A DNA stretch of 64,000 nt. Origin: Halichondria panicea. Taxonomy: Eukaryota; Porifera; Demospongiae; Suberitida; Halichondriidae. The notes under the pieces were generated by a model, which was not told the DNA's origin, did no database searches, and saw only the letters and a program-made list of their open reading frames with translations. Positions 1 to 64,000 of the stretch are shown here, piece by piece; the stretch's first letter is position 1, and every line of letters begins with the position of its first letter. The stretch spans positions 15,062,198 to 15,126,197 of the forward strand of contig NC_087377.1 in NCBI RefSeq assembly GCF_963675165.1, written 5' to 3'. A program made the translations under genes and the position numbers.

Positions 1-3000
1 AACATCTTCTACTATTGTAAACATCCCTTCCAGTTTTGAAGTTTTATCTGTCATTGAAAGAAACAAGGGAATCATAGTTGAAGCTGGCGGAAGTGTCAAT
101 GTGTATGGGATTTCTTCCCATATTTTTAGTGCAGATGCCTATTTAGCATTACCATGTATAAAAATGGCAGTGGATGAGTACGAATATTATGGAATCTCGT
201 ATGATATCCTTAGTAGTAGCTTTCCTAGTGTGATCTTGTTTGTGGCTTGTGAAAATGAAACTGTTGTCAAATTTGATTCCTTAACAATAACACTCGACAG
301 TATGGAAACCTATCAGATGGAAAGTGTTAATGATATCACAGGAACAAGAATAACAAGCTCCAAACCTTTGTCTGTGTTTAGTGGATCTGAGTGTGCTAAT
401 GTTCCTCAAGGTATAGGAGCTTGTGACCACCTGGTTGAACAAGTGCCTCCTACTGTGACATGGGGCTTAAAATTCCTCGTGGCATCTCTCGAGGGTAGAT
501 ATTCTGGTGAACGTATTCGTGTTCTTAGTGCCCGAGCAACAAGTGTAGCTGTGAACTGTAACACTGACATATTAGTCAGTGAATTCCAGTTACAGAGTGG
601 AGGGAGCTTCAGAGAATTTGAATTACCTATTAGCAGTTTCTGTAGTATTGAATCCACTTCTCCAGTACTGGTTGCCCAGTATGCATATGGTGGTGAGAGT
701 GATGGCGTAGGAGACCCATTCATGATGATAATCCCTCCAATTGAGCAGTTTACAAATAACTATTTAGTCGAGAGTTTCACTATTTTCACATCCAACTATG
801 TCACGATGTATGTTTCTTCTGAGTTTTTTCAAGCTGCACAAATATTGTTAGACAATTCCATTGTTTCTGGGTGGCAGAAAGTTGTTTGTTCAAACGGAGA
901 AGTTTGTGGCCACATAAGTCGAACAAGTGTGTCTACTGGAGCACATTCTATCAGCCATCAAAACAGCTCAGCTGTTCTAGGTGTTTCAGTGTACGGATTC
1001 GGCTCTTTCAGTTCTTATGGTTACCCTGGAGGCATGAGATTATCTCCCATATACAATGCAACTGTGGTCAAAATTCTATTTGTTTAAATAACATGGGACA
1101 GTTCAACTGTATAGCTGCTTGAATGGATTTGTTGCTTCATTGTCTGAAACAGATGAAATTGTCTGTACCAGTAAGTTGAGTATTTAATTGAAGATATCAT
1201 TCACTTTTTCCTTCTTTTCATTGCAGTCATAACCTGTCCTCCCTCGACTACTCCTTCCAATGGCTCTGTGACATACAGTGCCATTGCTAATCAAAATGAC
1301 ACCTATGCTTTTGATGTGGTAGCTACCTACAACTGTTTCGCTGGGTTTTCTATTGTCGGCGACAATACAAGGAACTGCACTGGAGATGGCAGTAGCACTA
1401 CTGGTGCTTTTGCTGGTATAGCTCCAATCTGTGCAGGTAGGCTTACACAATATTTCAGGACTTGTGTATACAGGCTTCTCTACTACAGCTATAACATGCC
1501 CTCCACTTTCAAACCCAACAAACGGCTCTGTGTCATATTCAAATGTGCCTGGTCAAGGCAACAGCTATGATTTCAATGTCGAGGCTACCTACAGTTGTGA
1601 TATTGGATATTCACTAGTTGATAACAACACAAGGACTTGCACTGGAGATGGAAGTAGCACTACTGGTTCTTTTGATGGAGAATCACCAACTTGTGAAGGT
1701 GAGTCAATGAAAAACACCAAACTGTACTCCATTTTATTTATATACAGTCATTACCTGCCCTCGCCTGAGTGATCCTTCCAACGGCACTGTGACTTACAAT
1801 GTTGAGAGTGGTAATTTTGAGTTTGGAACGCAAGCAATATACAGTTGTGACAATGGATTTTCTCTGGTTGGTAATACGACCAGAACTTGTACTGGAGATG
1901 GCAGTAGCACTACTAGTTCTTTTGATGGAGAAGCACCAACTTGTGAAGGTGAGTATCCAGTTAACATTCTGCAATAAGAATAATGTATGTGTCTTGTGAC
2001 TCAAGGTGCACTCCATCTTTTTGATTATTCCATGCAGCCATAATGTGCCCTGCTCTAAGTGACCCAATTAATGGTGAAATAGACTATGATGGTGGAGGTA
2101 TTTCAGCTAACAACAACCAATTCCAAATTCCTTTTGGTACGATGGCCACCTACACTTGTGTCATTGGTTTTGATCCGATTGGTAATGACATAAGAACGTG
2201 TACTGGAGATGGTAGTAGCACTACTGGTGCATTTAGTGGAATTGATCCAACATGTGAACGTAAGTGACACCAAATAATTTTAAGCTTACTAACCAATTTT
2301 CAATTATGCAGCCATAACCTGTCCTCCTTTGATGACCCCAACCAATGGCACTGTGTCTTATAGCGGAGTTCCTACTGATGTAAATGGCAACTTGTCGTTC
2401 AATGTAATAGCTACCTACAGTTGTGACACTGGGTTTGCTCTGGTTGATAACAGGTCAAGGATTTGCACCGGAGACGGGATGAGTGTCAATTGTGGCTTTA
2501 ATGGAACAGCTCCAACTTGTGACCGTGAGTGCTCTTCACACACTTAACTTGCAACTGTAAACCCTCTCCTCTCTCCAACTGTCTACAGCTATAACCTGCC
2601 CTGCTCTGGCAGCGCCGAGTAGTAGCAGTATTGACTTTGGAGGAGCCTCATCTGATGGAAACAGCAACTATGCCTTTGATGTGGTAGCTAATTACAATTG
2701 TGATATAATGGATTTTCTCTGGTTGGTAATAGCTCGAGAACGTGTACTGGAGATGACAGTAGCACTACTGGTTCTTTTGATGGAGCAACTCCAACTTGTG
2801 AACGTAAGTGCATCTGTTATTGGACATTTTAACTCCCCTCCCATTCCACTCCACCCATTAGCAATAACTTGCCCTGGTGTGCCCATACCGAACAATGGCA
2901 ATATTAACTTTGGTGGAGCCTCACGTGATGAAAATAGCACATATATTTTTGCTGTGGTGGCTACCTACAGTTGTGACACTGGGTTTTATCTGGTTCGTAA

Positions 3001-3913
3001 CGACTCACGGACTTGCACTGGAGATGGCAGGAGTATTATTGGTACTTTTGATGTGTTGGCTTCAACTTGTCAGCGTGAGTTACATGGCTTTAAATTACAT
3101 GCCGAATCACCCCTATTCTTTTTCCAAAAGCTATCGTCTGCCCTCCCTTGACTATTCCTTCTAATGGTGCTGTGACATACAATTCTACAGCTAGTGAAAA
3201 CGGCGACTTTGATTTGTTTGTGATGGCTACCTACAATTGTGACACTGGATTTTTTCTGGTTGGTGACAACTCAACAACTTGCACTGGAAACGGCAGTAAC
3301 ATTACTGGTGCCTTCGATGGCCTAGTTCCAATCTGTGAAGGTATAAGCTATAATAACAATTTTAGGGATTCAATTTGAATAAGCATTTCTGCTACATATA
3401 CAGCTATAACATGCCCACCACTTTCCAATCCAACCAACGGCTCTGTTTCTTATTCGAATGTGCCTGATCAAAACAACAGCTATGTGTTCAATGTAATGGC
3501 TACCTACAGATGCAACTCTGGGTTTGCTCTGGTTGGTAACAACACAAGGAATTGCTCTGGAGATGGCAGTAGCATTACTGGTGCATTTGATGGAGAGGAT
3601 CTGAAATGTGAAGGTGCAAACAGTATGAGTGTGTACAGATTATAATGACAATAAGGCAAACCGTACATAATTCCTTTAACGACCAAAAAAACATAAATAC
3701 AATTTTAAGTACTCCATAATCATCTCGTAAGTAATGAATTAGTGTTTTTACTCATGCACAGTTTTAGTTGCCTCTTCTGCATCACTTATCCGAGATGTTG
3801 TCATACCTGTTGTGAGTGTGGTGGCTGTACTAGCTCTAGTTGTACTGGGTGGAGCTGTCTCAGTATGGATACATTCAAGTGATAAGCCATCTGTTGAAGT
3901 TAAAAAAGCCTGA
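1..3913 (+). pseudogene. Gene 1: IgGFc-binding/EGF/9-CCP membrane receptor, 5' cut by window, probably broken
   Basis: The window opens inside exon 2 (IgGFc-binding domain plus EGF; exon ends at 1170 before GTAAGT). CCP exons follow at 1227-1436, 1489-1698, 1748-1948, 2038-2259, 2312-2524, 2589-2803, 2862-3074, 3131-3340 and 3404-3613, then a membrane exon at 3762-3913. Exon order and sequence match gene 5 (31.0-35.3 kb) almost base for base. Differences break the frame: two extra TA steps in the EGF part (about 1050 and 1110), one in the sixth CCP exon (about 2703, making it 215 bp), one inside the donor after 3340 (GTATAAG instead of GTAAGC), and four extra bases (CAGT) near 3861 that replace the usual cytoplasmic tail by an unrelated one ending at 3913. 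Either a recently silenced copy or a copy with assembly errors. The family call is firm; whether it is truly dead is not. Confidence 0.75.
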
Positions 3914-4534
3914 AACTGGGACTGCTTATAAACTATTGTAATCTTTAATGGCTTTCATTCTGTGTAAAACTAATAATTATCATATACGTCATTTATATTT
4001 AAGTAGATAGAGGTCTTTGGGTTTGAAACACCAACTTATTATTTAATTTGTGATTCTATTCTTATAAAGAGTAATGCTCTATACCAATGAGCTCACTTAC
4101 ATATTGGTTTCGATCGAGATAAAAAATTTTGTTCATGTACGTCTTGTCCACGTCCACTGACAACACTATAAGTCTCTTTCTCTGTAGTCTGCATGGATGT
4201 CATTAATTTCACATTTTGAAGAATTTATTACCAGCAAAATGTGCTAAACAGTGCAAAATCTACCTGTACCTGAGTGTGAACACCTTGAACATTAATGCGC
4301 ACATAATAACTAGATCTAGCTACGAGCATTGATATTGTGGTGTAAGAAGATGGTTTGACAAAGGGGAGCTTTTACTTGCATGCATGGCCTGGAGGGGGAG
4401 CTGAGACATAATAATAATTATGCACCCCGAAATTATCTTGCAAGATTATCACCAAAAATAAATGAGGACTCCAGCACTTTGCTTCTTAATTTATGCCACT
4501 GCATTGCTGAATGGTCTAAGCATGTATAATTTTT
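3914..4534. other. Spacer after gene 1, shared with spacers after genes 3 and 5
   Basis: No gene seen. The same spacer (blocks such as ACCAGCAAAATGTGCTAAAC and a purine-rich stretch near 4375-4400) recurs after gene 3 (24938-25560), after gene 5 (35261-35865) and at 42404-42980, differing by small indels. It is therefore duplicated along with the genes. Any conserved 3' processing or regulatory role is unproven. Confidence 0.6.
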
Positions 4535-4960
4535 GTAATGCCCAGATTACAAGTAGAATTCTTGAATTGTCCATTGATTCATCTTATATAGATGTGAAGT
4601 GCTGGAAACAAATCTGTCGTTGACTTCCCTAGTTAGTGGTCAAAATGGGATAAGAATTGTTCTTATTCATCCACAAACCCAAAGTTAAGTAATAATTTCA
4701 CGGTCACTTCAATTGATCATGGGAGCATTCAATCATCCAGTTTTTGGGGGGATCTTTGTTGAAGCTGGTGTAAATAATAAGATTAAGGATGTATATTTAA
4801 CTATTTTCTGCGGACATGTTACAGTGTATATATACTATAGGATGGCAGTAGATGAATATACGGATTATGGAATCTCGTATGATGCTGGGATCCTTGGTAT
4901 AGTGCTATCCATATGCATATATGTGTATATGGCTATCCCAGTGCTAAGTGGCAATGATTA
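4535..4960 (+). pseudogene. Decayed copy of exon 1 and the start of exon 2
   Basis: The text TAATGCCCAGATTACAAG at about 4537 matches the end of the signal-peptide exon. Sequence from about 4590 on matches the first third of exon 2 (GTGCTGGAAACAAAT, the CCACAAACCCAAAG block, ATGGCAGTAGATGAATA), with many indels and stops. It lies just upstream of gene 2. The same relic is found upstream of gene 6 (about 35868-36290) and heads wrecked gene 4. A remnant of an older gene copy carried along by block duplication. Confidence 0.7.
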
Positions 4961-5090
4961 AGTGGCTTCACACCTCCTCTGTTAATGAAGTGTGTACTTT
5001 GAACAGTGTCACTCAATAGTGACGTGCCTCCCATACCTTGCAGGTATACTAGCTAGAAGAGTGTGTTCATTAACGTGCTTACAACCACTA

Positions 5091-5097
5091 TATAAAA
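5091..5097 (+). promoter_or_regulatory. Possible TATA box of gene 2
   Basis: TATAAAA lies 57 bp upstream of the gene 2 start codon. The stretch from here to the ATG (AAGACAATCTAGTGAGCTA and following) is almost unchanged in front of gene 6 and recognisable in front of gene 7, while surrounding spacer has drifted more. Suggestive only; recent duplication could also explain the similarity. Confidence 0.4.
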
Positions 5098-5153
5098 TTA
5101 TAGCTAGAGCAAGACAATCTAGTGAGCTAGGCAGCCAGTCACCAGTTGCTAAG

Positions 5154-8100
5154 ATGAGCTACAGAATTGCTATAACTCTGACCCTGACAATAATCGTAAT
5201 CACATTTGTTCAAAAGAAACCATCCTGCAATGCCCAAATCACAGGTAGGATGAAAATCATTACGGTGTATATGCATGATGTAATATATACATGCATAATT
5301 TATATAGGCCTTAAATGAATTGTCTATAATTATATGACTAAATAGATGAGACCCTGTCAAGTGCTGGCAACAAATTTGTGGTCGGTTTCCCAAGAAATTT
5401 TGATGGTGAAGCGGAACAGTTGTTCTTAATAATCACAAACCCAGAGTCAAGTGCTGTTAGCTTCACAGTCACTCCAATTGATTTCAGCGGTAATGTTTCA
5501 GCATCTTCCACTACTGTAAACATCCCATCCAATTTTGAAGTTGTATCTATCAAAGAAAGGAACAAGGGGATCCTTGTTGAAGCTAACAGAAACATCAATG
5601 TGTATGGGCTATCTTTTGATCCAGGTTCTACTGATGCCTATTTAGCATTACCCTGTACTGTAATGGCAGTGGATGAATACGAATATTATGGAATCTCCTA
5701 TGTACCCTTTTGTAGCGTTATTTTGGTGGTGGCTTGCGAAAATGAAACTGTTGTCAAATTCAATAATTCTGTAACAATAACACTCAATAGTATGGAAACG
5801 TATCAGTTTGAAAGTAGTACTCAGGATCTCACAGGAACAAGAATAACTAGCTCCAAACCTTTGTCTGTGTTTAGTGGATCTGATTGTGCTAATGTTCCTC
5901 AAGATATAAACTACTGTGATCACCTGGTTGAACAAGTGCCTCCGACTGTGACATGGGGCTCAAAATTCCTCGTAGCATCTCTCGAGGGTAGATCTTCTGG
6001 TGAACGTATTCGTGTTCTTAGTGCCCGAGCAGCAAGTGTAACTGTGAACTGTAACACTAACGTATCAGTCAGTGAATTCCAGTTACAGAGTGGAGGGAGA
6101 TTCAGAGAATTTGAATTACCTATTGAAAGTTTCTGTAGCATTGAATCCACTTCTCCAGTACTGGTTGCACAGTATGCATATGGTGGTATGAGTGATGGCA
6201 TAGGAGACCCATTCATGATGATAATCCCTCCAATTGAGCAGTTTACAAATAACTATTTAGTCGAGAGTTCCACTAATTTCTCATCCAACTATGTCACGAT
6301 GTATGTTTCTTCTGAGTTTTTTCCAACTGCACAAATATTATTAGACAATTCTGTAGTTACTGGGTGGCAGAAAGTTGTCTGTTCAAATGGAGAGGTTTGT
6401 GGCCTCGTAAGTAGAACAAGTGTGTCTACTGGAGACCATTCTATCTGCCATCAAAACAGCTCAGCTGTTCTAGGTGTTTCAGTGTACGGATTTGCTACAG
6501 CCAGTTCTAGTTCTTATGGTTACCCTGGAGGCATGAGGTTGTCTCCCATACAATGCAACTGTGGTCAAAATTCCATTTGTTTGAATAACATGGGACAGTT
6601 TAATTGTAGCTGCTTGAATGGATTTGGTGCTAAATTTACTGGAACAGATGGATTCACCTGTAATGGTAAGTTGAGTGTCTACGTTATAGATAGAGGTTAT
6701 TTCATTTTTTTTGTAAATGGTGGCTATAATAGAACAACTCCAACTTGAGTGCTCTTCACACACATAGACTAGTGTCTTTTACCCAAAAGAAAACTCTCAC
6801 TACAGTGCAATAGAAACCAGGTGGATATTAAAGGCTGCTACCATGTATTTTGACATGCAGTAAGCATACAAATCACGTTTTTTATATAGTATTAAAGTTG
6901 CTGTGATCAGAGCAAGAATGAATTCACACCAAATATCATTGTCTTCAAGTTTTAATCTCACTAAGAGCTAATACCATGCATGTTGCTTTCTTCAACTTGG
7001 TATTGGAGGCTGTATTTAACTATGGGTGAGTACCTAGATAGTAACCATGGTAATAGTGGAAGGTATTCATGTTTACAATACATTTTGGACGAAGATGCAT
7101 GAACAGCTATTTACAAGAAATGATAGAGTAAGTCGCCGAACCCTGTCAGACATCAATGCGTCATAAAAGTGTGTAATGCATAAACAATTATTGCACACTC
7201 TAATAGATGGCTGTAGCCAGTACAACTGCTTTTACTGCTTACATCTTGTTTTGTTCGTGCATTACACAACCTTTCACCTGTCGCACTTTGATGTCTGACA
7301 GAGTTTAGCGACTTACTCTAGTTGTTTATAGTACATCAATTTCGGTTTCATCTTGTCAGAGTGAGTTACATTGCTATAAATTCTGTAATATAACTGAATC
7401 ACCTCATTCTTTTTCAAAAGCTATCACCTGCCCTCCCTTGACTATTCCTAATGGTTTTGTGACACACAATTCTACTGCTGATGAAAATGGCAACTATGCT
7501 TTTTATGTGAGGGCTACATACAATTGTGACACTGGGTTTTTTCTGGTTGGTAAGAACTCAACAACTTGCACTGGAGATGGAAGTAGCATTATTGGTACTT
7601 TTGATGGCCTAGTTCCAAGATGTGAAGGTAGGCTACTATAAAAAATTTTAGGGACTCAATTTGGTTAATTTTCGTTACATGCAGCTATAACGTGCCCTCC
7701 ACTTTCCAATCCAACCAACGGATCTCTGTTTTATTCGAATGTGCCTGATCAAAACAACAGCTATGCTTTCAATGTAACAGCTACTTACAGCTGCAACTCT
7801 GGGTTTACTCTGGTTGGTAACAAGACAAGGAATTGCTCTGGAGATGGCAGTAGTACTACTGGTTATTTTAATGCGTCTGCTCCAACTTGCAAAGGTAAAT
7901 ACTATAATACTTCTGTGTTTGGAAACAAAGATTGTCTCTTTTTTCAGCAATAACATGCTCTCCTATTGCCGACCCAATTAATGGGACTATAATCTATTCT
8001 GCTGCCGCTGATGGTTTGGGTAATTATGTCTTCAATGTGACGGCTTACCACAGTTGTGACACTGGGTTTGATTTGGTTGGTAACAACCCAAGGACTTGCA

Positions 8101-8478
8101 GTGGAGATGGCAGTATTATTGTTAGTGCTTTTGATGGAGAGCCTATAATCTGTGAAGGTGCATGTGAGTGTGTACAGATTATTGCAATAAAGCATTCTTT
8201 TGAAGGAAAAATAATTATTTAGCAAAGACATGCACTTTTTATTTTCTATAGTTGCAGTTGCCTCATCTTCATCACTTATCCTCGATGTTGTCATACCTGT
8301 TGTGAGTGTGGTGGCTGTACTAGCTCTAGTTGTACTGGGTGGAGCTGTCTATGGATACATTCAAGTGTTTGCTCATCTGTGGAAGTTAAAAGATCCACAA
8401 ACTGGAACTGCCAAACTGTGGAACGCTTGGAACCACGGAAAAGAAGAACTATGTAACAGTAGAAGTATGGAACAGTAG
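5154..8478 (+). CDS. Gene 2: IgGFc-binding/EGF/3-CCP type I membrane receptor
   Basis: Join 5154-5244, 5346-6665, 7421-7627, 7685-7894, 7948-8157, 8252-8478; all junctions GT-AG and phase 1; about 754 aa. Exon 1 is a signal peptide (MSYRIAITLTLTIIVIT...). Exon 2 (440 codons) carries an IgGFc-binding-like domain recognisable by LFLIITNPESSAVSFTV, DAYLALPC, TGTRITSSKPLSVFSGSDC, CDHLVEQVPPTVTWG and DPFMMIIPPIEQFTNNYLV, then an EGF module with six cysteines (CNCGQNSIC...FNCSC...FTC). Three four-cysteine CCP domains follow, then a helix (VVSVVAVLALVVLGGAVYG) and a cytoplasmic tail of about 38 residues ending SRSMEQ. The 755-bp intron 2 holds a piece of a lost CCP exon (about 6716-6760). By family likeness an extracellular recognition or adhesion protein; ligand unknown. 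Best-preserved relative is gene 6. Confidence 0.82.
6666..7420. other. Long intron 2 of gene 2 with relic CCP end
   Basis: From about 6716 the sequence copies the 3' end of a CCP exon and its donor side (AATGGTGGCT..., CTCCAACTTGAGTGCTCTTC), but the codon before the donor is damaged. The rest matches intron 2 of gene 6 and the corresponding part of wrecked gene 4. The sequence suggests an ancestral gene with more CCP exons here. No other gene seen. Confidence 0.6.
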
Positions 8479-8924
8479 GAACCATGGAATGCTGAGAACC
8501 ATGGAACCATAACAAACAGTAGGAACTATTAAGGTGTTTCAGTCTGTGTCAACATGTTTACTATATATGTATTAGAGGTATATATTACGTTATTATCGTT
8601 GATTGCAATTTTTGACAGAATTGATTTAATTCCACACAGTAATTTTATCATCATTGTGCTAATTTACTCGATTGTCGATCGATCACTGAGCTCAGTTTTA
8701 GTTATAATTATAATTGGAATTAACTTATAACAACTATAATAATTGACATCTGGGAAATACCAAACTGGCATGCATGCATGATGGTATGAATAACTATCTT
8801 AACGAAGAAGAAGTACCGAGACATCTGGACTCGGTACAACTGAGATCAAATTTCTATATAACCAGAGTAGCTCAACAACAAAATATTGAATTACTCCTAC
8901 TAGATCCAATAACAAGAAAAATCA
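8479..8924. other. 3' flank of gene 2
   Basis: Starts with low-complexity GGAACCATGGAA-type repeats that continue the pattern of the coding tail. The later part (TCGATCGATCACTGAGCTCA, GACATCTGG) recurs after gene 6 (40680-40925) and in wrecked gene 4 (28965-29130). No coding potential recognised. Confidence 0.5.
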
Positions 8925-9290
8925 TCTTGTAATGCCCACACATCACAGGTAACACTTTTTGTATATACAGATTAACCTCCCTCCTATTATATAGACTGAT
9001 GTGACAATGTTAATAAGTGCTGGCAGTAAAGGTGGTTCCCCATATCACAAATCCAGAGCTAAGTGCATTCGTTTCTATCAGTGGGAATGTTTTCAACTCT
9101 TCAACTGTATAGTAAGCATTTCCCTCAATTTTATCTATAAATGAAAGAAACAAAGGGATTCTTGTTGAAGCCAACGGAAACGTCAATGTGTATGGGATAT
9201 GTAACTGTATACACTGTCAGATGCCTATTTAGTACCGACCGTACGCGTGTACCAGAATGGCAGTAGATGAATACGAATAAAAAGACCTCT
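8925..9290 (+). pseudogene. Decayed copy of exon 1 end and exon 2 start, upstream of gene 3
   Basis: GTAATGCCCACACATCACAG with a GTAACA donor at about 8930-8953 copies the end of exon 1. From about 8995 fragments of exon 2 follow (AAGTGCTGGCAGTAAA, CACAAATCCAGAGCTAAGTG, GGGATTCTTGTTGAAGCC, ATGGCAGTAGATGAATACGAATA). Much of the exon is deleted. The same relic lies upstream of gene 5, there split by an insertion of about 1 kb (29360-30365). Confidence 0.65.
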
Positions 9291-9837
9291 CTCATAATCA
9301 TAATTTATACCGTAATGTGTATTGCAGAACCATATTTGCAAGGGCTGTTCTATATTATTATCCAAGATTTAATGTGCATTTTGACAATAGACAATTTCCA
9401 GCATTTGGTTGTAGGTTTTTAGGCCCCCATGCGCTCTGCCACTCATGATAATGTTTATACTATTGCTTTCCTCAATATGTGTGTACCTTTCAATACGATT
9501 TTGTTTTGGTGAAGGTTACTTTGAAGCAGTGTCACTACCTCTCATACCTCCCATACACCGGCCAGTGTCATGTTGACAGCCAATCCAATCTATAACCTTG
9601 CTAGCCTTAGGAAGCCATGCTGCCTTAGACTCGTGTTGTGCAATAAAGTGTACATGAATCTTTGTGTGCAACGGTGAGTATCTGCATGCATTGGTGACAT
9701 GCCTTCCTTGCCAGGAAATAGGTAACTAAGACATGCAGTCTTAAAGGCTAATAATTATACTGTGTGCATAAATGTGTGCTTATACAACTACTAGCTATAG
9801 CTATATAGCTTAGGTATAGTTAGTAACAGTTGCTATA
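9291..9837. other. Spacer and presumed promoter region of gene 3
   Basis: No gene seen. The stretch matches 30480-31017 upstream of gene 5, including CTTAGGAAGCCATRCT, ATGCCTTCCTTGCCAGGAAAT and the AGCTTAGGTATAGTTA stretch just before the start codon, so both genes probably share a promoter type different from that of genes 2 and 6. Confidence 0.45.
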
Positions 9838-12800
9838 ATGACCTACAGAATTGCTACTTTGACCCTGTCAATAGTCATAATCACATTTGCTCACAAGAAA
9901 GCATTCTGTAATGCCCAAATCACAGGTAGGACTGAGTTTTTGTATATATATGTATGTAGTAGTCTTGAATTGTCCATTGATCGTAGATGTGACCTTATCA
10001 AGTGCTGGAAACAAATTCGCCATTGGTTTTCTTAGAAATTTTGGTCCAGGAGATAATGATTTGTTTTTGTTCATCACAAACCCAGAGTCAAGTGCTGTCA
10101 GTTTCACAGTCACTCCAACTAATCTTAGTGGGAGCGTTTCTATCTCCTCTTCTGCTACACTAAACATTTCTTCCAGTTTTGAAGTTTTATCTGTCACTGA
10201 AAGAAACAAGGGGATTATCGTTGAAGCTGGCGGAAGTGTCAATGTGTATGGAATTTCTTTTGGTATTCTTAGTACAGATGCCTATTTAGCATTACCCTGT
10301 ATTATAATGGCTGTGGATGAGTATGAATATTATGGACTCTCCTATTACACCATTAGTAGTAGCCGTCCTAGTGTTGTTTTGTTAGTAGCTTGTGAAAATG
10401 GAACTGTTGTCAAGTACGATTCTTCAACAATAACACTCAATAGTATGGAAACCTATCAGATTGAAAGTGATAATGATCTCACAGGAACAAGAATAACTAG
10501 CTCCAAACCTTTGTCTGTGTTTAGTGGATCTGATTGTGCTAGTGTTCCTCAAAGTATAAGGTTGTGTGATCACCTGGTTGAACAAGTGCCTCCGACTGTG
10601 ACATGGGGCTCAAAATTCCTTGTAGCATCTCTCGAGGGTAGATCTTCTGGTGAACGTATTCGTGTTCTTAGTGCCCGAGCAGCAAGTGTAGCTGTGAACT
10701 GCAACACTGGGGTGTCTGTTGGTGAATTCCAGTTACAAAGTGGAGGGAGCTTCAGAGAATTTCAAATCCGTATTAACAGTTTCTGTAGCATTGAATCAAC
10801 TTCTCCAGTACTGGTTGCCCAGTATGCATATGGTGGTAACAGTGATGGCGTGGGAGACCCATTTATGATGATAATCCCTCCAATTGAGCAGTTTACAAAC
10901 AACTATTTAGTTGAAGTGCTTTCTATTTTCGCCTCCAACTATGTCACGATATATATTGCTTCTGAGTTTTTTCAAACAGCGCAAATATTATTAGACAATT
11001 CTGTTGTTACTGGCTGGAGGAATGTTCTCTGTTCAAGTGGAGAAGTGTGTGGCCACATCAGTAAAACAAGTGTGTCTGCTGGAACTCATTCTATCCGCCA
11101 TCAAAACAGCTCAGCTGTTCTAGGTGTTTCAGTGTACGGACTCAATACAAATAGTTCTTACGGTTACCCTGGAGGCATGAGATTATCTCCCATACAATGT
11201 AACTGTGGTCAAAATTCTATTTGTTTGAATAACATGGGGAAATTTAACTGTAGTTGCTTGAATGGATTTGGTGCCTTATTTTCTGGAAGTGATGAAATTG
11301 TCTGTAAAGGTAGGTCGAGTGTTCAAATGTTATTTTACTGATAGTGTCTGTTCACCATAGCCATAACTTGTCCTCCCACATTCGCTCCAATCAATGGATC
11401 TGTGACATACAATTCTACTGCTGATGAAAACGACACCTATGCCTTTGATGTAGTGGCCTACTACAACTGTGACACTGGGTACTCTCTGGTTGGTGACAGC
11501 ACAAGAACTTGCACTGGAAATAGAAACAGCAATGTTGGTGCATTTGATGGACTATCTCCAAATTGTGAAGGTACAATATAGCATAGGTACTCACACATGA
11601 ATTCCTTTTTATGATCATTTCTGCTACAGCTATAACATGCCCTCCACTTTCTAATCCAACCAACGGCTCCGTTTTTTATTCGAATGTGCCTGGTCAAAAT
11701 AACTGCTACGATTTCAATGTAATGGCTACCTACAATTGTGACACTGGGTTTTCTCTGGTTGGTGATCAAACAAGGACGTGTACTGGAGATGGCAACAGCA
11801 CTACTGGTGCTTTTAATAGAGTGTCTCCAATTTGTAAACGTAAGTTCATACTTCTGTTTTGAAAATTTAAAACTCCCTTCAATCTCCTTTCAGCCATAAC
11901 ATGCCCCGCTCTGCTCTTTCCGAACAATGGCAGTATTGATTTTGGTGGAGCCTCACCAGAAGAAAACAGCACCTATGCTTTTAATGTGGTTGCTACCTAC
12001 AATTGTGACACTGGGTTTTCTCTTGTTGGTGATCAAACAAGGACGTGTACTGGAGATGGCAACAGCACTACTGGTGCTTTTGATAGATTGTCTCCAACTT
12101 GTGAACGTAAGTGCATACTTTTATTTTGATATCTAAAAACTCCCTTCATCTCCTTCCAGCCATAACATGCCCCGCTCTGCTCTTCCCAAACAACGGCAGT
12201 ATTGATTTTGGTGGAGCCTCACATGATGAAAACAGCACCTATGCATTTAATACGGTTGCTAGCTACAATTGTGACACTGGGTTTTCTCTGGTTGGTGATC
12301 AAACAAGGACGTGTATTGGAGATGGCAACAGCACTACTGGTGCTTTTAATAGAGTGTCTCCAACTTGTGAACGTAAGTTCATACTTCTGTTTTGAAAATT
12401 TAAAACTCCCTTCAATCTCCTTCCAGCCATAACATGCCCCGCTCTGCTCTTTCCGAACAATGGCAGTATTGATTTTGGTGGAGCCTCACCAGAAGAAAAC
12501 AGCACCTATGCTTTTAATGTGGTTGCTACCTACAATTGTGACACTGGGTTTTCTCTTGTTGGTGATCAAACAAGGACGTGTACTGGAAATAGCAACAGCA
12601 CTACTGGAGCTTTTGATAGATTGTCTCCAACTTGTGAACGTAAGTGCATACTTCTATTTTGAGAATCTAAAAACTCCTTCCTATCTCCTTCCAGCCATAA
12701 CGTGCCCCGCTCTGCTCTTCCCAAACAACGGAAGTATTGATTTTGGTGGAGCCTCACATGATGAAAACAGCACCTATGCATTTAATACGGTTGCTAGCTA

Positions 12801-15800
12801 CAATTGTGACACTGGGTTTTCTCTGGTTGGTGATCAAACAAGGACGTGTACTGGAGATGGCAACAGCACTACTGGTGCTTTTAATAGAGTGTCTCCAACT
12901 TGTGAACGTAAGTTCATACTTCTGTTTTGAAAATTTAAAACTCCCTTCAATCTCCTTCCAGCCATAACATGCCCCGCTCTGCTCTTTCCGAACAATGGCA
13001 GTATTGATTTTGGTGGAGCCTCACCAGAAGAAAACAGCACCTATGCTTTTAATGTGGTTGCTACCTACAATTGTGACACTGGGTTTTCTCTTGTTGGTGA
13101 TCAAACAAGGACGTGTACTGGAAATAGCAACAGCACTACTGGAGCTTTTGATAGATTGTCTCCAACTTGTGAACGTAAGTGCATACTTCTATTTTGAGAA
13201 TCTAAAAACTCCTTCCTATCTCCTTCCAGCCATAACGTGCCCCGCTCTGCTCTTCCCAAACAACGGAAGTATTGATTTTGGTGGAGCCTCACATGATGAA
13301 AACAGCACCTATGCATTTAATACGGTTGCTAGCTACAATTGTGACACTGGGTTTTCTCTGGTTGGTGATCAAACAAGGACGTGTACTGGAGATGGCAACA
13401 GCACTACTGGTGCTTTTAATAGAGTGCCTCCAATTTGTGAAGGTGAGGTGAAGAAGATCATAAAACAATGCCTTTATTTTCTATACAGTCATTACCTGCC
13501 CTCCCTTGAACAGTACTACCAATGGCAGTGTGATCTATAATGTTGAGAGTGATGATTTAGAGTTTGGAACACAGGCTATCTATAGCTGTGACACTGGGTT
13601 TTCTTTGGTTGGTAAGAACACAACGACTTGCACTGGAGATGGTAGTAGCACTATTGGTGTTTTTGATGGGACGGCTCCAACTTGTGAACGTGAGAGCACG
13701 ATTACATTGTTGGAAATGTTTAACCCTTACATCAATCTCCAGCCATAACTTGCTCTGGTGTAAGCTCACCATACAACGGTAGCATTGAGTTCGGAGGAGC
13801 ATTACCTGATGAAAACAGCAACTATGCCTTTGATGTGATGGCTACCTACAGATGTGACACTGGGTTTTCTCTGGTTGGTAATAGTACAAGGACATGTACT
13901 GGAGATGGTAGTAGCACTACTGGTGAATTCGGTGGAGTGACTCCAACTTGTGAAGGTAGTTGCATTAATTATTCTGTTATAAGATGTGTTTATAACCTTT
14001 ACCCTCCAGCAATAACTTGTTCTGCTGCGCCCTCACCAAACAACGGCAGAACTGACTTCAGTGGATCCTCAGCTGAAAACGACACCTATGCCTTTGATGT
14101 GGTGGCTACCTACAGTTGTGACACTGGGTTTTATCTGGTTGGTAATAGCTCGAGAACATGTACTGGAGATGGTAGTAGTACTACTGGTGCTTTTGATGGC
14201 GAAGCACCATTTTGTGAAGGTGAGTTAATTTTTTTATTGAAGTTTGCGTTATAAATGAGTTGGCTGACCCTTTTGATTGGTACAGGTATAACTTGCCATC
14301 TTATGACAAGTCCAAACAACGGAACAATTTCTTACAATACCACATCAAATACATTCAGCATAATACACTTTAATGAAACGGCTACTTACAAGTGTGACCC
14401 TGGTTTTTCTCTAATTGGTAACAACTCAAGGACGTGTACTGGCGATGGCAGTAGCATTATTGGTGCTTTTGATGGAAAAACTCCATCTTGTGAACGTGAG
14501 TCTATGCATGCTTTTGTTGATGGATATTTTAGTTACTGTCTCGATCCCACCAGCCATAACCTGTCCCACTGTGCCGTCACTAAACAACGGCAATATTACA
14601 TTCGGCGGAGCTTCACCTGATGAAAACGGCACCTATGCTTTTAATGTAATGGCTACCTACAGCTGTGACACTGGATTTTCTCTGATTGGTAACACCACAA
14701 GGAATTGCTTTGGAGATGGCAGTAGCATTATTGGTGATTTTGATGGGTCGGCACCATTGTGCGAAGGTAATTTACTACTTTAATGTTTGGAAAAGTAGAT
14801 ATTTTCTTGTATTTTAACAGCAATAACATGTTCTCCTCTTGCTGACTTAAATAACGGGACTACAGTCTATTCTGCTGACGCTGATGGTTTGGGAAATTAT
14901 GTGTTCAATGTGACGGCTAACCACAGTTGTGACACCGGTTTTTTTCTGGTTGGTGACAGCTCAAAGACTTGCACTGGAGATGGCAGTAGCATTACTGGTG
15001 CTTTTGATGGAGAGGCTCCAACTTGTGAACGTTAGTGTAGATGTAGATGAGAGAGAAATATTTTTAGCATGTACATGCATACACGTTCACGTATGAGCAC
15101 TCTTAATAATTATAACTGAATAAGGTAACTTATATCTTTTGTATAACACAAACTCCACATTGCACTTATATATCTCAAATCACGTAGCTGCCAAGTGTCC
15201 TGCACTGACTGTGATTAACGGTCTAATCAGCTATACTCCGGACATTTCTGCTGACTTTGACGTTGGTACGCAAGCCTATCATGATTGTGACTATGGCTAC
15301 ACTCTGTCTGGAGCCACTGTGCTCACTTGTACTCAAGGCAACCCGAATGACATCACCGGTGTTTGGGATCTACCTTTTCCTACTTGTGATTGTGAGTGAA
15401 ATAAGCTTTTTGGTTTCCCGTCACGTGCGTATGTACAACTATGAGTGTGTTTGCAGAGATTGGCAATGAAAAGTTAAGTCATGAAAATTATTTACCTCGA
15501 GATATATCCGGTTGTAAGACTGTAAGAATTCTATTGTGTGTGTTCCAGAAAAACTACTAATGCATTCAAACTTTTCTTGTTTTACTTTCTGTTTTCTCCA
15601 GTGGACCCTCCTGTGATCACTTTGCAGCCGATGAGTACAGGAGTGGGGGAGGGTGCTAGTGTCACTTTTAATGTATCAGCATCTTCGGGGGATGGTATTC
15701 TCAACTATCAGTGGCTGAAGAATGGGTTTCAGATACCAGGAGAAACATCCTCCACTCTGGTACTCTCTTCTGTCATGGATGATGATGAGGGAGCTTATAG

Positions 15801-18800
15801 TGTCAATGTCACCAACAGCCTCTTGTCAACCTCATCCGATATTGCTACACTGACAGTTGGTAAGTATAATAATTATGTTATCTCAAGAATGTTGTAAACT
15901 ATTTTTAATCAACGTACAGTCATCACCTGCCCTCCGTTGACTATTCCTTCCAATGGTTCTGTAACATACAATTCTACTGCGGATGAAAATGGCAACTATG
16001 CATTTAGCGTGGTAGCTACCTACAGTTGTGACACTGGGTTTTTTCTTGTTGGTGACAACTCAACAACTTGCATTGGAGTTAGAAATAGCACTACTATTGG
16101 TGTATTTGATGGATTAGCTCCAATCTGTGAAGGTATAATAATTATTTATATACCTTAATTAAGGTGACATATTTTCGCGAGTATTAATTTCTGCTATTTC
16201 TGCGAATGAGAGTAAAGCCGCAAAAATGTGTTCTCGCAGATAATTGGAAGATGCAACAAATCTCATTAAAACCACTTGTGAGTAATTAGAAACGCTATAT
16301 GTGTAATTTCACAACTTGAAGGATTTAAATACCAGCAAAATGAGTTAAACAGTGAAAACGCAAACAATCTACCTGTGAAAATATGTCACATAATCATTTA
16401 TGGGCTCACTCAACATTATTTGGGCTATACCTTGGTATAAAAAGTCACAATTCATGAATATAATTAAGCCTCTATAATGACATCAATATTATGGTTACAT
16501 TCCATTCCACATAATTAAGTGTAACATATAATTATGTCACTACTGTAACCAATGTAACATCAACCACCACTGTAACAACTGCAACAACTGTAACACCAGT
16601 CACCACTGTAACGCTAGTCACAACTCACCACTGTAACAACTGTAACAACTGTAACGCTAGTCACCACTGTAACAACTGTAACAACTGTAACACTTGTCAC
16701 CACTGTAACGCTAGTCACCACTGTAACAACTGGTAGCACTTGTCACCACTGTCACCACTGTAACAACTGTAACACTTGTCACCACAGTAACAACTGTAAC
16801 ACTAGTCACAACTGTAACGACTGTAACACTTGTCACCACTATAACAACTGTAACAACTGTAACGCTAGTCACCACTGTAACAACTGTAACACTAGTCACA
16901 ACTGTAACAACTGTAACACTTGACTACTGTAACAACTGTAACACTTGTCACAACTGTAACAACTATAACGCTAGTCACCACTGTAACAACTGTAACACTT
17001 GTCACCACTCTAACAACTGTAACACTAGTCACAACTGTAACAACTGTAACACTTGTCACCACTGTAACACTAGTCACCACTGTAACAATTGTAACACTTG
17101 TCACCACTGTAACAACTGTAACACTAGTCACAACTGTAACACATGTCACCACTGTAACGACTGTAACACTTGTCACAACTGTAACAACTGTAACACTAGT
17201 CACCACTGTAACAACTGTAACGCTAGTCACCACTGTAACAACTGTAACACTTGTCACCACTGTAACAACTGTAACACTTGTCACCACTATAACACTAGTC
17301 ACCACTGTAACAATTGTAACACTTGTCACCACTGTAACAACTGTAACACTAGTCACAACTGTAACAACTGTAACGCTAGTCACCACTGTAACAACTGTAA
17401 CACTAGTCACAACTGTAACACTAGTCACCACTGTAACAATTGTAACACTTGTCACCACTGTAACAACTGTAACACTAGTCACAACTGTAACAACTGTAAC
17501 GCTAGTCACCACTCTAACAACTGTAACACTTGTCACCACTGTAACAACTGTAACACTAGTCACAACTGTAACACTAGTCACCACTGTAACAATTGTAACA
17601 CTTGTCACCACTGTAACAACTGTAACACTAGTCACAACTGTAACAACTGTAACGCTAGTCACCACTCTAACAACTGTAACACTTGTCACAACTGTAACAA
17701 CTGTAACGCTAGTCACCACTCTAACAACTGTAACACTAGTCACAACTGTAACAACTGTAACGCTAGTCACCACTGTAACAACTGTAACACTTGTCACAAC
17801 TGTAACAACTGTAACGCTAGTCACCACTCTAACAACTGTAGCACTAGTCACAACTGTAACAACTGTAACACCAGTCACCACTGTAACAACTGTAACACTA
17901 GTCACAACTGTAACAACATGCCACCACTGTAACATCTGTAACGCTAGTCACAACTGTAACACTTGTCACCACTGTAACACATGCAACAACTGTAACACTA
18001 GTTCTTATAGTACTTATAGTCTATAGTGGTGCCAGACTAAAGTGTTACAGTAGTGACGTGTGTTGCATTGGTGACATGTGTTACAGTTGTTACAGTGGTG
18101 ACAGATGTTACAGTTGTTACAGTGGTGACATGTGTTACAGTTGACAGTTGTTACATTTGTGACTAGTGTTACAAGTGCTACAGTTGTTACAGTTGTGACT
18201 GGTGTTACAGTGGTGGCTGGTGTTACAGTTGTTACAGTGGTGACGTGTGTTGCATTGGTGACTAGCGTTACAGTGGTGACATGTGTTACAGTTGTTACAG
18301 TGGTGACAAGTGTTACAGTTGTTACAGTGGTGACAAGTGTTACAGTTGTTACAGTTGTGACTAGTATTACAGTGGTGACAAGTGTTACAGTTGTTACAGT
18401 GGTGACTGGTGTTACAGTTGTTACAGTGGTGACTGGTGTTACAGTTGTTACAGTGGTGACAAGTGTTACAGTTGTTACACTTGTGACTAGTGTTACAGTG
18501 GTGACAAGTGTTACAGTTGTTACAGTTGTGACTAGTGTTACAGTGGTGACAAGTGTTACAGTTGTTACAGTGGTGACTGGTGTTACAGTTGTTACAGTGG
18601 TGACTGGTGTTACAGTTGTTACAGTGGTGACAAGTGTTACAGTTGTTACAGTGGTGACTGGTGTTACAGTTGTTACAGTTGTTACTAGTGTTACAGTGGT
18701 GACAAGTGTTACAGTTGTTACAGTGGTGACTAGCGTTACAGTTGTTACAGTGGTGACATGTGTTGCATTGGTGACATGTGTTACAGTTGACAGTTGTTAC

Positions 18801-21800
18801 ATTTGTGACTAGTGTTACAAGTGCTACAGTTGTTACAGTTGTGACTGGTGTTACAGTGGTGGCTGGTGTTACAGTTGTTACAGTGGTGACGTGTGTTGCA
18901 TTGGTGACTAGCGTTACAGTGGTGACATGTGTTGCATTGGTGACATGTGTTACAGTTGTTATAGTGGTGACAAGTGTTACAGTTGTTACAGTGGTGACAA
19001 GTGTTACAGTTGTTACACTTGTGACTAGTGTTACAGTGGTGACAAGTGTTACAGTTGTTACAGTTGTGACTAGTGTTACAGTGGTGACAAGTGTTACAGT
19101 TGTTACAGTGGTGACTGGTGTTACAGTTGTTACAGTGGTGACTGGTGTTACAGTTGTTACAGTGGTGACAAGTGTTACAGTTGTTACAGTGGTGACTGGT
19201 GTTACAGTTGTTACAGTTGTTACTAGTGTTACAGTGGTGACAAGTGTTACAGTTGTTACAGTGGTGACTAGCGTTACAGTTGTTACAGTGGTGACATGTG
19301 TTGCATTGGTGACATGTGTTACAGTTGACAGTTGTTACATTTGTGACTAGTGTTACAAGTGCTACAGTTGTTACAGTTGTGACTGGTGTTACAGTGGTGG
19401 CTGGTGTTACAGTTGTTACAGTGGTGACGTGTGTTGCATTGGTGACTAGCGTTACAGTGGTGACATGTGTTGCATTGGTGACATGTGTTACAGTTGTTAT
19501 AGTGGTGACAAGTGTTACAGTTGTTACAGTGGTGACAAGTGTTACAGTTGTTACAGTTGTGACTAGTGTTACAGTGGTGACAAGTGTTACAGTTGTTACA
19601 GTGGTGACTGGTGTTACAGTTGTTACAGTGGTGACTAGCGTTACAGTTGTTACAGTGGTGACAAGTGTTACAGTTGTTACAGTGATGACTGGTGTTACAG
19701 TTGTTACAGTTGTTACTAGTGTTACAGTGGTGACAAGTGTTACAGTTGTTACAGTGGTGACTAGCGTTACAGTTGTTACAGTGGTGACTGGTGTTACAGT
19801 TGTTACAGTTGTTACAATTGTTACAGTGCTGACAGATGTTACAGTTGTTACAGTGGTGACATGTGTTACAGTTGTTACAGTGGTGACTAGCGTTACAGTG
19901 GTGACATGTGTTGCATTGGTGACATGTGTTACAGTTGTTACAGTGGTGACAAGTGTTACAGTTGTTACAGTTGTGACTAGTGTTACAGTTGTTACAGTGG
20001 TGACTAGCGTTACAGTGGTGACATGTGTTACAGTGGTGACAAGTGTTACAGTTGTTACAGTGGTGACTGGTGTTACAGTTGTTACAGTGGTGACTAGTGT
20101 TACAGTTGTTACAGTGGTGACATGTGTTGCATTGGTGACATGTGTTACAGTTGTTACAGTGTTGACAGATGTTACAGTTGTTACAGTGGTGACTAGCGTT
20201 ACAGTGGTGACATGTGTTGCATTGGTGACATGTGTTACAGTTGTTACAGTGTTGACAGATGTTACACTTGTTACAGTGGTGACTAGCGTTACAGTGGTGA
20301 CAAGTGTTACAGTTGTTACAGTTGTTACAATTGTTACAGTTGTTACAATGTTGACAGATGTTACAGTTGTTACAGTGGTGACATGTGTTACAGTTGTTAC
20401 AGTGGTGACTGGTGTTACAGTTGTTACAGTAGTGACATAATTATATGTTACACTCCATGCGTACGTACACTTATTGGAATGGAATGTAACCATAATATTG
20501 ATGCCTATACCCTCATTATAGAGGTTTAATTATATTCATGAATTGTGACTTTTTATACCAAGGTATAGCCATTATTTGTGTGTGCATTTCTTTTATAAAT
20601 AATTTCTACAGCCATAACATGCCCACCACTTTCCAATCCATCCAACGGTTCTCTGTCTTATTCGAATGTGCCTGATCAAAACAACAGCTACGGTTTCAAT
20701 GTCGAGGTTACCTACAGTTGTGATACTGGGTTTGCTTTGGTGGGTAACAAGACAAGGACTTGCACTGGAGATGGCAGTAGCACTAATGGTACATTTAGTG
20801 GAAGTGATCCAACTTGTGAACGTGAGTGAGACTAATATGATCTGTTTCAGCTTCTAAAGAATTTGTCCTATGTAGCCATAATCTGTCCTCCTTTGACAAG
20901 CCCAACCAATGGCTCGATGTCTTATGGTGGAGTTGCTACTGATGTAAATGGCAACTTTACGTTCAATGTAATGGCTACCTACAGTTGTGACACTGGGTTT
21001 GCTCTGGTTGATAACAGCTCAAGGATTTGCACTGGAGACGGGATGAGTGTCAATGGTGGCTTTAATGGAACAGCTCCAACTTGTGACCGTGAGAGCTCTT
21101 CACACACTTAATTTGCAACTGTAAACTTTCTCTCCAACTGTCTACAGCTATAACCTGCCCTGCTGTGGCAGCGCCTAGTAGTGGCAGTATTGACTTTGGT
21201 GGAGCCTCATCTGATGGAAACAGCAACTATGCTTTTGATATGGTAGCTAATTACAATTGTGATAATGGATTTTCTCTGATTGGTAATAGCTCGAGGACGT
21301 GTACTGGAGATGGCGGTAGCACTACTGGTGCTTTTGATGGAGCAGCTCCAACTTGTGAACGTAAGCGCACACTTCTGTTATTGGACACAAATTATAACTC
21401 CCCTATAACAATCCACCCAGCTATAACTTGCCCTGGTGTGCTCATACCAAACAACGGTACTATTGACTTTGGTGGCGCCTCACATGATGAAAATGGCACC
21501 TATATTTTTGCTGTGGTGGCTACCTACAGTTGTGACACTGGGTTTGCACTGGTTGGTAACAGCTCAAGGACTTGCACCGGAGATGGGATGAGTGTCAATG
21601 GTGGCTTTAATGGAACAGCTCCAACTTGTGACTGTGAGTGCTCTTCACACACTTAATTTGCAACTGTAAACCCTCTCTCCAACTGTCTACAGCTATAACC
21701 TGCCCTGCTGTGGCAGTGCCTAGTAATGGCAGTATTGACTTTGGTGGAGCCTCATCTGATGGAAACAGCAACTATGCTTTTGATGTGGTAGCTAATTACA

Positions 21801-24800
21801 ATTGTGATAATGGATTTTCTCTGGTTGGTTATAGCTCGAGAACGTGTACTGGAGATGGCAGTAGCACTACTGGTGCTTTTGATGGAGCAGCTCCAACTTG
21901 TGAACGTAAGCGCACGCTTCTGTTATTGGACATAAATTATAACTCCCCTATAAAATATTATAACAATCCACCCACCCGCCAGCTATAACTTGCCCTGGTG
22001 TGCTCATACCGAACAACGGCAATATTGACTTTGGTGGCGCCTCACTTGATGAAAGTAGTACCTATATTTTTGCTGTGGTGGCTACCTACAGTTGTAACAC
22101 TGGATTTTCTCTTGTTGGGGATAACACAAGGACTTGCACTGGAGATGGCAGTACCACTACTGGTTCTTTTGATGGAGAAGTACCAACTTGTGAAGGTGAG
22201 TGCATCTAAACTGTACTCCATTTTATTTATAATTATACAGTCATTACCTGCCCTCCTCTGAACGATCCTTCCAATGGCACTGTGACTTACAATGTTGAGA
22301 GTGAGTTTGGAACGCAGGCAATATACAGTTGCGACAATGGATTTTCTCTGGTTGGTAATACGACCAGGACTTGTACTGGAGATGGCAGTAACACTACTGG
22401 TTCTTTCGATGAAGAAGCACCAACTTGTGAAGGTGAGTGCATCTAAACTGTACTCCATTTTATTTATAATTATACAGTCATTACCTGCCCTCCTCTGAAC
22501 GATCCTTCCAATGGCACTGTGACTTACAATGTTGAGAGTGAGTTTGGAACGCAGGCAATATACAGTTGCGACAATGGATTTTCTCTGGTTGGTAATACGT
22601 CCAGGACTTGTACTGGAGATGGCAGTAACACTACTGGTTCTTTCGATGAAGAAGCACCAACTTGTGAAGGTGATTATCCGCATAAATATTGTGTGTGTAT
22701 TGTGACTCAAGGTACACTCCATAATTCCATGCAGCCATAATGTGCCCTGCTCTAAGTGACCCAATAAATGGTAAAATAGAGTATGATGATGGAGATACTT
22801 CTACTAACAACAATCAACTCCGACTGGTTCCTTTTGGTACGATGGCCACCTACACTTGTGTCTTTGGTTTTACTCTGATGGGTAATGACATAAGAACGTG
22901 TACTGGAGATGGCAGTAGCACTACTAGTGCATTTAGTGGAATTGATCCAACTTGTGAACGTGAGTGATACCTCAGTCTGACCAAATATGTTTTGTTTCAG
23001 CTTACTAACCAACTTTCCCTAAATTCAATTATGCAGCCATAACATGTCCTCCTTTGATGAGCCCAACCAATGGCTTGGTGTCTTATGGCGGAGTTGCTAC
23101 TGATGTAAATGGCAACTTGTTATTTAATGTAATGGCTACCTACAGTTGTGAAACTGGGTTTGCACTGGTTGGTAACAGCTCAAGGACTTGCACCGGAGAT
23201 GGGATGAGTGTTAATGGTGGCTTTAATGGAACAGCTCCAACTTGTGACCGTGAGTGCTTTTCACACACTTAATTTGCAACTGTAAACCCTCTCCCCTCTC
23301 CAACTGTCTACAGCTATAACCTGCCCTGCTGTTGCAGTGCCTAGTAGTGGAAGTATTGACTTTGGTGGAGCCTCATCTGATGGAAACAGCAACTATGCTT
23401 TTGATGTGGTAGCTAATTACAATTGTGATAATGGATTTTCTCTGGTTGGTAATAGCTCGAGAACGTGTACTGGAGATGGCAGTAGCACTACTGGTGCTTT
23501 TGATGGAGCAGCTCCATCTTGTGAACGTAAGTGCGTATGCTTTTGTTATTGGACATTTTAACTCCCTTCCTACTCCACCCCACCCACCAGCCATAACTTG
23601 CCCTGGAGTGCTCATACCAAACAACGGCAATATTGAATTTGGTGGCGCCTCACTTGATGAAAATGGCACATATATTTTTGCTGTGGTGGCTACCTACAGT
23701 TGTGACACTGGGTTTTATCTGGTTGGTAACGACTCACGGACTTGCACTGGAGATGGCAGCAGTATTATTGGTACTTTTGATGGGTCGGCTTCAACTTGTC
23801 AGCGTGAGTTACATGCATGGCTTTAAATTACATGCCGAATCACACCTATTCTTTTTTTAAAAGCTATCACCTGCCCTCTGTTGACTATTCCTTCTAATGG
23901 TGCTGTGACATACAATTCTACTGCTGATGAAAACGGCAACTATGATTTTTATGTGATGGCTACCTACAATTGTGACACTGGCTTTTTTCTTGTTGGTGAC
24001 AACTCAACAACTTGCACTGGAAATGGCAGTAGCATTACTGGTGCCTTTGATGGCCTAGTTCCAATATGTGAATGTAGGTTATAATAATTTTAGGAACTCA
24101 ATTTGAATAAGCATTTCTGTTACATACAGCTATAACATGCCCATCACTTTCCAATCCAACCAACGGCTCTCTGTCTTATTCGAATGTGCCTGGTCAAAAA
24201 AGCAGCTATGCTTTCAATGTAACAGCTACTTACAGCTGCAACTCTGGGTTTGCTCTGGTTGGTAACAAGACAAGGAATTGCTCTGGAGATGGTAGTAGTA
24301 CTACTGGCTATTTTGATGCGTCTGCTCCAACTTGCAAAGGTAAATACTATAATACTTCTGTGTTTAGAAACAAACTAATTTTTCAGCAATAACATGTTCT
24401 CCGATTGCTGACCCAATTAATGGGACTGTAATCTATTCTTCTGACGTTGATGGTTTGGGAAATTATGTCTTCAATGTGACGGCTAACCACAGTTGTGACA
24501 CTGGCTTTGATCTGGTTGGTAACAATCCAAGGACTTGCAGTGGAGATGGAAGTAGCATTACCGGTGCATTTGATGGAGAGGATCTGAAATGTGAAGGTGC
24601 AAACAGTATGAGTGTGTACAGATTATAATGACAATAAGGCAAACCCTACTGTACATAATTCCTTTAACGACCAAAAAAACATTGATAAAAATTTAAGTAC
24701 TCCATAATTATAGGCTCTCGTAAGTAATGAAAAACAATGAATTTGTGTTTTTACTCATGCACAGTTTTAGTTGCCTCTTCTGCATCACTTATCCTCGATG

Positions 24801-24937
24801 TTGTCATACCTGTTGTGAGTGTGGTGGCTGTACTAGCTCTAGTTGTACTGGGTGGAGCTGTCTATGGATATATTCAAGTGATAAACCATCTGTTGAAGTT
24901 AAAAAAGCCTGAAACTAGGACTGCTAAACTGTTGTAA
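9838..24937 (+). CDS. Gene 3: giant IgGFc-binding/EGF/31-CCP/Ig membrane receptor
   Basis: Exon 1 9838-9925 (signal peptide), exon 2 9987-11309 (IgGFc-binding plus EGF). CCP exons: 11361-11570, 11630-11839, 11894-12106, 12160-12372, 12427-12639, 12695-12907, 12962-13174, 13230-13442, 13489-13689, 13743-13955, 14010-14219, 14286-14495, 14554-14766, 14821-15030, 15188-15391; Ig exon 15602-15859; CCP 15920-16132; intron with foldback element; CCP 20612-20821, 20876-21088, 21148-21360, 21421-21633, 21693-21905, 21983-22195, 22241-22432, 22478-22669, 22735-22959, 23037-23249, 23314-23526, 23591-23803, 23864-24073, 24130-24339, 24387-24596; membrane exon 24765-24937. Every exon keeps phase 1, giving about 2788 aa with no internal stop. 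The last nine exons (22241 on) parallel the CCP order of gene 5. No alternative end was seen between 11 and 24.9 kb, but two genes fused across the 4.5-kb intron cannot be excluded without transcripts. The donor after 15030 is GTTAGT; unspliced it would give a stop at once. Confidence 0.75.
11894..13442 (+). repeat. 535-bp two-exon tandem duplication inside gene 3
   Basis: CCP exon pairs with their introns repeat with a period of exactly 535 bp: 12160, 12695 and 13230 are equivalent starts, as are 12427 and 12962. Copies are almost identical in exon and intron, including the TTCATACTTCTGTTTTG intron text, so the duplication is very recent or kept uniform by conversion. It adds CCP domains in frame because all borders are phase 1. 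Confidence 0.85.
15188..15391 (+). other. Divergent CCP exon of gene 3
   Basis: Encodes AKCPALTVINGLISYTP... ending TGVWDLPFPTCDC. It keeps the four CCP cysteines and, unlike the other CCPs here, the classical tryptophan before the last cysteine. Flanked by AG and GTGAGT, phase 1. Its low likeness to neighbours points to a separate origin from the amplified CCPs. Confidence 0.7.
15602..15859 (+). other. Ig-like domain exon of gene 3
   Basis: 86 codons, phase 1 at both sides: VDPPVITLQPMSTGVGEGAS, then YQWLKNGFQIPGETSSTLVL and DDEGAYSVNVTNS. This is the I-set Ig pattern (WLKNG strand C, DEGAY strand F), but the two disulfide cysteines are replaced (VTFNV and AYSVNV). The only Ig module recognised in the window, between the divergent CCP exon and an ordinary CCP exon. 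Confidence 0.75.
16133..16432. other. Intron sequence of gene 3 with a small inverted-repeat element
   Basis: Positions 16164-16389 begin GTGACATATTTTCGCGAG and end with the near reverse complement (CTACCTGTGAAAATATGTCAC region), a MITE-like structure of about 226 bp. Its inner text (ACCAGCAAAATGAGTTAAAC) resembles the spacer blocks after genes 1, 3 and 5. No clear target duplication was seen. Confidence 0.5.
16535..18002 (-). repeat. Left minisatellite arm of foldback element
   Basis: Built from 9-bp words, read on the minus strand as GTTACAGTT, GTTACAGTG and GTGACTAGT or GTGACAAGT, joined mostly in 27-bp and sometimes 18-bp units. Because all units are multiples of 3 and stop-free, long open frames appear on both strands (VTVVTVVTS repeats); these are not taken as genes. 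Confidence 0.9.
18037..20440 (+). repeat. Right minisatellite arm with higher-order repeat
   Basis: Same 9-bp words as the left arm in opposite orientation. A distinctive block (ACAGTTGACAGTTGTTAC) recurs near 18136, 18782 and 19320, giving higher-order repeats of 646 and 538 bp. The last part after about 19790 is more irregular, with GTGTTGACAGATG variants. Confidence 0.88.
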
Positions 24938-25589
24938 TCTTTAATTGTTTTCAGTCTGTGCAAAACTAATAATTATCACTGTCAACAGTACGTCATTTAT
25001 ATTTAAGTAGATAGAGGTATGAACACTAACTTATCGTTTAATTTGTGATTCTATTCTTATAAAGAATAATGCTCTATACCAATGAGCTCAATTTTATGTT
25101 GGTTTCGATCGAGATAAAAATTTTGTTTCATGTATACGTCTGGCTTGTCCACGTCCACTGACAACACTATAAGTCTGTAGTCTGTATGGATGTCATTAAT
25201 TTCACATTTTGAAGAATTTATTACCAGCAAAATGTGCTAAACAGTGCAAAATCTAGACCTGTGAACACCTTGAACATTAATTAACTAGATCTAGCTATAG
25301 TTATAAAAGTATATAGGGAGCATTGATATTGTGGCGTAAGAAGATGGTTTGACAAAGGGGAGCTTTTACTTGCATGCATGGACCTGGAGGGGGAGCTGAG
25401 ACATATGCACCCCGAAATTATCTATAAGCATAGCATTGCAAGATTATCACCAAAAATAAAAGGGGACTCCAGCACTCTGCTTCTGACTGGTCTAAGCATA
25501 TTATAGATAGAACTCTCCCTTTTCTATCTATGGTCTAAGTCTATATAATACTACTTTAACCCTGTCTACTCGTAATTATAATTATACGT
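24938..25589. other. Spacer after gene 3
   Basis: Same duplicated spacer as after genes 1 and 5 (GTACGTCATTTATATTTAAG, ACCAGCAAAATGTGCTAAAC). No gene recognised. Confidence 0.55.
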
Positions 25590-26091
25590 TTGCTCACAAG
25601 AATGTGTAATGCCCAAATCACAAGTAGAATTCTTGAATTGTCCATTGCTTCATCTTATAGATGTGAAGTGCTGGCAACAACTCTCTCGTTGACTTCCCTA
25701 GTTAGTGGTCAATTGCAATGGGATAAAATTTCTTATTCATCCACAAACTCAAAGTTAAGTAATATTTTCCCGGTCACAATTGATTGTGGGAGCATTTCAA
25801 TTTCTTCAATCATCCAGTTTTTGGGGGGATCTTTGTTGAAGCTGATGTAAATTATAAGATCAAGGATGTATAATAACTATTTTCTGCGGACATGTTACAG
25901 TGTATATACTATGATGGCAGTGGATGAATGAATTATTATGGAGTCTCGTATGATGCCGGGATCCTTGGTATAATCTCCTATGTACCCTTTTGTAGTGTTA
26001 TTTTATTGGTGGCTTGTGAAAATGAAACTGTTGTCAAATTCAATTCTTCCTCAACAATAGTATGGAAACGTATCAGTTTGAAAATGAAGAG

Positions 26092-26490
26092 TAGTCCTGA
26101 GCACTTGTGCAAGCCTTGCGTGCCAGGCTTGTTGCAACTGGAGTCGACAAGGGCTTCAAGAGCAAGGAGGTGTTGTCTCTGTGAGTCTACTGTTGTTGAA
26201 CCATCCCACACATGCTGGTTGATTACTTCTGTGCTAGATTAGTTAATGGTACTCACAGTCACAGGGTCCCTTTAGTTTATTATGCCCTTATTGTATTAGT
26301 CCCTTGGGCAAGGAAATTACTGGACTACTGGTGGTGGTCCTCCTGTGATTGATTTGATTGGTTGTTGTGGGGTTGGGAAATTTTGTTGCACAGTCTGGTT
26401 TGGTGATGATGTGTGATTTGATTATAATAGTCTTTTTTTTTTTTTTTTTTTCTTTTTTTTTTTTGGATAGCCAAGTATATCATTCGCAAA
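26092..26490. mobile_element. Unrecognised insertion in gene 4, poly-T at one end
   Basis: Replaces about 20 bp of exon 2 present in the paralogs. It ends in a run of about 37 T with a single C at about 26431-26463, as expected for a retroposed sequence inserted in minus orientation with its A-tail at this end. The body shows no domain I recognise, and no clear target duplication could be fixed. A SINE or processed transcript is the likeliest reading. Confidence 0.45.
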
Positions 26491-27312
26491 GAATAACTAT
26501 AGCTACAAACCTTTGTCTGTGTTTAGTGGATCTGATTGTGCTAATGTTTCTCGAGATATAAACTACTGTGACCACGTGGTTGAACAAGTCTTTCCGACTG
26601 TGACATGGGGTTCAAAATTGCTCGTACCATCTCTCGAGGGTAGATCTTCTGGTGAACGTATTCGTGTTCTTAGTGCCCGAGAGCATGCAATTGTGAACTG
26701 CAACACTAACGTATCAGTCAGTGAATTCCAGTTACAGAGAGGAGGGAGCTTCAGAGAATTTGAAGTTGAAAGTTTCTGTTGCATTGAATCCACTTCTCCA
26801 GTACTGGTCGCCCAGTATGCATATGGTGGTACGAGTGATGGCGTGGGAGACCCATTCATGATGATAATCCCTCCAATTGAGCAGTTTACAAATAACTATT
26901 TAGTCGAGAATTTCACTAATTTCTAATCCGACTCTGTCACGACGTTCAGACAATTTTGTAGTTACTGGATGGCAGAAAGTTGTCTGTTCAAATGGAGAAG
27001 TTTGTGGCCTCATAAGTAGAACAAAATGTGTTTACTGGAGATCATTCTGTTCGCCATTAAAACAACTCAGCTGTTCTAGGTGTTTCGGTGTACAGATTTG
27101 CTACAGCCAGTTCTAGTTACCCTGGAGGCATGAGATTATCTCCCATACAATGCAACTGTGCATGGTCAAAAATCTATTTGTTTAAATAACATGAGACAGT
27201 TTAATTGTAGCTGCGCTAGCTTGAATGGATTTGGTGCTAAACAGATGGATTCACCTGTAATGGTAAGTTGAGTGTTTAAGTTTATATAGATATAATTATA
27301 TAGAACAAATAT

Positions 27313-27490
27313 ACGTGGTAGCAGCCTAAATATCCACCTAGTTTCTACCGCACTCTATAGTACGAGCTATCTTTTGGGTTTACAGATAAAAGACACTAGT
27401 CTATCAGTATGTGTGTAAAGAGCACTCTTGTACGATCTCAAGTTGCATGGAGCTGTTTCATTAAAGCCACCATTCACAAAAAAATAAAAT
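27313..27490 (-). other. Locally inverted intron segment of gene 4
   Basis: The reverse complement of this stretch aligns with intron 2 of genes 2 and 6 (TGGTGGCTTTAATG..., GACTAGTGTCTTTTA, AGGTGGATATT...GGCTGCTACC), while flanking sequence on both sides aligns directly. A simple in-place inversion of about 180 bp. Confidence 0.7.
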
Positions 27491-27864
27491 GACCACATGC
27501 AGTAAGCATACAAATCACGTTTGTTAGGATTAAAGTTGCTGTGCATGATCAGAGCTAGAATGAGTTCACACCAAATATCAACCTTTTCTTCAAGTTTTAA
27601 TCTCACTAAGAGTTTTCTTTTAATACCATGTTGCTTTCTACAACTTGGTATTGGAGGCTGTATTTAACTATGGGTGAGTGTAAGTCATATATACCTATAG
27701 ATAGTAACCATGGTAATGGTGGAAGGTATCAATACATTTTGAAGATGCGTGAACAGTTATTCAAGTTACAAGAAATGATAGAGTAAGTCGCCGAACCCTG
27801 TCAGACATCAATGCATCATAAAAGTGTGTAATGCACGAACAAAACAAATCAATTATTGCACACT

Positions 27865-28110
27865 CTATAATAGATGGCTGTAACCAGTAACATCTATTTT
27901 ACTGCTAAAATCTTTCTCCTTCATTGAAGAGAAACGAGAGTTCTCTGATACAGCGTAGATACAAGATGCAGTTTCTATCACCTTCACAACAGCCTTGTGA
28001 AGGAAACCTTGATTGATTGGCAGCCGCGTGAACTTCTTCATGCACAGGTAGGACACAATGAACTTCACATAGCACACAGCGTTTAGCACATCGCGCATGA
28101 CCCATTGAAA
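27865..28110 (-). repeat. Dispersed repeat with conserved short reading frame (copy 1)
   Basis: On the minus strand a frame opens MRDVLNAVCYVKFIVSYLCM and contains FTRLPINQGFLHKAVVKV. Related copies lie at 48231-48430 (minus, MRDVLSAVCYVKLIVSCLCM, FTRLPINQGFLHKAV) and about 47890-48005 (plus, MKKFRLPINQ, LHKAV). The protein pattern is kept between copies despite base changes. Neighbouring text is rich in GCATAGCACAT words. Family not recognised; it could be a fragment of a transposon or host exon. Confidence 0.4.
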
Positions 28111-29129
28111 ATTGTTACATAGCTATAGCGCATATATAGCACATCACACATGGCGTATCGGACATCTTCGCATATAGCGCATATAGCACTTAGCACATAA
28201 TCTGAGTTGTAAACACAAACACGTGGCAAGTTGTATGCAGTTAGAAGTCTAGCTATAGATCTAGTTTTTACTGTGTATACCTCTTTCTCCCTCCTTCAGG
28301 CGCATAGTACATCCCACGTGGCGTATTTGAAATCTTTGTATATAGTGCATAGCACATAGCGCGACCTTCAGTACCATCTGTTAGAGTGTACAATTAGTCT
28401 TGTGCATTACACAACCTTTTACTGGCGCACTTTGATGTCTGACAGAGTTCGGCAACTTACTCTAAGTAAGTTTTGTTTATCTTATCAGTGTGAGTTACAT
28501 TGCTATAAGTTCTGTAGTATAACTGAATCACCTCATTCGTATTTTTCAAAAGCTATCATCTGCCCTCCCTTGACTATTTCTTTTAATGGTTTTGTGACGC
28601 ACAATATTCTACTGCTGATGAAAACGGCAATTATTTTATATGCTTTTTATATGAGGGCTACCTATACTGGGTTTTTCCAGGTTGGTAACAACTCAACAAC
28701 TTGCACTGGAAACGGCATTACTGGTGCCTTAATTATGCTTAGAGATTCTAATAGTAAGACATGCAATTTATAGTTGCAGTTGCACAATATTCTACTACTG
28801 ATGAAAACGGCAACTATTTTATATGCTTTTTATATGAGGGCTACCTATACAATTGGGACACTGGGTTTTTCCTGGTTGGTAACAACTCAACATATGCAAC
28901 TTGCACTGGAAACGGCATTACTGGTGCCTTAATTATGCTTAAAGATTCTAATAGTAAGACATGCGATTGTCGATCACTAAACTCACTTTTAGCACAACAA
29001 TAATAATTGCCTTTATTGACATCTGGGGAATTAAGACCGAATATTCGTATGAATATTTTAACGAAGTGATTATCAGAGACATCTGGACTCAATATTGAGA
29101 TCAAATTACTATTATAACCGGAGACTGAG

Positions 29130-29360
29130 TAGTTCAACAACAAAATATTGATCTTGTAATGCCCACATCACAGGTAACACTATACATGACTTTTTGTATG
29201 TTATAGACTGATGTGACAATGTTAATAAGTGATAAAATAATTTGTAGTGGTTCCCCATAAAAGAGAAAGACATGCAGTTGTTCTTGTGTATCACAAATTC
29301 AGAGTTAAGTGCAATTCAGTGGGAATGTTTTCACTCTTCAACTGTATAGTAAGCATATTT
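29130..29360 (+). pseudogene. Relic exon 1/exon 2 fragment upstream of gene 5, first half
   Basis: GTAATGCCCACATCACAG with a GTAACA donor (about 29155), then TGTGACAATGTTAATAAGTG and TCACAAATTCAGAGTTAAGTG copy the relic upstream of gene 3. It breaks off near 29356; matching text resumes near 30370. Confidence 0.6.
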
Positions 29361-29383
29361 TGGTTGGAACACCAAAAAACTGA

Positions 29384-29580
29384 GGACACCATAGACACCA
29401 CGGGCACTACAGAACACCACTGAGAAACTGTAGGACACCATAGACACCACGGGCACTACTGAACGCCACTGAGAAACTGTAGGACACCATAAACACCACG
29501 GGCACTACAGAACACCACTGAAAAACTGTAGGACACCATAGACACCACAGGCACTACTGAACGCCACTGAGAAACTGTAA
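29384..29580. repeat. 49-bp minisatellite, about four copies
   Basis: GGACACCAT(A)GACACCAC words recur at 29384, 29433, 29482 and 29531, exactly 49 bp apart; degenerate CACTAT/ACACCA words continue to about 29700. It belongs to the insertion that splits the relic upstream of gene 5. Confidence 0.8.
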
Positions 29581-30365
29581 CACACCGTAGATACTATAGT
29601 ACACCATGGGGCACTACTAAAATAATAGTGTTGATAGACACTATTGGGCACTATTGGACACTACAAAAGACACCATGTTGGACAATATAGATACCAAGGC
29701 CGTAAGATGATTTTTTAGGTGGGGGGGGGGGGGCAGAGAAAATGAATGGACTGTCTCCTTGCGATGCAGGGGGTGGGTCCGGGAGGGGAAACTGTCCTGC
29801 CGGAGGCGAACTTTTTACATTTATGTTCTCAGAGATAAACAGGAGAAAGATACATAAATGAAATAATCTGCATGTGAGAGCTATAGCAAAATAGTTTATT
29901 CAACGTGGAAGCAAAGTCATGAGCAACTGCTTCCAAGTGACTCAGTTAGCGACTTGTGTATATATATAGTAAGAATAGACGCTGGGGATTCATCAAGCTT
30001 CGTAAGAAGTAGGTCTTAATTAGTTTGCCTACCTTTTCATCATGGGCAGGCTGAGGTACTGAAGAGAAAAAAGAATGAATACTCCTTGTGCCATAGTGAG
30101 CTCTATAGCTATATAAATTTCAGCTGCATTGGATCAACTTACTTTAGTTACTGTACAGTTTTGTTGCAACAAACCACATGAATTTAACCAATGTGGTTAG
30201 ATTAAAAGGCACTAAATATATATTATCAGGACTGTGATCTGCTGGACTCTGCAGAGGAGCCCCACCCCATTTCACTGTCTGAACACCAGGGGGGCTCAGA
30301 CACAGCTTATTTCGTGGTTCTTACATCCAGTACTACTAACCCATATTTTCCTAAAATTAATATTC
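29581..30365. other. Remainder of insertion in relic, unrecognised
   Basis: Contains a poly-G run at about 29720-29733 and mixed AT-rich text. Nothing in it matches the gene family, and the equivalent relic upstream of gene 3 lacks it. No open frame of note and no clear terminal repeats were seen. Confidence 0.4.
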
Positions 30366-31020
30366 TCTAGGAATGCAAGGAAAAGGGATTCTTGTTGAAG
30401 CCTACTTTATAAACTGTCAGATGCCTATTTAGCACTACCGTACACGTGTACCAGAATGGCAGTACGAATATTCCAGTATTATAAAGACCTCTCTCATAAT
30501 TATATACCGTATAATAAATTATGTTTATTACAGAATATTTGCAAGAGGGATGTTCTATATTATATGCGAATTTTGCATTTGGTTGTATTTAGGCCCCCAT
30601 GCACTCTTCTGCCACTCATGATAATAATGTTTATGCTATTTGCTTTCCTCAAGAAACCTTGTATATCCTTTCAATTCGAGTTTGTTGTGGTGAAGGTACA
30701 AGGTAGACCCAACCAAATATGATTTGACAACCTGGAAGCTAACGTAATACTATTCCTTAGGAAGCCATACTCCCTTAGACTCATGTTGCATAATAAAGTG
30801 TACATCTACTGACAGTGTTATGCAACAGAGCATGTTAGGAGTGTAATTGCAACAGTGTTAGGTGTTGCATGCATTGGGGACAATAACATGCCTTCCTTGC
30901 CAGGAAATGAGTAACTATAGCTATAAACATGTCTTAAAGCCTATACTGTGTGCTGATAGAACTACTATAGCTATAATAATAATTATAGCTTAGGTATAGT
31001 TAATCAGTTGCTATATAATG
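30366..31020. other. Relic second half and promoter spacer of gene 5
   Basis: 30375-30475 continues the exon 2 relic (GGGATTCTTGTTGAAGCC, CAGATGCCTATTTAGCA, CCAGAATGGCAGTA). After that it follows the spacer of gene 3 (9291-9837) with small indels. No gene seen. Confidence 0.5.
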
Positions 31021-34000
31021 ATGAGCTACAGAATTGCTACTTTGACCCTGTCAATAGTCATAATCACATTTGCTCACAAGAAAGCATTCTGTAATGCCCA
31101 AATCACAGGTAGGACTGAGTTTTTTGTATAATTATAGATCTATGTATGTAGTAGTCTTAAATTGTCCATTGATCCTAGATGCGCCCTCATCAAGTGCTGG
31201 AAACAAATTCGCCATTGGTTTTCTTAGAAATTTGGGTCCAAATGATTTATTTTTGTTCATCACAAACCCAAAGTCAAGTGATGTTAGTTTCACAGTCACT
31301 CCAATTAATCTTAGTGGTAGTGTTTCAACATCTTCTACTATTGTAAACATCCCTTCCAGTTTTGAAGTTTTATCTGTCATTGAAAGAAACAAGGGAATCA
31401 TAGTTGAAGCTGGCGGAAGTGTCAATGTGTATGGGATTTCTTCCCATATTTTTAGTGCAGATGCCTATTTAGCATTACCCTGTACTGTAATGGAAGTGGA
31501 TGAATATGAATATTATGGAATCTCCTATGTCAATGTTAATAGCCGTCCTAGCGGGATTTTGTTGGTGGCTTGTGAAAATGAAACTGTTGTCAAATTTGAT
31601 TCCTCAACAATAACACTCAATAGTATGGAGACGTATCAGATGGAAAGTGTTAATGATTATCACAGGAACAAGAATAACTAGCTCCAAACCTTTGTCTGTG
31701 TTTAGTGGATCTGAGTGTGCTAATGTTCCTCAAGTTGTAGGAGCTTGTGACCACCTGGTTGAACAAGTGCCTCCGACTGTGACATGGGGCTTAAAATTCC
31801 TCGTGGCATCTCTCGAGGGTAGATCTTCTGGTGAACGTATTCGTGTTCTTAGTGCCCGAGCAACAAGTGTAGCTGTGAACTGTAACACTGACATATTAGT
31901 CAGTGAATTCCAGTTACAGAGTGGAGGGAGCTTCAGAGAATTTGAATTACCTATTAGCAGTTTCTGTAGCATTGAATCCACTTCTCCAGTACTGGTCGCC
32001 CAGTATGCATATGGTGGTATGAGTGATGGCGTGGGAGACCCATTCATGATGATAATCCCTCCAATTGAGCAGTTTACAAATAACTATTTAGTTGAGAGTT
32101 TCACTATTTTCACATCCAACTATGTAACGATGTATGTTTCTTCTGAGTTTTTTCAAGCTGCACAAATATTGTTAGACAATTCCGTTGTTTCTGGGTGGCA
32201 GAAAGTTTTTTGTTCAAACGGAGAAGTTTGTGGCCACATAAGTCGAACAAGTGTGTCTACTGGAGCACATTCTATCAGCCATCAAAACAGCTCAGCTGTT
32301 CTAGGTGTTTCAGTGTACGGATTCGGCTCTTTCAGTTCTTACGGTTACCCTGGAGGCATGAGATTATCTCCCATACAATGCAACTGTGGTCAAAATTCTA
32401 TTTGTTTGAATAACATGGGACAGTTCAACTGTAGCTGCTTGAATGGATTTGTGGCTTCATTGTCTGAAACAGATGAAATTGTCTGTACCAGTAAGTTGAG
32501 TATTTAATTGAAGATGTCATTCACTTTTTCTTTCTTTTCATTGCAGCCATAACCTGTCCTCCCTTGACTACTCCTTCCAATGGCTCTGTGACATACAGTG
32601 CCATTGCTAATCAAAATGACACCTATGCCTTTGATGTGGTAGCTACCTACAACTGTTTCGCTGGGTTTTCTCTTGTCAGCGACAATACAAGGAACTGCAC
32701 TGGAGATGGCAGTAGCACTACTGGTGCTTTTGCTGGTATAGCTCCAATCTGTGCAGGTAGGCTTACACAATATTTCAGGACTTGTGTATACAGGCTTCTC
32801 TACTACAGCTATAACATGCCCTCCACTTTCAAACCCAACGAACGGCTCTGTGTCATATTCAAATGTGCCTGGTCAAGGCAACAGCTATGATTTCAATGTC
32901 GAGGCTACCTACAGTTGTGATACTGGATATTCACTAGTTGATAACAACACAAGGACTTGCACTGGAGATGGAAGTAGCACTACTGGTTCTTTTGATGGAG
33001 AATCACCAACTTGTGTAGGTGAGTCAATGAAAAACACCAAACTCTACTCCATTTTATTTATATACAGTCATTACCTGCCCTCCCCTGAATGATCCTTCCA
33101 ATGGCACTGTGACTTACAATGTTGAGAGTGATAAATTTGAGTTTGGAACGCAGGCAATATACAGTTGTGACAATGGATTTTCTCTGGTTGGTAATACGAC
33201 CAGAACTTGTACTGGAGATGGCAGTAGCACTACTAGTTCTTTTGATGGAGAAGCACCAACTTGTGAAGGTGAGTATCCAGTTAACATTCTGCAATAAGAA
33301 TAATGTATGTGTCTTGTGACTCAAGGTGTACTCCATCTTTTTGATTATTCCATGCAGCCATAATGTGCCCTGCTCTAAGTGACCCAATTAATGGTGAAAT
33401 AGACTATGATGGTGGAGATACTTCTACTAACAACAACCAAATTCCTTTCGGTACGATGGCCACCTACACTTGTGTCATTGGTTTTGCTCTGATTGGTAAT
33501 GACATAAGAACGTGTACTGGAGATGGCAGTAGGACTACTGGTGCATTTAGTGGAATTGATCCAACTTGTGAACGTAAGTGACACCAAATAATTTTAAGCT
33601 TACTAACCAATTTTCAATTATGCAGCCATAACCTGTCCTCCTTTGATGACCCCAACCAATGGCACTGTGTCTTATGGCGGAGTTCCTACTGATGTAAATG
33701 GCAACTTGTCGTTCAATGTAATGGCTACCTACAGTTGTGACACTGGGTTTTCTCTGGTTGATAACAGCTCAAGGACTTGCACTGGAGATGGGATGAGTGT
33801 CAATGGTGGCTTTAATGGAACAGCTCCAACTTGTGACCGTGAGTGCTCTTCACACACTTAATTTGCAACTGTAAACCCTCTCCTCTCCAACTGTCTACAG
33901 CTATAACCTGCCCTGCTCTGGCAGCGCCTAGTAGTGGAAGTATTGACTTTGGTGGAGCCTCACCTGATGGAAACAGCAACTATGCCTTTGATGTGGTAGC

Positions 34001-35260
34001 TAATTACAATTGTGATAATGGATTTTCTCTGGTTGGTAATAGCTCGAGAACGTGTACTGGAGATGGCAGTAGCACTACTGGTGCTTTTGATGGAGCAACT
34101 CCAACTTGTGAACGTAAGTGCATAATTATGCTTCTGTTATTGGACATTTTAACTCCCCTCCCATTCCACTCCACCCACCAGCCATAACTTGCCCTGGTGT
34201 GCCCATACCGAACAATGGCAATATTAACTTTGATGGAGCCTCACTTGATGAAAATAGCACATATACTTTTGCTGTGGTGGCTACCTACAGTTGTGATACT
34301 GGGTTTTATCTGGTTGGTAACGACTCACGGACTTGCACTGGAGATGGCAGCAGTATTATTGGTACTTTTGATGGGTTGGCTTCAACTTGTCAGCGTGAGT
34401 TACATGGCTTTAAATTACATGCCGAATCACCCCTATTCTTTTTCAAAAGCTATCACCTGCCCTTCGTTGACTATTCCTTCTAATGGTGCTGTGACATACA
34501 ATTCTACCGCTGATGAAAACGGCAACTATGATTTTTATGTGATGGCTACCTACAATTGTGACACTGGCTTTTTTCTGGTTGGGGACAACTCAACAACTTG
34601 CACTGGAAACGGCAGTAGCATTACTGGTACCTTTGATGGCCTAGTTCCAATCTGTGAAGGTAAGCTATAATAACAATTTTAGGGACTAAATTTAAATAAG
34701 CATTTCTGCTACATACAGCCATAACATGCCCACCACTTTCTAATCCAACCAACGGCTCTCTGTCTTATTCGAACGTGCCTGATCAAAACAACAGCTATGT
34801 GTTCAATGTAATGGCTACCTACAGATGCAACTCTGGGTTTGCTCTGGTTGGTAACAACACAAGGAATTGCTCTGGAGATGGCAGTAGCATTACTGGTGCA
34901 TTTGATGGAGAGGATCTGAAATGTGAAGGTGCAAACAGTATGAGTGCATGTGTACAGATTATAATGACAATAAGGCAAACCCTACATAATTCCTTTAACG
35001 ACCAAAAAAACATTGATACAATTTTAAGTACTGCATATAATTATAGGCTCTCGTAAGCAATGAATTTGTGTTTTTACTCATGCACAGTTTTAGTTGCCTC
35101 TTCTGCATCACCTATCCTCAATGTTGTCATACCTGTTGTGAGTGTGGTGGCTGTACTAGCTCTAGTTGTACTGGGTGGAGCTGTCTATGGATACATTAAA
35201 GTGATAAGCCATCTTTTGAAGTTAAAAAAGCCTGAAACTGGGACTGCTAAACTACTGTAA
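31021..35260 (+). CDS. Gene 5: IgGFc-binding/EGF/9-CCP membrane receptor with one frame break
   Basis: Join 31021-31108, 31179-32490, 32547-32756, 32809-33018, 33068-33268, 33358-33573, 33626-33838, 33901-34113, 34182-34394, 34450-34659, 34719-34928, 35088-35260. The start at 31021 matches the MSYRIAT or MTYRIAT start of relatives; an extra ATG lies directly in front at 31018. Exon 2 is 1312 bp instead of a multiple of 3: near 31655 it reads GATTATCACAGG where gene 1 has GATATCACAGG, so the frame changes and stops at 31679-31681 while the rest stays open in the new frame. All other exons are intact and phase 1. The tail is the short form ending GTAKLL. A single extra base could be an assembly error or a recent null allele. 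Very close to gene 1 and to the last part of gene 3. Confidence 0.75.
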
Positions 35261-35865
35261 ATCTTTAACAGTCTGTGCAAAGCTAATAATTATCACTGTC
35301 AACAGTACGTCATTTATATTTAAGTACATAGAGGTCTTTGGGTATGAAACACCAACTTATCATTTAATTTGTGATTCTATTCTTATAAAGAGTAATGCTC
35401 TATACCAGGAGTACTCCTGTCTATACCAATGAGCTCACTTACATATTGATTTCGATCGAGATAAAAATTTTTGTTCATGTACGTCTTGTCCACGTCCACT
35501 GACAACACTATAAGGCTCTTCTCTGTAGTCTGCATGGATGTCATTAATTTCACATTTATTACCAGCAAAATGTGCTAAACTGTGCAAAATCTAGACCTGT
35601 GAACACCTTGAACATTAATGTGCACTTACAACTAGATCTAGCTATAGTTATAAAAAGTAGGGAGCATTGATATTGTGGCGTAAAAAGATGGTTTGACAAA
35701 GGGGAGCTTTTACTTGCATGCATGGCCCAGGAGGGGGAGGTGAGACATAATTATATGCATCCCGAAATTATCTTGCAAGATTATCACCAAAAATAAAAGG
35801 GGACTCAAGCACTCTGCTTCTTAATTTATGCCACTGCATTTCTGAATGGTCTAAGCATGTATAAT
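35261..35865. other. Spacer after gene 5
   Basis: Third copy of the spacer also found after genes 1 and 3, with a small local duplication (CTATACCAGGAGTACTCCTGT, about 35400). No gene recognised. Confidence 0.55.
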
Positions 35866-36290
35866 TTTTGTAATGCCCAAATTACAAGTAGAATTCTTGA
35901 ATTGTCCATGCATTGATTCATCTTATAGATGTGAAGTGCTGGAAACAAATCTGTCATTGACTTCCCTAGTTAGTGGTCAAAATGGGATAAGATTGTTCTT
36001 ATTCATCCACAAACCCAAAGTTAAGTAATAGTTTCACGATCATTTCAATTGATCGTGGGAGCATTTCAATTTCTTTAATCATCCACTTTTTGGGGGGATC
36101 TTTGTTGAAGCTGGTGTAAATGATAAGATCAAGGATGTATATTTAACTATTTTCTGCGGACATGTTACAGTGTATATACTATATGATGGCAGTAGATGAA
36201 TATACGAATAATTATTATGGAATCTCGTATGATGCTGGGATCCTTGGTATAGTGCATGGCTATCCCAGTGCTAAGTGGCAATGATTAAGT
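35866..36290 (+). pseudogene. Decayed exon 1/exon 2 copy upstream of gene 6
   Basis: Near-identical to the relic upstream of gene 2: TAATGCCCAAATTACAAG, GTGAAGTGCTGGAAACAAAT, CCACAAACCCAAAG, TTTGTTGAAGCTGGTG, ATGGCAGTAGATGAATA. Frame is broken many times. Confidence 0.7.
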
Positions 36291-36431
36291 GGCTTCACAC
36301 CTCCTCTGTTAATGAAGTGTGTAATTTGAACAGTGTCACTCAATAGTGACGTGCCTCCCATACCTTGCAGGTATACTAGCTAGAAGAGTGTGTTCATTAA
36401 CGTGCTTACAACCACTATATAAAATTATAGC

Positions 36432-36438
36432 TATAAAA
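36432..36438 (+). promoter_or_regulatory. Possible TATA box of gene 6
   Basis: TATAAAA about 53 bp upstream of the start codon; a second TATAAAA lies at 36418-36424, the position homologous to the gene 2 box. The following AAGACTGAGCAAGACAATC also precedes gene 7. Confidence 0.4.
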
Positions 36439-36490
36439 AGACTGAGCAAGACAATCTAGTGAGCTAGGCAGCCAGTCACCAGTTGCTAAG

Positions 36491-39400
36491 ATGAGCTACA
36501 GAATTGCTATAACTCTGACCCTGACAATAATCGTAATCACATTTGTTCAAAAGAAACCATCCTGCAATGCCCAAATCACAGGTAGGATTAAAATCATTAT
36601 GGTGTATATGCATGCATGTATAATAATATAGGCCTTAAATGAATTGTCTATATACTGATCCTAATATATAGATGTGACCCCATCAAGTGCTGGCAACAAA
36701 TTTGCGGTCGGTTTCCCCAGAAATTTTGATCATGAACCAGAACAGTTGTTCTTATTTATCATAAACCCAGAGTCAAGTGCTGTTAGCTTCACAGTCACTC
36801 CAATTGATAGCAGTGGGAACGTTTCAGCATCTTCTACTACTGTAAACATCCCATCAAGTTTTGAAGTTGTATCTATTAATGAAAGAGACAAGGGGATCCT
36901 TGTTGAAGCTAACGGAAACATCAATGTGTATGGGCTGTCTTCTGCTTCAGGTTCTGCAGATGCCTATTTAGCATTACCATGTACTGTAATGGCAGTGGAT
37001 GAATACGAATATTATGGAATCTCCTATGTACCCTTTTGTAGTGTGATTTTGTTGGTGGCTTGTGAAAATGAAACTGTGATCAAATTCAATCCTTCAACAA
37101 TAATAACACTCAATAGTATGGAAACGTATCAGATTGAAAGTGTCAATGATCTCACAGGAACAAGAATAACAAGCTCCAAACCTTTGTCTGTGTTTAGTGG
37201 ATCTGATTGTGCTAATGTTCCTCAAGATATAAACTACTGTGACCACCTGGTTGAACAAGTGCCTCCGACTGTGACATGGGGCTCAAAATTCCTCGTAGCA
37301 TCTCTCGAGGGTAGATATTCTGGTGAACGTATTCGTGTTCTTAGTGCCCGAGCAGCAAGTGTAACTGTGAACTGTAACACTAACGTATCAGTCAGTGAAT
37401 TCCAGTTACAGAGTGGAGGGAGATTCAGAGAATTTGAATTACTTATTGAAAGTTTCTGTTGCATTGAATCTACTTCTCCAGTACTGGTCGCCCAGTATGC
37501 ATATGGTGGTGAGAGTGATGGCATAGGGGACCCATTCATGATGATAATCCCTCCAATTGAGCAGTTTACAAATAACTATTTAGTCGAGAGTTTCGCTAAT
37601 TTCTCATCCAACTATGTCACGATGTATGTTTCTTCTGAGTTTTTTCCAACTGCGCAAATATTATTAGACAATTCTGTAGTTACTGGGTGGCAGAAAGTTG
37701 TCTGTTCAAATGGAGAGGTTTGTGGCCTCATAAGTAGAACAAATGTGTCTACTGGAGCTCATTCTATCAGCCATCAAAACAGCTCAGCTGTTCTAGGTGT
37801 TTCAGTGTATGGATTTGCTACAGCCAGTTCTAGTTCTTATGGTTACCCTGGAGGCATGAGGTTGTCTCCCATACAATGCAACTGTGGTCAAAATTCCATT
37901 TGTTTGAATAACATGGGACAGTTTAATTGTAGCTGCTTGAATGGATTTGGTGCTAAATTTACTGGAACAGATGGATTCACCTGTAATGGTAAGTTGAGTG
38001 TTTACGTTATAGATAGAGGTCATTTCATTTTATTTTGTAAATGGTGGCTTTATAATGGAACAGCTCCAACTTGAGTGCTCTTTACACACATAGACTAGAC
38101 TATAGTGTCTTTTACCCAAAAGAAAACTCTCACTACAGTGCAATAGAAACCAGGATATTAAATAGCATTTAAAGGCATGCATTTAAATGCAGTTAACATC
38201 AGATGGGGCCACTTCCTGTTTAGCAGCATCATTGTGGTCAAATGCAAGGTGCATGGCAGGTATAAGGGATCATGTGTTGCACATAATGTACAATTATTGT
38301 GCACTATAGCTACTGCTAGCTCTATCACAAGCATAAACATATTCAGTTGTCAGCTGCAAAGTCTTCCCCTCCCTTCCCACCCTTATATATAACATGGTTT
38401 GAATTATTAATGCTTATTTCGTATTTACCATACTTCTCCGCCTTCGGGCGTGATCACTGTTGGGGCATTGCACCACTCTCTCACACTTACGGGAGCTTAA
38501 ACATTCACTCCCCCAGGTTATAGTATAGGTAATTACTAAGCATATAATAAAATTATAATGAATGTGGTATGGCCAAGCGGCCTAGCAGATGACGTGGCCA
38601 AGCGGCCAAAGCAATCATCGGCAATCATCGGCATAAGGCTTTAAAAAGCTGCTGTTCAGGCATGCAGTGGTATGAATGTTGGCACAGTGAGGGAGTGTAC
38701 AGTGCAATAGGAACCAGGATATTAAAGGCTGCTACCACGTATTTTGACATGCAGTAAGCATACAAATCACGTTTTTTATATAGTATTAAAGTTGCTGTGA
38801 TCAGAGCAAGAATGAATTCACACCAAATATCAACCTTGTCTTCAAGTTTTAATCTCACTAAGAGCTTTCTTTTAATACCATGCATATTGCTTTCTTCAAC
38901 TTGGTATTAGAGGCTGTGATTTAACTCTGGGTGAGTACATGGTAATATTGGAAGGTATTCTACATTTTGGACGAAGATGCATGAACAGCTATTTACAAGA
39001 AATGATAGAGTAAGTCGCCGAACCCTGTCAGACATCAATGCGTCATAAAAGTGTGTAATGCACAAACAAATCAAACTAATTACCGTATAGCGCGAAATTT
39101 TCGAGGCACTTATATTTCGTGGATTGGCCTCTAAAAACCATTTCGTTGCACAATGTTCGCGGAATGACTGCTTACCGGAAGCCACGCCTTTAAATCTTTG
39201 CACGATAGCAGGTAATTCTTATTAAAGAACACTTTTGTGGACTTAATTTTCGTGTAGAATTCTAACCCACGAAATCCCGAAAATTAAGCCCCTCGAAAAT
39301 TTCGTGCTATACGGTATTGCACACTCTAATAGATGGCTGTATATAGCCAGTACAACTGCTTTTACTGTTTACATCTTCTTTTGTTCGTGCATTGCACAAC

Positions 39401-40616
39401 CTTTCACCTGCCGCATTTTGATGTCTGATAGAGTTCAGTAACTTACTCTAGTTGTTTATATAGTACATCATTTTCGGTTTCATCTTGTCAGCGTGAGTTA
39501 CATTGCTATAAATTCTGTAATATAACTGAATCACCTCATTCTTTTTCAAAAGTTATCACATGCCCTCTGTTGACTATTCCTTCTAATGGTGCTGTGACAT
39601 ACAATTCTACTACTGATGAAAACGGCAACTACGATTTTTATGTGATGGCTACCTACAATTGTGACACTGGGTTTTTTTTGGTCGGTAATAACTCAACAAC
39701 TTGCACTGGAGATGGCAGTAGCATTATTGGTACTTTTGATGGCCTAGTTCCAAGATGTAAAGGTAGGCTACTCTAAAAAATTTTAGGGACTCAATTTGGT
39801 TAATTTTCGTTACATGCAGCTATAACGTGCCCTCCACTTTCCAATCCAACCAACGGCTCTCTGTCTTATTCGAATGTGCCTGGTCAAAAAAGCAGCTATG
39901 CTTTCAATGTAACAGCTACTTACAGCTGCAACTCTGGGTTTACTCTGGTTGGTAACAAGACAAGGAATTGCTCTGGAGATGGCAGTAGTACTACTGGTTC
40001 ATTTAATGCCTCTGCTCCAACTTGCAAAGGTAAATACTATAATACTTCTGTTTTTGGAAACAAAGATTGTCTCTTTTTGCAGCAATAACATGTTCTCCTA
40101 TTACCGACCCAATTAATGGGACTATAATCTATTCTGCTGCCGCTGATGGTTTGGGTAATTATGTCTTCAATGTGACGGCTTACCATATATGTGACACTGG
40201 GTTTACTCTGGTTGGTAACAACCCAAGGACTTGCAGTGGAGATGGCAGTATTATTGTTAGTGCTTTTGATGGAGAGCCTATAATCTGTGAAGGTGCATGT
40301 GAGTGTGTAGCTACAGATTATTGCAATAAAGCATTCTTTTGAAGGAAATATAATTATTTAGCAAGACATACACTTTTTATTTTCTGTAGTTTCAATTGCC
40401 TCTTCTGCATCACTTATCCGAGATGTTGTCATACCTGTTGTGAGTGTGGTGGCTGTACTAGCTCTAGTTGTACTGGGTGGAGCTGTCTATGGATACATTC
40501 AAGTGTTTGCTCATCTGTGGAAGTTAAAAGATCCACAAACTGGAACTGCCAAACTGTGGAACGCTTGGAACCACGGAAAAGAAGAACTATGGAACAGTAG
40601 AAGTATGGAACAGTAG
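36491..40616 (+). CDS. Gene 6: IgGFc-binding/EGF/3-CCP type I membrane receptor
   Basis: Join 36491-36581, 36672-37988, 39553-39762, 39820-40029, 40083-40292, 40390-40616; about 754 aa, phase 1 throughout, no internal stop. Domains are as in gene 2: signal peptide, IgGFc-binding domain (PLSVFSGSDC, CDHLVEQVPPTVTWG, DPFMMIIPPIEQF), EGF, three CCPs, membrane helix and the long tail (ending NSRSMEQ). Compared with gene 2 the main coding differences sit in short loops, for example SASGSADAY for DPGSTDAY. Intron 2 is about 0.8 kb longer because of two insertions (38161-38700 and 39081-39316). Likely a membrane recognition or adhesion protein; ligand unknown. Confidence 0.83.
38161..38700. repeat. 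Unrecognised insertion in intron 2 of gene 6, flanked by about 25-bp direct repeats
   Basis: Absent from gene 2. Flanked by CAGTGCAATAGAAACCAGG (38136 on) and CAGTGCAATAGGAACCAGG (38700 on), repeats too long for an ordinary target duplication. Inside are a CGCC-TTCG-GGCG hairpin (about 38441) and two TGGCCAAGCGGCC words (about 38571 and 38597) resembling a tRNA A-box; no full tRNA fold was found. Nature unknown. Confidence 0.4.
39081..39316. mobile_element. MITE, 236 bp, TA target, CCGTATAG ends
   Basis: Begins TACCGTATAGCGCGAAATTT and ends with the near reverse complement (AAATTTCGTGCTATACGGTA). Genes 2 and 4 have the empty site (AATTATTGCACAC), consistent with insertion into TA. The interior is a GAAA/TTTC-rich partial palindrome. 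The TA duplication suggests a Tc1/mariner-type non-autonomous element. Confidence 0.75.
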
Positions 40617-40924
40617 GAACCATGGAATGCTGAGAACCATGGAACCATAACAAACAGTAGGAACTATTAAGGTGTTTCAGTCTGTGTCAACATGTTTACT
40701 ATATATGTATATTAGAGGTATATATTACGTTATTATCGTTGATTGCAATTGTTGACAGAATTGATTTAATTCCACACAGTAATTTTATCATTGTGCTAAT
40801 TTACTCGATTGTCGATCGATCACTGAGCTCACTTTTAGCTTTAATTATAATTTGTTATAACAACTATAATAATTGACATCTGTGGAATACCAAACTGGCA
40901 TGCATGTATGATGGTATGAATAAC
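40617..40924. other. 3' flank of gene 6
   Basis: Same GGAACCATGGAA low-complexity text and following spacer as after gene 2. It stops at AATAACTA (about 40925), where it joins abruptly to the middle of a CCP exon. Confidence 0.55.
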
Positions 40925-42403
40925 TAACGGCTCTGTATCATATTCGAATGTGCCTAATCAAAACAACAGCTATGCTTTCAATGTAACAGCTACTTACAGC
41001 TGCAACTCTGGGTTTACTCTGGTTGGTAACTAGACAGGAATTGCTCTGGAGATGGCAGTAGTACTACTGGTTATTTTAATGCATCTGCTCCAACTTGCAA
41101 AGGTAAATACTATAACAGTGGCGTAGCCAGAGGGGGGAAGAGGGTGCTCCAGCACCCCCCTCTGGCCTCAGACTCTGCTCCACAAGTTCCTTTTACTAGC
41201 TAGCTGATATGAGAGAACTAGAGCTCTATTGCACGATCAACTCAAAACCCCACCTCCAACTAGCTAGCTCCACCTCCAAATATTCATTCCAGTCAGTGCA
41301 CATGCGCAAAGCCACGTGGGCTGAGCAGACCAAGGCCCCCCCACAGAGTTGCAGACTGTTCAGCAGCTATCACCTGCACCATCCATAATCGTGTCGAGTA
41401 TTTTTCAGTTGAGCCCAGTTCATAGAGCAGCACTGCAACTGCAAGTGTCTTGCCACCCTGTTCTGCTAATTCACAAGCAGAACCAACCTGGTTAGTAGCT
41501 TGATTTAATTAATAACAAAATTTAAATTAATTGTCACAACTCAAAACAATGCATTTTATAGGACATCTTCAGATGAAGATGTGGCTTAACCACCAGTACC
41601 CTCAAAGCAGCAGTACCCTCATTTCTTTAGCCAGATTGCGTTAGAATTAATCTCAGAGCATGTAACAACAAACATTTTCTGGGGGAGTGCCCCCAGAAAA
41701 TGCTCCAGTTGGAGCACATTTTACACCACCAGTGCACTCCGCGCACCGGCAATTCGGACAAACCATTCATCCCAAGCACCCCCCTCTCTCAAATCCTGGC
41801 TACGCCCCTGTATAATACTTCTGTGTTTGGAAACAAAGATTGTCTCTTTTTTCAGCAATAACATGTTCTCCTATTGCCGACCCAATTAATGGGACTGTAA
41901 TCTATTCTACTGAGGCTGATGGTTTGGGAAATTATGTCTTCAATGTGACGGCTAATCATAGTTGTGACACTGAGTTTACTCTGGTTGGTAACAACCCAAG
42001 GACTTGCAGTGGAGATGGAAGTAGCATTACCGGTGCATTTGATGGAGAGGATCTGAAATGTGAAGGTGCAAACAGTATGAGTGTGTCAGATTATAATGAC
42101 AATAAGGCAAACCCTACTGCACATAATGCCTTTAATGACCAAAAAAACATTGATACAATTAATTTTAAGATTAATTATAGGCTCTTGTAAGTAATGAAAA
42201 ACAAATGAATTTGTTTTTACTCATGCACAGTTTTAGTTATCTCATCTTCATCACTTATCCGAGATGTTGTCATACCTGTTGTGAGTGTGGTGGCTGTACT
42301 AGCTCTAGTTGTACTGGGTGGAGCTGTCTATGGTTACATTCAAGTGATAAGCCATCTTTTGAAGTTAAAAAAGCTTGAAACTAGGACTGCTGAACTACTG
42401 TAA
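40925..42403 (+). pseudogene. Headless receptor fragment: partial CCP, CCP, membrane exon
   Basis: 40925-41102 is a CCP exon lacking its first quarter and carrying a stop (AACTAGACAGG for AACAAGACAAGG). After the hAT-like insertion come an intact CCP exon, 41856-42065, and a membrane exon, 42231-42403, with the short tail. No exon 1 or 2 precedes it. The last CCP equals the final CCP of gene 3 (24387-24596). A recombination leftover. Confidence 0.75.
41116..41810. mobile_element. hAT-like non-autonomous element, 695 bp
   Basis: Ends are CAGTGGCGTAGCCAG and, reversed, CAGGGGCGTAGCCAGG, the CAG-type terminal repeat seen in many animal hAT MITEs. Flanks repeat TATAA (41111-41115 and 41811-41815); paralogous introns at 7895 and 24340 show the empty site AATACTATAATACTTC. 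The visible duplication is 5 bp, shorter than the 8 bp usual for hAT, so the superfamily call is tentative. No coding capacity recognised. Confidence 0.7.
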
Positions 42404-43065
42404 TCTTTAATGGTTTTCAGTCTATGAAAACTAATATCACTGCCAACAGTACGTCATTTATATTTAAGTAGATAGAGGTCTTTGGGTTTGACTAACTTAT
42501 TATATTTAATTTGTGATTCTATTCATAAAGAGTAGCTAATGCTCTATATACCAATGAGCTCAATTTTATGTTGGTTTCGATCGAGATAATTTTTTTTTCA
42601 TATACGTCTTGTCCACGTCCACTGACACCACTATAAGTCTGTAGTCTGTATGGATGTCAATAATTTCATATTTTGAAAAATTTATTACCAGCAAAATGTG
42701 CTGAACAGTGCAAAATCTATACCTGTGAATACTAATGTGCACTTACAACTAGATCTATATAATCATATAAAAGTAGGGAGCATTGATATTGTGGCGTAAG
42801 AAGATGGTTTGAAAAAGGGGAGCTTTTACCTGCATGCATGGCCTTGGAGGGGGAGCTGAGACATATGCACCACGAAATTATCTTGCAAGATTATCACCAA
42901 AAATAAATGGGGACTCCAGCACTCTGCTTCTTAATTTACGCCACTGCATTGCTGAATGGTCTAAGCATGTATAATTTTGTAATGCCCAAATCACAAGTAG
43001 AATTCTTGAATTGTCCATTGATTCATCTTATTATTATATAGATGTGAAGTGCTATCAACAAATCA
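42404..43065. other. Spacer copy plus exon 1/exon 2 relic, ending at a recombination joint
   Basis: Follows the spacer seen after genes 1, 3 and 5, then GTAATGCCCAAATCACAAG and GATGTGAAGTGCT of the relic. At about 43065 it switches without break to a CCP intron (GGTAAATACTATA...), a joint not seen elsewhere in the window. Confidence 0.6.
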
Positions 43066-43110
43066 AGGTAAATACTATATGTTTGGAAACAAAGATTGTC
43101 TCTTTTTCAG

Positions 43111-43704
43111 CAATAACATGTTCTCCTATTGCCGACCCAATTAATGGGACTGTAATCTATTCTGCTGCCGCTGATGGTTTGGGTAATTATGTCTTCAATG
43201 TGACGGCTCACCACATATGTGACACTGGGTTTACTCTGGTTGGTAACAACCCAAGGACTTGCAGTGGAGATGGCAGTATTATTGTTAGTGCTTTTGATGG
43301 AGAGCCTATAATCTGTGAAGGTGCATGTGAGTGTGTGCAGATTATTGCAATAAAGCATTCAATTTTTTGAAGGAAAAATAATTATGCTGAGATTCAAATA
43401 GCAAAGCATGCAATTTTTATTTCTATAGTTGCAGTTGCCTAATCTGCATCACTTATCCGAGATGTTGTCATACCTGTTGTGAGTGTGGGCTGTACTAGCT
43501 CTAGTTGTACTGGGTGGAGCTGTCTATGGATACATGAAAGTGTTTGCTCATCTGTTCAATTTAAAAGACACACAAACCGAACTGCCAAACTGTGGAACGC
43601 TTGGATGGAACAGTAGAACTATACATGAAACAGTAGGAGCCATATGGAATACTGGAAACCATGGATGGAACCATAACAGTAGCGAAGTATGGAACAGTTA
43701 TTAA
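43111..43704 (+). pseudogene. Headless receptor fragment: CCP and broken membrane exon
   Basis: CCP exon 43111-43320 is intact and matches the third CCP of genes 2 and 6. The membrane exon (from about 43430) has a stop in GTTGCCTAATCTGC and lacks two bases in GAGTGTGGGCTG. Long-tail type text follows (TGGAACGCTTGG). Not a working gene. Confidence 0.75.
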
Positions 43705-43762
43705 CATATACTAGTCTTAAGTGTTTCAGTCCGTGCAACTGATCCACTGTCAATATAACTAT

Positions 43763-43879
43763 AATGCCTCGGTGCGCGTGCGCAAGCGAGGTATACGGTA
43801 GTATGTGTGTGTGTGTGTGTGTGTGTGTGTAGACCGCTACAGCTGCTCAAGGATGAATCAAGAGTTTCTATAGGTTTCT
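43763..43879. repeat. Left part of GT-bearing repeat element
   Basis: ATGCCTCGGTGCGCGTGCGC, AAGCGAGGTATACGG, then (GT)n at about 43804-43830, AGACCGCTACAGCTGCTCAA. The same modules open the copies in intron 2 of genes 8 and 9. Here the right end is missing. Confidence 0.55.
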
Positions 43880-44260
43880 AGTCTAACTCATGCATCAAGT
43901 GCTGGAAACAAATTTTTCGTTGGTTTCCCGAGAAGTGGTGGTCGAGGGGACAAGAAATTATAGTGGTTTGTCACAAACCCATAGTTACGTAGTATAGTCA
44001 CTCCAATTGATCTTAGTGGAAGCATGTCAAGTACGGTAATTATTCCATCCATTTTTGAGGGAGTATCTATCAACGAAGGGGATCCTTGTTGAAGCTGATG
44101 TAAAGGTCAATTTTTATGGAATGTCTCTCTTGAACTATTTTTTGCAGGCATGTTTACAGTGCTATAATGCCAGTGCATGGGATGGGGTGAATACGAATAA
44201 ATTATTATGGAATCTCCTATGATAATTATGCTGGGTGTCCTTGCTATCCCAGTGCTAAAT
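43880..44260 (+). pseudogene. Decayed exon 2 head upstream of gene 7
   Basis: CATCAAGTGCTGGAAACAAA, TTGGTTTCCCGAGAAG, GTCACAAACCCATAGTTA, CACTCCAATTGATCTTAGTGG, GGGGATCCTTGTTGAAGCTG and TTATGGAATCTCCTATGAT are exon 2 pieces in order, with large gaps and frame breaks. Confidence 0.65.
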
Positions 44261-44461
44261 ATAGCAAATATTAAGTACTCTGCACCTCCTCTGCTAATGA
44301 AGTGTGTAATTTGAATGGTGTCACTCAATAGTTACCATAGTAATTATACCTTACAGGTACTATAGTGTGTACGAAAAGTATTATTAATGTGCTTACAACA
44401 ACTTATAGATATAGACTGAGCGAGACAATCTAGTGAGCTAAACAGTCACTGAGTTGCTAAA

Positions 44462-46790
44462 ATGAGCTACAGAATTGCTATAACTCTGACAATAATCGTA
44501 ATCACATTAATTTTAGTTCACAAGAAACCATCCTGCAATGCCCAAAGCACAGGTAGGACAAAAATGGTGTATATGCATGTATAATTATAACAAACATTCT
44601 ATTGTTGATCCTATATAGACATGACCGCATCAAGTGCTGGCAACAAATTTGTGGTCGGTTTCCCAAGAAATTTTGATGGTGAAGCGGAACAGTTGTTCTT
44701 ATTCATCACAAATCCAGAGTCAAGTGCTGTTAGCTTCACAGTCACTCCAATTGATTTTGGCGGTAGCGTTTCAACATCTTCGAATTCTACTGTAAACATC
44801 CCATCCAGTTTTGAAGTTGTATCTATTAATGAAAGGGACAAGGGGATCCTTGTTGAAGCTAACGGAAACATCAGTGTGTATGGGCTATCTTTTGATCCAG
44901 GTTCTACTGATGCCTATTTAGCATTACCCTGTACTGTAATGGCAGTGGATGAATACGAATATTATGGAATCTCCTATGGAACCTTTTGTAGTGTTATTTT
45001 GATGGTGGCTTGTGAAAATGAAACTCTCGTCAAATTCAATTCCACAACAATAACACTCAATAGTATGGAAACGTATCAGATTGAAAGTGATAATGATCTC
45101 ACAGGAACAAGAATTACAAGCTCCAAACCTTTGTCTGTGATTAGTGGAGAAGATTGTGCTAATATTCCTCAAAGTATAGGCGGTTGTGACCACCTAGTTG
45201 AACAAGTGCCTCCGACTGTGACATGGGGCTCAAAATTCCTCGTGGCATCTCTCGAGGGTAGATCTTCTGGTGAACGTATTCGTGTTCTTAGTGCCCGAGC
45301 AGCAAGTGTAGCTGTGAACTGCAACACTAACGTATCAGTCAGTGAATTCCAGTTACAAAGTGGAGGAAGCTTCACAGAATTTGAATTATCTATTAACAGT
45401 TCCTGTAGCATTGAATCCACTTCTCCAGTACTGGTTGCACAGTATGCGTATGGTGGTGAGAGTGATGGCGTGGGAGACCCATTCATGATGATAATCCCTC
45501 CAATTGAGCAGTTTACAAATAATTACTTAGTCAGAAGTTTCACTAATTTCACATTCAACTATGTCACAATGTATGTTGCTTCTGAGTTTTTTCAAATTGC
45601 ACAAATATTATTAGACAGTTCCATTGTTACTGGGTGGCAGAATGTTGTCTGTTCAAGTGGAGAAATTTGTGGCCACATAAGTCGAACAAGTGTGTCCTCT
45701 GGAGATCATTCTATCTGCCATCAAAACAGCTCAGCTGTTCTAGGTGTTTCAGTGTACGGATTCGATATAGACAATTCTTACGGTTACCCTGGAGGCATTA
45801 GGTTATCTCCCATACAATGCAACTGTGGTCAGAATTCTATTTGTTTGAATAACATGGGACAGTTTAACTGTAACTGCTTGAATGGATTTAGTGCTTCATT
45901 GTCTGGAACTGATGCAGTCGTCTGTAATGGTAAGTTAAGTGTTAAGTAAAGGTCATTTACTTTTCATTACAGCCATAACCTGTCCTCCTTCGTCAACTGT
46001 TCTTTTCAATGGATCTGTGACATATAGTTCCAATGCTGATGAAAATGGCACCTATCCCTTTGATACGGTTGCTACCTACAGCTGTTTCACAGGGTTTTCT
46101 CTTCTTGTCGGTGACAACATAAGAACGTGTACTGGAGATGGCAGTACCACTACTGGTGCTTTTAGTGGAATTGATCCAATTTGTGAACGTGAGTGAGACT
46201 AAAACGTTCTTTTTTTCATCTTACTAATATTTCTTATCAATTACTCAGCCATAACCTGTCTTCTTTTGATGAGCCCAACCAATGGCGCTGTGTTTTATGG
46301 TGGAGCTGCTACTGATGTAAATGGCAATTTTGAGTTCAATGTGACGGCTACCTACAGTTGTGATACTGGATTTTCACTGGTTGGTAACAACTCAAGGACT
46401 TGCACTGGAGATGGGATGATTGTAAATGGTGGCTTTAATGGAACAGCTCCAACTTGTGACCGTGAGTGCTCTTCACACACATGACGTTTAATTGTAAACC
46501 CTCTCCCCGCTCCAACTGTTCTCTAATCTACAGCTATAATCTGCCCTGCTGTGGCAGCGCCCAGTAGTGGCAGTATTGACTTTGGTGGAGCCTCATCTGA
46601 TGGAAACACCAACTTTGCCTTTGATGTGGTGGCTAATTACAGTTGTGACAATGGATTTTCTCTAGTTGGTAATAGCTCAAGGACGTGTACTGGAGATGGC
46701 AGTAGCACTACTGGTACTTTTGATGGAGCAGCTCCAAATTGTAAACGTAAGTGCTTGCTCAGGTTGGTTTCACTAAAGGGCCATAAATGA
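44462..46790 (+). CDS. Gene 7: IgGFc-binding/EGF/3-CCP protein without membrane exon
   Basis: Join 44462-44552, 44619-45929, 45973-46188, 46249-46461, 46534-46790; about 695 aa. Signal peptide, IgGFc-binding domain (SKPLSVISGEDC, CDHLVEQVPPTVTWG, GDPFMMIIPPIEQF) and six-cysteine EGF as in relatives, then three CCPs. No membrane exon was found between here and gene 8. The last CCP exon has an intact donor (GTAAGT after 46746), but reading through it gives a short tail CLLRLVSLKGHK and a stop at 46788-46790. Gene 8 ends the same way, so a secreted form is plausible; splicing to an unrecognised distant exon is the alternative. Confidence 0.72.
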
Positions 46791-47001
46791 TTCATTGTAC
46801 TTTTTTTATATTATTATACAAGAAAAGAATCAGAATGATAACACTGTTGCCATGGTTACTGCCATGTTGTGTACGTTAACTACTATTACTTTAACCAAAG
46901 AATGCCGCCTCCAATAAAACACATGACCAAAAGAAAGCTCTTAATAATTACACAAGTACAGTGCAATTAGAAACGAGGTGGATATTTAGGGCTATAGCTG
47001 C

Positions 47002-47205
47002 TACCGTAATATTACTAGCGAGCATCAAACATTTGCGAACTTTGCGAGGGTTAATCAATTCGTAACAAAAAATTCCGCATTATTACTGATAAATACACAC
47101 AATCCTTGCCAGAACGCAATAGTTAGATCGCAAAGGGTCAAATTTCTGCTGATTTGGCTCATTCGCAAAAGTTTTTCACCAGCAAAATATTCTAATATTA
47201 CGGTA
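47002..47205. mobile_element. MITE, 204 bp, TACCGTAATATTA ends
   Basis: Starts TACCGTAATATTA and ends TAATATTACGGTA, an exact 13-bp inverted repeat. The paralogous spacer after gene 8 (about 52243) lacks it. A TA target duplication suggests Tc1/mariner type. Interior text about GCAAA/TTTGC is partly palindromic. Confidence 0.8.
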
Positions 47206-47497
47206 TAATTATTATATCACGTATTTTGTACAGTCATGCAGTACATAACGTAAGCATACAAATCATAATCTTCACAATCACAACAAAATAATATATACAC
47301 CTTGTCTTCTAGAAGATTCCACTAAGAACTTTCTTTTGATACCATGTTGCTTTCTACAACTTGGTATTGGAGGCTACATTTAACTATTGTTGAAGGTATA
47401 AGTTGGTCCCAGCTAACACACATAATCAGCAATGACATTGAGCCCCACCCAATGTTCAATAAAGCGTGTCTGCTTCTCTGTTGAGCGAACGGATGGC

Positions 47498-47543
47498 GCC
47501 TATATTGCATAGGGGGATGTGCTATGCGCTATGCAATATAGGC
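47498..47543. repeat. Perfect 15-bp hairpin
   Basis: GCCTATATTGCATAG at 47498-47512 pairs exactly with CTATGCAATATAGGC at 47529-47543 around a 16-bp loop. The paralogous site after gene 8 (about 52540-52590) keeps the right part (CTATGCGATAGGC) but a changed left part. Confidence 0.65.
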
Positions 47544-48230
47544 CCTTTATTCTATTCTAAAAAATAATATGCCTATTATTCTCATAAAAAATTCGATTAT
47601 TCTTAAAATCAGATTTTTCCCAAAAAATGCGGCGACATAATAATTATAGACAAAATTAAGACGAAGACATAAACACAGCACACAACTGACACACAACATA
47701 AGTATGTTTCTCAGTCAGTGTTAACTTGCTGACTTAAACTACAATGTAATCACCTTCAAGCCATGAAAACATTGTTATGCAAAACTTAATGTAATGATCT
47801 TTACCAAAAATGGACATTGATGCCTATTAAATTATTCCGAGCATAATTTATCAGGGCCTGCTTTGCGACGACTTCCAATGCGTCATGCCCCGTGTGCTTA
47901 TATGCGCTATGTGTCTTTTACGTGTATTGTGTCCTGCCTAGTGTCCTGCATGAAGAAGTTCAGGCTGCCTATCAATCAAAATTCCCTTCACAAGGCCGTT
48001 GCTTACTAATGCAAAAAGAGACAGATCACCTTGATGATCTTAGTGGCATTGAAACTGGGCAGACTCGGCTCTGACTGCTTTTTATTTTATTAGCTGACTA
48101 GTTCAGGGGCACTTTTAAACCCTGTGAAGTACACACGAGATATTGTGAGTTGTAAAAATTGTCAACACAAACACATGGCAGTATGCATGCAGCTATAGAA
48201 GTCTAGCTACATCTAGTTTTTACTGCTCAC

Positions 48231-48430
48231 TTATTTAAAATTCTCCAAGGTTGAGAAATGAAAATCCTCTGATACAGCATAGATACAAGATACGGTTTCT
48301 ACACCTTTGCAACGGCCTTGTGAAGGAAACCTTGATTGATTGGCAGCCGCGTGAATGTTTTCATGCACAGGCAGGACACGATGAGCTTCACATAGCACAC
48401 AGCGCTTAGCACATCGCGCATGACCCATTG
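48231..48430 (-). repeat. Dispersed repeat with conserved short reading frame (copy 2)
   Basis: Minus-strand frame MRDVLSAVCYVKLIVSCLCM, then FTRLPINQGFLHKAVAKV, stop. Very close to 27865-28110. A third, more decayed copy faces it at 47890-48005 on the plus strand. Confidence 0.4.
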
Positions 48431-49065
48431 AAAATCTTTGCATAGCACTGCCGCATAGCACATCACACATTGTATTGCATTGCATTGTGTATAGCACATA
48501 GCGGGACCTTCAGTACCATATCTGTTTAATAGAGCTATTTTGCAATTAATTTATTTGCTTGACCCTTTTACCTGACGCACTTCGATGTCTGACGGTGTTC
48601 GGCGACTTACTCTATATAGTCATTTCTATACCATGCATCCCAGATGTCTCAGACTATGGCAATTAACGCTATAGAAGTGTGTACACTCCATCGGATAACG
48701 GTATATAGGCAATAGAATTAGGAGTGGTTACTCGGTAAATATGATGTGCAGTATAGGGAATACAAACTATCTTAATTTACCCTGCTCTAAGATAATTAAT
48801 ATCTGAAATGAATTCAAGGCTATAGCTAGATCTATTGATTGTTTATGATTTGCTACCGTATATAGATCTATATACTAGCTGTGTATTACTTTGTCACAAC
48901 TGTCACAACTATTATCTACCTGCAACAGTGGCATTCCTCTCATACCAGGTACTAGGTACCTAGCTACTTGCAGAGAGCATAAGCAGTTGTTTACAACCAG
49001 TAACTAGATATAGATCTATAGAGCTACAACCTTGTGAATAGCTAGACTAGCAACCAGTTGTTATA

Positions 49066-52032
49066 ATGAGCTACAGAATTGTGAGTTTAACGCTGACAAT
49101 ATTCATAATCACATCTGCTCACAAGGAAGCATCCTGTAATGCAGGTAGGACCGATCCGTGTATAGATGTATATAACGTTTGATTTGCATATCCATGGATG
49201 CATTGATCCTAGATGTGACCTCGTCAAGTTCTGGCAGTAAATTTGCAATCGGTTTCCCAAGACATCTTGGTGATGGAGCAACCCAGTTGTTCTTGTTCAT
49301 CACAAATCCAGAGTCAAGTGCTGTTAATTTCACAGTCACTCCAATTAATTTTAGTGGGAGCATTTCAACATCTTCTGCCACTGTAAATATCTCTTCCAGT
49401 TTTGAAGTTGTATCTGTAAATGAAAGGACAAAGGGGATTCTTATTGAAGCTGACGGAAACGTCAATGTGTATGGGAGTTCCTTTGAAGACTTTTCTGCAG
49501 ATACCTACTTAGCATTACCCTGTACTGTAATGGCAGTGGATGAATACGAATATTATGGAATCTCCTATGACACCTTAGATACAAAACCTAGTGTGATTTT
49601 GTTAGTGGCTTGTGAAAATGGAACTGTTGTCAAATTCAATTCTTCAATAATAACACTCAATAGTATGGAAACATATCAGATTGAAAGTGATAATGATCTC
49701 ACAGGAACAAGAATAACTAGCTCCAAACCTTTGTCTGTGTTTAGTGGATCAGATTGTGCTAATGTTCCTCAAAATACATTCGATTGTGACCACCTGGTTG
49801 AACAAGTGCCTCCGACTGTGACTTGGGGATCAAATTTTCTCGTGGCATCTCTCGAGGGTAGATCTTCTGGTGAACGTATTCGTGTTCTTAGTGCCCGAGC
49901 AGCAAGTGTAGCTGTGAGCTGTAACACTAACGTATCAGTCAGTGAATTCCAGTTACAAAGTGGAGGGAGCTTCAGAGAATTTGAAATACCTACCAACAGT
50001 TTTTGTAGCATTGAATCCACTTCTCCAGTACTAGTCGCCCAGTATGCATATGGTGAACAGAGTGATGGCATAGGAGACCCGTTCATGATGATAATCCCTC
50101 CAATTGAGCAGTTTACAAATAATTATTTAGTTGAGAGTTCCACTAATTTCGCATCCAACTACGTCGCGACGTATATTTCTTCTGAGTTTTTTCAAACTAC
50201 ACAAATATTATTAGACAATTCCATTGTTACTGGGTGGCAGAATGTTACATGTTCAAGTGGAGAAGTTTGTGGCCACATAAGTAGAGCAAATGTGTCTACT
50301 GGAGCTCATTCTATCCGCCATCAAAACAGCTCAGCCGTTCTAGGTGTCTCGGTGTATGGATTCAATACACTCAATTCGTATGGTTACCCTGGAGGCATGA
50401 GATTATCTCCCATACAATGTAACTGTGGTCAACATTCTATTTGTTTGAATAACATGGGACAATTCAACTGTAGCTGCTTGAATGGATTTAGTGCTTTATT
50501 GTCTGGAACTGATGATTTTGTATGTAATTTAGGTAAGGTTGAGTAAATAGAAGGCCGTTATGCGTCGGTGTTCATGCGCAAGCGAGGTATAGGTAGTGAT
50601 TTGTGTGTCTGTCTGTATGTAGCCTCTTTTCTGTTAAATTAAAGACAAATTGGCCTGGGAACGAGGCTAGACTACTGCATGCTAAAGCTGCTCAGATCAA
50701 TCAATCTGTCATGTTTTATAGATTTGCAAAATAATTCTTCGTTCTAAGTATAGCCATTCATTACCCACTCTATGAGTTTTCCTGTGATTCTTGAGTTAAT
50801 TTTCCTGTATGCAACAAAATTAATTAATGCAAAACTGTTCATGATATAATGTGTGTATAAAAGCTATTAGTATATGTTATGTATATTTGGCACCTCCACC
50901 GAGGCATCAGCACTCGCAGTACTAATAGTGATTATTTCTTATATCACTATAGCCATAACCTGTCCTCCATTGACTGCTCCTACTAATGGATCTGTGATAT
51001 ACAGTTCTACTGCTGATGAAAATGGAACCTATGCCCTGGATGTGGTTGCAACCTACAACTGTGACACTGGATTTTCTTTGGCTGGTAACCAAACAAGGAC
51101 ATGTACTGGAGATGGCAGCAGCACTACTGGTGCTTTTAATAGATTGCCTCCAACTTGTGAAGGTAAGTGCATACTTCTGTTTTGAAAATCTAAAACTCCC
51201 TCCCATCTCCTTCCAGGCATAACATGCCCTGCTCTGCTCTTCCCAAACAACGGCAGTATTAACTTTGGTGGAGCCTCACCTGATGAAAACAGCACCTATA
51301 CTTTTAATACGGTTGCTACCTACAACTGTGACACTGGGTTTTATCTGGTTGGCAACCAAACAAGGACGTGTACTGGAGATGGCAACAGTACTGCTGGTGC
51401 TTTTAACAGACTGCCTCAAACTTGTGAACGTAAGTGCATACTTTAGGTTTTATAATTATAATTATCTCCTTCCAGCCATAACGTGTCCCGCTCTGCTTTT
51501 CCCGAATAATGGCAGTATTGACTTTGGTGGAGCTTCACCTGATGAAAACAGCACTTATGCTTTTAATGTGGTTGCTACCTACAACTGTGACACTGGGTTT
51601 TCTCTGGTTGGTGACCAAACAAGGACGTGTACTGGAGATGGCAACAGCACTACTGGTGCTTTTAATGGAATTGATCCAATTTGTGAACGTGAGTGAGACC
51701 AAAACGTTCTTTTTTTCATCTTACTAATCTTTCTTATCAATTACCTCCTCTCTCCAACTGTTCTCTAATCTACAGCTATAACCTGCCCTGCTGTGGCAGC
51801 GCCGAGTAGTGGCAGTATTGACTTTGGTGGAGTTTCATCTGATGGAAACAGCAACTTTGCCTTTGATGTGGTGGCTAATTACAGTTGTGACAATGGATTT
51901 TCTCTGATTGGTAATAGCTCAAGGACGTGTACTGGAGATGGCAGTAGCACTACTGGTGCTTTTGATGGAGCAGCTCCAACTTGTGAACGTAAGCGCTTGC
52001 TCAGGTTGGTTTCACTAAAGGGCCATAAATGA
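49066..52032 (+). CDS. Gene 8: IgGFc-binding/EGF/4-CCP protein, membrane exon damaged
   Basis: Join 49066-49144, 49213-50532, 50953-51162, 51217-51429, 51476-51688, 51776-52032; about 763 aa. Exon 1 is shorter than in relatives (79 bp, ending CNA). Exon 2 shows NPESSAVNFTVTP, KPLSVFSGSDC, CDHLVEQVPPTVTWG and the EGF cysteines. CCPs 1-3 resemble those of gene 9; the fourth and its tail equal the last CCP of gene 7, so the 3' end looks exchanged with, or derived from, gene 7. Reading through the last donor (GTAAGC) gives RLLRLVSLKGHK and stop, as in gene 7. Only the 3' half of a membrane exon remains downstream (52717-52843), without an acceptor, so the product is probably secreted or the gene uses an unseen exon. 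Confidence 0.72.
50559..50908. mobile_element. GT-bearing repeat element in intron 2 of gene 8
   Basis: Left end ATGCGTCGGTGTTCATGCGC and right end CCTCCACCGAGGCAT form short, imperfect inverted ends (ATGCCTCGGTG type). A decayed TG-rich run lies at about 50598-50615. Related pieces are at 43763-43879, 53274-53310 and 56246-56735. Non-coding; class not recognised. Confidence 0.5.
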
Positions 52033-52716
52033 TTCATTGGTACTTTTTTTATTCATTATTATACGAGAAAAGAATCAGAATGATAACACCGTTGCCATCG
52101 TTACTGCCATGTTGTGTACGTTAACTACTATTTACTTTAACCAAAGAATGCAGCCTCCAATAAAACACATGACCAAAAGAAAGCTCTTAATAATTATACA
52201 AGTACAGTGCAATTAGAAACTAGGTGGATATTTAGGGCTATAATAATTATTATATCACGTATTTTGTACAGTCATGCAGTACATAACGTAAGCATACAAA
52301 TCATACATATTCACGATCACAACAATCACCTTGTCTTCTAGAAGATTCCACTAAAGACTTTCTTTTGATACCATGTTGCTTTCTACAACTTAGTATTGGA
52401 GGCTGCATTTAACTATATTGTTGAAGGTAAGTCATACTTATTTGATCACAGCTAACGCACATAATAAGCAATGAGCCCCATCCAACGTAAACGTTTTCCA
52501 TAAAGCGTGTCTGCTTCTCTGTTGAGTGAACGGATGGCGCTTATAGGACTCTTTGCATAGGGGGATGTGCTATGCGCTATGCGATAGGCCCTATGCTTTT
52601 TTTCATCCTCTTTAATTCTTTAAAAATGTGCCTATTATTCTCATAAAAAATTCGATTATTCTCATAAAAATCAGATTTTTCCCAAGAAATGCGACATAAT
52701 ATACAAAATTAAGACG
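52033..52716. other. Spacer after gene 8, paralogous to that after gene 7
   Basis: Same order of blocks as 46791-47650 but without the 204-bp MITE. It ends at AAATTAAGACG, where it joins directly to the middle of a membrane exon. No gene seen. Confidence 0.5.
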
Positions 52717-52843
52717 TGTGGCTGTACTAGCTCTAGTTGTACTAGGTGGAGCTGTTTATGGATTAAAGTGTTTGCTCATCTGTTAAATTTAAAAGATTCA
52801 CAAACAGGAACTGCTAAATTGTGGAACGCTTGGATGGAACAGT
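52717..52843 (+). pseudogene. Half membrane exon (long-tail type) after gene 8
   Basis: Starts abruptly at GTGGCTGTACTAGCTC, continues through GGAGCTGTTTATGG and a long-tail end (AACTGCTAAATTGTGGAACG ... GAACAGTAG). The acceptor and first 15 or so codons are missing, and a deletion after TATGGATT changes the frame. Confidence 0.7.
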
Positions 52844-54333
52844 AGAACTATACATGAAACAATAGGAACCATAATAATATATGGAATACTGGGAACCATG
52901 GAACCATAACAGTAGGAAATATGGAACAGTTATTAACATAGTCGTGTTTATCTTAGATCATGCTTGCCATAATGTAGCAAAGATTTCAAATCTGATTGGC
53001 TAGATACTCATGGTTTCCATGATCTAAAATGTTATCTAAAACTGTTTTCCCAACACAGTCTTATGTGTCATGGCCTCATAGGTAACCGCCTTTGTAGAAC
53101 AAAATGTGCATTTTAGCATAGAGTCCTTGCCGCTGGGTTTTGCCACCCAAAGACTCATACGCATGTACGTTGCACTCCTTGCATGTTCCGTGTTTCAAGA
53201 CAGATCAGATGCAGCCATTTGATCACCAACAACTACAGCGTAAATATTCAGCAATAGTATAATGTGCATAGCTTTGGCACCTCCACCGAGGCATCAGCAC
53301 CGGCGGTGCTTTCATAGTTCTTGCCCATCCACGTTTCATACTAAGAAGACTAACTAACACCATACCCCTGTCCTAGTTCCCATACATGTTAGTTTTTGTC
53401 CCATAGCCCATCCACGTACGTTTCAGACATAATAATAATAATTATCTAAGAAGGCTAACTAACTGCATGTATATAAACACCGTACTAGCTTGCAGTCAAT
53501 GACAAAATTATGATATGAGGGTTAATTGAGTACCTCTATACCAATTAACTCTAAACATGAGCCAAGATTTGGAATGTGTATTGAATTACCTCAATGCAAT
53601 TAACCAACTCTTTGATGATCCAAAATCTCATGTGACCCATATCGAATGTACAGTTATAATTAGTGTATTGTGGATAAAGGTATAATAATTATATGGGATA
53701 CACTATAGAGTGCAACCTCGCTACTCATATCAGTACTGATCAATTCAATGATATTGAGGTGTGTCAAAGGTGTGTCAGAGGTAGCTAGCTAGGTGAGGCG
53801 GAGCTAGAAGGACTGTAGGTTGTGTAACAAATCGTCAATTAAGAACCATAAATTCCTTCAAGTTGTGAGTTGTTGTACAATTGAGCTGAAGTGTCTTTAG
53901 TATTTAGCTAGTGCAATCACTATAACCAAACTGTTTTACAGTCTGCATGCAGCATATACAAGGTTGTCCTTTTTTTAGTATCAAAATCTCAATGTGACTG
54001 GATTAGAGTCAATCACTCGGAATAAATCTAAAAACATAAATCTAAAAACAGGCTTAAGGCTCACAATGTGGATGGGTCTGATCCCAAATTCATTTGCCAA
54101 GTTTCAAGCAATTAGCTCACATTTCATAATAATTATATAGATCTATACTGTGTATTACTTTTCCACAGCTGTCACAACTACCTGCAACATGCAGTGGCAT
54201 TCCTCTCATACCAGATACAATTAATTTTATAAGCAGACTAACTAGATATAGATCTATAGAGCTATAACTAACTTTGTGAATCTCACTGAATAATTATAGT
54301 TGGACTTTCAATGATAGCAATTTAGTTGTTATA
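52844..54333. other. Spacer upstream of gene 9
   Basis: Contains an isolated right end of the GT-bearing element (CCTCCACCGAGGCATCAGC, about 53280) and an imperfect TTAGATCATG...CATGATCTAA inverted pair (about 52954-53028). The final 200 bp resemble the region before gene 8 (TGTATTACTTTTCCACAGC, ATTCCTCTCATACCAG). No gene recognised. Confidence 0.45.
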
Positions 54334-56282
54334 ATGAGCTACAGAATTGTGAGTTTGACCCTGACAATATTCATAATCACATCTGCTCACAAGAAAGTAT
54401 CCTGCAATGCCCAAATCTCAAGTAAGACCGAATCCATTATAATTATAGAGATGTATCTTTGATTTGTCCATTGATCCTAGATGTGACCTCATCAAGTTCT
54501 GGCAGTAAATTTGTGGTCGGTTTCCCAAGAAATCTAGGTGAATTAGGAGTATCCCAGTTGTTCTTGCTCATCACAAACCCAGAGTCAAGTGCTGTTAGTT
54601 TCACAGTCACTTCAATTGATAGCAATGGGAGCGTTTCTAACGCTTCAACTACAGTAAGTATTCCATCCAGTTTTGAAATTATGTCTGTAAATGAAAGGAC
54701 AAAGGGGATCCTTGTTGAAGCTAACGGAAACGTCAATGTGTATGGGATTTCCTTTGAAGAATTTTCTGCAGATGCTTATTTAGCATTACCCTGTACTGTA
54801 ATGGCAGTGGATGAATTTGAATATTATGGAATCTCCTATGACACCTTAGATGCAAGACCTAGTGTGATTTTGTTGGTGCCTTGCGAAAATGAGACTGTTC
54901 TAGAATTCAATTCCTCAACAATAACACTCAATAGTATGGAAACATATCAGATTGAAAGTGTTAATGATCTCACAGGAACAAGAATAACAAGCTCCAAACC
55001 TTTGTCTGTGTTTAGTGGATCTGATTGTGCTAATGTTCCAGAAGACGTATTCGCTTGTGATCACCTGGTTGAACAAGTGCCTCCGACTGTGACATGGGGG
55101 TCAAAATTCCTTGTGGCATCTCTCGAGGGTAGATCTTCTGGTGAACGTATCCGTGTTCTTAGTACCCGAGCAGCAAGTGTAGCTGTGAACTGTAACACTG
55201 TTGTATCAGTCAGCGAATTCCAGTTACAGAGTGGAGGGAGCTTCAGAGAATTTGAAATACCTACCAACAGTTTTTGTAGCATTGAATCCACTTCTCCAGT
55301 ACTAGTCGCCCAGTATGCGTATGGTAGTGCGAGTGATGGCGTGGGAGACCCATTCATGATGATAATTCCTCCAATTGAGCAGTTTACAAATAATTATTTA
55401 GTCGAGAGTTTAAGTAATTTCGCATCCAACTATGTCGCGACGTATGTTTCTTCTGAGTTTTTTCAAACTACACAAATATTATTAGACAATTCCATTGTTA
55501 CTGGGTGGCAGAATGTTACATGTTCAAGTGGAGAAGTTTGTGGCCACATAAGTAGAACAAATGTGTCCTCTGGAGATCATTCTATTCGCCATCAAAACAG
55601 CTCAGCTGTTCTAGGTGTTTCAGTGTACGGATTCAGCTCAAGCAATTCTTATGGTTACCCTGGAGGCATGAGATTATCTCCCATACAATGCAACTGTGGT
55701 CAAAATTCTATTTGTTTAAATAACATGGGACAGTTCAACTGTAGCTGCTTAAATGGATTTATTGCTACATTGTCAGTAACTAATGACTTTGTATGTAAAG
55801 GTAGGTTGAGTTCAACATTAATATCGTATATATCGGGAAATTATCATAGATGCAAATTTTCGCCATTTGGCTCCAGAGCCCTCAACAGAAATTATCGTGG
55901 GTTCTAATCGGGTACTAATTTTAGCGAATTTGTAAACGCTAAATAATTAAGTACGCGCTAATAATTAATGAATCTCGAAACTTTTTTCTTTTTTCTGATG
56001 TGCTTTTATAATTATTTGTATATGTATTTTTGAGCTAAGCAAGCTAGCCCTTTTTTCATCTAATCTGACTCCAAACTTTCCAATTTCAACCTTAAAACTT
56101 TTGCTAAGGAATTTGCTACAAATTCTCCAAAATTAGTACCCACTACCCTGAAAATACCGGTGCGTGAGAGTTTATCCCGGTTTTAATTCTTGTGTTACTC
56201 GAAAAACACGAAATTTTGCAACCCACGAAAATTTCCCGCTATGCAGTAGAAGGTCGCTATGCCTCAGTCCACATGCGCAAGT

Positions 56283-56327
<45 letters not shown>

Positions 56328-59300
56328 CTGCTACAGCTGCTCAACTGACAAGGATTAATCAAGTGCAAGTTTCTAGTCATGCTTTCTTGGACTTTAATTC
56401 GTGGATTTGCAAATAATGCTTTGTTCTGAGTTTATCATAATTATGCAATACCGATACCATTGCAGAAGAGTACATAGCAAAACTTGTCTATGGAGTATTG
56501 CTACTCTACTTTGCACTAGAACCCTAGCTATTAATTGGTAGCAGCTGTAAGAGTGAGAAGAGAGCTGCAGGGCTCTAGCTAGCTGCTGATGCAACCATAA
56601 TAATTTTAGACTTGAACCTTTGGAATCGATCGTTTTTAACACGATGATTCTGGATTCTACCTGCATGCAGCAAATTATTTAATGCATCATGATATAATGT
56701 GTGTAGCTTTATGTAGATTTGGCACCTCCACCGAGGCATCAGTACCAGCAGTGCTTTCATTATTTATTTCTTATTTCACCATAGCCATAACCTGTCCTCC
56801 ATTGACTGCTCCTACTAATGGATCTGTGATATACAGTTCTACTGCTGATGAAAATGGAACCTATGCCCTGGATGTGGTTGCGACCTACAACTGTGACAAT
56901 GGATTTTCTTTGGCTGGTGACCAAGCAAGGACGTGTACTGGAGATGGCAACAGCACAACTGGTGCTTTTAATGGATTGCCTCCAACTTGTGAATGTAAGT
57001 GCATACTTCTAATCTAAAAACTCCCTTCAATCTCCTTCCAGCCATAACATGCCCCGCTCTGCTCTTCCCGAACAACGGCAGTATTGACTTTGGTGTAGCC
57101 TCACCTGATGAAAACAGCACTTATACTTTTAATACGGTTGCTACCTACAACTGTGACACTGGGTTTTCTCTGGTTGGCAACCAAACAAGGACGTGTACTG
57201 GAGATGGCAACAGCACTACTGGTGCTTTTGATAGATTACCTCCAACTTGTGAACGTAAGTGTATACTTCTGTTTTGAGAATCTAAAAACTTCATTCAATC
57301 TCCTTTCAGCCATAACATGCCCCACTCTGCTTTTACTGAACAACGGCAGTATTGACTTTGGTGTAGCCTCACCTGATGAAAACAGCACATATGCATTTAA
57401 TGCGGTTGCTAACTACAACTGTGACACTGGGTTTTCTCTGGTTGGTGACCAAACAAGGACGTGTACTGGAGATGGCAACAGCACTACTGGTGCATTTGAT
57501 AGATTACCTCCAACTTGTGAACGTAAGTGTATAATTCTGTTTTGAGAATCTAAAAACTCCTTCCATCTCCAAATTCCATGCAGCCATAACATGCCTCGCT
57601 CTGCTATTCCCGAACAACGGCAGTATTGACTTTGGTGTAGCCTCACCTAATGAAAACAGTACCTATGCTTTTAATACGGTTGCTACCTACAACTGTGACA
57701 CTGGATTTTCTCTGATGGGTGACCAAACAAAGACGTGTACTGGAGATGGCAACAGCACTACTGGTGCATTTGATAGATTACCTCCAACTTGTGAGCGTAA
57801 GTGTATACTTCTGATTTGAGAATCTAAAAACTCCCTTCAATCTCCTTCCAGCCATAACATGCCTCGCTGTGCTCTTCCCGAACAACGGCAGTATTGACTT
57901 TGGTGGAGCTTCACCTGATGAAAACAGCACATATGCGTTTAATGCGGTTGCTAACTACAACTGCGACACTGGGTTTTCTCTGGTTGGTGACCAAACAAGG
58001 ACGTGTACTGGAGATGGCAACAGCACTACTGGTGCTTTTGATAGATTACCTCCAACTTGTGAACGTAAGTGTATACTTCTGATTTGAGAATCTAAAAACT
58101 CCCTTCAATCTCCTTCCAGCCATAACATGCCCCGCTCTGATCTTCCCAAACAATGGCAGTATTGACTTTGGTGTAGCCTCACCTGATGAAAACAGTACCT
58201 ATGCTTTTAATGCGGTTGCTAACTACAACTGTTACACTGGGTTTTCTCTGGTTGGTGACCAAACAAGGACTTGTACTGGAGATGGCAACAGCACTACTGG
58301 TGCTTTTGATAGATTACCTCCAACTTGTGAACGTAAGTGTATACTTTTGTTTTGAGAATCTAAAACTCTTTCTCATCTCCAAATTCCATGCAGCCATAAC
58401 ATGCCCCGCTCTGATCTTCCCGAACAATGGCAGTATTGACTTTGGTGTAGCCTCACCTAATGAAAACAGTACCTATGCTTTTAATACGATTGCTACCTAC
58501 AACTGTGACGCTGAGTTTTCTCTGGTTGGTGACCAAAAAAGGACCTGTACTGGAGATGGCAACAGCACTACTGGTGCTTTTGATAGATTACCTCCAACTT
58601 GTGAACGTAAGTGCATACTTCTGTTTTGAGAATCTAAAAACTCCCTTCAATCTCCTTCCAGCCATAACATGCCCCGCTGTGCTCTTCCCGAACAACGGTA
58701 GTATTGACTTTGGTGGAGATTCACCTGGTGAAAACAGCACTTATGCGTTTAATGCGGTTTCTACCTACAACTGTGACTCTGGGTTTTCTCTGGTTGGTGA
58801 CCAAACAAGGACGTGTACTGGAGATGGCAACAGCACTACTGGTGCTTTTGATAGATCGTCTCCAACTTGTGAACGTAAGTGTATACTTCTGATTTGAGCA
58901 TCTAAAAACTCTCTTCAATCTCCTTCCATGCAGCCATAACATGCCCAGCTCTGCTCTTCCTGAACAACGGCAGTATTGACTTTGGTGGAGCTTCACCTGA
59001 TGAAAACAGCACATATGCGTTTAATGCAGTTGCTAACTACAACTGTGACACTGGGTTTTCTCTGGTTGGTGACCAAACAAGGACTTGTACTGGAGATGGC
59101 AACAGCACTACTGGTGCTTTTGATAGATTACCTCCAACTTGTGAACGTAAGTGTATAATTCTGTTTTGAGAATCTAAAAACTCATTCCCATCTCCAAATT
59201 CCATGCAGCCATAACATGCCCCGCTTTGCTCTTCCCGAACAATGGCAGTATTGACTTCGGTGTAGCCTCACCTGATGGAAACAGTACCTATGCTTTTAAT

Positions 59301-62300
59301 GCGGTTGCTACCTACAACTGTGACACTGGGTTTTCTCTGGTTGGTGACCAAACAAGGACCTGTACTGGAGATGGCAACAGCACTACTGGTGCTTTTGATA
59401 GATTACCTCCAACTTGTGAACGTAAGTGTATACTTCTGATTTGAGAATCTAAAAACTCCCTTCAATCTCCTTCCATGCAGCCATAACATGCCCCGCTCTG
59501 CTCTTCCCGAACAACGGCAGTATTGACTTTGGTGTAGCCTCATCTGATGAAAACAGCACATATTCGTTTAATGCGGTTGCTAACTACAACTGTGACACTG
59601 GGTTTTCTCTGGTTGGTGACCAAACAAGGACGTGTACTGGAGATGGCAACAGTACTGCTGGTGCTTTTGATAGATCGTCTCCAACTTGTGAACGTAAGTG
59701 TATAATTCTGTTTTAAACTCCTTCCCATCTCCAAATTCCATGCAGCCATAACATGCCCCGCTCCGGTCTTCCTGAACAACGGCAGTATTGACTTTGGTGG
59801 AGCTTCACCTGATGAAAACAGCACATATGCGTTTAATGCGTTTGCTAACTACAACTGTGACACTGGGTTTTCTCTGGTTGGTGACCAAACAAGGACTTGT
59901 ACTGGAGATGGCAACAGCACTACTGGTGCTTTTGATAGATTACCTCCAACTTGTGAACGTAAGTGTATAATTCTGTTTTGAGAATCTAAAAACTCATTCC
60001 CATCTCCAAATTCCATGCAGCCATAACATGCCCCACTTTGCTCTTCCCGAACAATGGCAGTATTGACTTCGGTGTAGCCTCACCTGATGGAAACAGTACC
60101 TATGCTTTTAATGCGGTTGCTACCTACAACTGTGACACTGGGTTTTCTCTGGTTGGTGACCAAACAAGGACCTGTACTGGAGATGGCAACAGCACTACTG
60201 GTGCTTTTGATAGATTACCTCCAACTTGTGAACGTAAGTGTATACTTCTGTTTTGAGAATCTAAAAACTCTTTCCCATCTCCAAATTCCATGCAGCCATA
60301 ACTTGCCCCGCTCTGCTCTTCCCGAACAATGGCAGTATTGACTTCGGTGTAGCCTCACCTGATGAAAACAGTACCTATGCTTTTAATGCGGTTGCTACCT
60401 ACAACTGTGACGCTGGGTTTTCTCTGGTTGGTGACCAAACAAGGACCTGTACTGGAGATGGCAACAGCACTACTGGTGCTTTTGATAGATCGTCTCCAAC
60501 TTGTGAACGTAAGTGTATACTTCTGATTTGAGCATTTAACTTCAATCTCCTTCCATGCAGCCATAACATGCCCCGCTCTGCTCTTCCCGAACAACGGCAG
60601 TATTGACTTTGGTGGGGCTTCACCTGATGAAAACAGCACATATGCGTTTAATGCGGTTGCTAACTACAACTGTGACACTGGGTTTTCTCTGGTTGGTGAT
60701 CAAACAAGGACGTGTACTGGAGATGGCAACAGTACTGCTGGTGCTTTTGATAGATCGTCTCCAACTTGTGAACGTAAGTGTATACTTCTGATTTGAGAAT
60801 CTAAAAACTCCCTTCAATATCATTCTAGCCATAACATGCCCTGCTCTGCTCTTCCCGAACAACGGCAGTATTGACTTTGGTGGAGCTTCACCTGATGAAA
60901 ACAGCACATATGCGTTTAATGCGGTTGCTAACTACAACTGTGACACTGGGTTTTCTCTGGTTGGTGACCAAACAAGGACATGTACGGGAGATGGCAACAG
61001 CACTACTGGTGCTTTTGATAGATTACCTCCAACTTGTGAACGTAAGTGTATAATTCTGTTTTGAGAATCTAAAAACTCCTTCCCATCTCCAAATTCCATG
61101 CAGCCAAAACATGCCCCGCTCTGCTATTCCCGAACAATGGCAGTATTGACTTTGGTGGAGCCTCACCTGATGAAAACAGCACTTATGCTTTTAATACGGT
61201 TGCTACCTACAACTGTGACACTGGGTTTTCTCTGGTTGGCGACCAAACAAGGATGTGTACTGGAGATGGCAACAGCACTGGTGCTTTTGATAGATTACCT
61301 CCAACTTGTGAACGTAAGTGCATACTTTTATTTTGAAATCTAAAAACTCCCTTCAATCTCCTTCTAGCCATAACATGCCCCGGTCTGCTTTTCCCGAACA
61401 ACGGCAGTATTGACTTTGGTGGAGCCTCACCTGATGAAAACAGTACCTTTATTTTTAATGCGGTTGCTACCTACAACTGTGACACCGGGTTTTCTCTGGT
61501 TGGCAACCAAACAAGGACGTGTAATGGAAATGGCAACCGCACTACTGGTGCTTTTGATAGATCGTCTCCAACTTGTGAACGTAAGTGCATACTTCTATTT
61601 TGAAATCTAATAACTCCCTTCAATCTCCTTCCAGCCATAACATGCCCCGCTCTGCTCTCGCCAAACAATGGCAGTATTGACTTTGGTGTAGCCTCACCTG
61701 ATGAAAACAGCACTTATGCATTTAATGCGGTTGCTAACTACAACTGTGACACTGGGTTTTCTCTGGTTGGTGACCAAACAAGGACGTGTACTGGAGATGG
61801 CAGTACAACTACTGGTGCTTTTGATAGATTACCTCCAATTTGTGAACGTAAGTGTATACTTCTGATTTGAGAATCTAAAAACTCCCTTCAATCTCATTCC
61901 AGCCATAACATGCCCCGCTGTGCTCTTCCCGAACAACGGCAGTATTGACTTTGGTGTAGCCTCACCTGATGAAAACAGTACTTATGCTTTTAATACGGTT
62001 GCCACTTACAACTGTGATACTGGGTTTTCTCTGGTTGGGGACCAAACAAGGACCTGTACTGGAGATGGCAACAGCACTGGTGCTTTTGATAGATCGTCTC
62101 CAGCTTGTGAACGTAAGTGCATACTTTTATTTTGAAATCTAAAATCTCCCTTAAATCTCCTTCCAGCCATAACTTGCCCCGCTCTGCTCTTCCCGAACAA
62201 CGGCAGTATTGACTTTGGTGGAACCCTACCTGATGAAAACAGTACCTATGCTTTTAATGCGGTTGCTACCTACAACTGTGACACTGGGTTTTCTCTGGTT

Positions 62301-63701
62301 GGCGATCAAACAAGGACGTGTACTGGAGATAGCAACAGCACTGCTGGTGTTTTTGATAGAGTGTCTCCAACTTGTGAACGTAAAAATACATAGTTTTGTT
62401 TTCAAATCAAAAACTGCCTCTTATCTCCTTCCAGCCATAACGTGCCCTACTCTGTTCTTCCCGAACAACGGCAGTATTGACTTTGGTGGAGCCTCACCTA
62501 ATGAAAACAGCACCTATGCTTTTAATACGGTTGCTACCTACAACTGTGACACTGGGTTTTCTCTGATTGGTGACCAAACAAGGATGTGTACTGGAGATGG
62601 CAGCAGAACTACCGGTGCTTTTAATAGAATGACTTCAATTTGTGAACGTAAGTGCATACTTCTGTTTTAAAATCTAACATGTATATCCTCTAGCCATAAC
62701 ATGCCCCGCTCTGCTCTTCCCGAACAATGGCAGTATTGACTTTGGTGGAGCCTCACCTGATGAAAACAGCACCTTTGCTTTTAATACGATTGCTAACTAC
62801 AACTGTGACACTGGGTTTTCTCTGGTTGGTGATCAAACAAGGACGTGTACTGGAGATGGCAACAGAACTGCTGGTGTTTTTGCTGGATCAACTCCAACTT
62901 GCATTAAAAGTGAATTTGAATAATTATAATTATGATCGGCAATTGTCATTTTTGTTTTTCCAGCAATAACATGTATTCCTCTTGCCGACCCTCTTCATGG
63001 GACTGTATCTTATTCTGCTGCCGCTGATAGAATTGGCAAGTATGTCATTAATGTGACGGCTACATACAGTTGTGACACTGGGTTTTCTCTGGTTGGTAAC
63101 CATACAAGGACATGTACTGGAGATGGTAATAGCACTACTGGTGCTTTTAATAAATTGTCTCCAACTTGTGAACGTGAGTGCACACTTTGTTTTGAAAATC
63201 TAAAGCTCCTTCCCTATCCCTCCAGCCATAACGTCCCTCGCTCTGCTCTTCCCGAATAACGGCAGTATTATTAACTTAAGCTTTCGTGGAGCCTCACCTG
63301 TTGAAAACAGCACCTATGTGTTTAATGCGGTGGCTACCTACATTTGTCACGCAGGGTTTACTCTGGTTGGTAACAACACAAGGACTTGCGGTGGAGATGG
63401 TAATAGCATTACGGGTGAATTTGATGGAGAAGCTGCAACTTGTGAAGGTGAGTGTACATGTATAGATTATAATGATTATAGCTATTAGCAATAGGTGACA
63501 TTGATACCACAATTGTTTTTTCCCAAAGTCTTAGTTATCTCATCTTCATCACTTATCCTCGATGTTGTCATACCTGTTGTGAGTGTGGTGGCTGTACTAG
63601 CTCTAGTTGTACTGGGTGGAGCTGTTTATGGATACATTCAAGTGATAAGCCATCTGTTGAAGTTAAAAGATCCACAAACTGGAACAACTAAATTATTGTA
63701 A
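54334..63701 (+). CDS. Gene 9: IgGFc-binding/EGF/25-CCP membrane receptor
   Basis: Exon 1 54334-54421; exon 2 54481-55800; CCP exons 56785-56994, 57042-57254, 57310-57522, 57584-57796, 57852-58064, 58120-58332, 58394-58606, 58662-58874, 58934-59146, 59209-59421, 59481-59693, 59746-59958, 60021-60233, 60296-60508, 60561-60773, 60829-61041, 61104-61313, 61368-61580, 61635-61847, 61903-62112, 62167-62379, 62435-62647, 62694-62909, 62964-63173, 63226-63447; membrane exon 63529-63701. All phase 1, no internal stop, about 2301 aa. Most CCPs are near copies (CPALLFPNNGSIDFGG, ENSTYAF, GNSTTGAF), each with about three N-glycosylation sequons, so the product should be a long, heavily glycosylated stalk bearing the IgGFc-binding head. 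The last CCP lacks its first cysteine (ITSLAL for ITCPAL); the sixth lacks the middle one (NCYTG keeps C, but DTG is changed to YTG). Short tail ending GTTKLL. Confidence 0.82.
55826..56246. mobile_element. MITE-like element in intron 2 of gene 9
   Basis: Left TATATCGGGAAATTATC and right, reversed, TACTGCATAGCGGGAAATTTT are imperfect inverted ends. Its right end (ACCCACGAAAATTTC) resembles the inside of the 236-bp MITE in gene 6, so the two may be related. Boundaries approximate. Confidence 0.5.
56246..56735. mobile_element. GT-bearing repeat element in intron 2 of gene 9
   Basis: CTATGCCTCAGTCCACATGC, a (GT)n run at 56286-56324, AGACTGCTACAGCTGCTCAA, and right end CCTCCACCGAGGCATCAG. Same order as the gene 8 copy but longer; it lies directly after the preceding MITE-like element. 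Confidence 0.5.
56785..63447 (+). repeat. 25-exon CCP tandem array of gene 9
   Basis: Exon-plus-intron units of about 270 bp, nearly all with 213-bp exons. Two intron types alternate irregularly (acceptor side CTCCTTCCAG or CCAAATTCCATGCAG). Larger duplications are visible, for example 58934-59421 and 59746-60233, 812 bp apart and almost identical. Growth by unequal exchange is in frame because of phase 1 borders. Confidence 0.85.
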
Positions 63702-64000
63702 TAACAATAATTTTTATATCATTATTATACATGTATACTTACTAAGTAGGTTATATAATGTGGAGGCATTTTTACACTAGCTGTGATATAATTATTTGAG
63801 CTCACTATAATGATTTGATGTTTCTACAGGATATTGCATGTGTCCTTTTCCTATAATTATACAATCATGCCATGCGTACTGTAATAAGATGCGTTATCAA
63901 TAATTATAATTATAGTAAAAAAAAATTTTCACTACAAATCAGCAGAATCTCCCACATGCATGCATGCCGTATAAACAAAATTTCACAATCATATTTTTTA
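63702..64000. other. 3' flank of gene 9
   Basis: AT-rich, with AATTATAATTATAG words and CATGCATGCATGC near 63955. No gene recognised before the window ends. Confidence 0.5.

Follow-up and report, generated by a model that had tools for sequence, protein, structure and literature searches.

The window (the whole 64,000-base stretch of DNA analysed here) carries on its + strand seven genes whose exon chains are complete or almost so (B, C, E, F, G, H and I), together with a broken gene truncated at the left edge (A), a dead gene (D) and several fragments, and every tblastn match to a head or a CCP module within the window falls on + frames. This content had been claimed in an earlier note on the same DNA, and the tblastn matches and spliced models agree with it. 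The genes share a plan in which a hydrophobic start segment (off-window in gene A) precedes a one-exon head with an EGF-like end, one-exon CCP modules and usually a membrane exon with a short tail. The reading frame runs unbroken from the start codon to the stop codon in genes B, C, F and I, their spliced models being free of internal stops and stop-terminated at 752 aa in B, 2784 aa in C (a length that holds only if the parts left and right of a minisatellite are one gene), 754 aa in F and 2297 aa in I. Genes G and H are open with no intact last exon (681 aa and 749 aa, no internal stop), and genes A and E carry frameshifts. In seven gene models AG precedes the CCP and Ig exons, with no exception listed, and an in-phase GT follows them, so that these exons are of phase 1-1; some splice donors in the models are weak. 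The membrane exon, said earlier to vary in its presence, is intact in B, C, E, F and I, has a frameshifted tail in A, is broken in H, and was looked for and not found in G. According to the hydropathy plot, B, C, F and I possess a C-terminal helix, absent from G and H, and the tail that goes with this single helix measures 24-42 residues. Signal peptides were called by eye, and only B, F and G pass the 19-residue hydropathy threshold at the N-terminus. Neither a tRNA nor an Rfam family was found within the window, and eight intergenic open frames gave nothing above the cut-off, while a control CCP exon alone scored.

All the coding features lie on the + strand. Gene A (1-3938) comprises a head (2-1166; PF17517, E 7.5e-54), nine CCP exons (1229-3612) and a membrane exon (3767-3938), and tblastn places changes of frame near 1110 (close to the EGF), near 2704 (within a CCP) and within the tail exon. 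It is followed by a degenerate head fragment (4535-4880; tblastn E 7e-06, 38% identity) and by gene B (5154-8478), made of a signal exon (5154-5244), a head (5346-6665; PF17517, E 3.1e-55), three CCP exons (7421-8157) and a membrane exon (8258-8478). A second degenerate head fragment (9044-9295; tblastn E 8e-11) precedes gene C (9838-24937), with a signal exon (9838-9925), a head (9987-11309), 31 CCP exons between 11361 and 24596 and a membrane exon (24771-24937). Gene C holds two features that the earlier note had not named. One is an I-set-like Ig domain exon (15602-15861; Ig_3, E 6.3e-12), the sole strong tblastn match of its kind in the window. The other, within a single intron, is a minisatellite of about 4 kb with a 27-base unit (16578-20437), which TRF resolves into opposed arrays (16578-18002 and 18042-20437) and which gives an inverted match of 16423-17988 to 20570-19002 at 84%. 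Dead gene D (25934-28931) is traced by tblastn through head remnants (25934-27238) and CCP remnants (28555-28931). Gene E (31021-35260), which duplicates gene A within the second of the two blocks, has a signal exon, a head frameshifted by one base, nine CCP exons and a membrane exon that starts at 35093 and whose end is approximate. Gene F (36491-40616), a copy of B, has a signal exon (36491-36581), a head (36672-37988), three CCP exons (39553-40292) and a membrane exon (40390-40616). Orphan pieces found by tblastn then occupy 40923-43592, namely a broken CCP (40923-41101), a CCP (41858-42064) with a membrane exon (42236-42400), and a CCP (43113-43319) with a broken membrane exon (43434-43592), followed by another degenerate head fragment (43895-44197; tblastn E 4e-10). 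Gene G (44462-46746) consists of a signal exon, a head (44619-45929; PF17517, E 5.7e-52) and three CCP exons. Gene H (49066-52821) has a signal exon, a head (49213-50532; PF17517, E 9.2e-54), four CCP exons to 51988, as far as which it is open, and the broken membrane exon (52718-52821). Gene I (54334-63701) has a signal exon, a head (54481-55800; PF17517, E 6.4e-52), 25 CCP exons (56785-63447) and a membrane exon (63535-63701).

The head had been described earlier as IgGFc-binding-like, and this identification was borne out by Pfam: PF17517 (IgGFc_binding) matched all seven heads scanned (A, B, C, F, G, H and I, with E left out) with E values from 3.1e-55 to 6.4e-52 and scores of 177-188 bits against a cut-off of 25.6 bits, spanning the full or nearly full length of each head. 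The EGF module proposed in the same place is present as a cysteine pattern, on which the EGF-like call rests because EGF_CA, listed in six of the seven heads, reached 18-21 bits and so remained below its cut-off of 27. A sequence search for fold relatives of the head yielded nothing beyond EGF-like matches to Notch. The structure model of the head was of fair quality (pLDDT 77, pTM 0.82); compared with the PDB it gave no match at E ≤ 0.001, and TM-scores among the listed matches were at most 0.20. Four viral structure matches did pass E 0.001, but with TM-scores of at most 0.16, and neither set of matches was used; in viral contigs no relative was found of the head or of one CCP.

Outside animals, a search of 84,980 genomes of bacteria and archaea located 22 loci coding for head homologues, with 26-34% identity in the best segment, and on these sequence matches the bacterial homologues of the head appear to be new here. 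All 22 entered the structure comparison and alignment and 8 entered the Pfam scan, in which PF17517 matched each of the eight full frames. These secreted bacterial proteins resemble the window's genes in a homologous head domain and differ in what accompanies it: Por_Secre_tail, a type IX secretion tail, was found at E < 0.01 in 6 of the 8 frames (above cut-off in 2), whereas CCP and EGF modules, a feature of the window's genes, were not listed in any of the eight. Loops as indel sites were considered and rejected, 4 of 7 chosen head sites lying within 3 residues of a bacterial indel site against 38% of residues (P 0.25).

CCP repeats, also part of the earlier description, were confirmed by Sushi matches above the Pfam cut-off in both CCP exons scanned alone and in three stretches of the spliced gene F protein, where they accompany PF17517, and the four Sushi cysteines per repeat are visible in the CCP translations. 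Tryptophan is near-invariant in the CCP/Sushi module; these stalks depart from this, a G-x-W pattern occurring once in the six open proteins, in the odd CCP of gene C at 15190. The predicted range of 3 to 31 CCPs in stalk length was recovered in the tblastn counts (A 9, B 3, C 31, E 9, F 3, G 3, H 4, I 25), which give 87 CCPs in the eight head-bearing genes, remnants being extra. N-glycosylation sequons numbered 81 in the C stalk against 44 in shuffles and 76 in the I stalk against 34, both above the maximum of 500 shuffles, and the four short stalks stayed within the shuffle maximum. As a caveat to these counts, the CCP repeats lack independence from one another. The richness of both long stalks in putative glycosylation sites seems to be a new observation.

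The window also contains a tandem duplication absent from the earlier note, in which 1-8796 matches 31327-40926 at 93-94% identity along the greater part of both blocks. The heads are mosaic. A GENECONV-type scan detected a tract shared by B and G at head codons 6-129 (0 of 1000 permutations, P < 0.001), and outside it the nearest relative of gene B is F. Between the duplicates B and F, divergence reaches 8-13% in a run of five 120-base windows in the head (5291-5890), against 0-2% immediately upstream of this run and 1-6% downstream. For the patch in which A and E diverge, no donor within the window offers an explanation. As in diversifying recognition families, the copies stand in tandem and share exchanged segments, and the exchange between heads, conversion-like as judged from these tracts, is a new finding here. 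Exon-driven divergence between the duplicated copies, with exons changing faster than introns, was suggested by a first comparison and failed over the whole aligned blocks, where exon and non-exon DNA gave Fisher P values of 0.053 and 0.059 in opposite directions; it was therefore dropped and local patches only were kept.

The family had been called fast-evolving, which holds for its gene content and perhaps for a few residues, but not for the head as a whole, which is under purifying selection (mean ω 0.42 for seven heads; dN/dS 0.34-0.59 in 28 gene pairs, no pair being higher). Site models, in which the partial gene A was left out and gapped columns were removed (433 of 447 kept), favoured M2a over M1a in the seven heads (2dlnL 43.9; about 4% of sites at ω 4.7). 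With three head segments each on its own tree the 2dlnL values summed to 53.1, and dropping E left a signal of 42.8, dropping B as well one of 37.7, against maxima of 4.1 in 20 plain and 6.4 in 45 mosaic null simulations. Six residues had posterior probabilities above 0.9 (20, 93, 191, 192, 284 and 388), and all six fall in predicted loops; loop enrichment of variable sites is expected in most proteins. Variable head columns were clustered (29 close pairs, 19.5 expected, P 0.001), and their numbers were not above the null (7 of 433 columns with at least five amino acids, null mean 4.9, P 0.21; 22 with at least four, null 22.7). Codons under apparent selection commonly vary at two or three positions, so that the site test could be inflated by changes of several bases at once or by donors that were not seen. 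Nor is the signal special to the head, since the stalk gives one too (2dlnL 17.3, sites 31 and 65, in 25 of the 87 CCPs, picked for equal length and one type). Diversifying selection at a few predicted-loop residues of the head is statistically supported by the models but confounded.

Taking these results together, we read the locus as a tandem family of membrane-anchored, diversifying surface-recognition proteins, to which we give a probability of roughly 55%. Of the recognition-receptor family proposed in the earlier note, what stands is a family of surface proteins that is arranged in tandem and changing, and whose heads show conversion-like exchange and apparent diversification at individual sites; immune or self/non-self function and the status of an early animal are inferences. 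The animal may be a sponge or something alike, to guess by the genes present. In such proteins a stalk of 3 to 31 CCP modules would extend the head outward and set its reach, being glycosylated if the sequons are used, and a single helix with a short tail, in which the Pfam scan of spliced gene F recognised no signalling domain, would hold the protein in the membrane. Exposed loops of the head would probably bind ligand, for recognition of microbes in the first place and of relatives in the second, and contact could lead to adhesion, uptake or signalling via a partner protein. Several processes could create new specificities: duplication in tandem, swapping of head segments among the copies through gene conversion or unequal crossing-over, substitutions at a small number of loop residues, and the addition or deletion of complete CCP exons, the last of which would keep the frame because the exons are uniformly of phase 1-1.

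FCGBP is a secreted mucus protein made of VWD repeats, and it binds IgG Fc. The window's genes resemble it in the PF17517 head and differ from it in the EGF and CCP modules and the membrane helix that come after the head, and gene F, the one gene scanned as a spliced protein, gave no VWD domain, only PF17517, Sushi and a weak EGF_CA appearing. Affinity of the head with a structural matrix family had been named earlier as evidence against recognition, and it applies halfway, by name, because the head shares its Pfam domain with this gel-forming mucus protein. The proteins could be structural or adhesive matrix components, the head being a cross-linking module as in mucus and bio-adhesives, the copies serving dosage and reach, and the differences reflecting drift and conversion. 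We consider this unlikely, albeit with serious weight: predominantly purifying selection, the tail of gene F and variable-column counts that agree with the null model would suit it, whereas the membrane exon present in most copies, the absence of VWD from spliced gene F and the gathering of the site-model signal at predicted loops argue against it. Limpet adhesive proteins are reported as homologous to IgGFc-binding protein (PMC7333891), but this homology may come from VWD regions, which the window's proteins appear to lack. If the matrix explanation were true, the interest of the locus would end with its being a cluster of adhesive or mucus genes.

Variable receptors bearing CCP or Sushi modules are reported to act in tunicate individuality and histocompatibility (PMC5465252, PMC12065747), which speaks for the recognition reading. 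Among these, Ciona vCRL1, the product of a polymorphic gene, contains CCP domains and has been put forward as a marker of individuality (PMC5465252, PMC6916515), and Botryllus fester and FcoR are clustered multi-copy surface receptors with a Sushi domain (PMC12065747). That the window encodes self/non-self markers of this kind, varying between individuals, seems quite improbable. The general plan is alike (a variable head or Ig with CCP/Sushi, single or few helices, a short tail, clustered copies), and the haplotype-like block duplication and segment exchange would fit, but variation among paralogues within the window is uninformative on polymorphism between individuals, and none of the 22 related loci from the search of 84,980 bacterial and archaeal genomes is animal. 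Compared by description, vCRL1 shares CCP domains with the window's genes, and in the descriptions consulted no PF17517 head, such as the latter have, is mentioned. Fester and FcoR are described with one Sushi and Ig domains in contrast to 3-31 CCPs here, and with three helices in fester and long tails with signalling motifs in FcoR in contrast to one helix and a tail of 24-42 residues. Codes for gamete recognition or cell-type adhesion, one copy per tissue, would suit the tandem copies, the conserved exon plan and the unequal stalk lengths, but no observation favours them specifically and we regard them as highly improbable. The least probable of all is that copy number is partly an artefact of assembly, with two divergent haplotypes joined end to end: the 93-94% identity of the two blocks is possible in a very heterozygous animal, but the order breaks just past the duplicated pair, where the heads that follow, those of C and G, are some 18% apart (dS 0.31), conversion ties B to G across the supposed boundary, and the other heads (dS up to 0.37) are too diverged for alleles.

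Returning to a family of diversifying surface-recognition proteins, sponge genes with Sushi domains are reported to respond to microbial patterns (PMC6208332), and searches of an open-access library did not turn up the combination of an IgGFc_binding head with EGF, CCP stalk and membrane helix. If this reading is true, an early animal recognition module would exist outside the usual list (NLR, SRCR, TIR, lectin, Ig), diversified by segment exchange, and the origin of variable surface recognition would become testable within one compact locus. A head common to bacteria raises the question of the domain's origin in animals. It is distinctly unlikely, if worth stating, that the locus belongs to an animal non-self system in which a head shared with bacterial surface proteins, a glycosylated variable CCP stalk and conversion-reassorted loops would give individuals their own receptor sets. 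The sponge and sea-urchin SRCR expansions likewise consist of multi-module receptors arrayed in tandem, as 158 of the 296 genes in the sponge are (PMC10855680), and they differ in the recognition module, which is SRCR there and PF17517 in the genes of the window.

Translation of the window and matching to its own head and CCP (Sushi) sequences placed eight head-bearing genes (A to C and E to I, A being cut by the left edge) and one dead gene, D, all on the + strand, in agreement with the one-strand tandem cluster that the earlier note had described. One exon of roughly 1.3 kb encodes the head together with its EGF-like end, and the proposed likeness of the head to the IgGFc-binding domain was confirmed by the Pfam profile search, which matched PF17517 in 7/7 heads submitted (E 3.1e-55 to 6.4e-52). 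A short exon upstream encodes what we judged by eye to be a hydrophobic start segment, the hydropathy threshold being passed only by B, F and G. Downstream of the head each CCP exon is one module, and in the seven gene models built these exons are preceded by AG and followed by an in-phase GT, so that a gain or loss of modules can leave the reading frame unbroken. The variation claimed in that note also held, with 3 to 31 CCP exons per gene (A 9, B 3, C 31, E 9, F 3, G 3, H 4 and I 25) and a membrane exon that B, C, E, F and I retain undamaged, A with a frameshift in its tail and H in broken form, and that was not found in G by sequence matching within the window. Tails have 24 to 42 residues, and Pfam found no signalling domain in gene F. 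Spliced models are open from start to stop in B, C, F and I and as far as the last CCP in G and H; A carries several frameshifts and E a single one, in the head, which may be real or a sequencing error. The long stalks hold about twice the N-glycosylation sequons expected from shuffles (81 vs 44 in C, 76 vs 34 in I), and in the short stalks their number does not exceed the shuffle maximum. The G-x-W tryptophan pattern typical of CCPs occurs once, in C.

This anatomy is consistent with a surface receptor or adhesin whose binding head sits on a stalk of varying length. The genes may instead encode mucus or adhesive proteins, a reading that takes FCGBP and the adhesives of limpets (PMC7333891) as its precedents. 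For the receptor or adhesin reading, a defence function is suggested only by analogy with vCRL1 of Ciona (PMC5465252, PMC6916515), fester/FcoR of Botryllus (PMC12065747), the SRCR arrays of sponges (PMC10855680) and sponge genes bearing Sushi, which respond to microbial patterns (PMC6208332). A figure legend in a Halichondria paper includes IgGFc-binding among receptor-model domains, but gives no description of the head-plus-CCP architecture at that place. We found no paper on head-plus-CCP genes of such make in the open-access literature, which omits most subscription journals.

The AlphaFold2 model of the head (29 sequences) is all-beta (pLDDT 77, pTM 0.82), and no similar solved structure was found. 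Homologues of the head were found at 22 bacterial loci and, to judge by sequence, the domain is also in use on secreted bacterial proteins, because PF17517 matched 8/8 frames scanned and 6/8 had a hit to the type IX secretion tail with E<0.01, two of these hits being above the cut-off. Most of the loci belong to Bacteroidota-like lineages (Kapabacteria, Ignavibacteria, Chlorobiota), and Methylomirabilis, Goldbacteria and Pirellula contribute one each.

The history of the family fits one kept diverse through duplication and exchange. Positions 1-8796 and 31327-40926 are tandem block copies with 93-94% identity, and dS between heads ranges from 0.10 to 0.37. A custom-written permutation scan of GENECONV type applied to the heads detected tracts between B and G (codons 6-129, 0/1000 permutations) and between B and F (codons 182-446, P 0.002), those between F and G (P 0.045) and H and I (P 0.046) being marginal. 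In the pair A/E one window is 16% divergent and the adjoining one 0, with no donor for the divergent window among the copies present here. At residue 284 the duplicated pairs are crossed, A sharing its state with F and E with B, which is consistent with exchange. Synonymous differences between copies approach zero in places at head codons 165-245, against 0.3-0.5 in other head regions; homogenisation by conversion, or constraint on the DNA, would explain this. That two haplotypes were joined end to end is unlikely in its simple version, since C and G, which follow the blocks, are not alleles.

Pairwise dN/dS for the 28 head pairs ranged between 0.34 and 0.59, with omega 0.42 under the one-ratio model. 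Adding a class of positively selected codons (M1a vs M2a) gave 2dlnL = 43.9 for seven heads, 8.5, 32.5 and 12.1 for three head segments with their own trees, 42.8 without E and 37.7 without B and E, and null simulations reached up to 4.1 (n = 20), or 6.4 with three different trees (n = 45). Posteriors >0.9 were obtained for residues 20, 93, 191, 192, 284 and 388, all within predicted loops, and for 430 in the EGF part. Counted against diversifying selection were that head columns with many different amino acids are as numerous as a nearly neutral model yields, that differing codons are frequently several base changes apart, and that the stalk is likewise positive (2dlnL = 17.3).

Gene C looks like a fusion because its two sides match different genes, E for the right half (89%) and, for the CCPs on the left, the CCPs of I (88-89%), and it is a single gene only if a 4.5-kb intron with opposed minisatellites is spliced out. 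Inside that intron a 27-base minisatellite (16578-20437) forms two opposed arrays, a large imperfect palindrome with 84% between its arms. An Ig domain occurs in gene C only; together with the adjoining odd CCP, which is unlike the others and retains the G-x-W pattern, it lies at 15188-15861, and both may derive from another gene. At 8430-8507 and 40568-40645, tandem repeats with a 16-base unit (GAACCATGGAACAGTAA-like) run across the stop-codon ends of B and F, respectively, and a 49-base tandem repeat of 4.4 copies (29377-29591) adjoins dead gene D. The window is depleted in CpG, with an observed/expected ratio of 0.40, which resembles animal genomes that are methylated.
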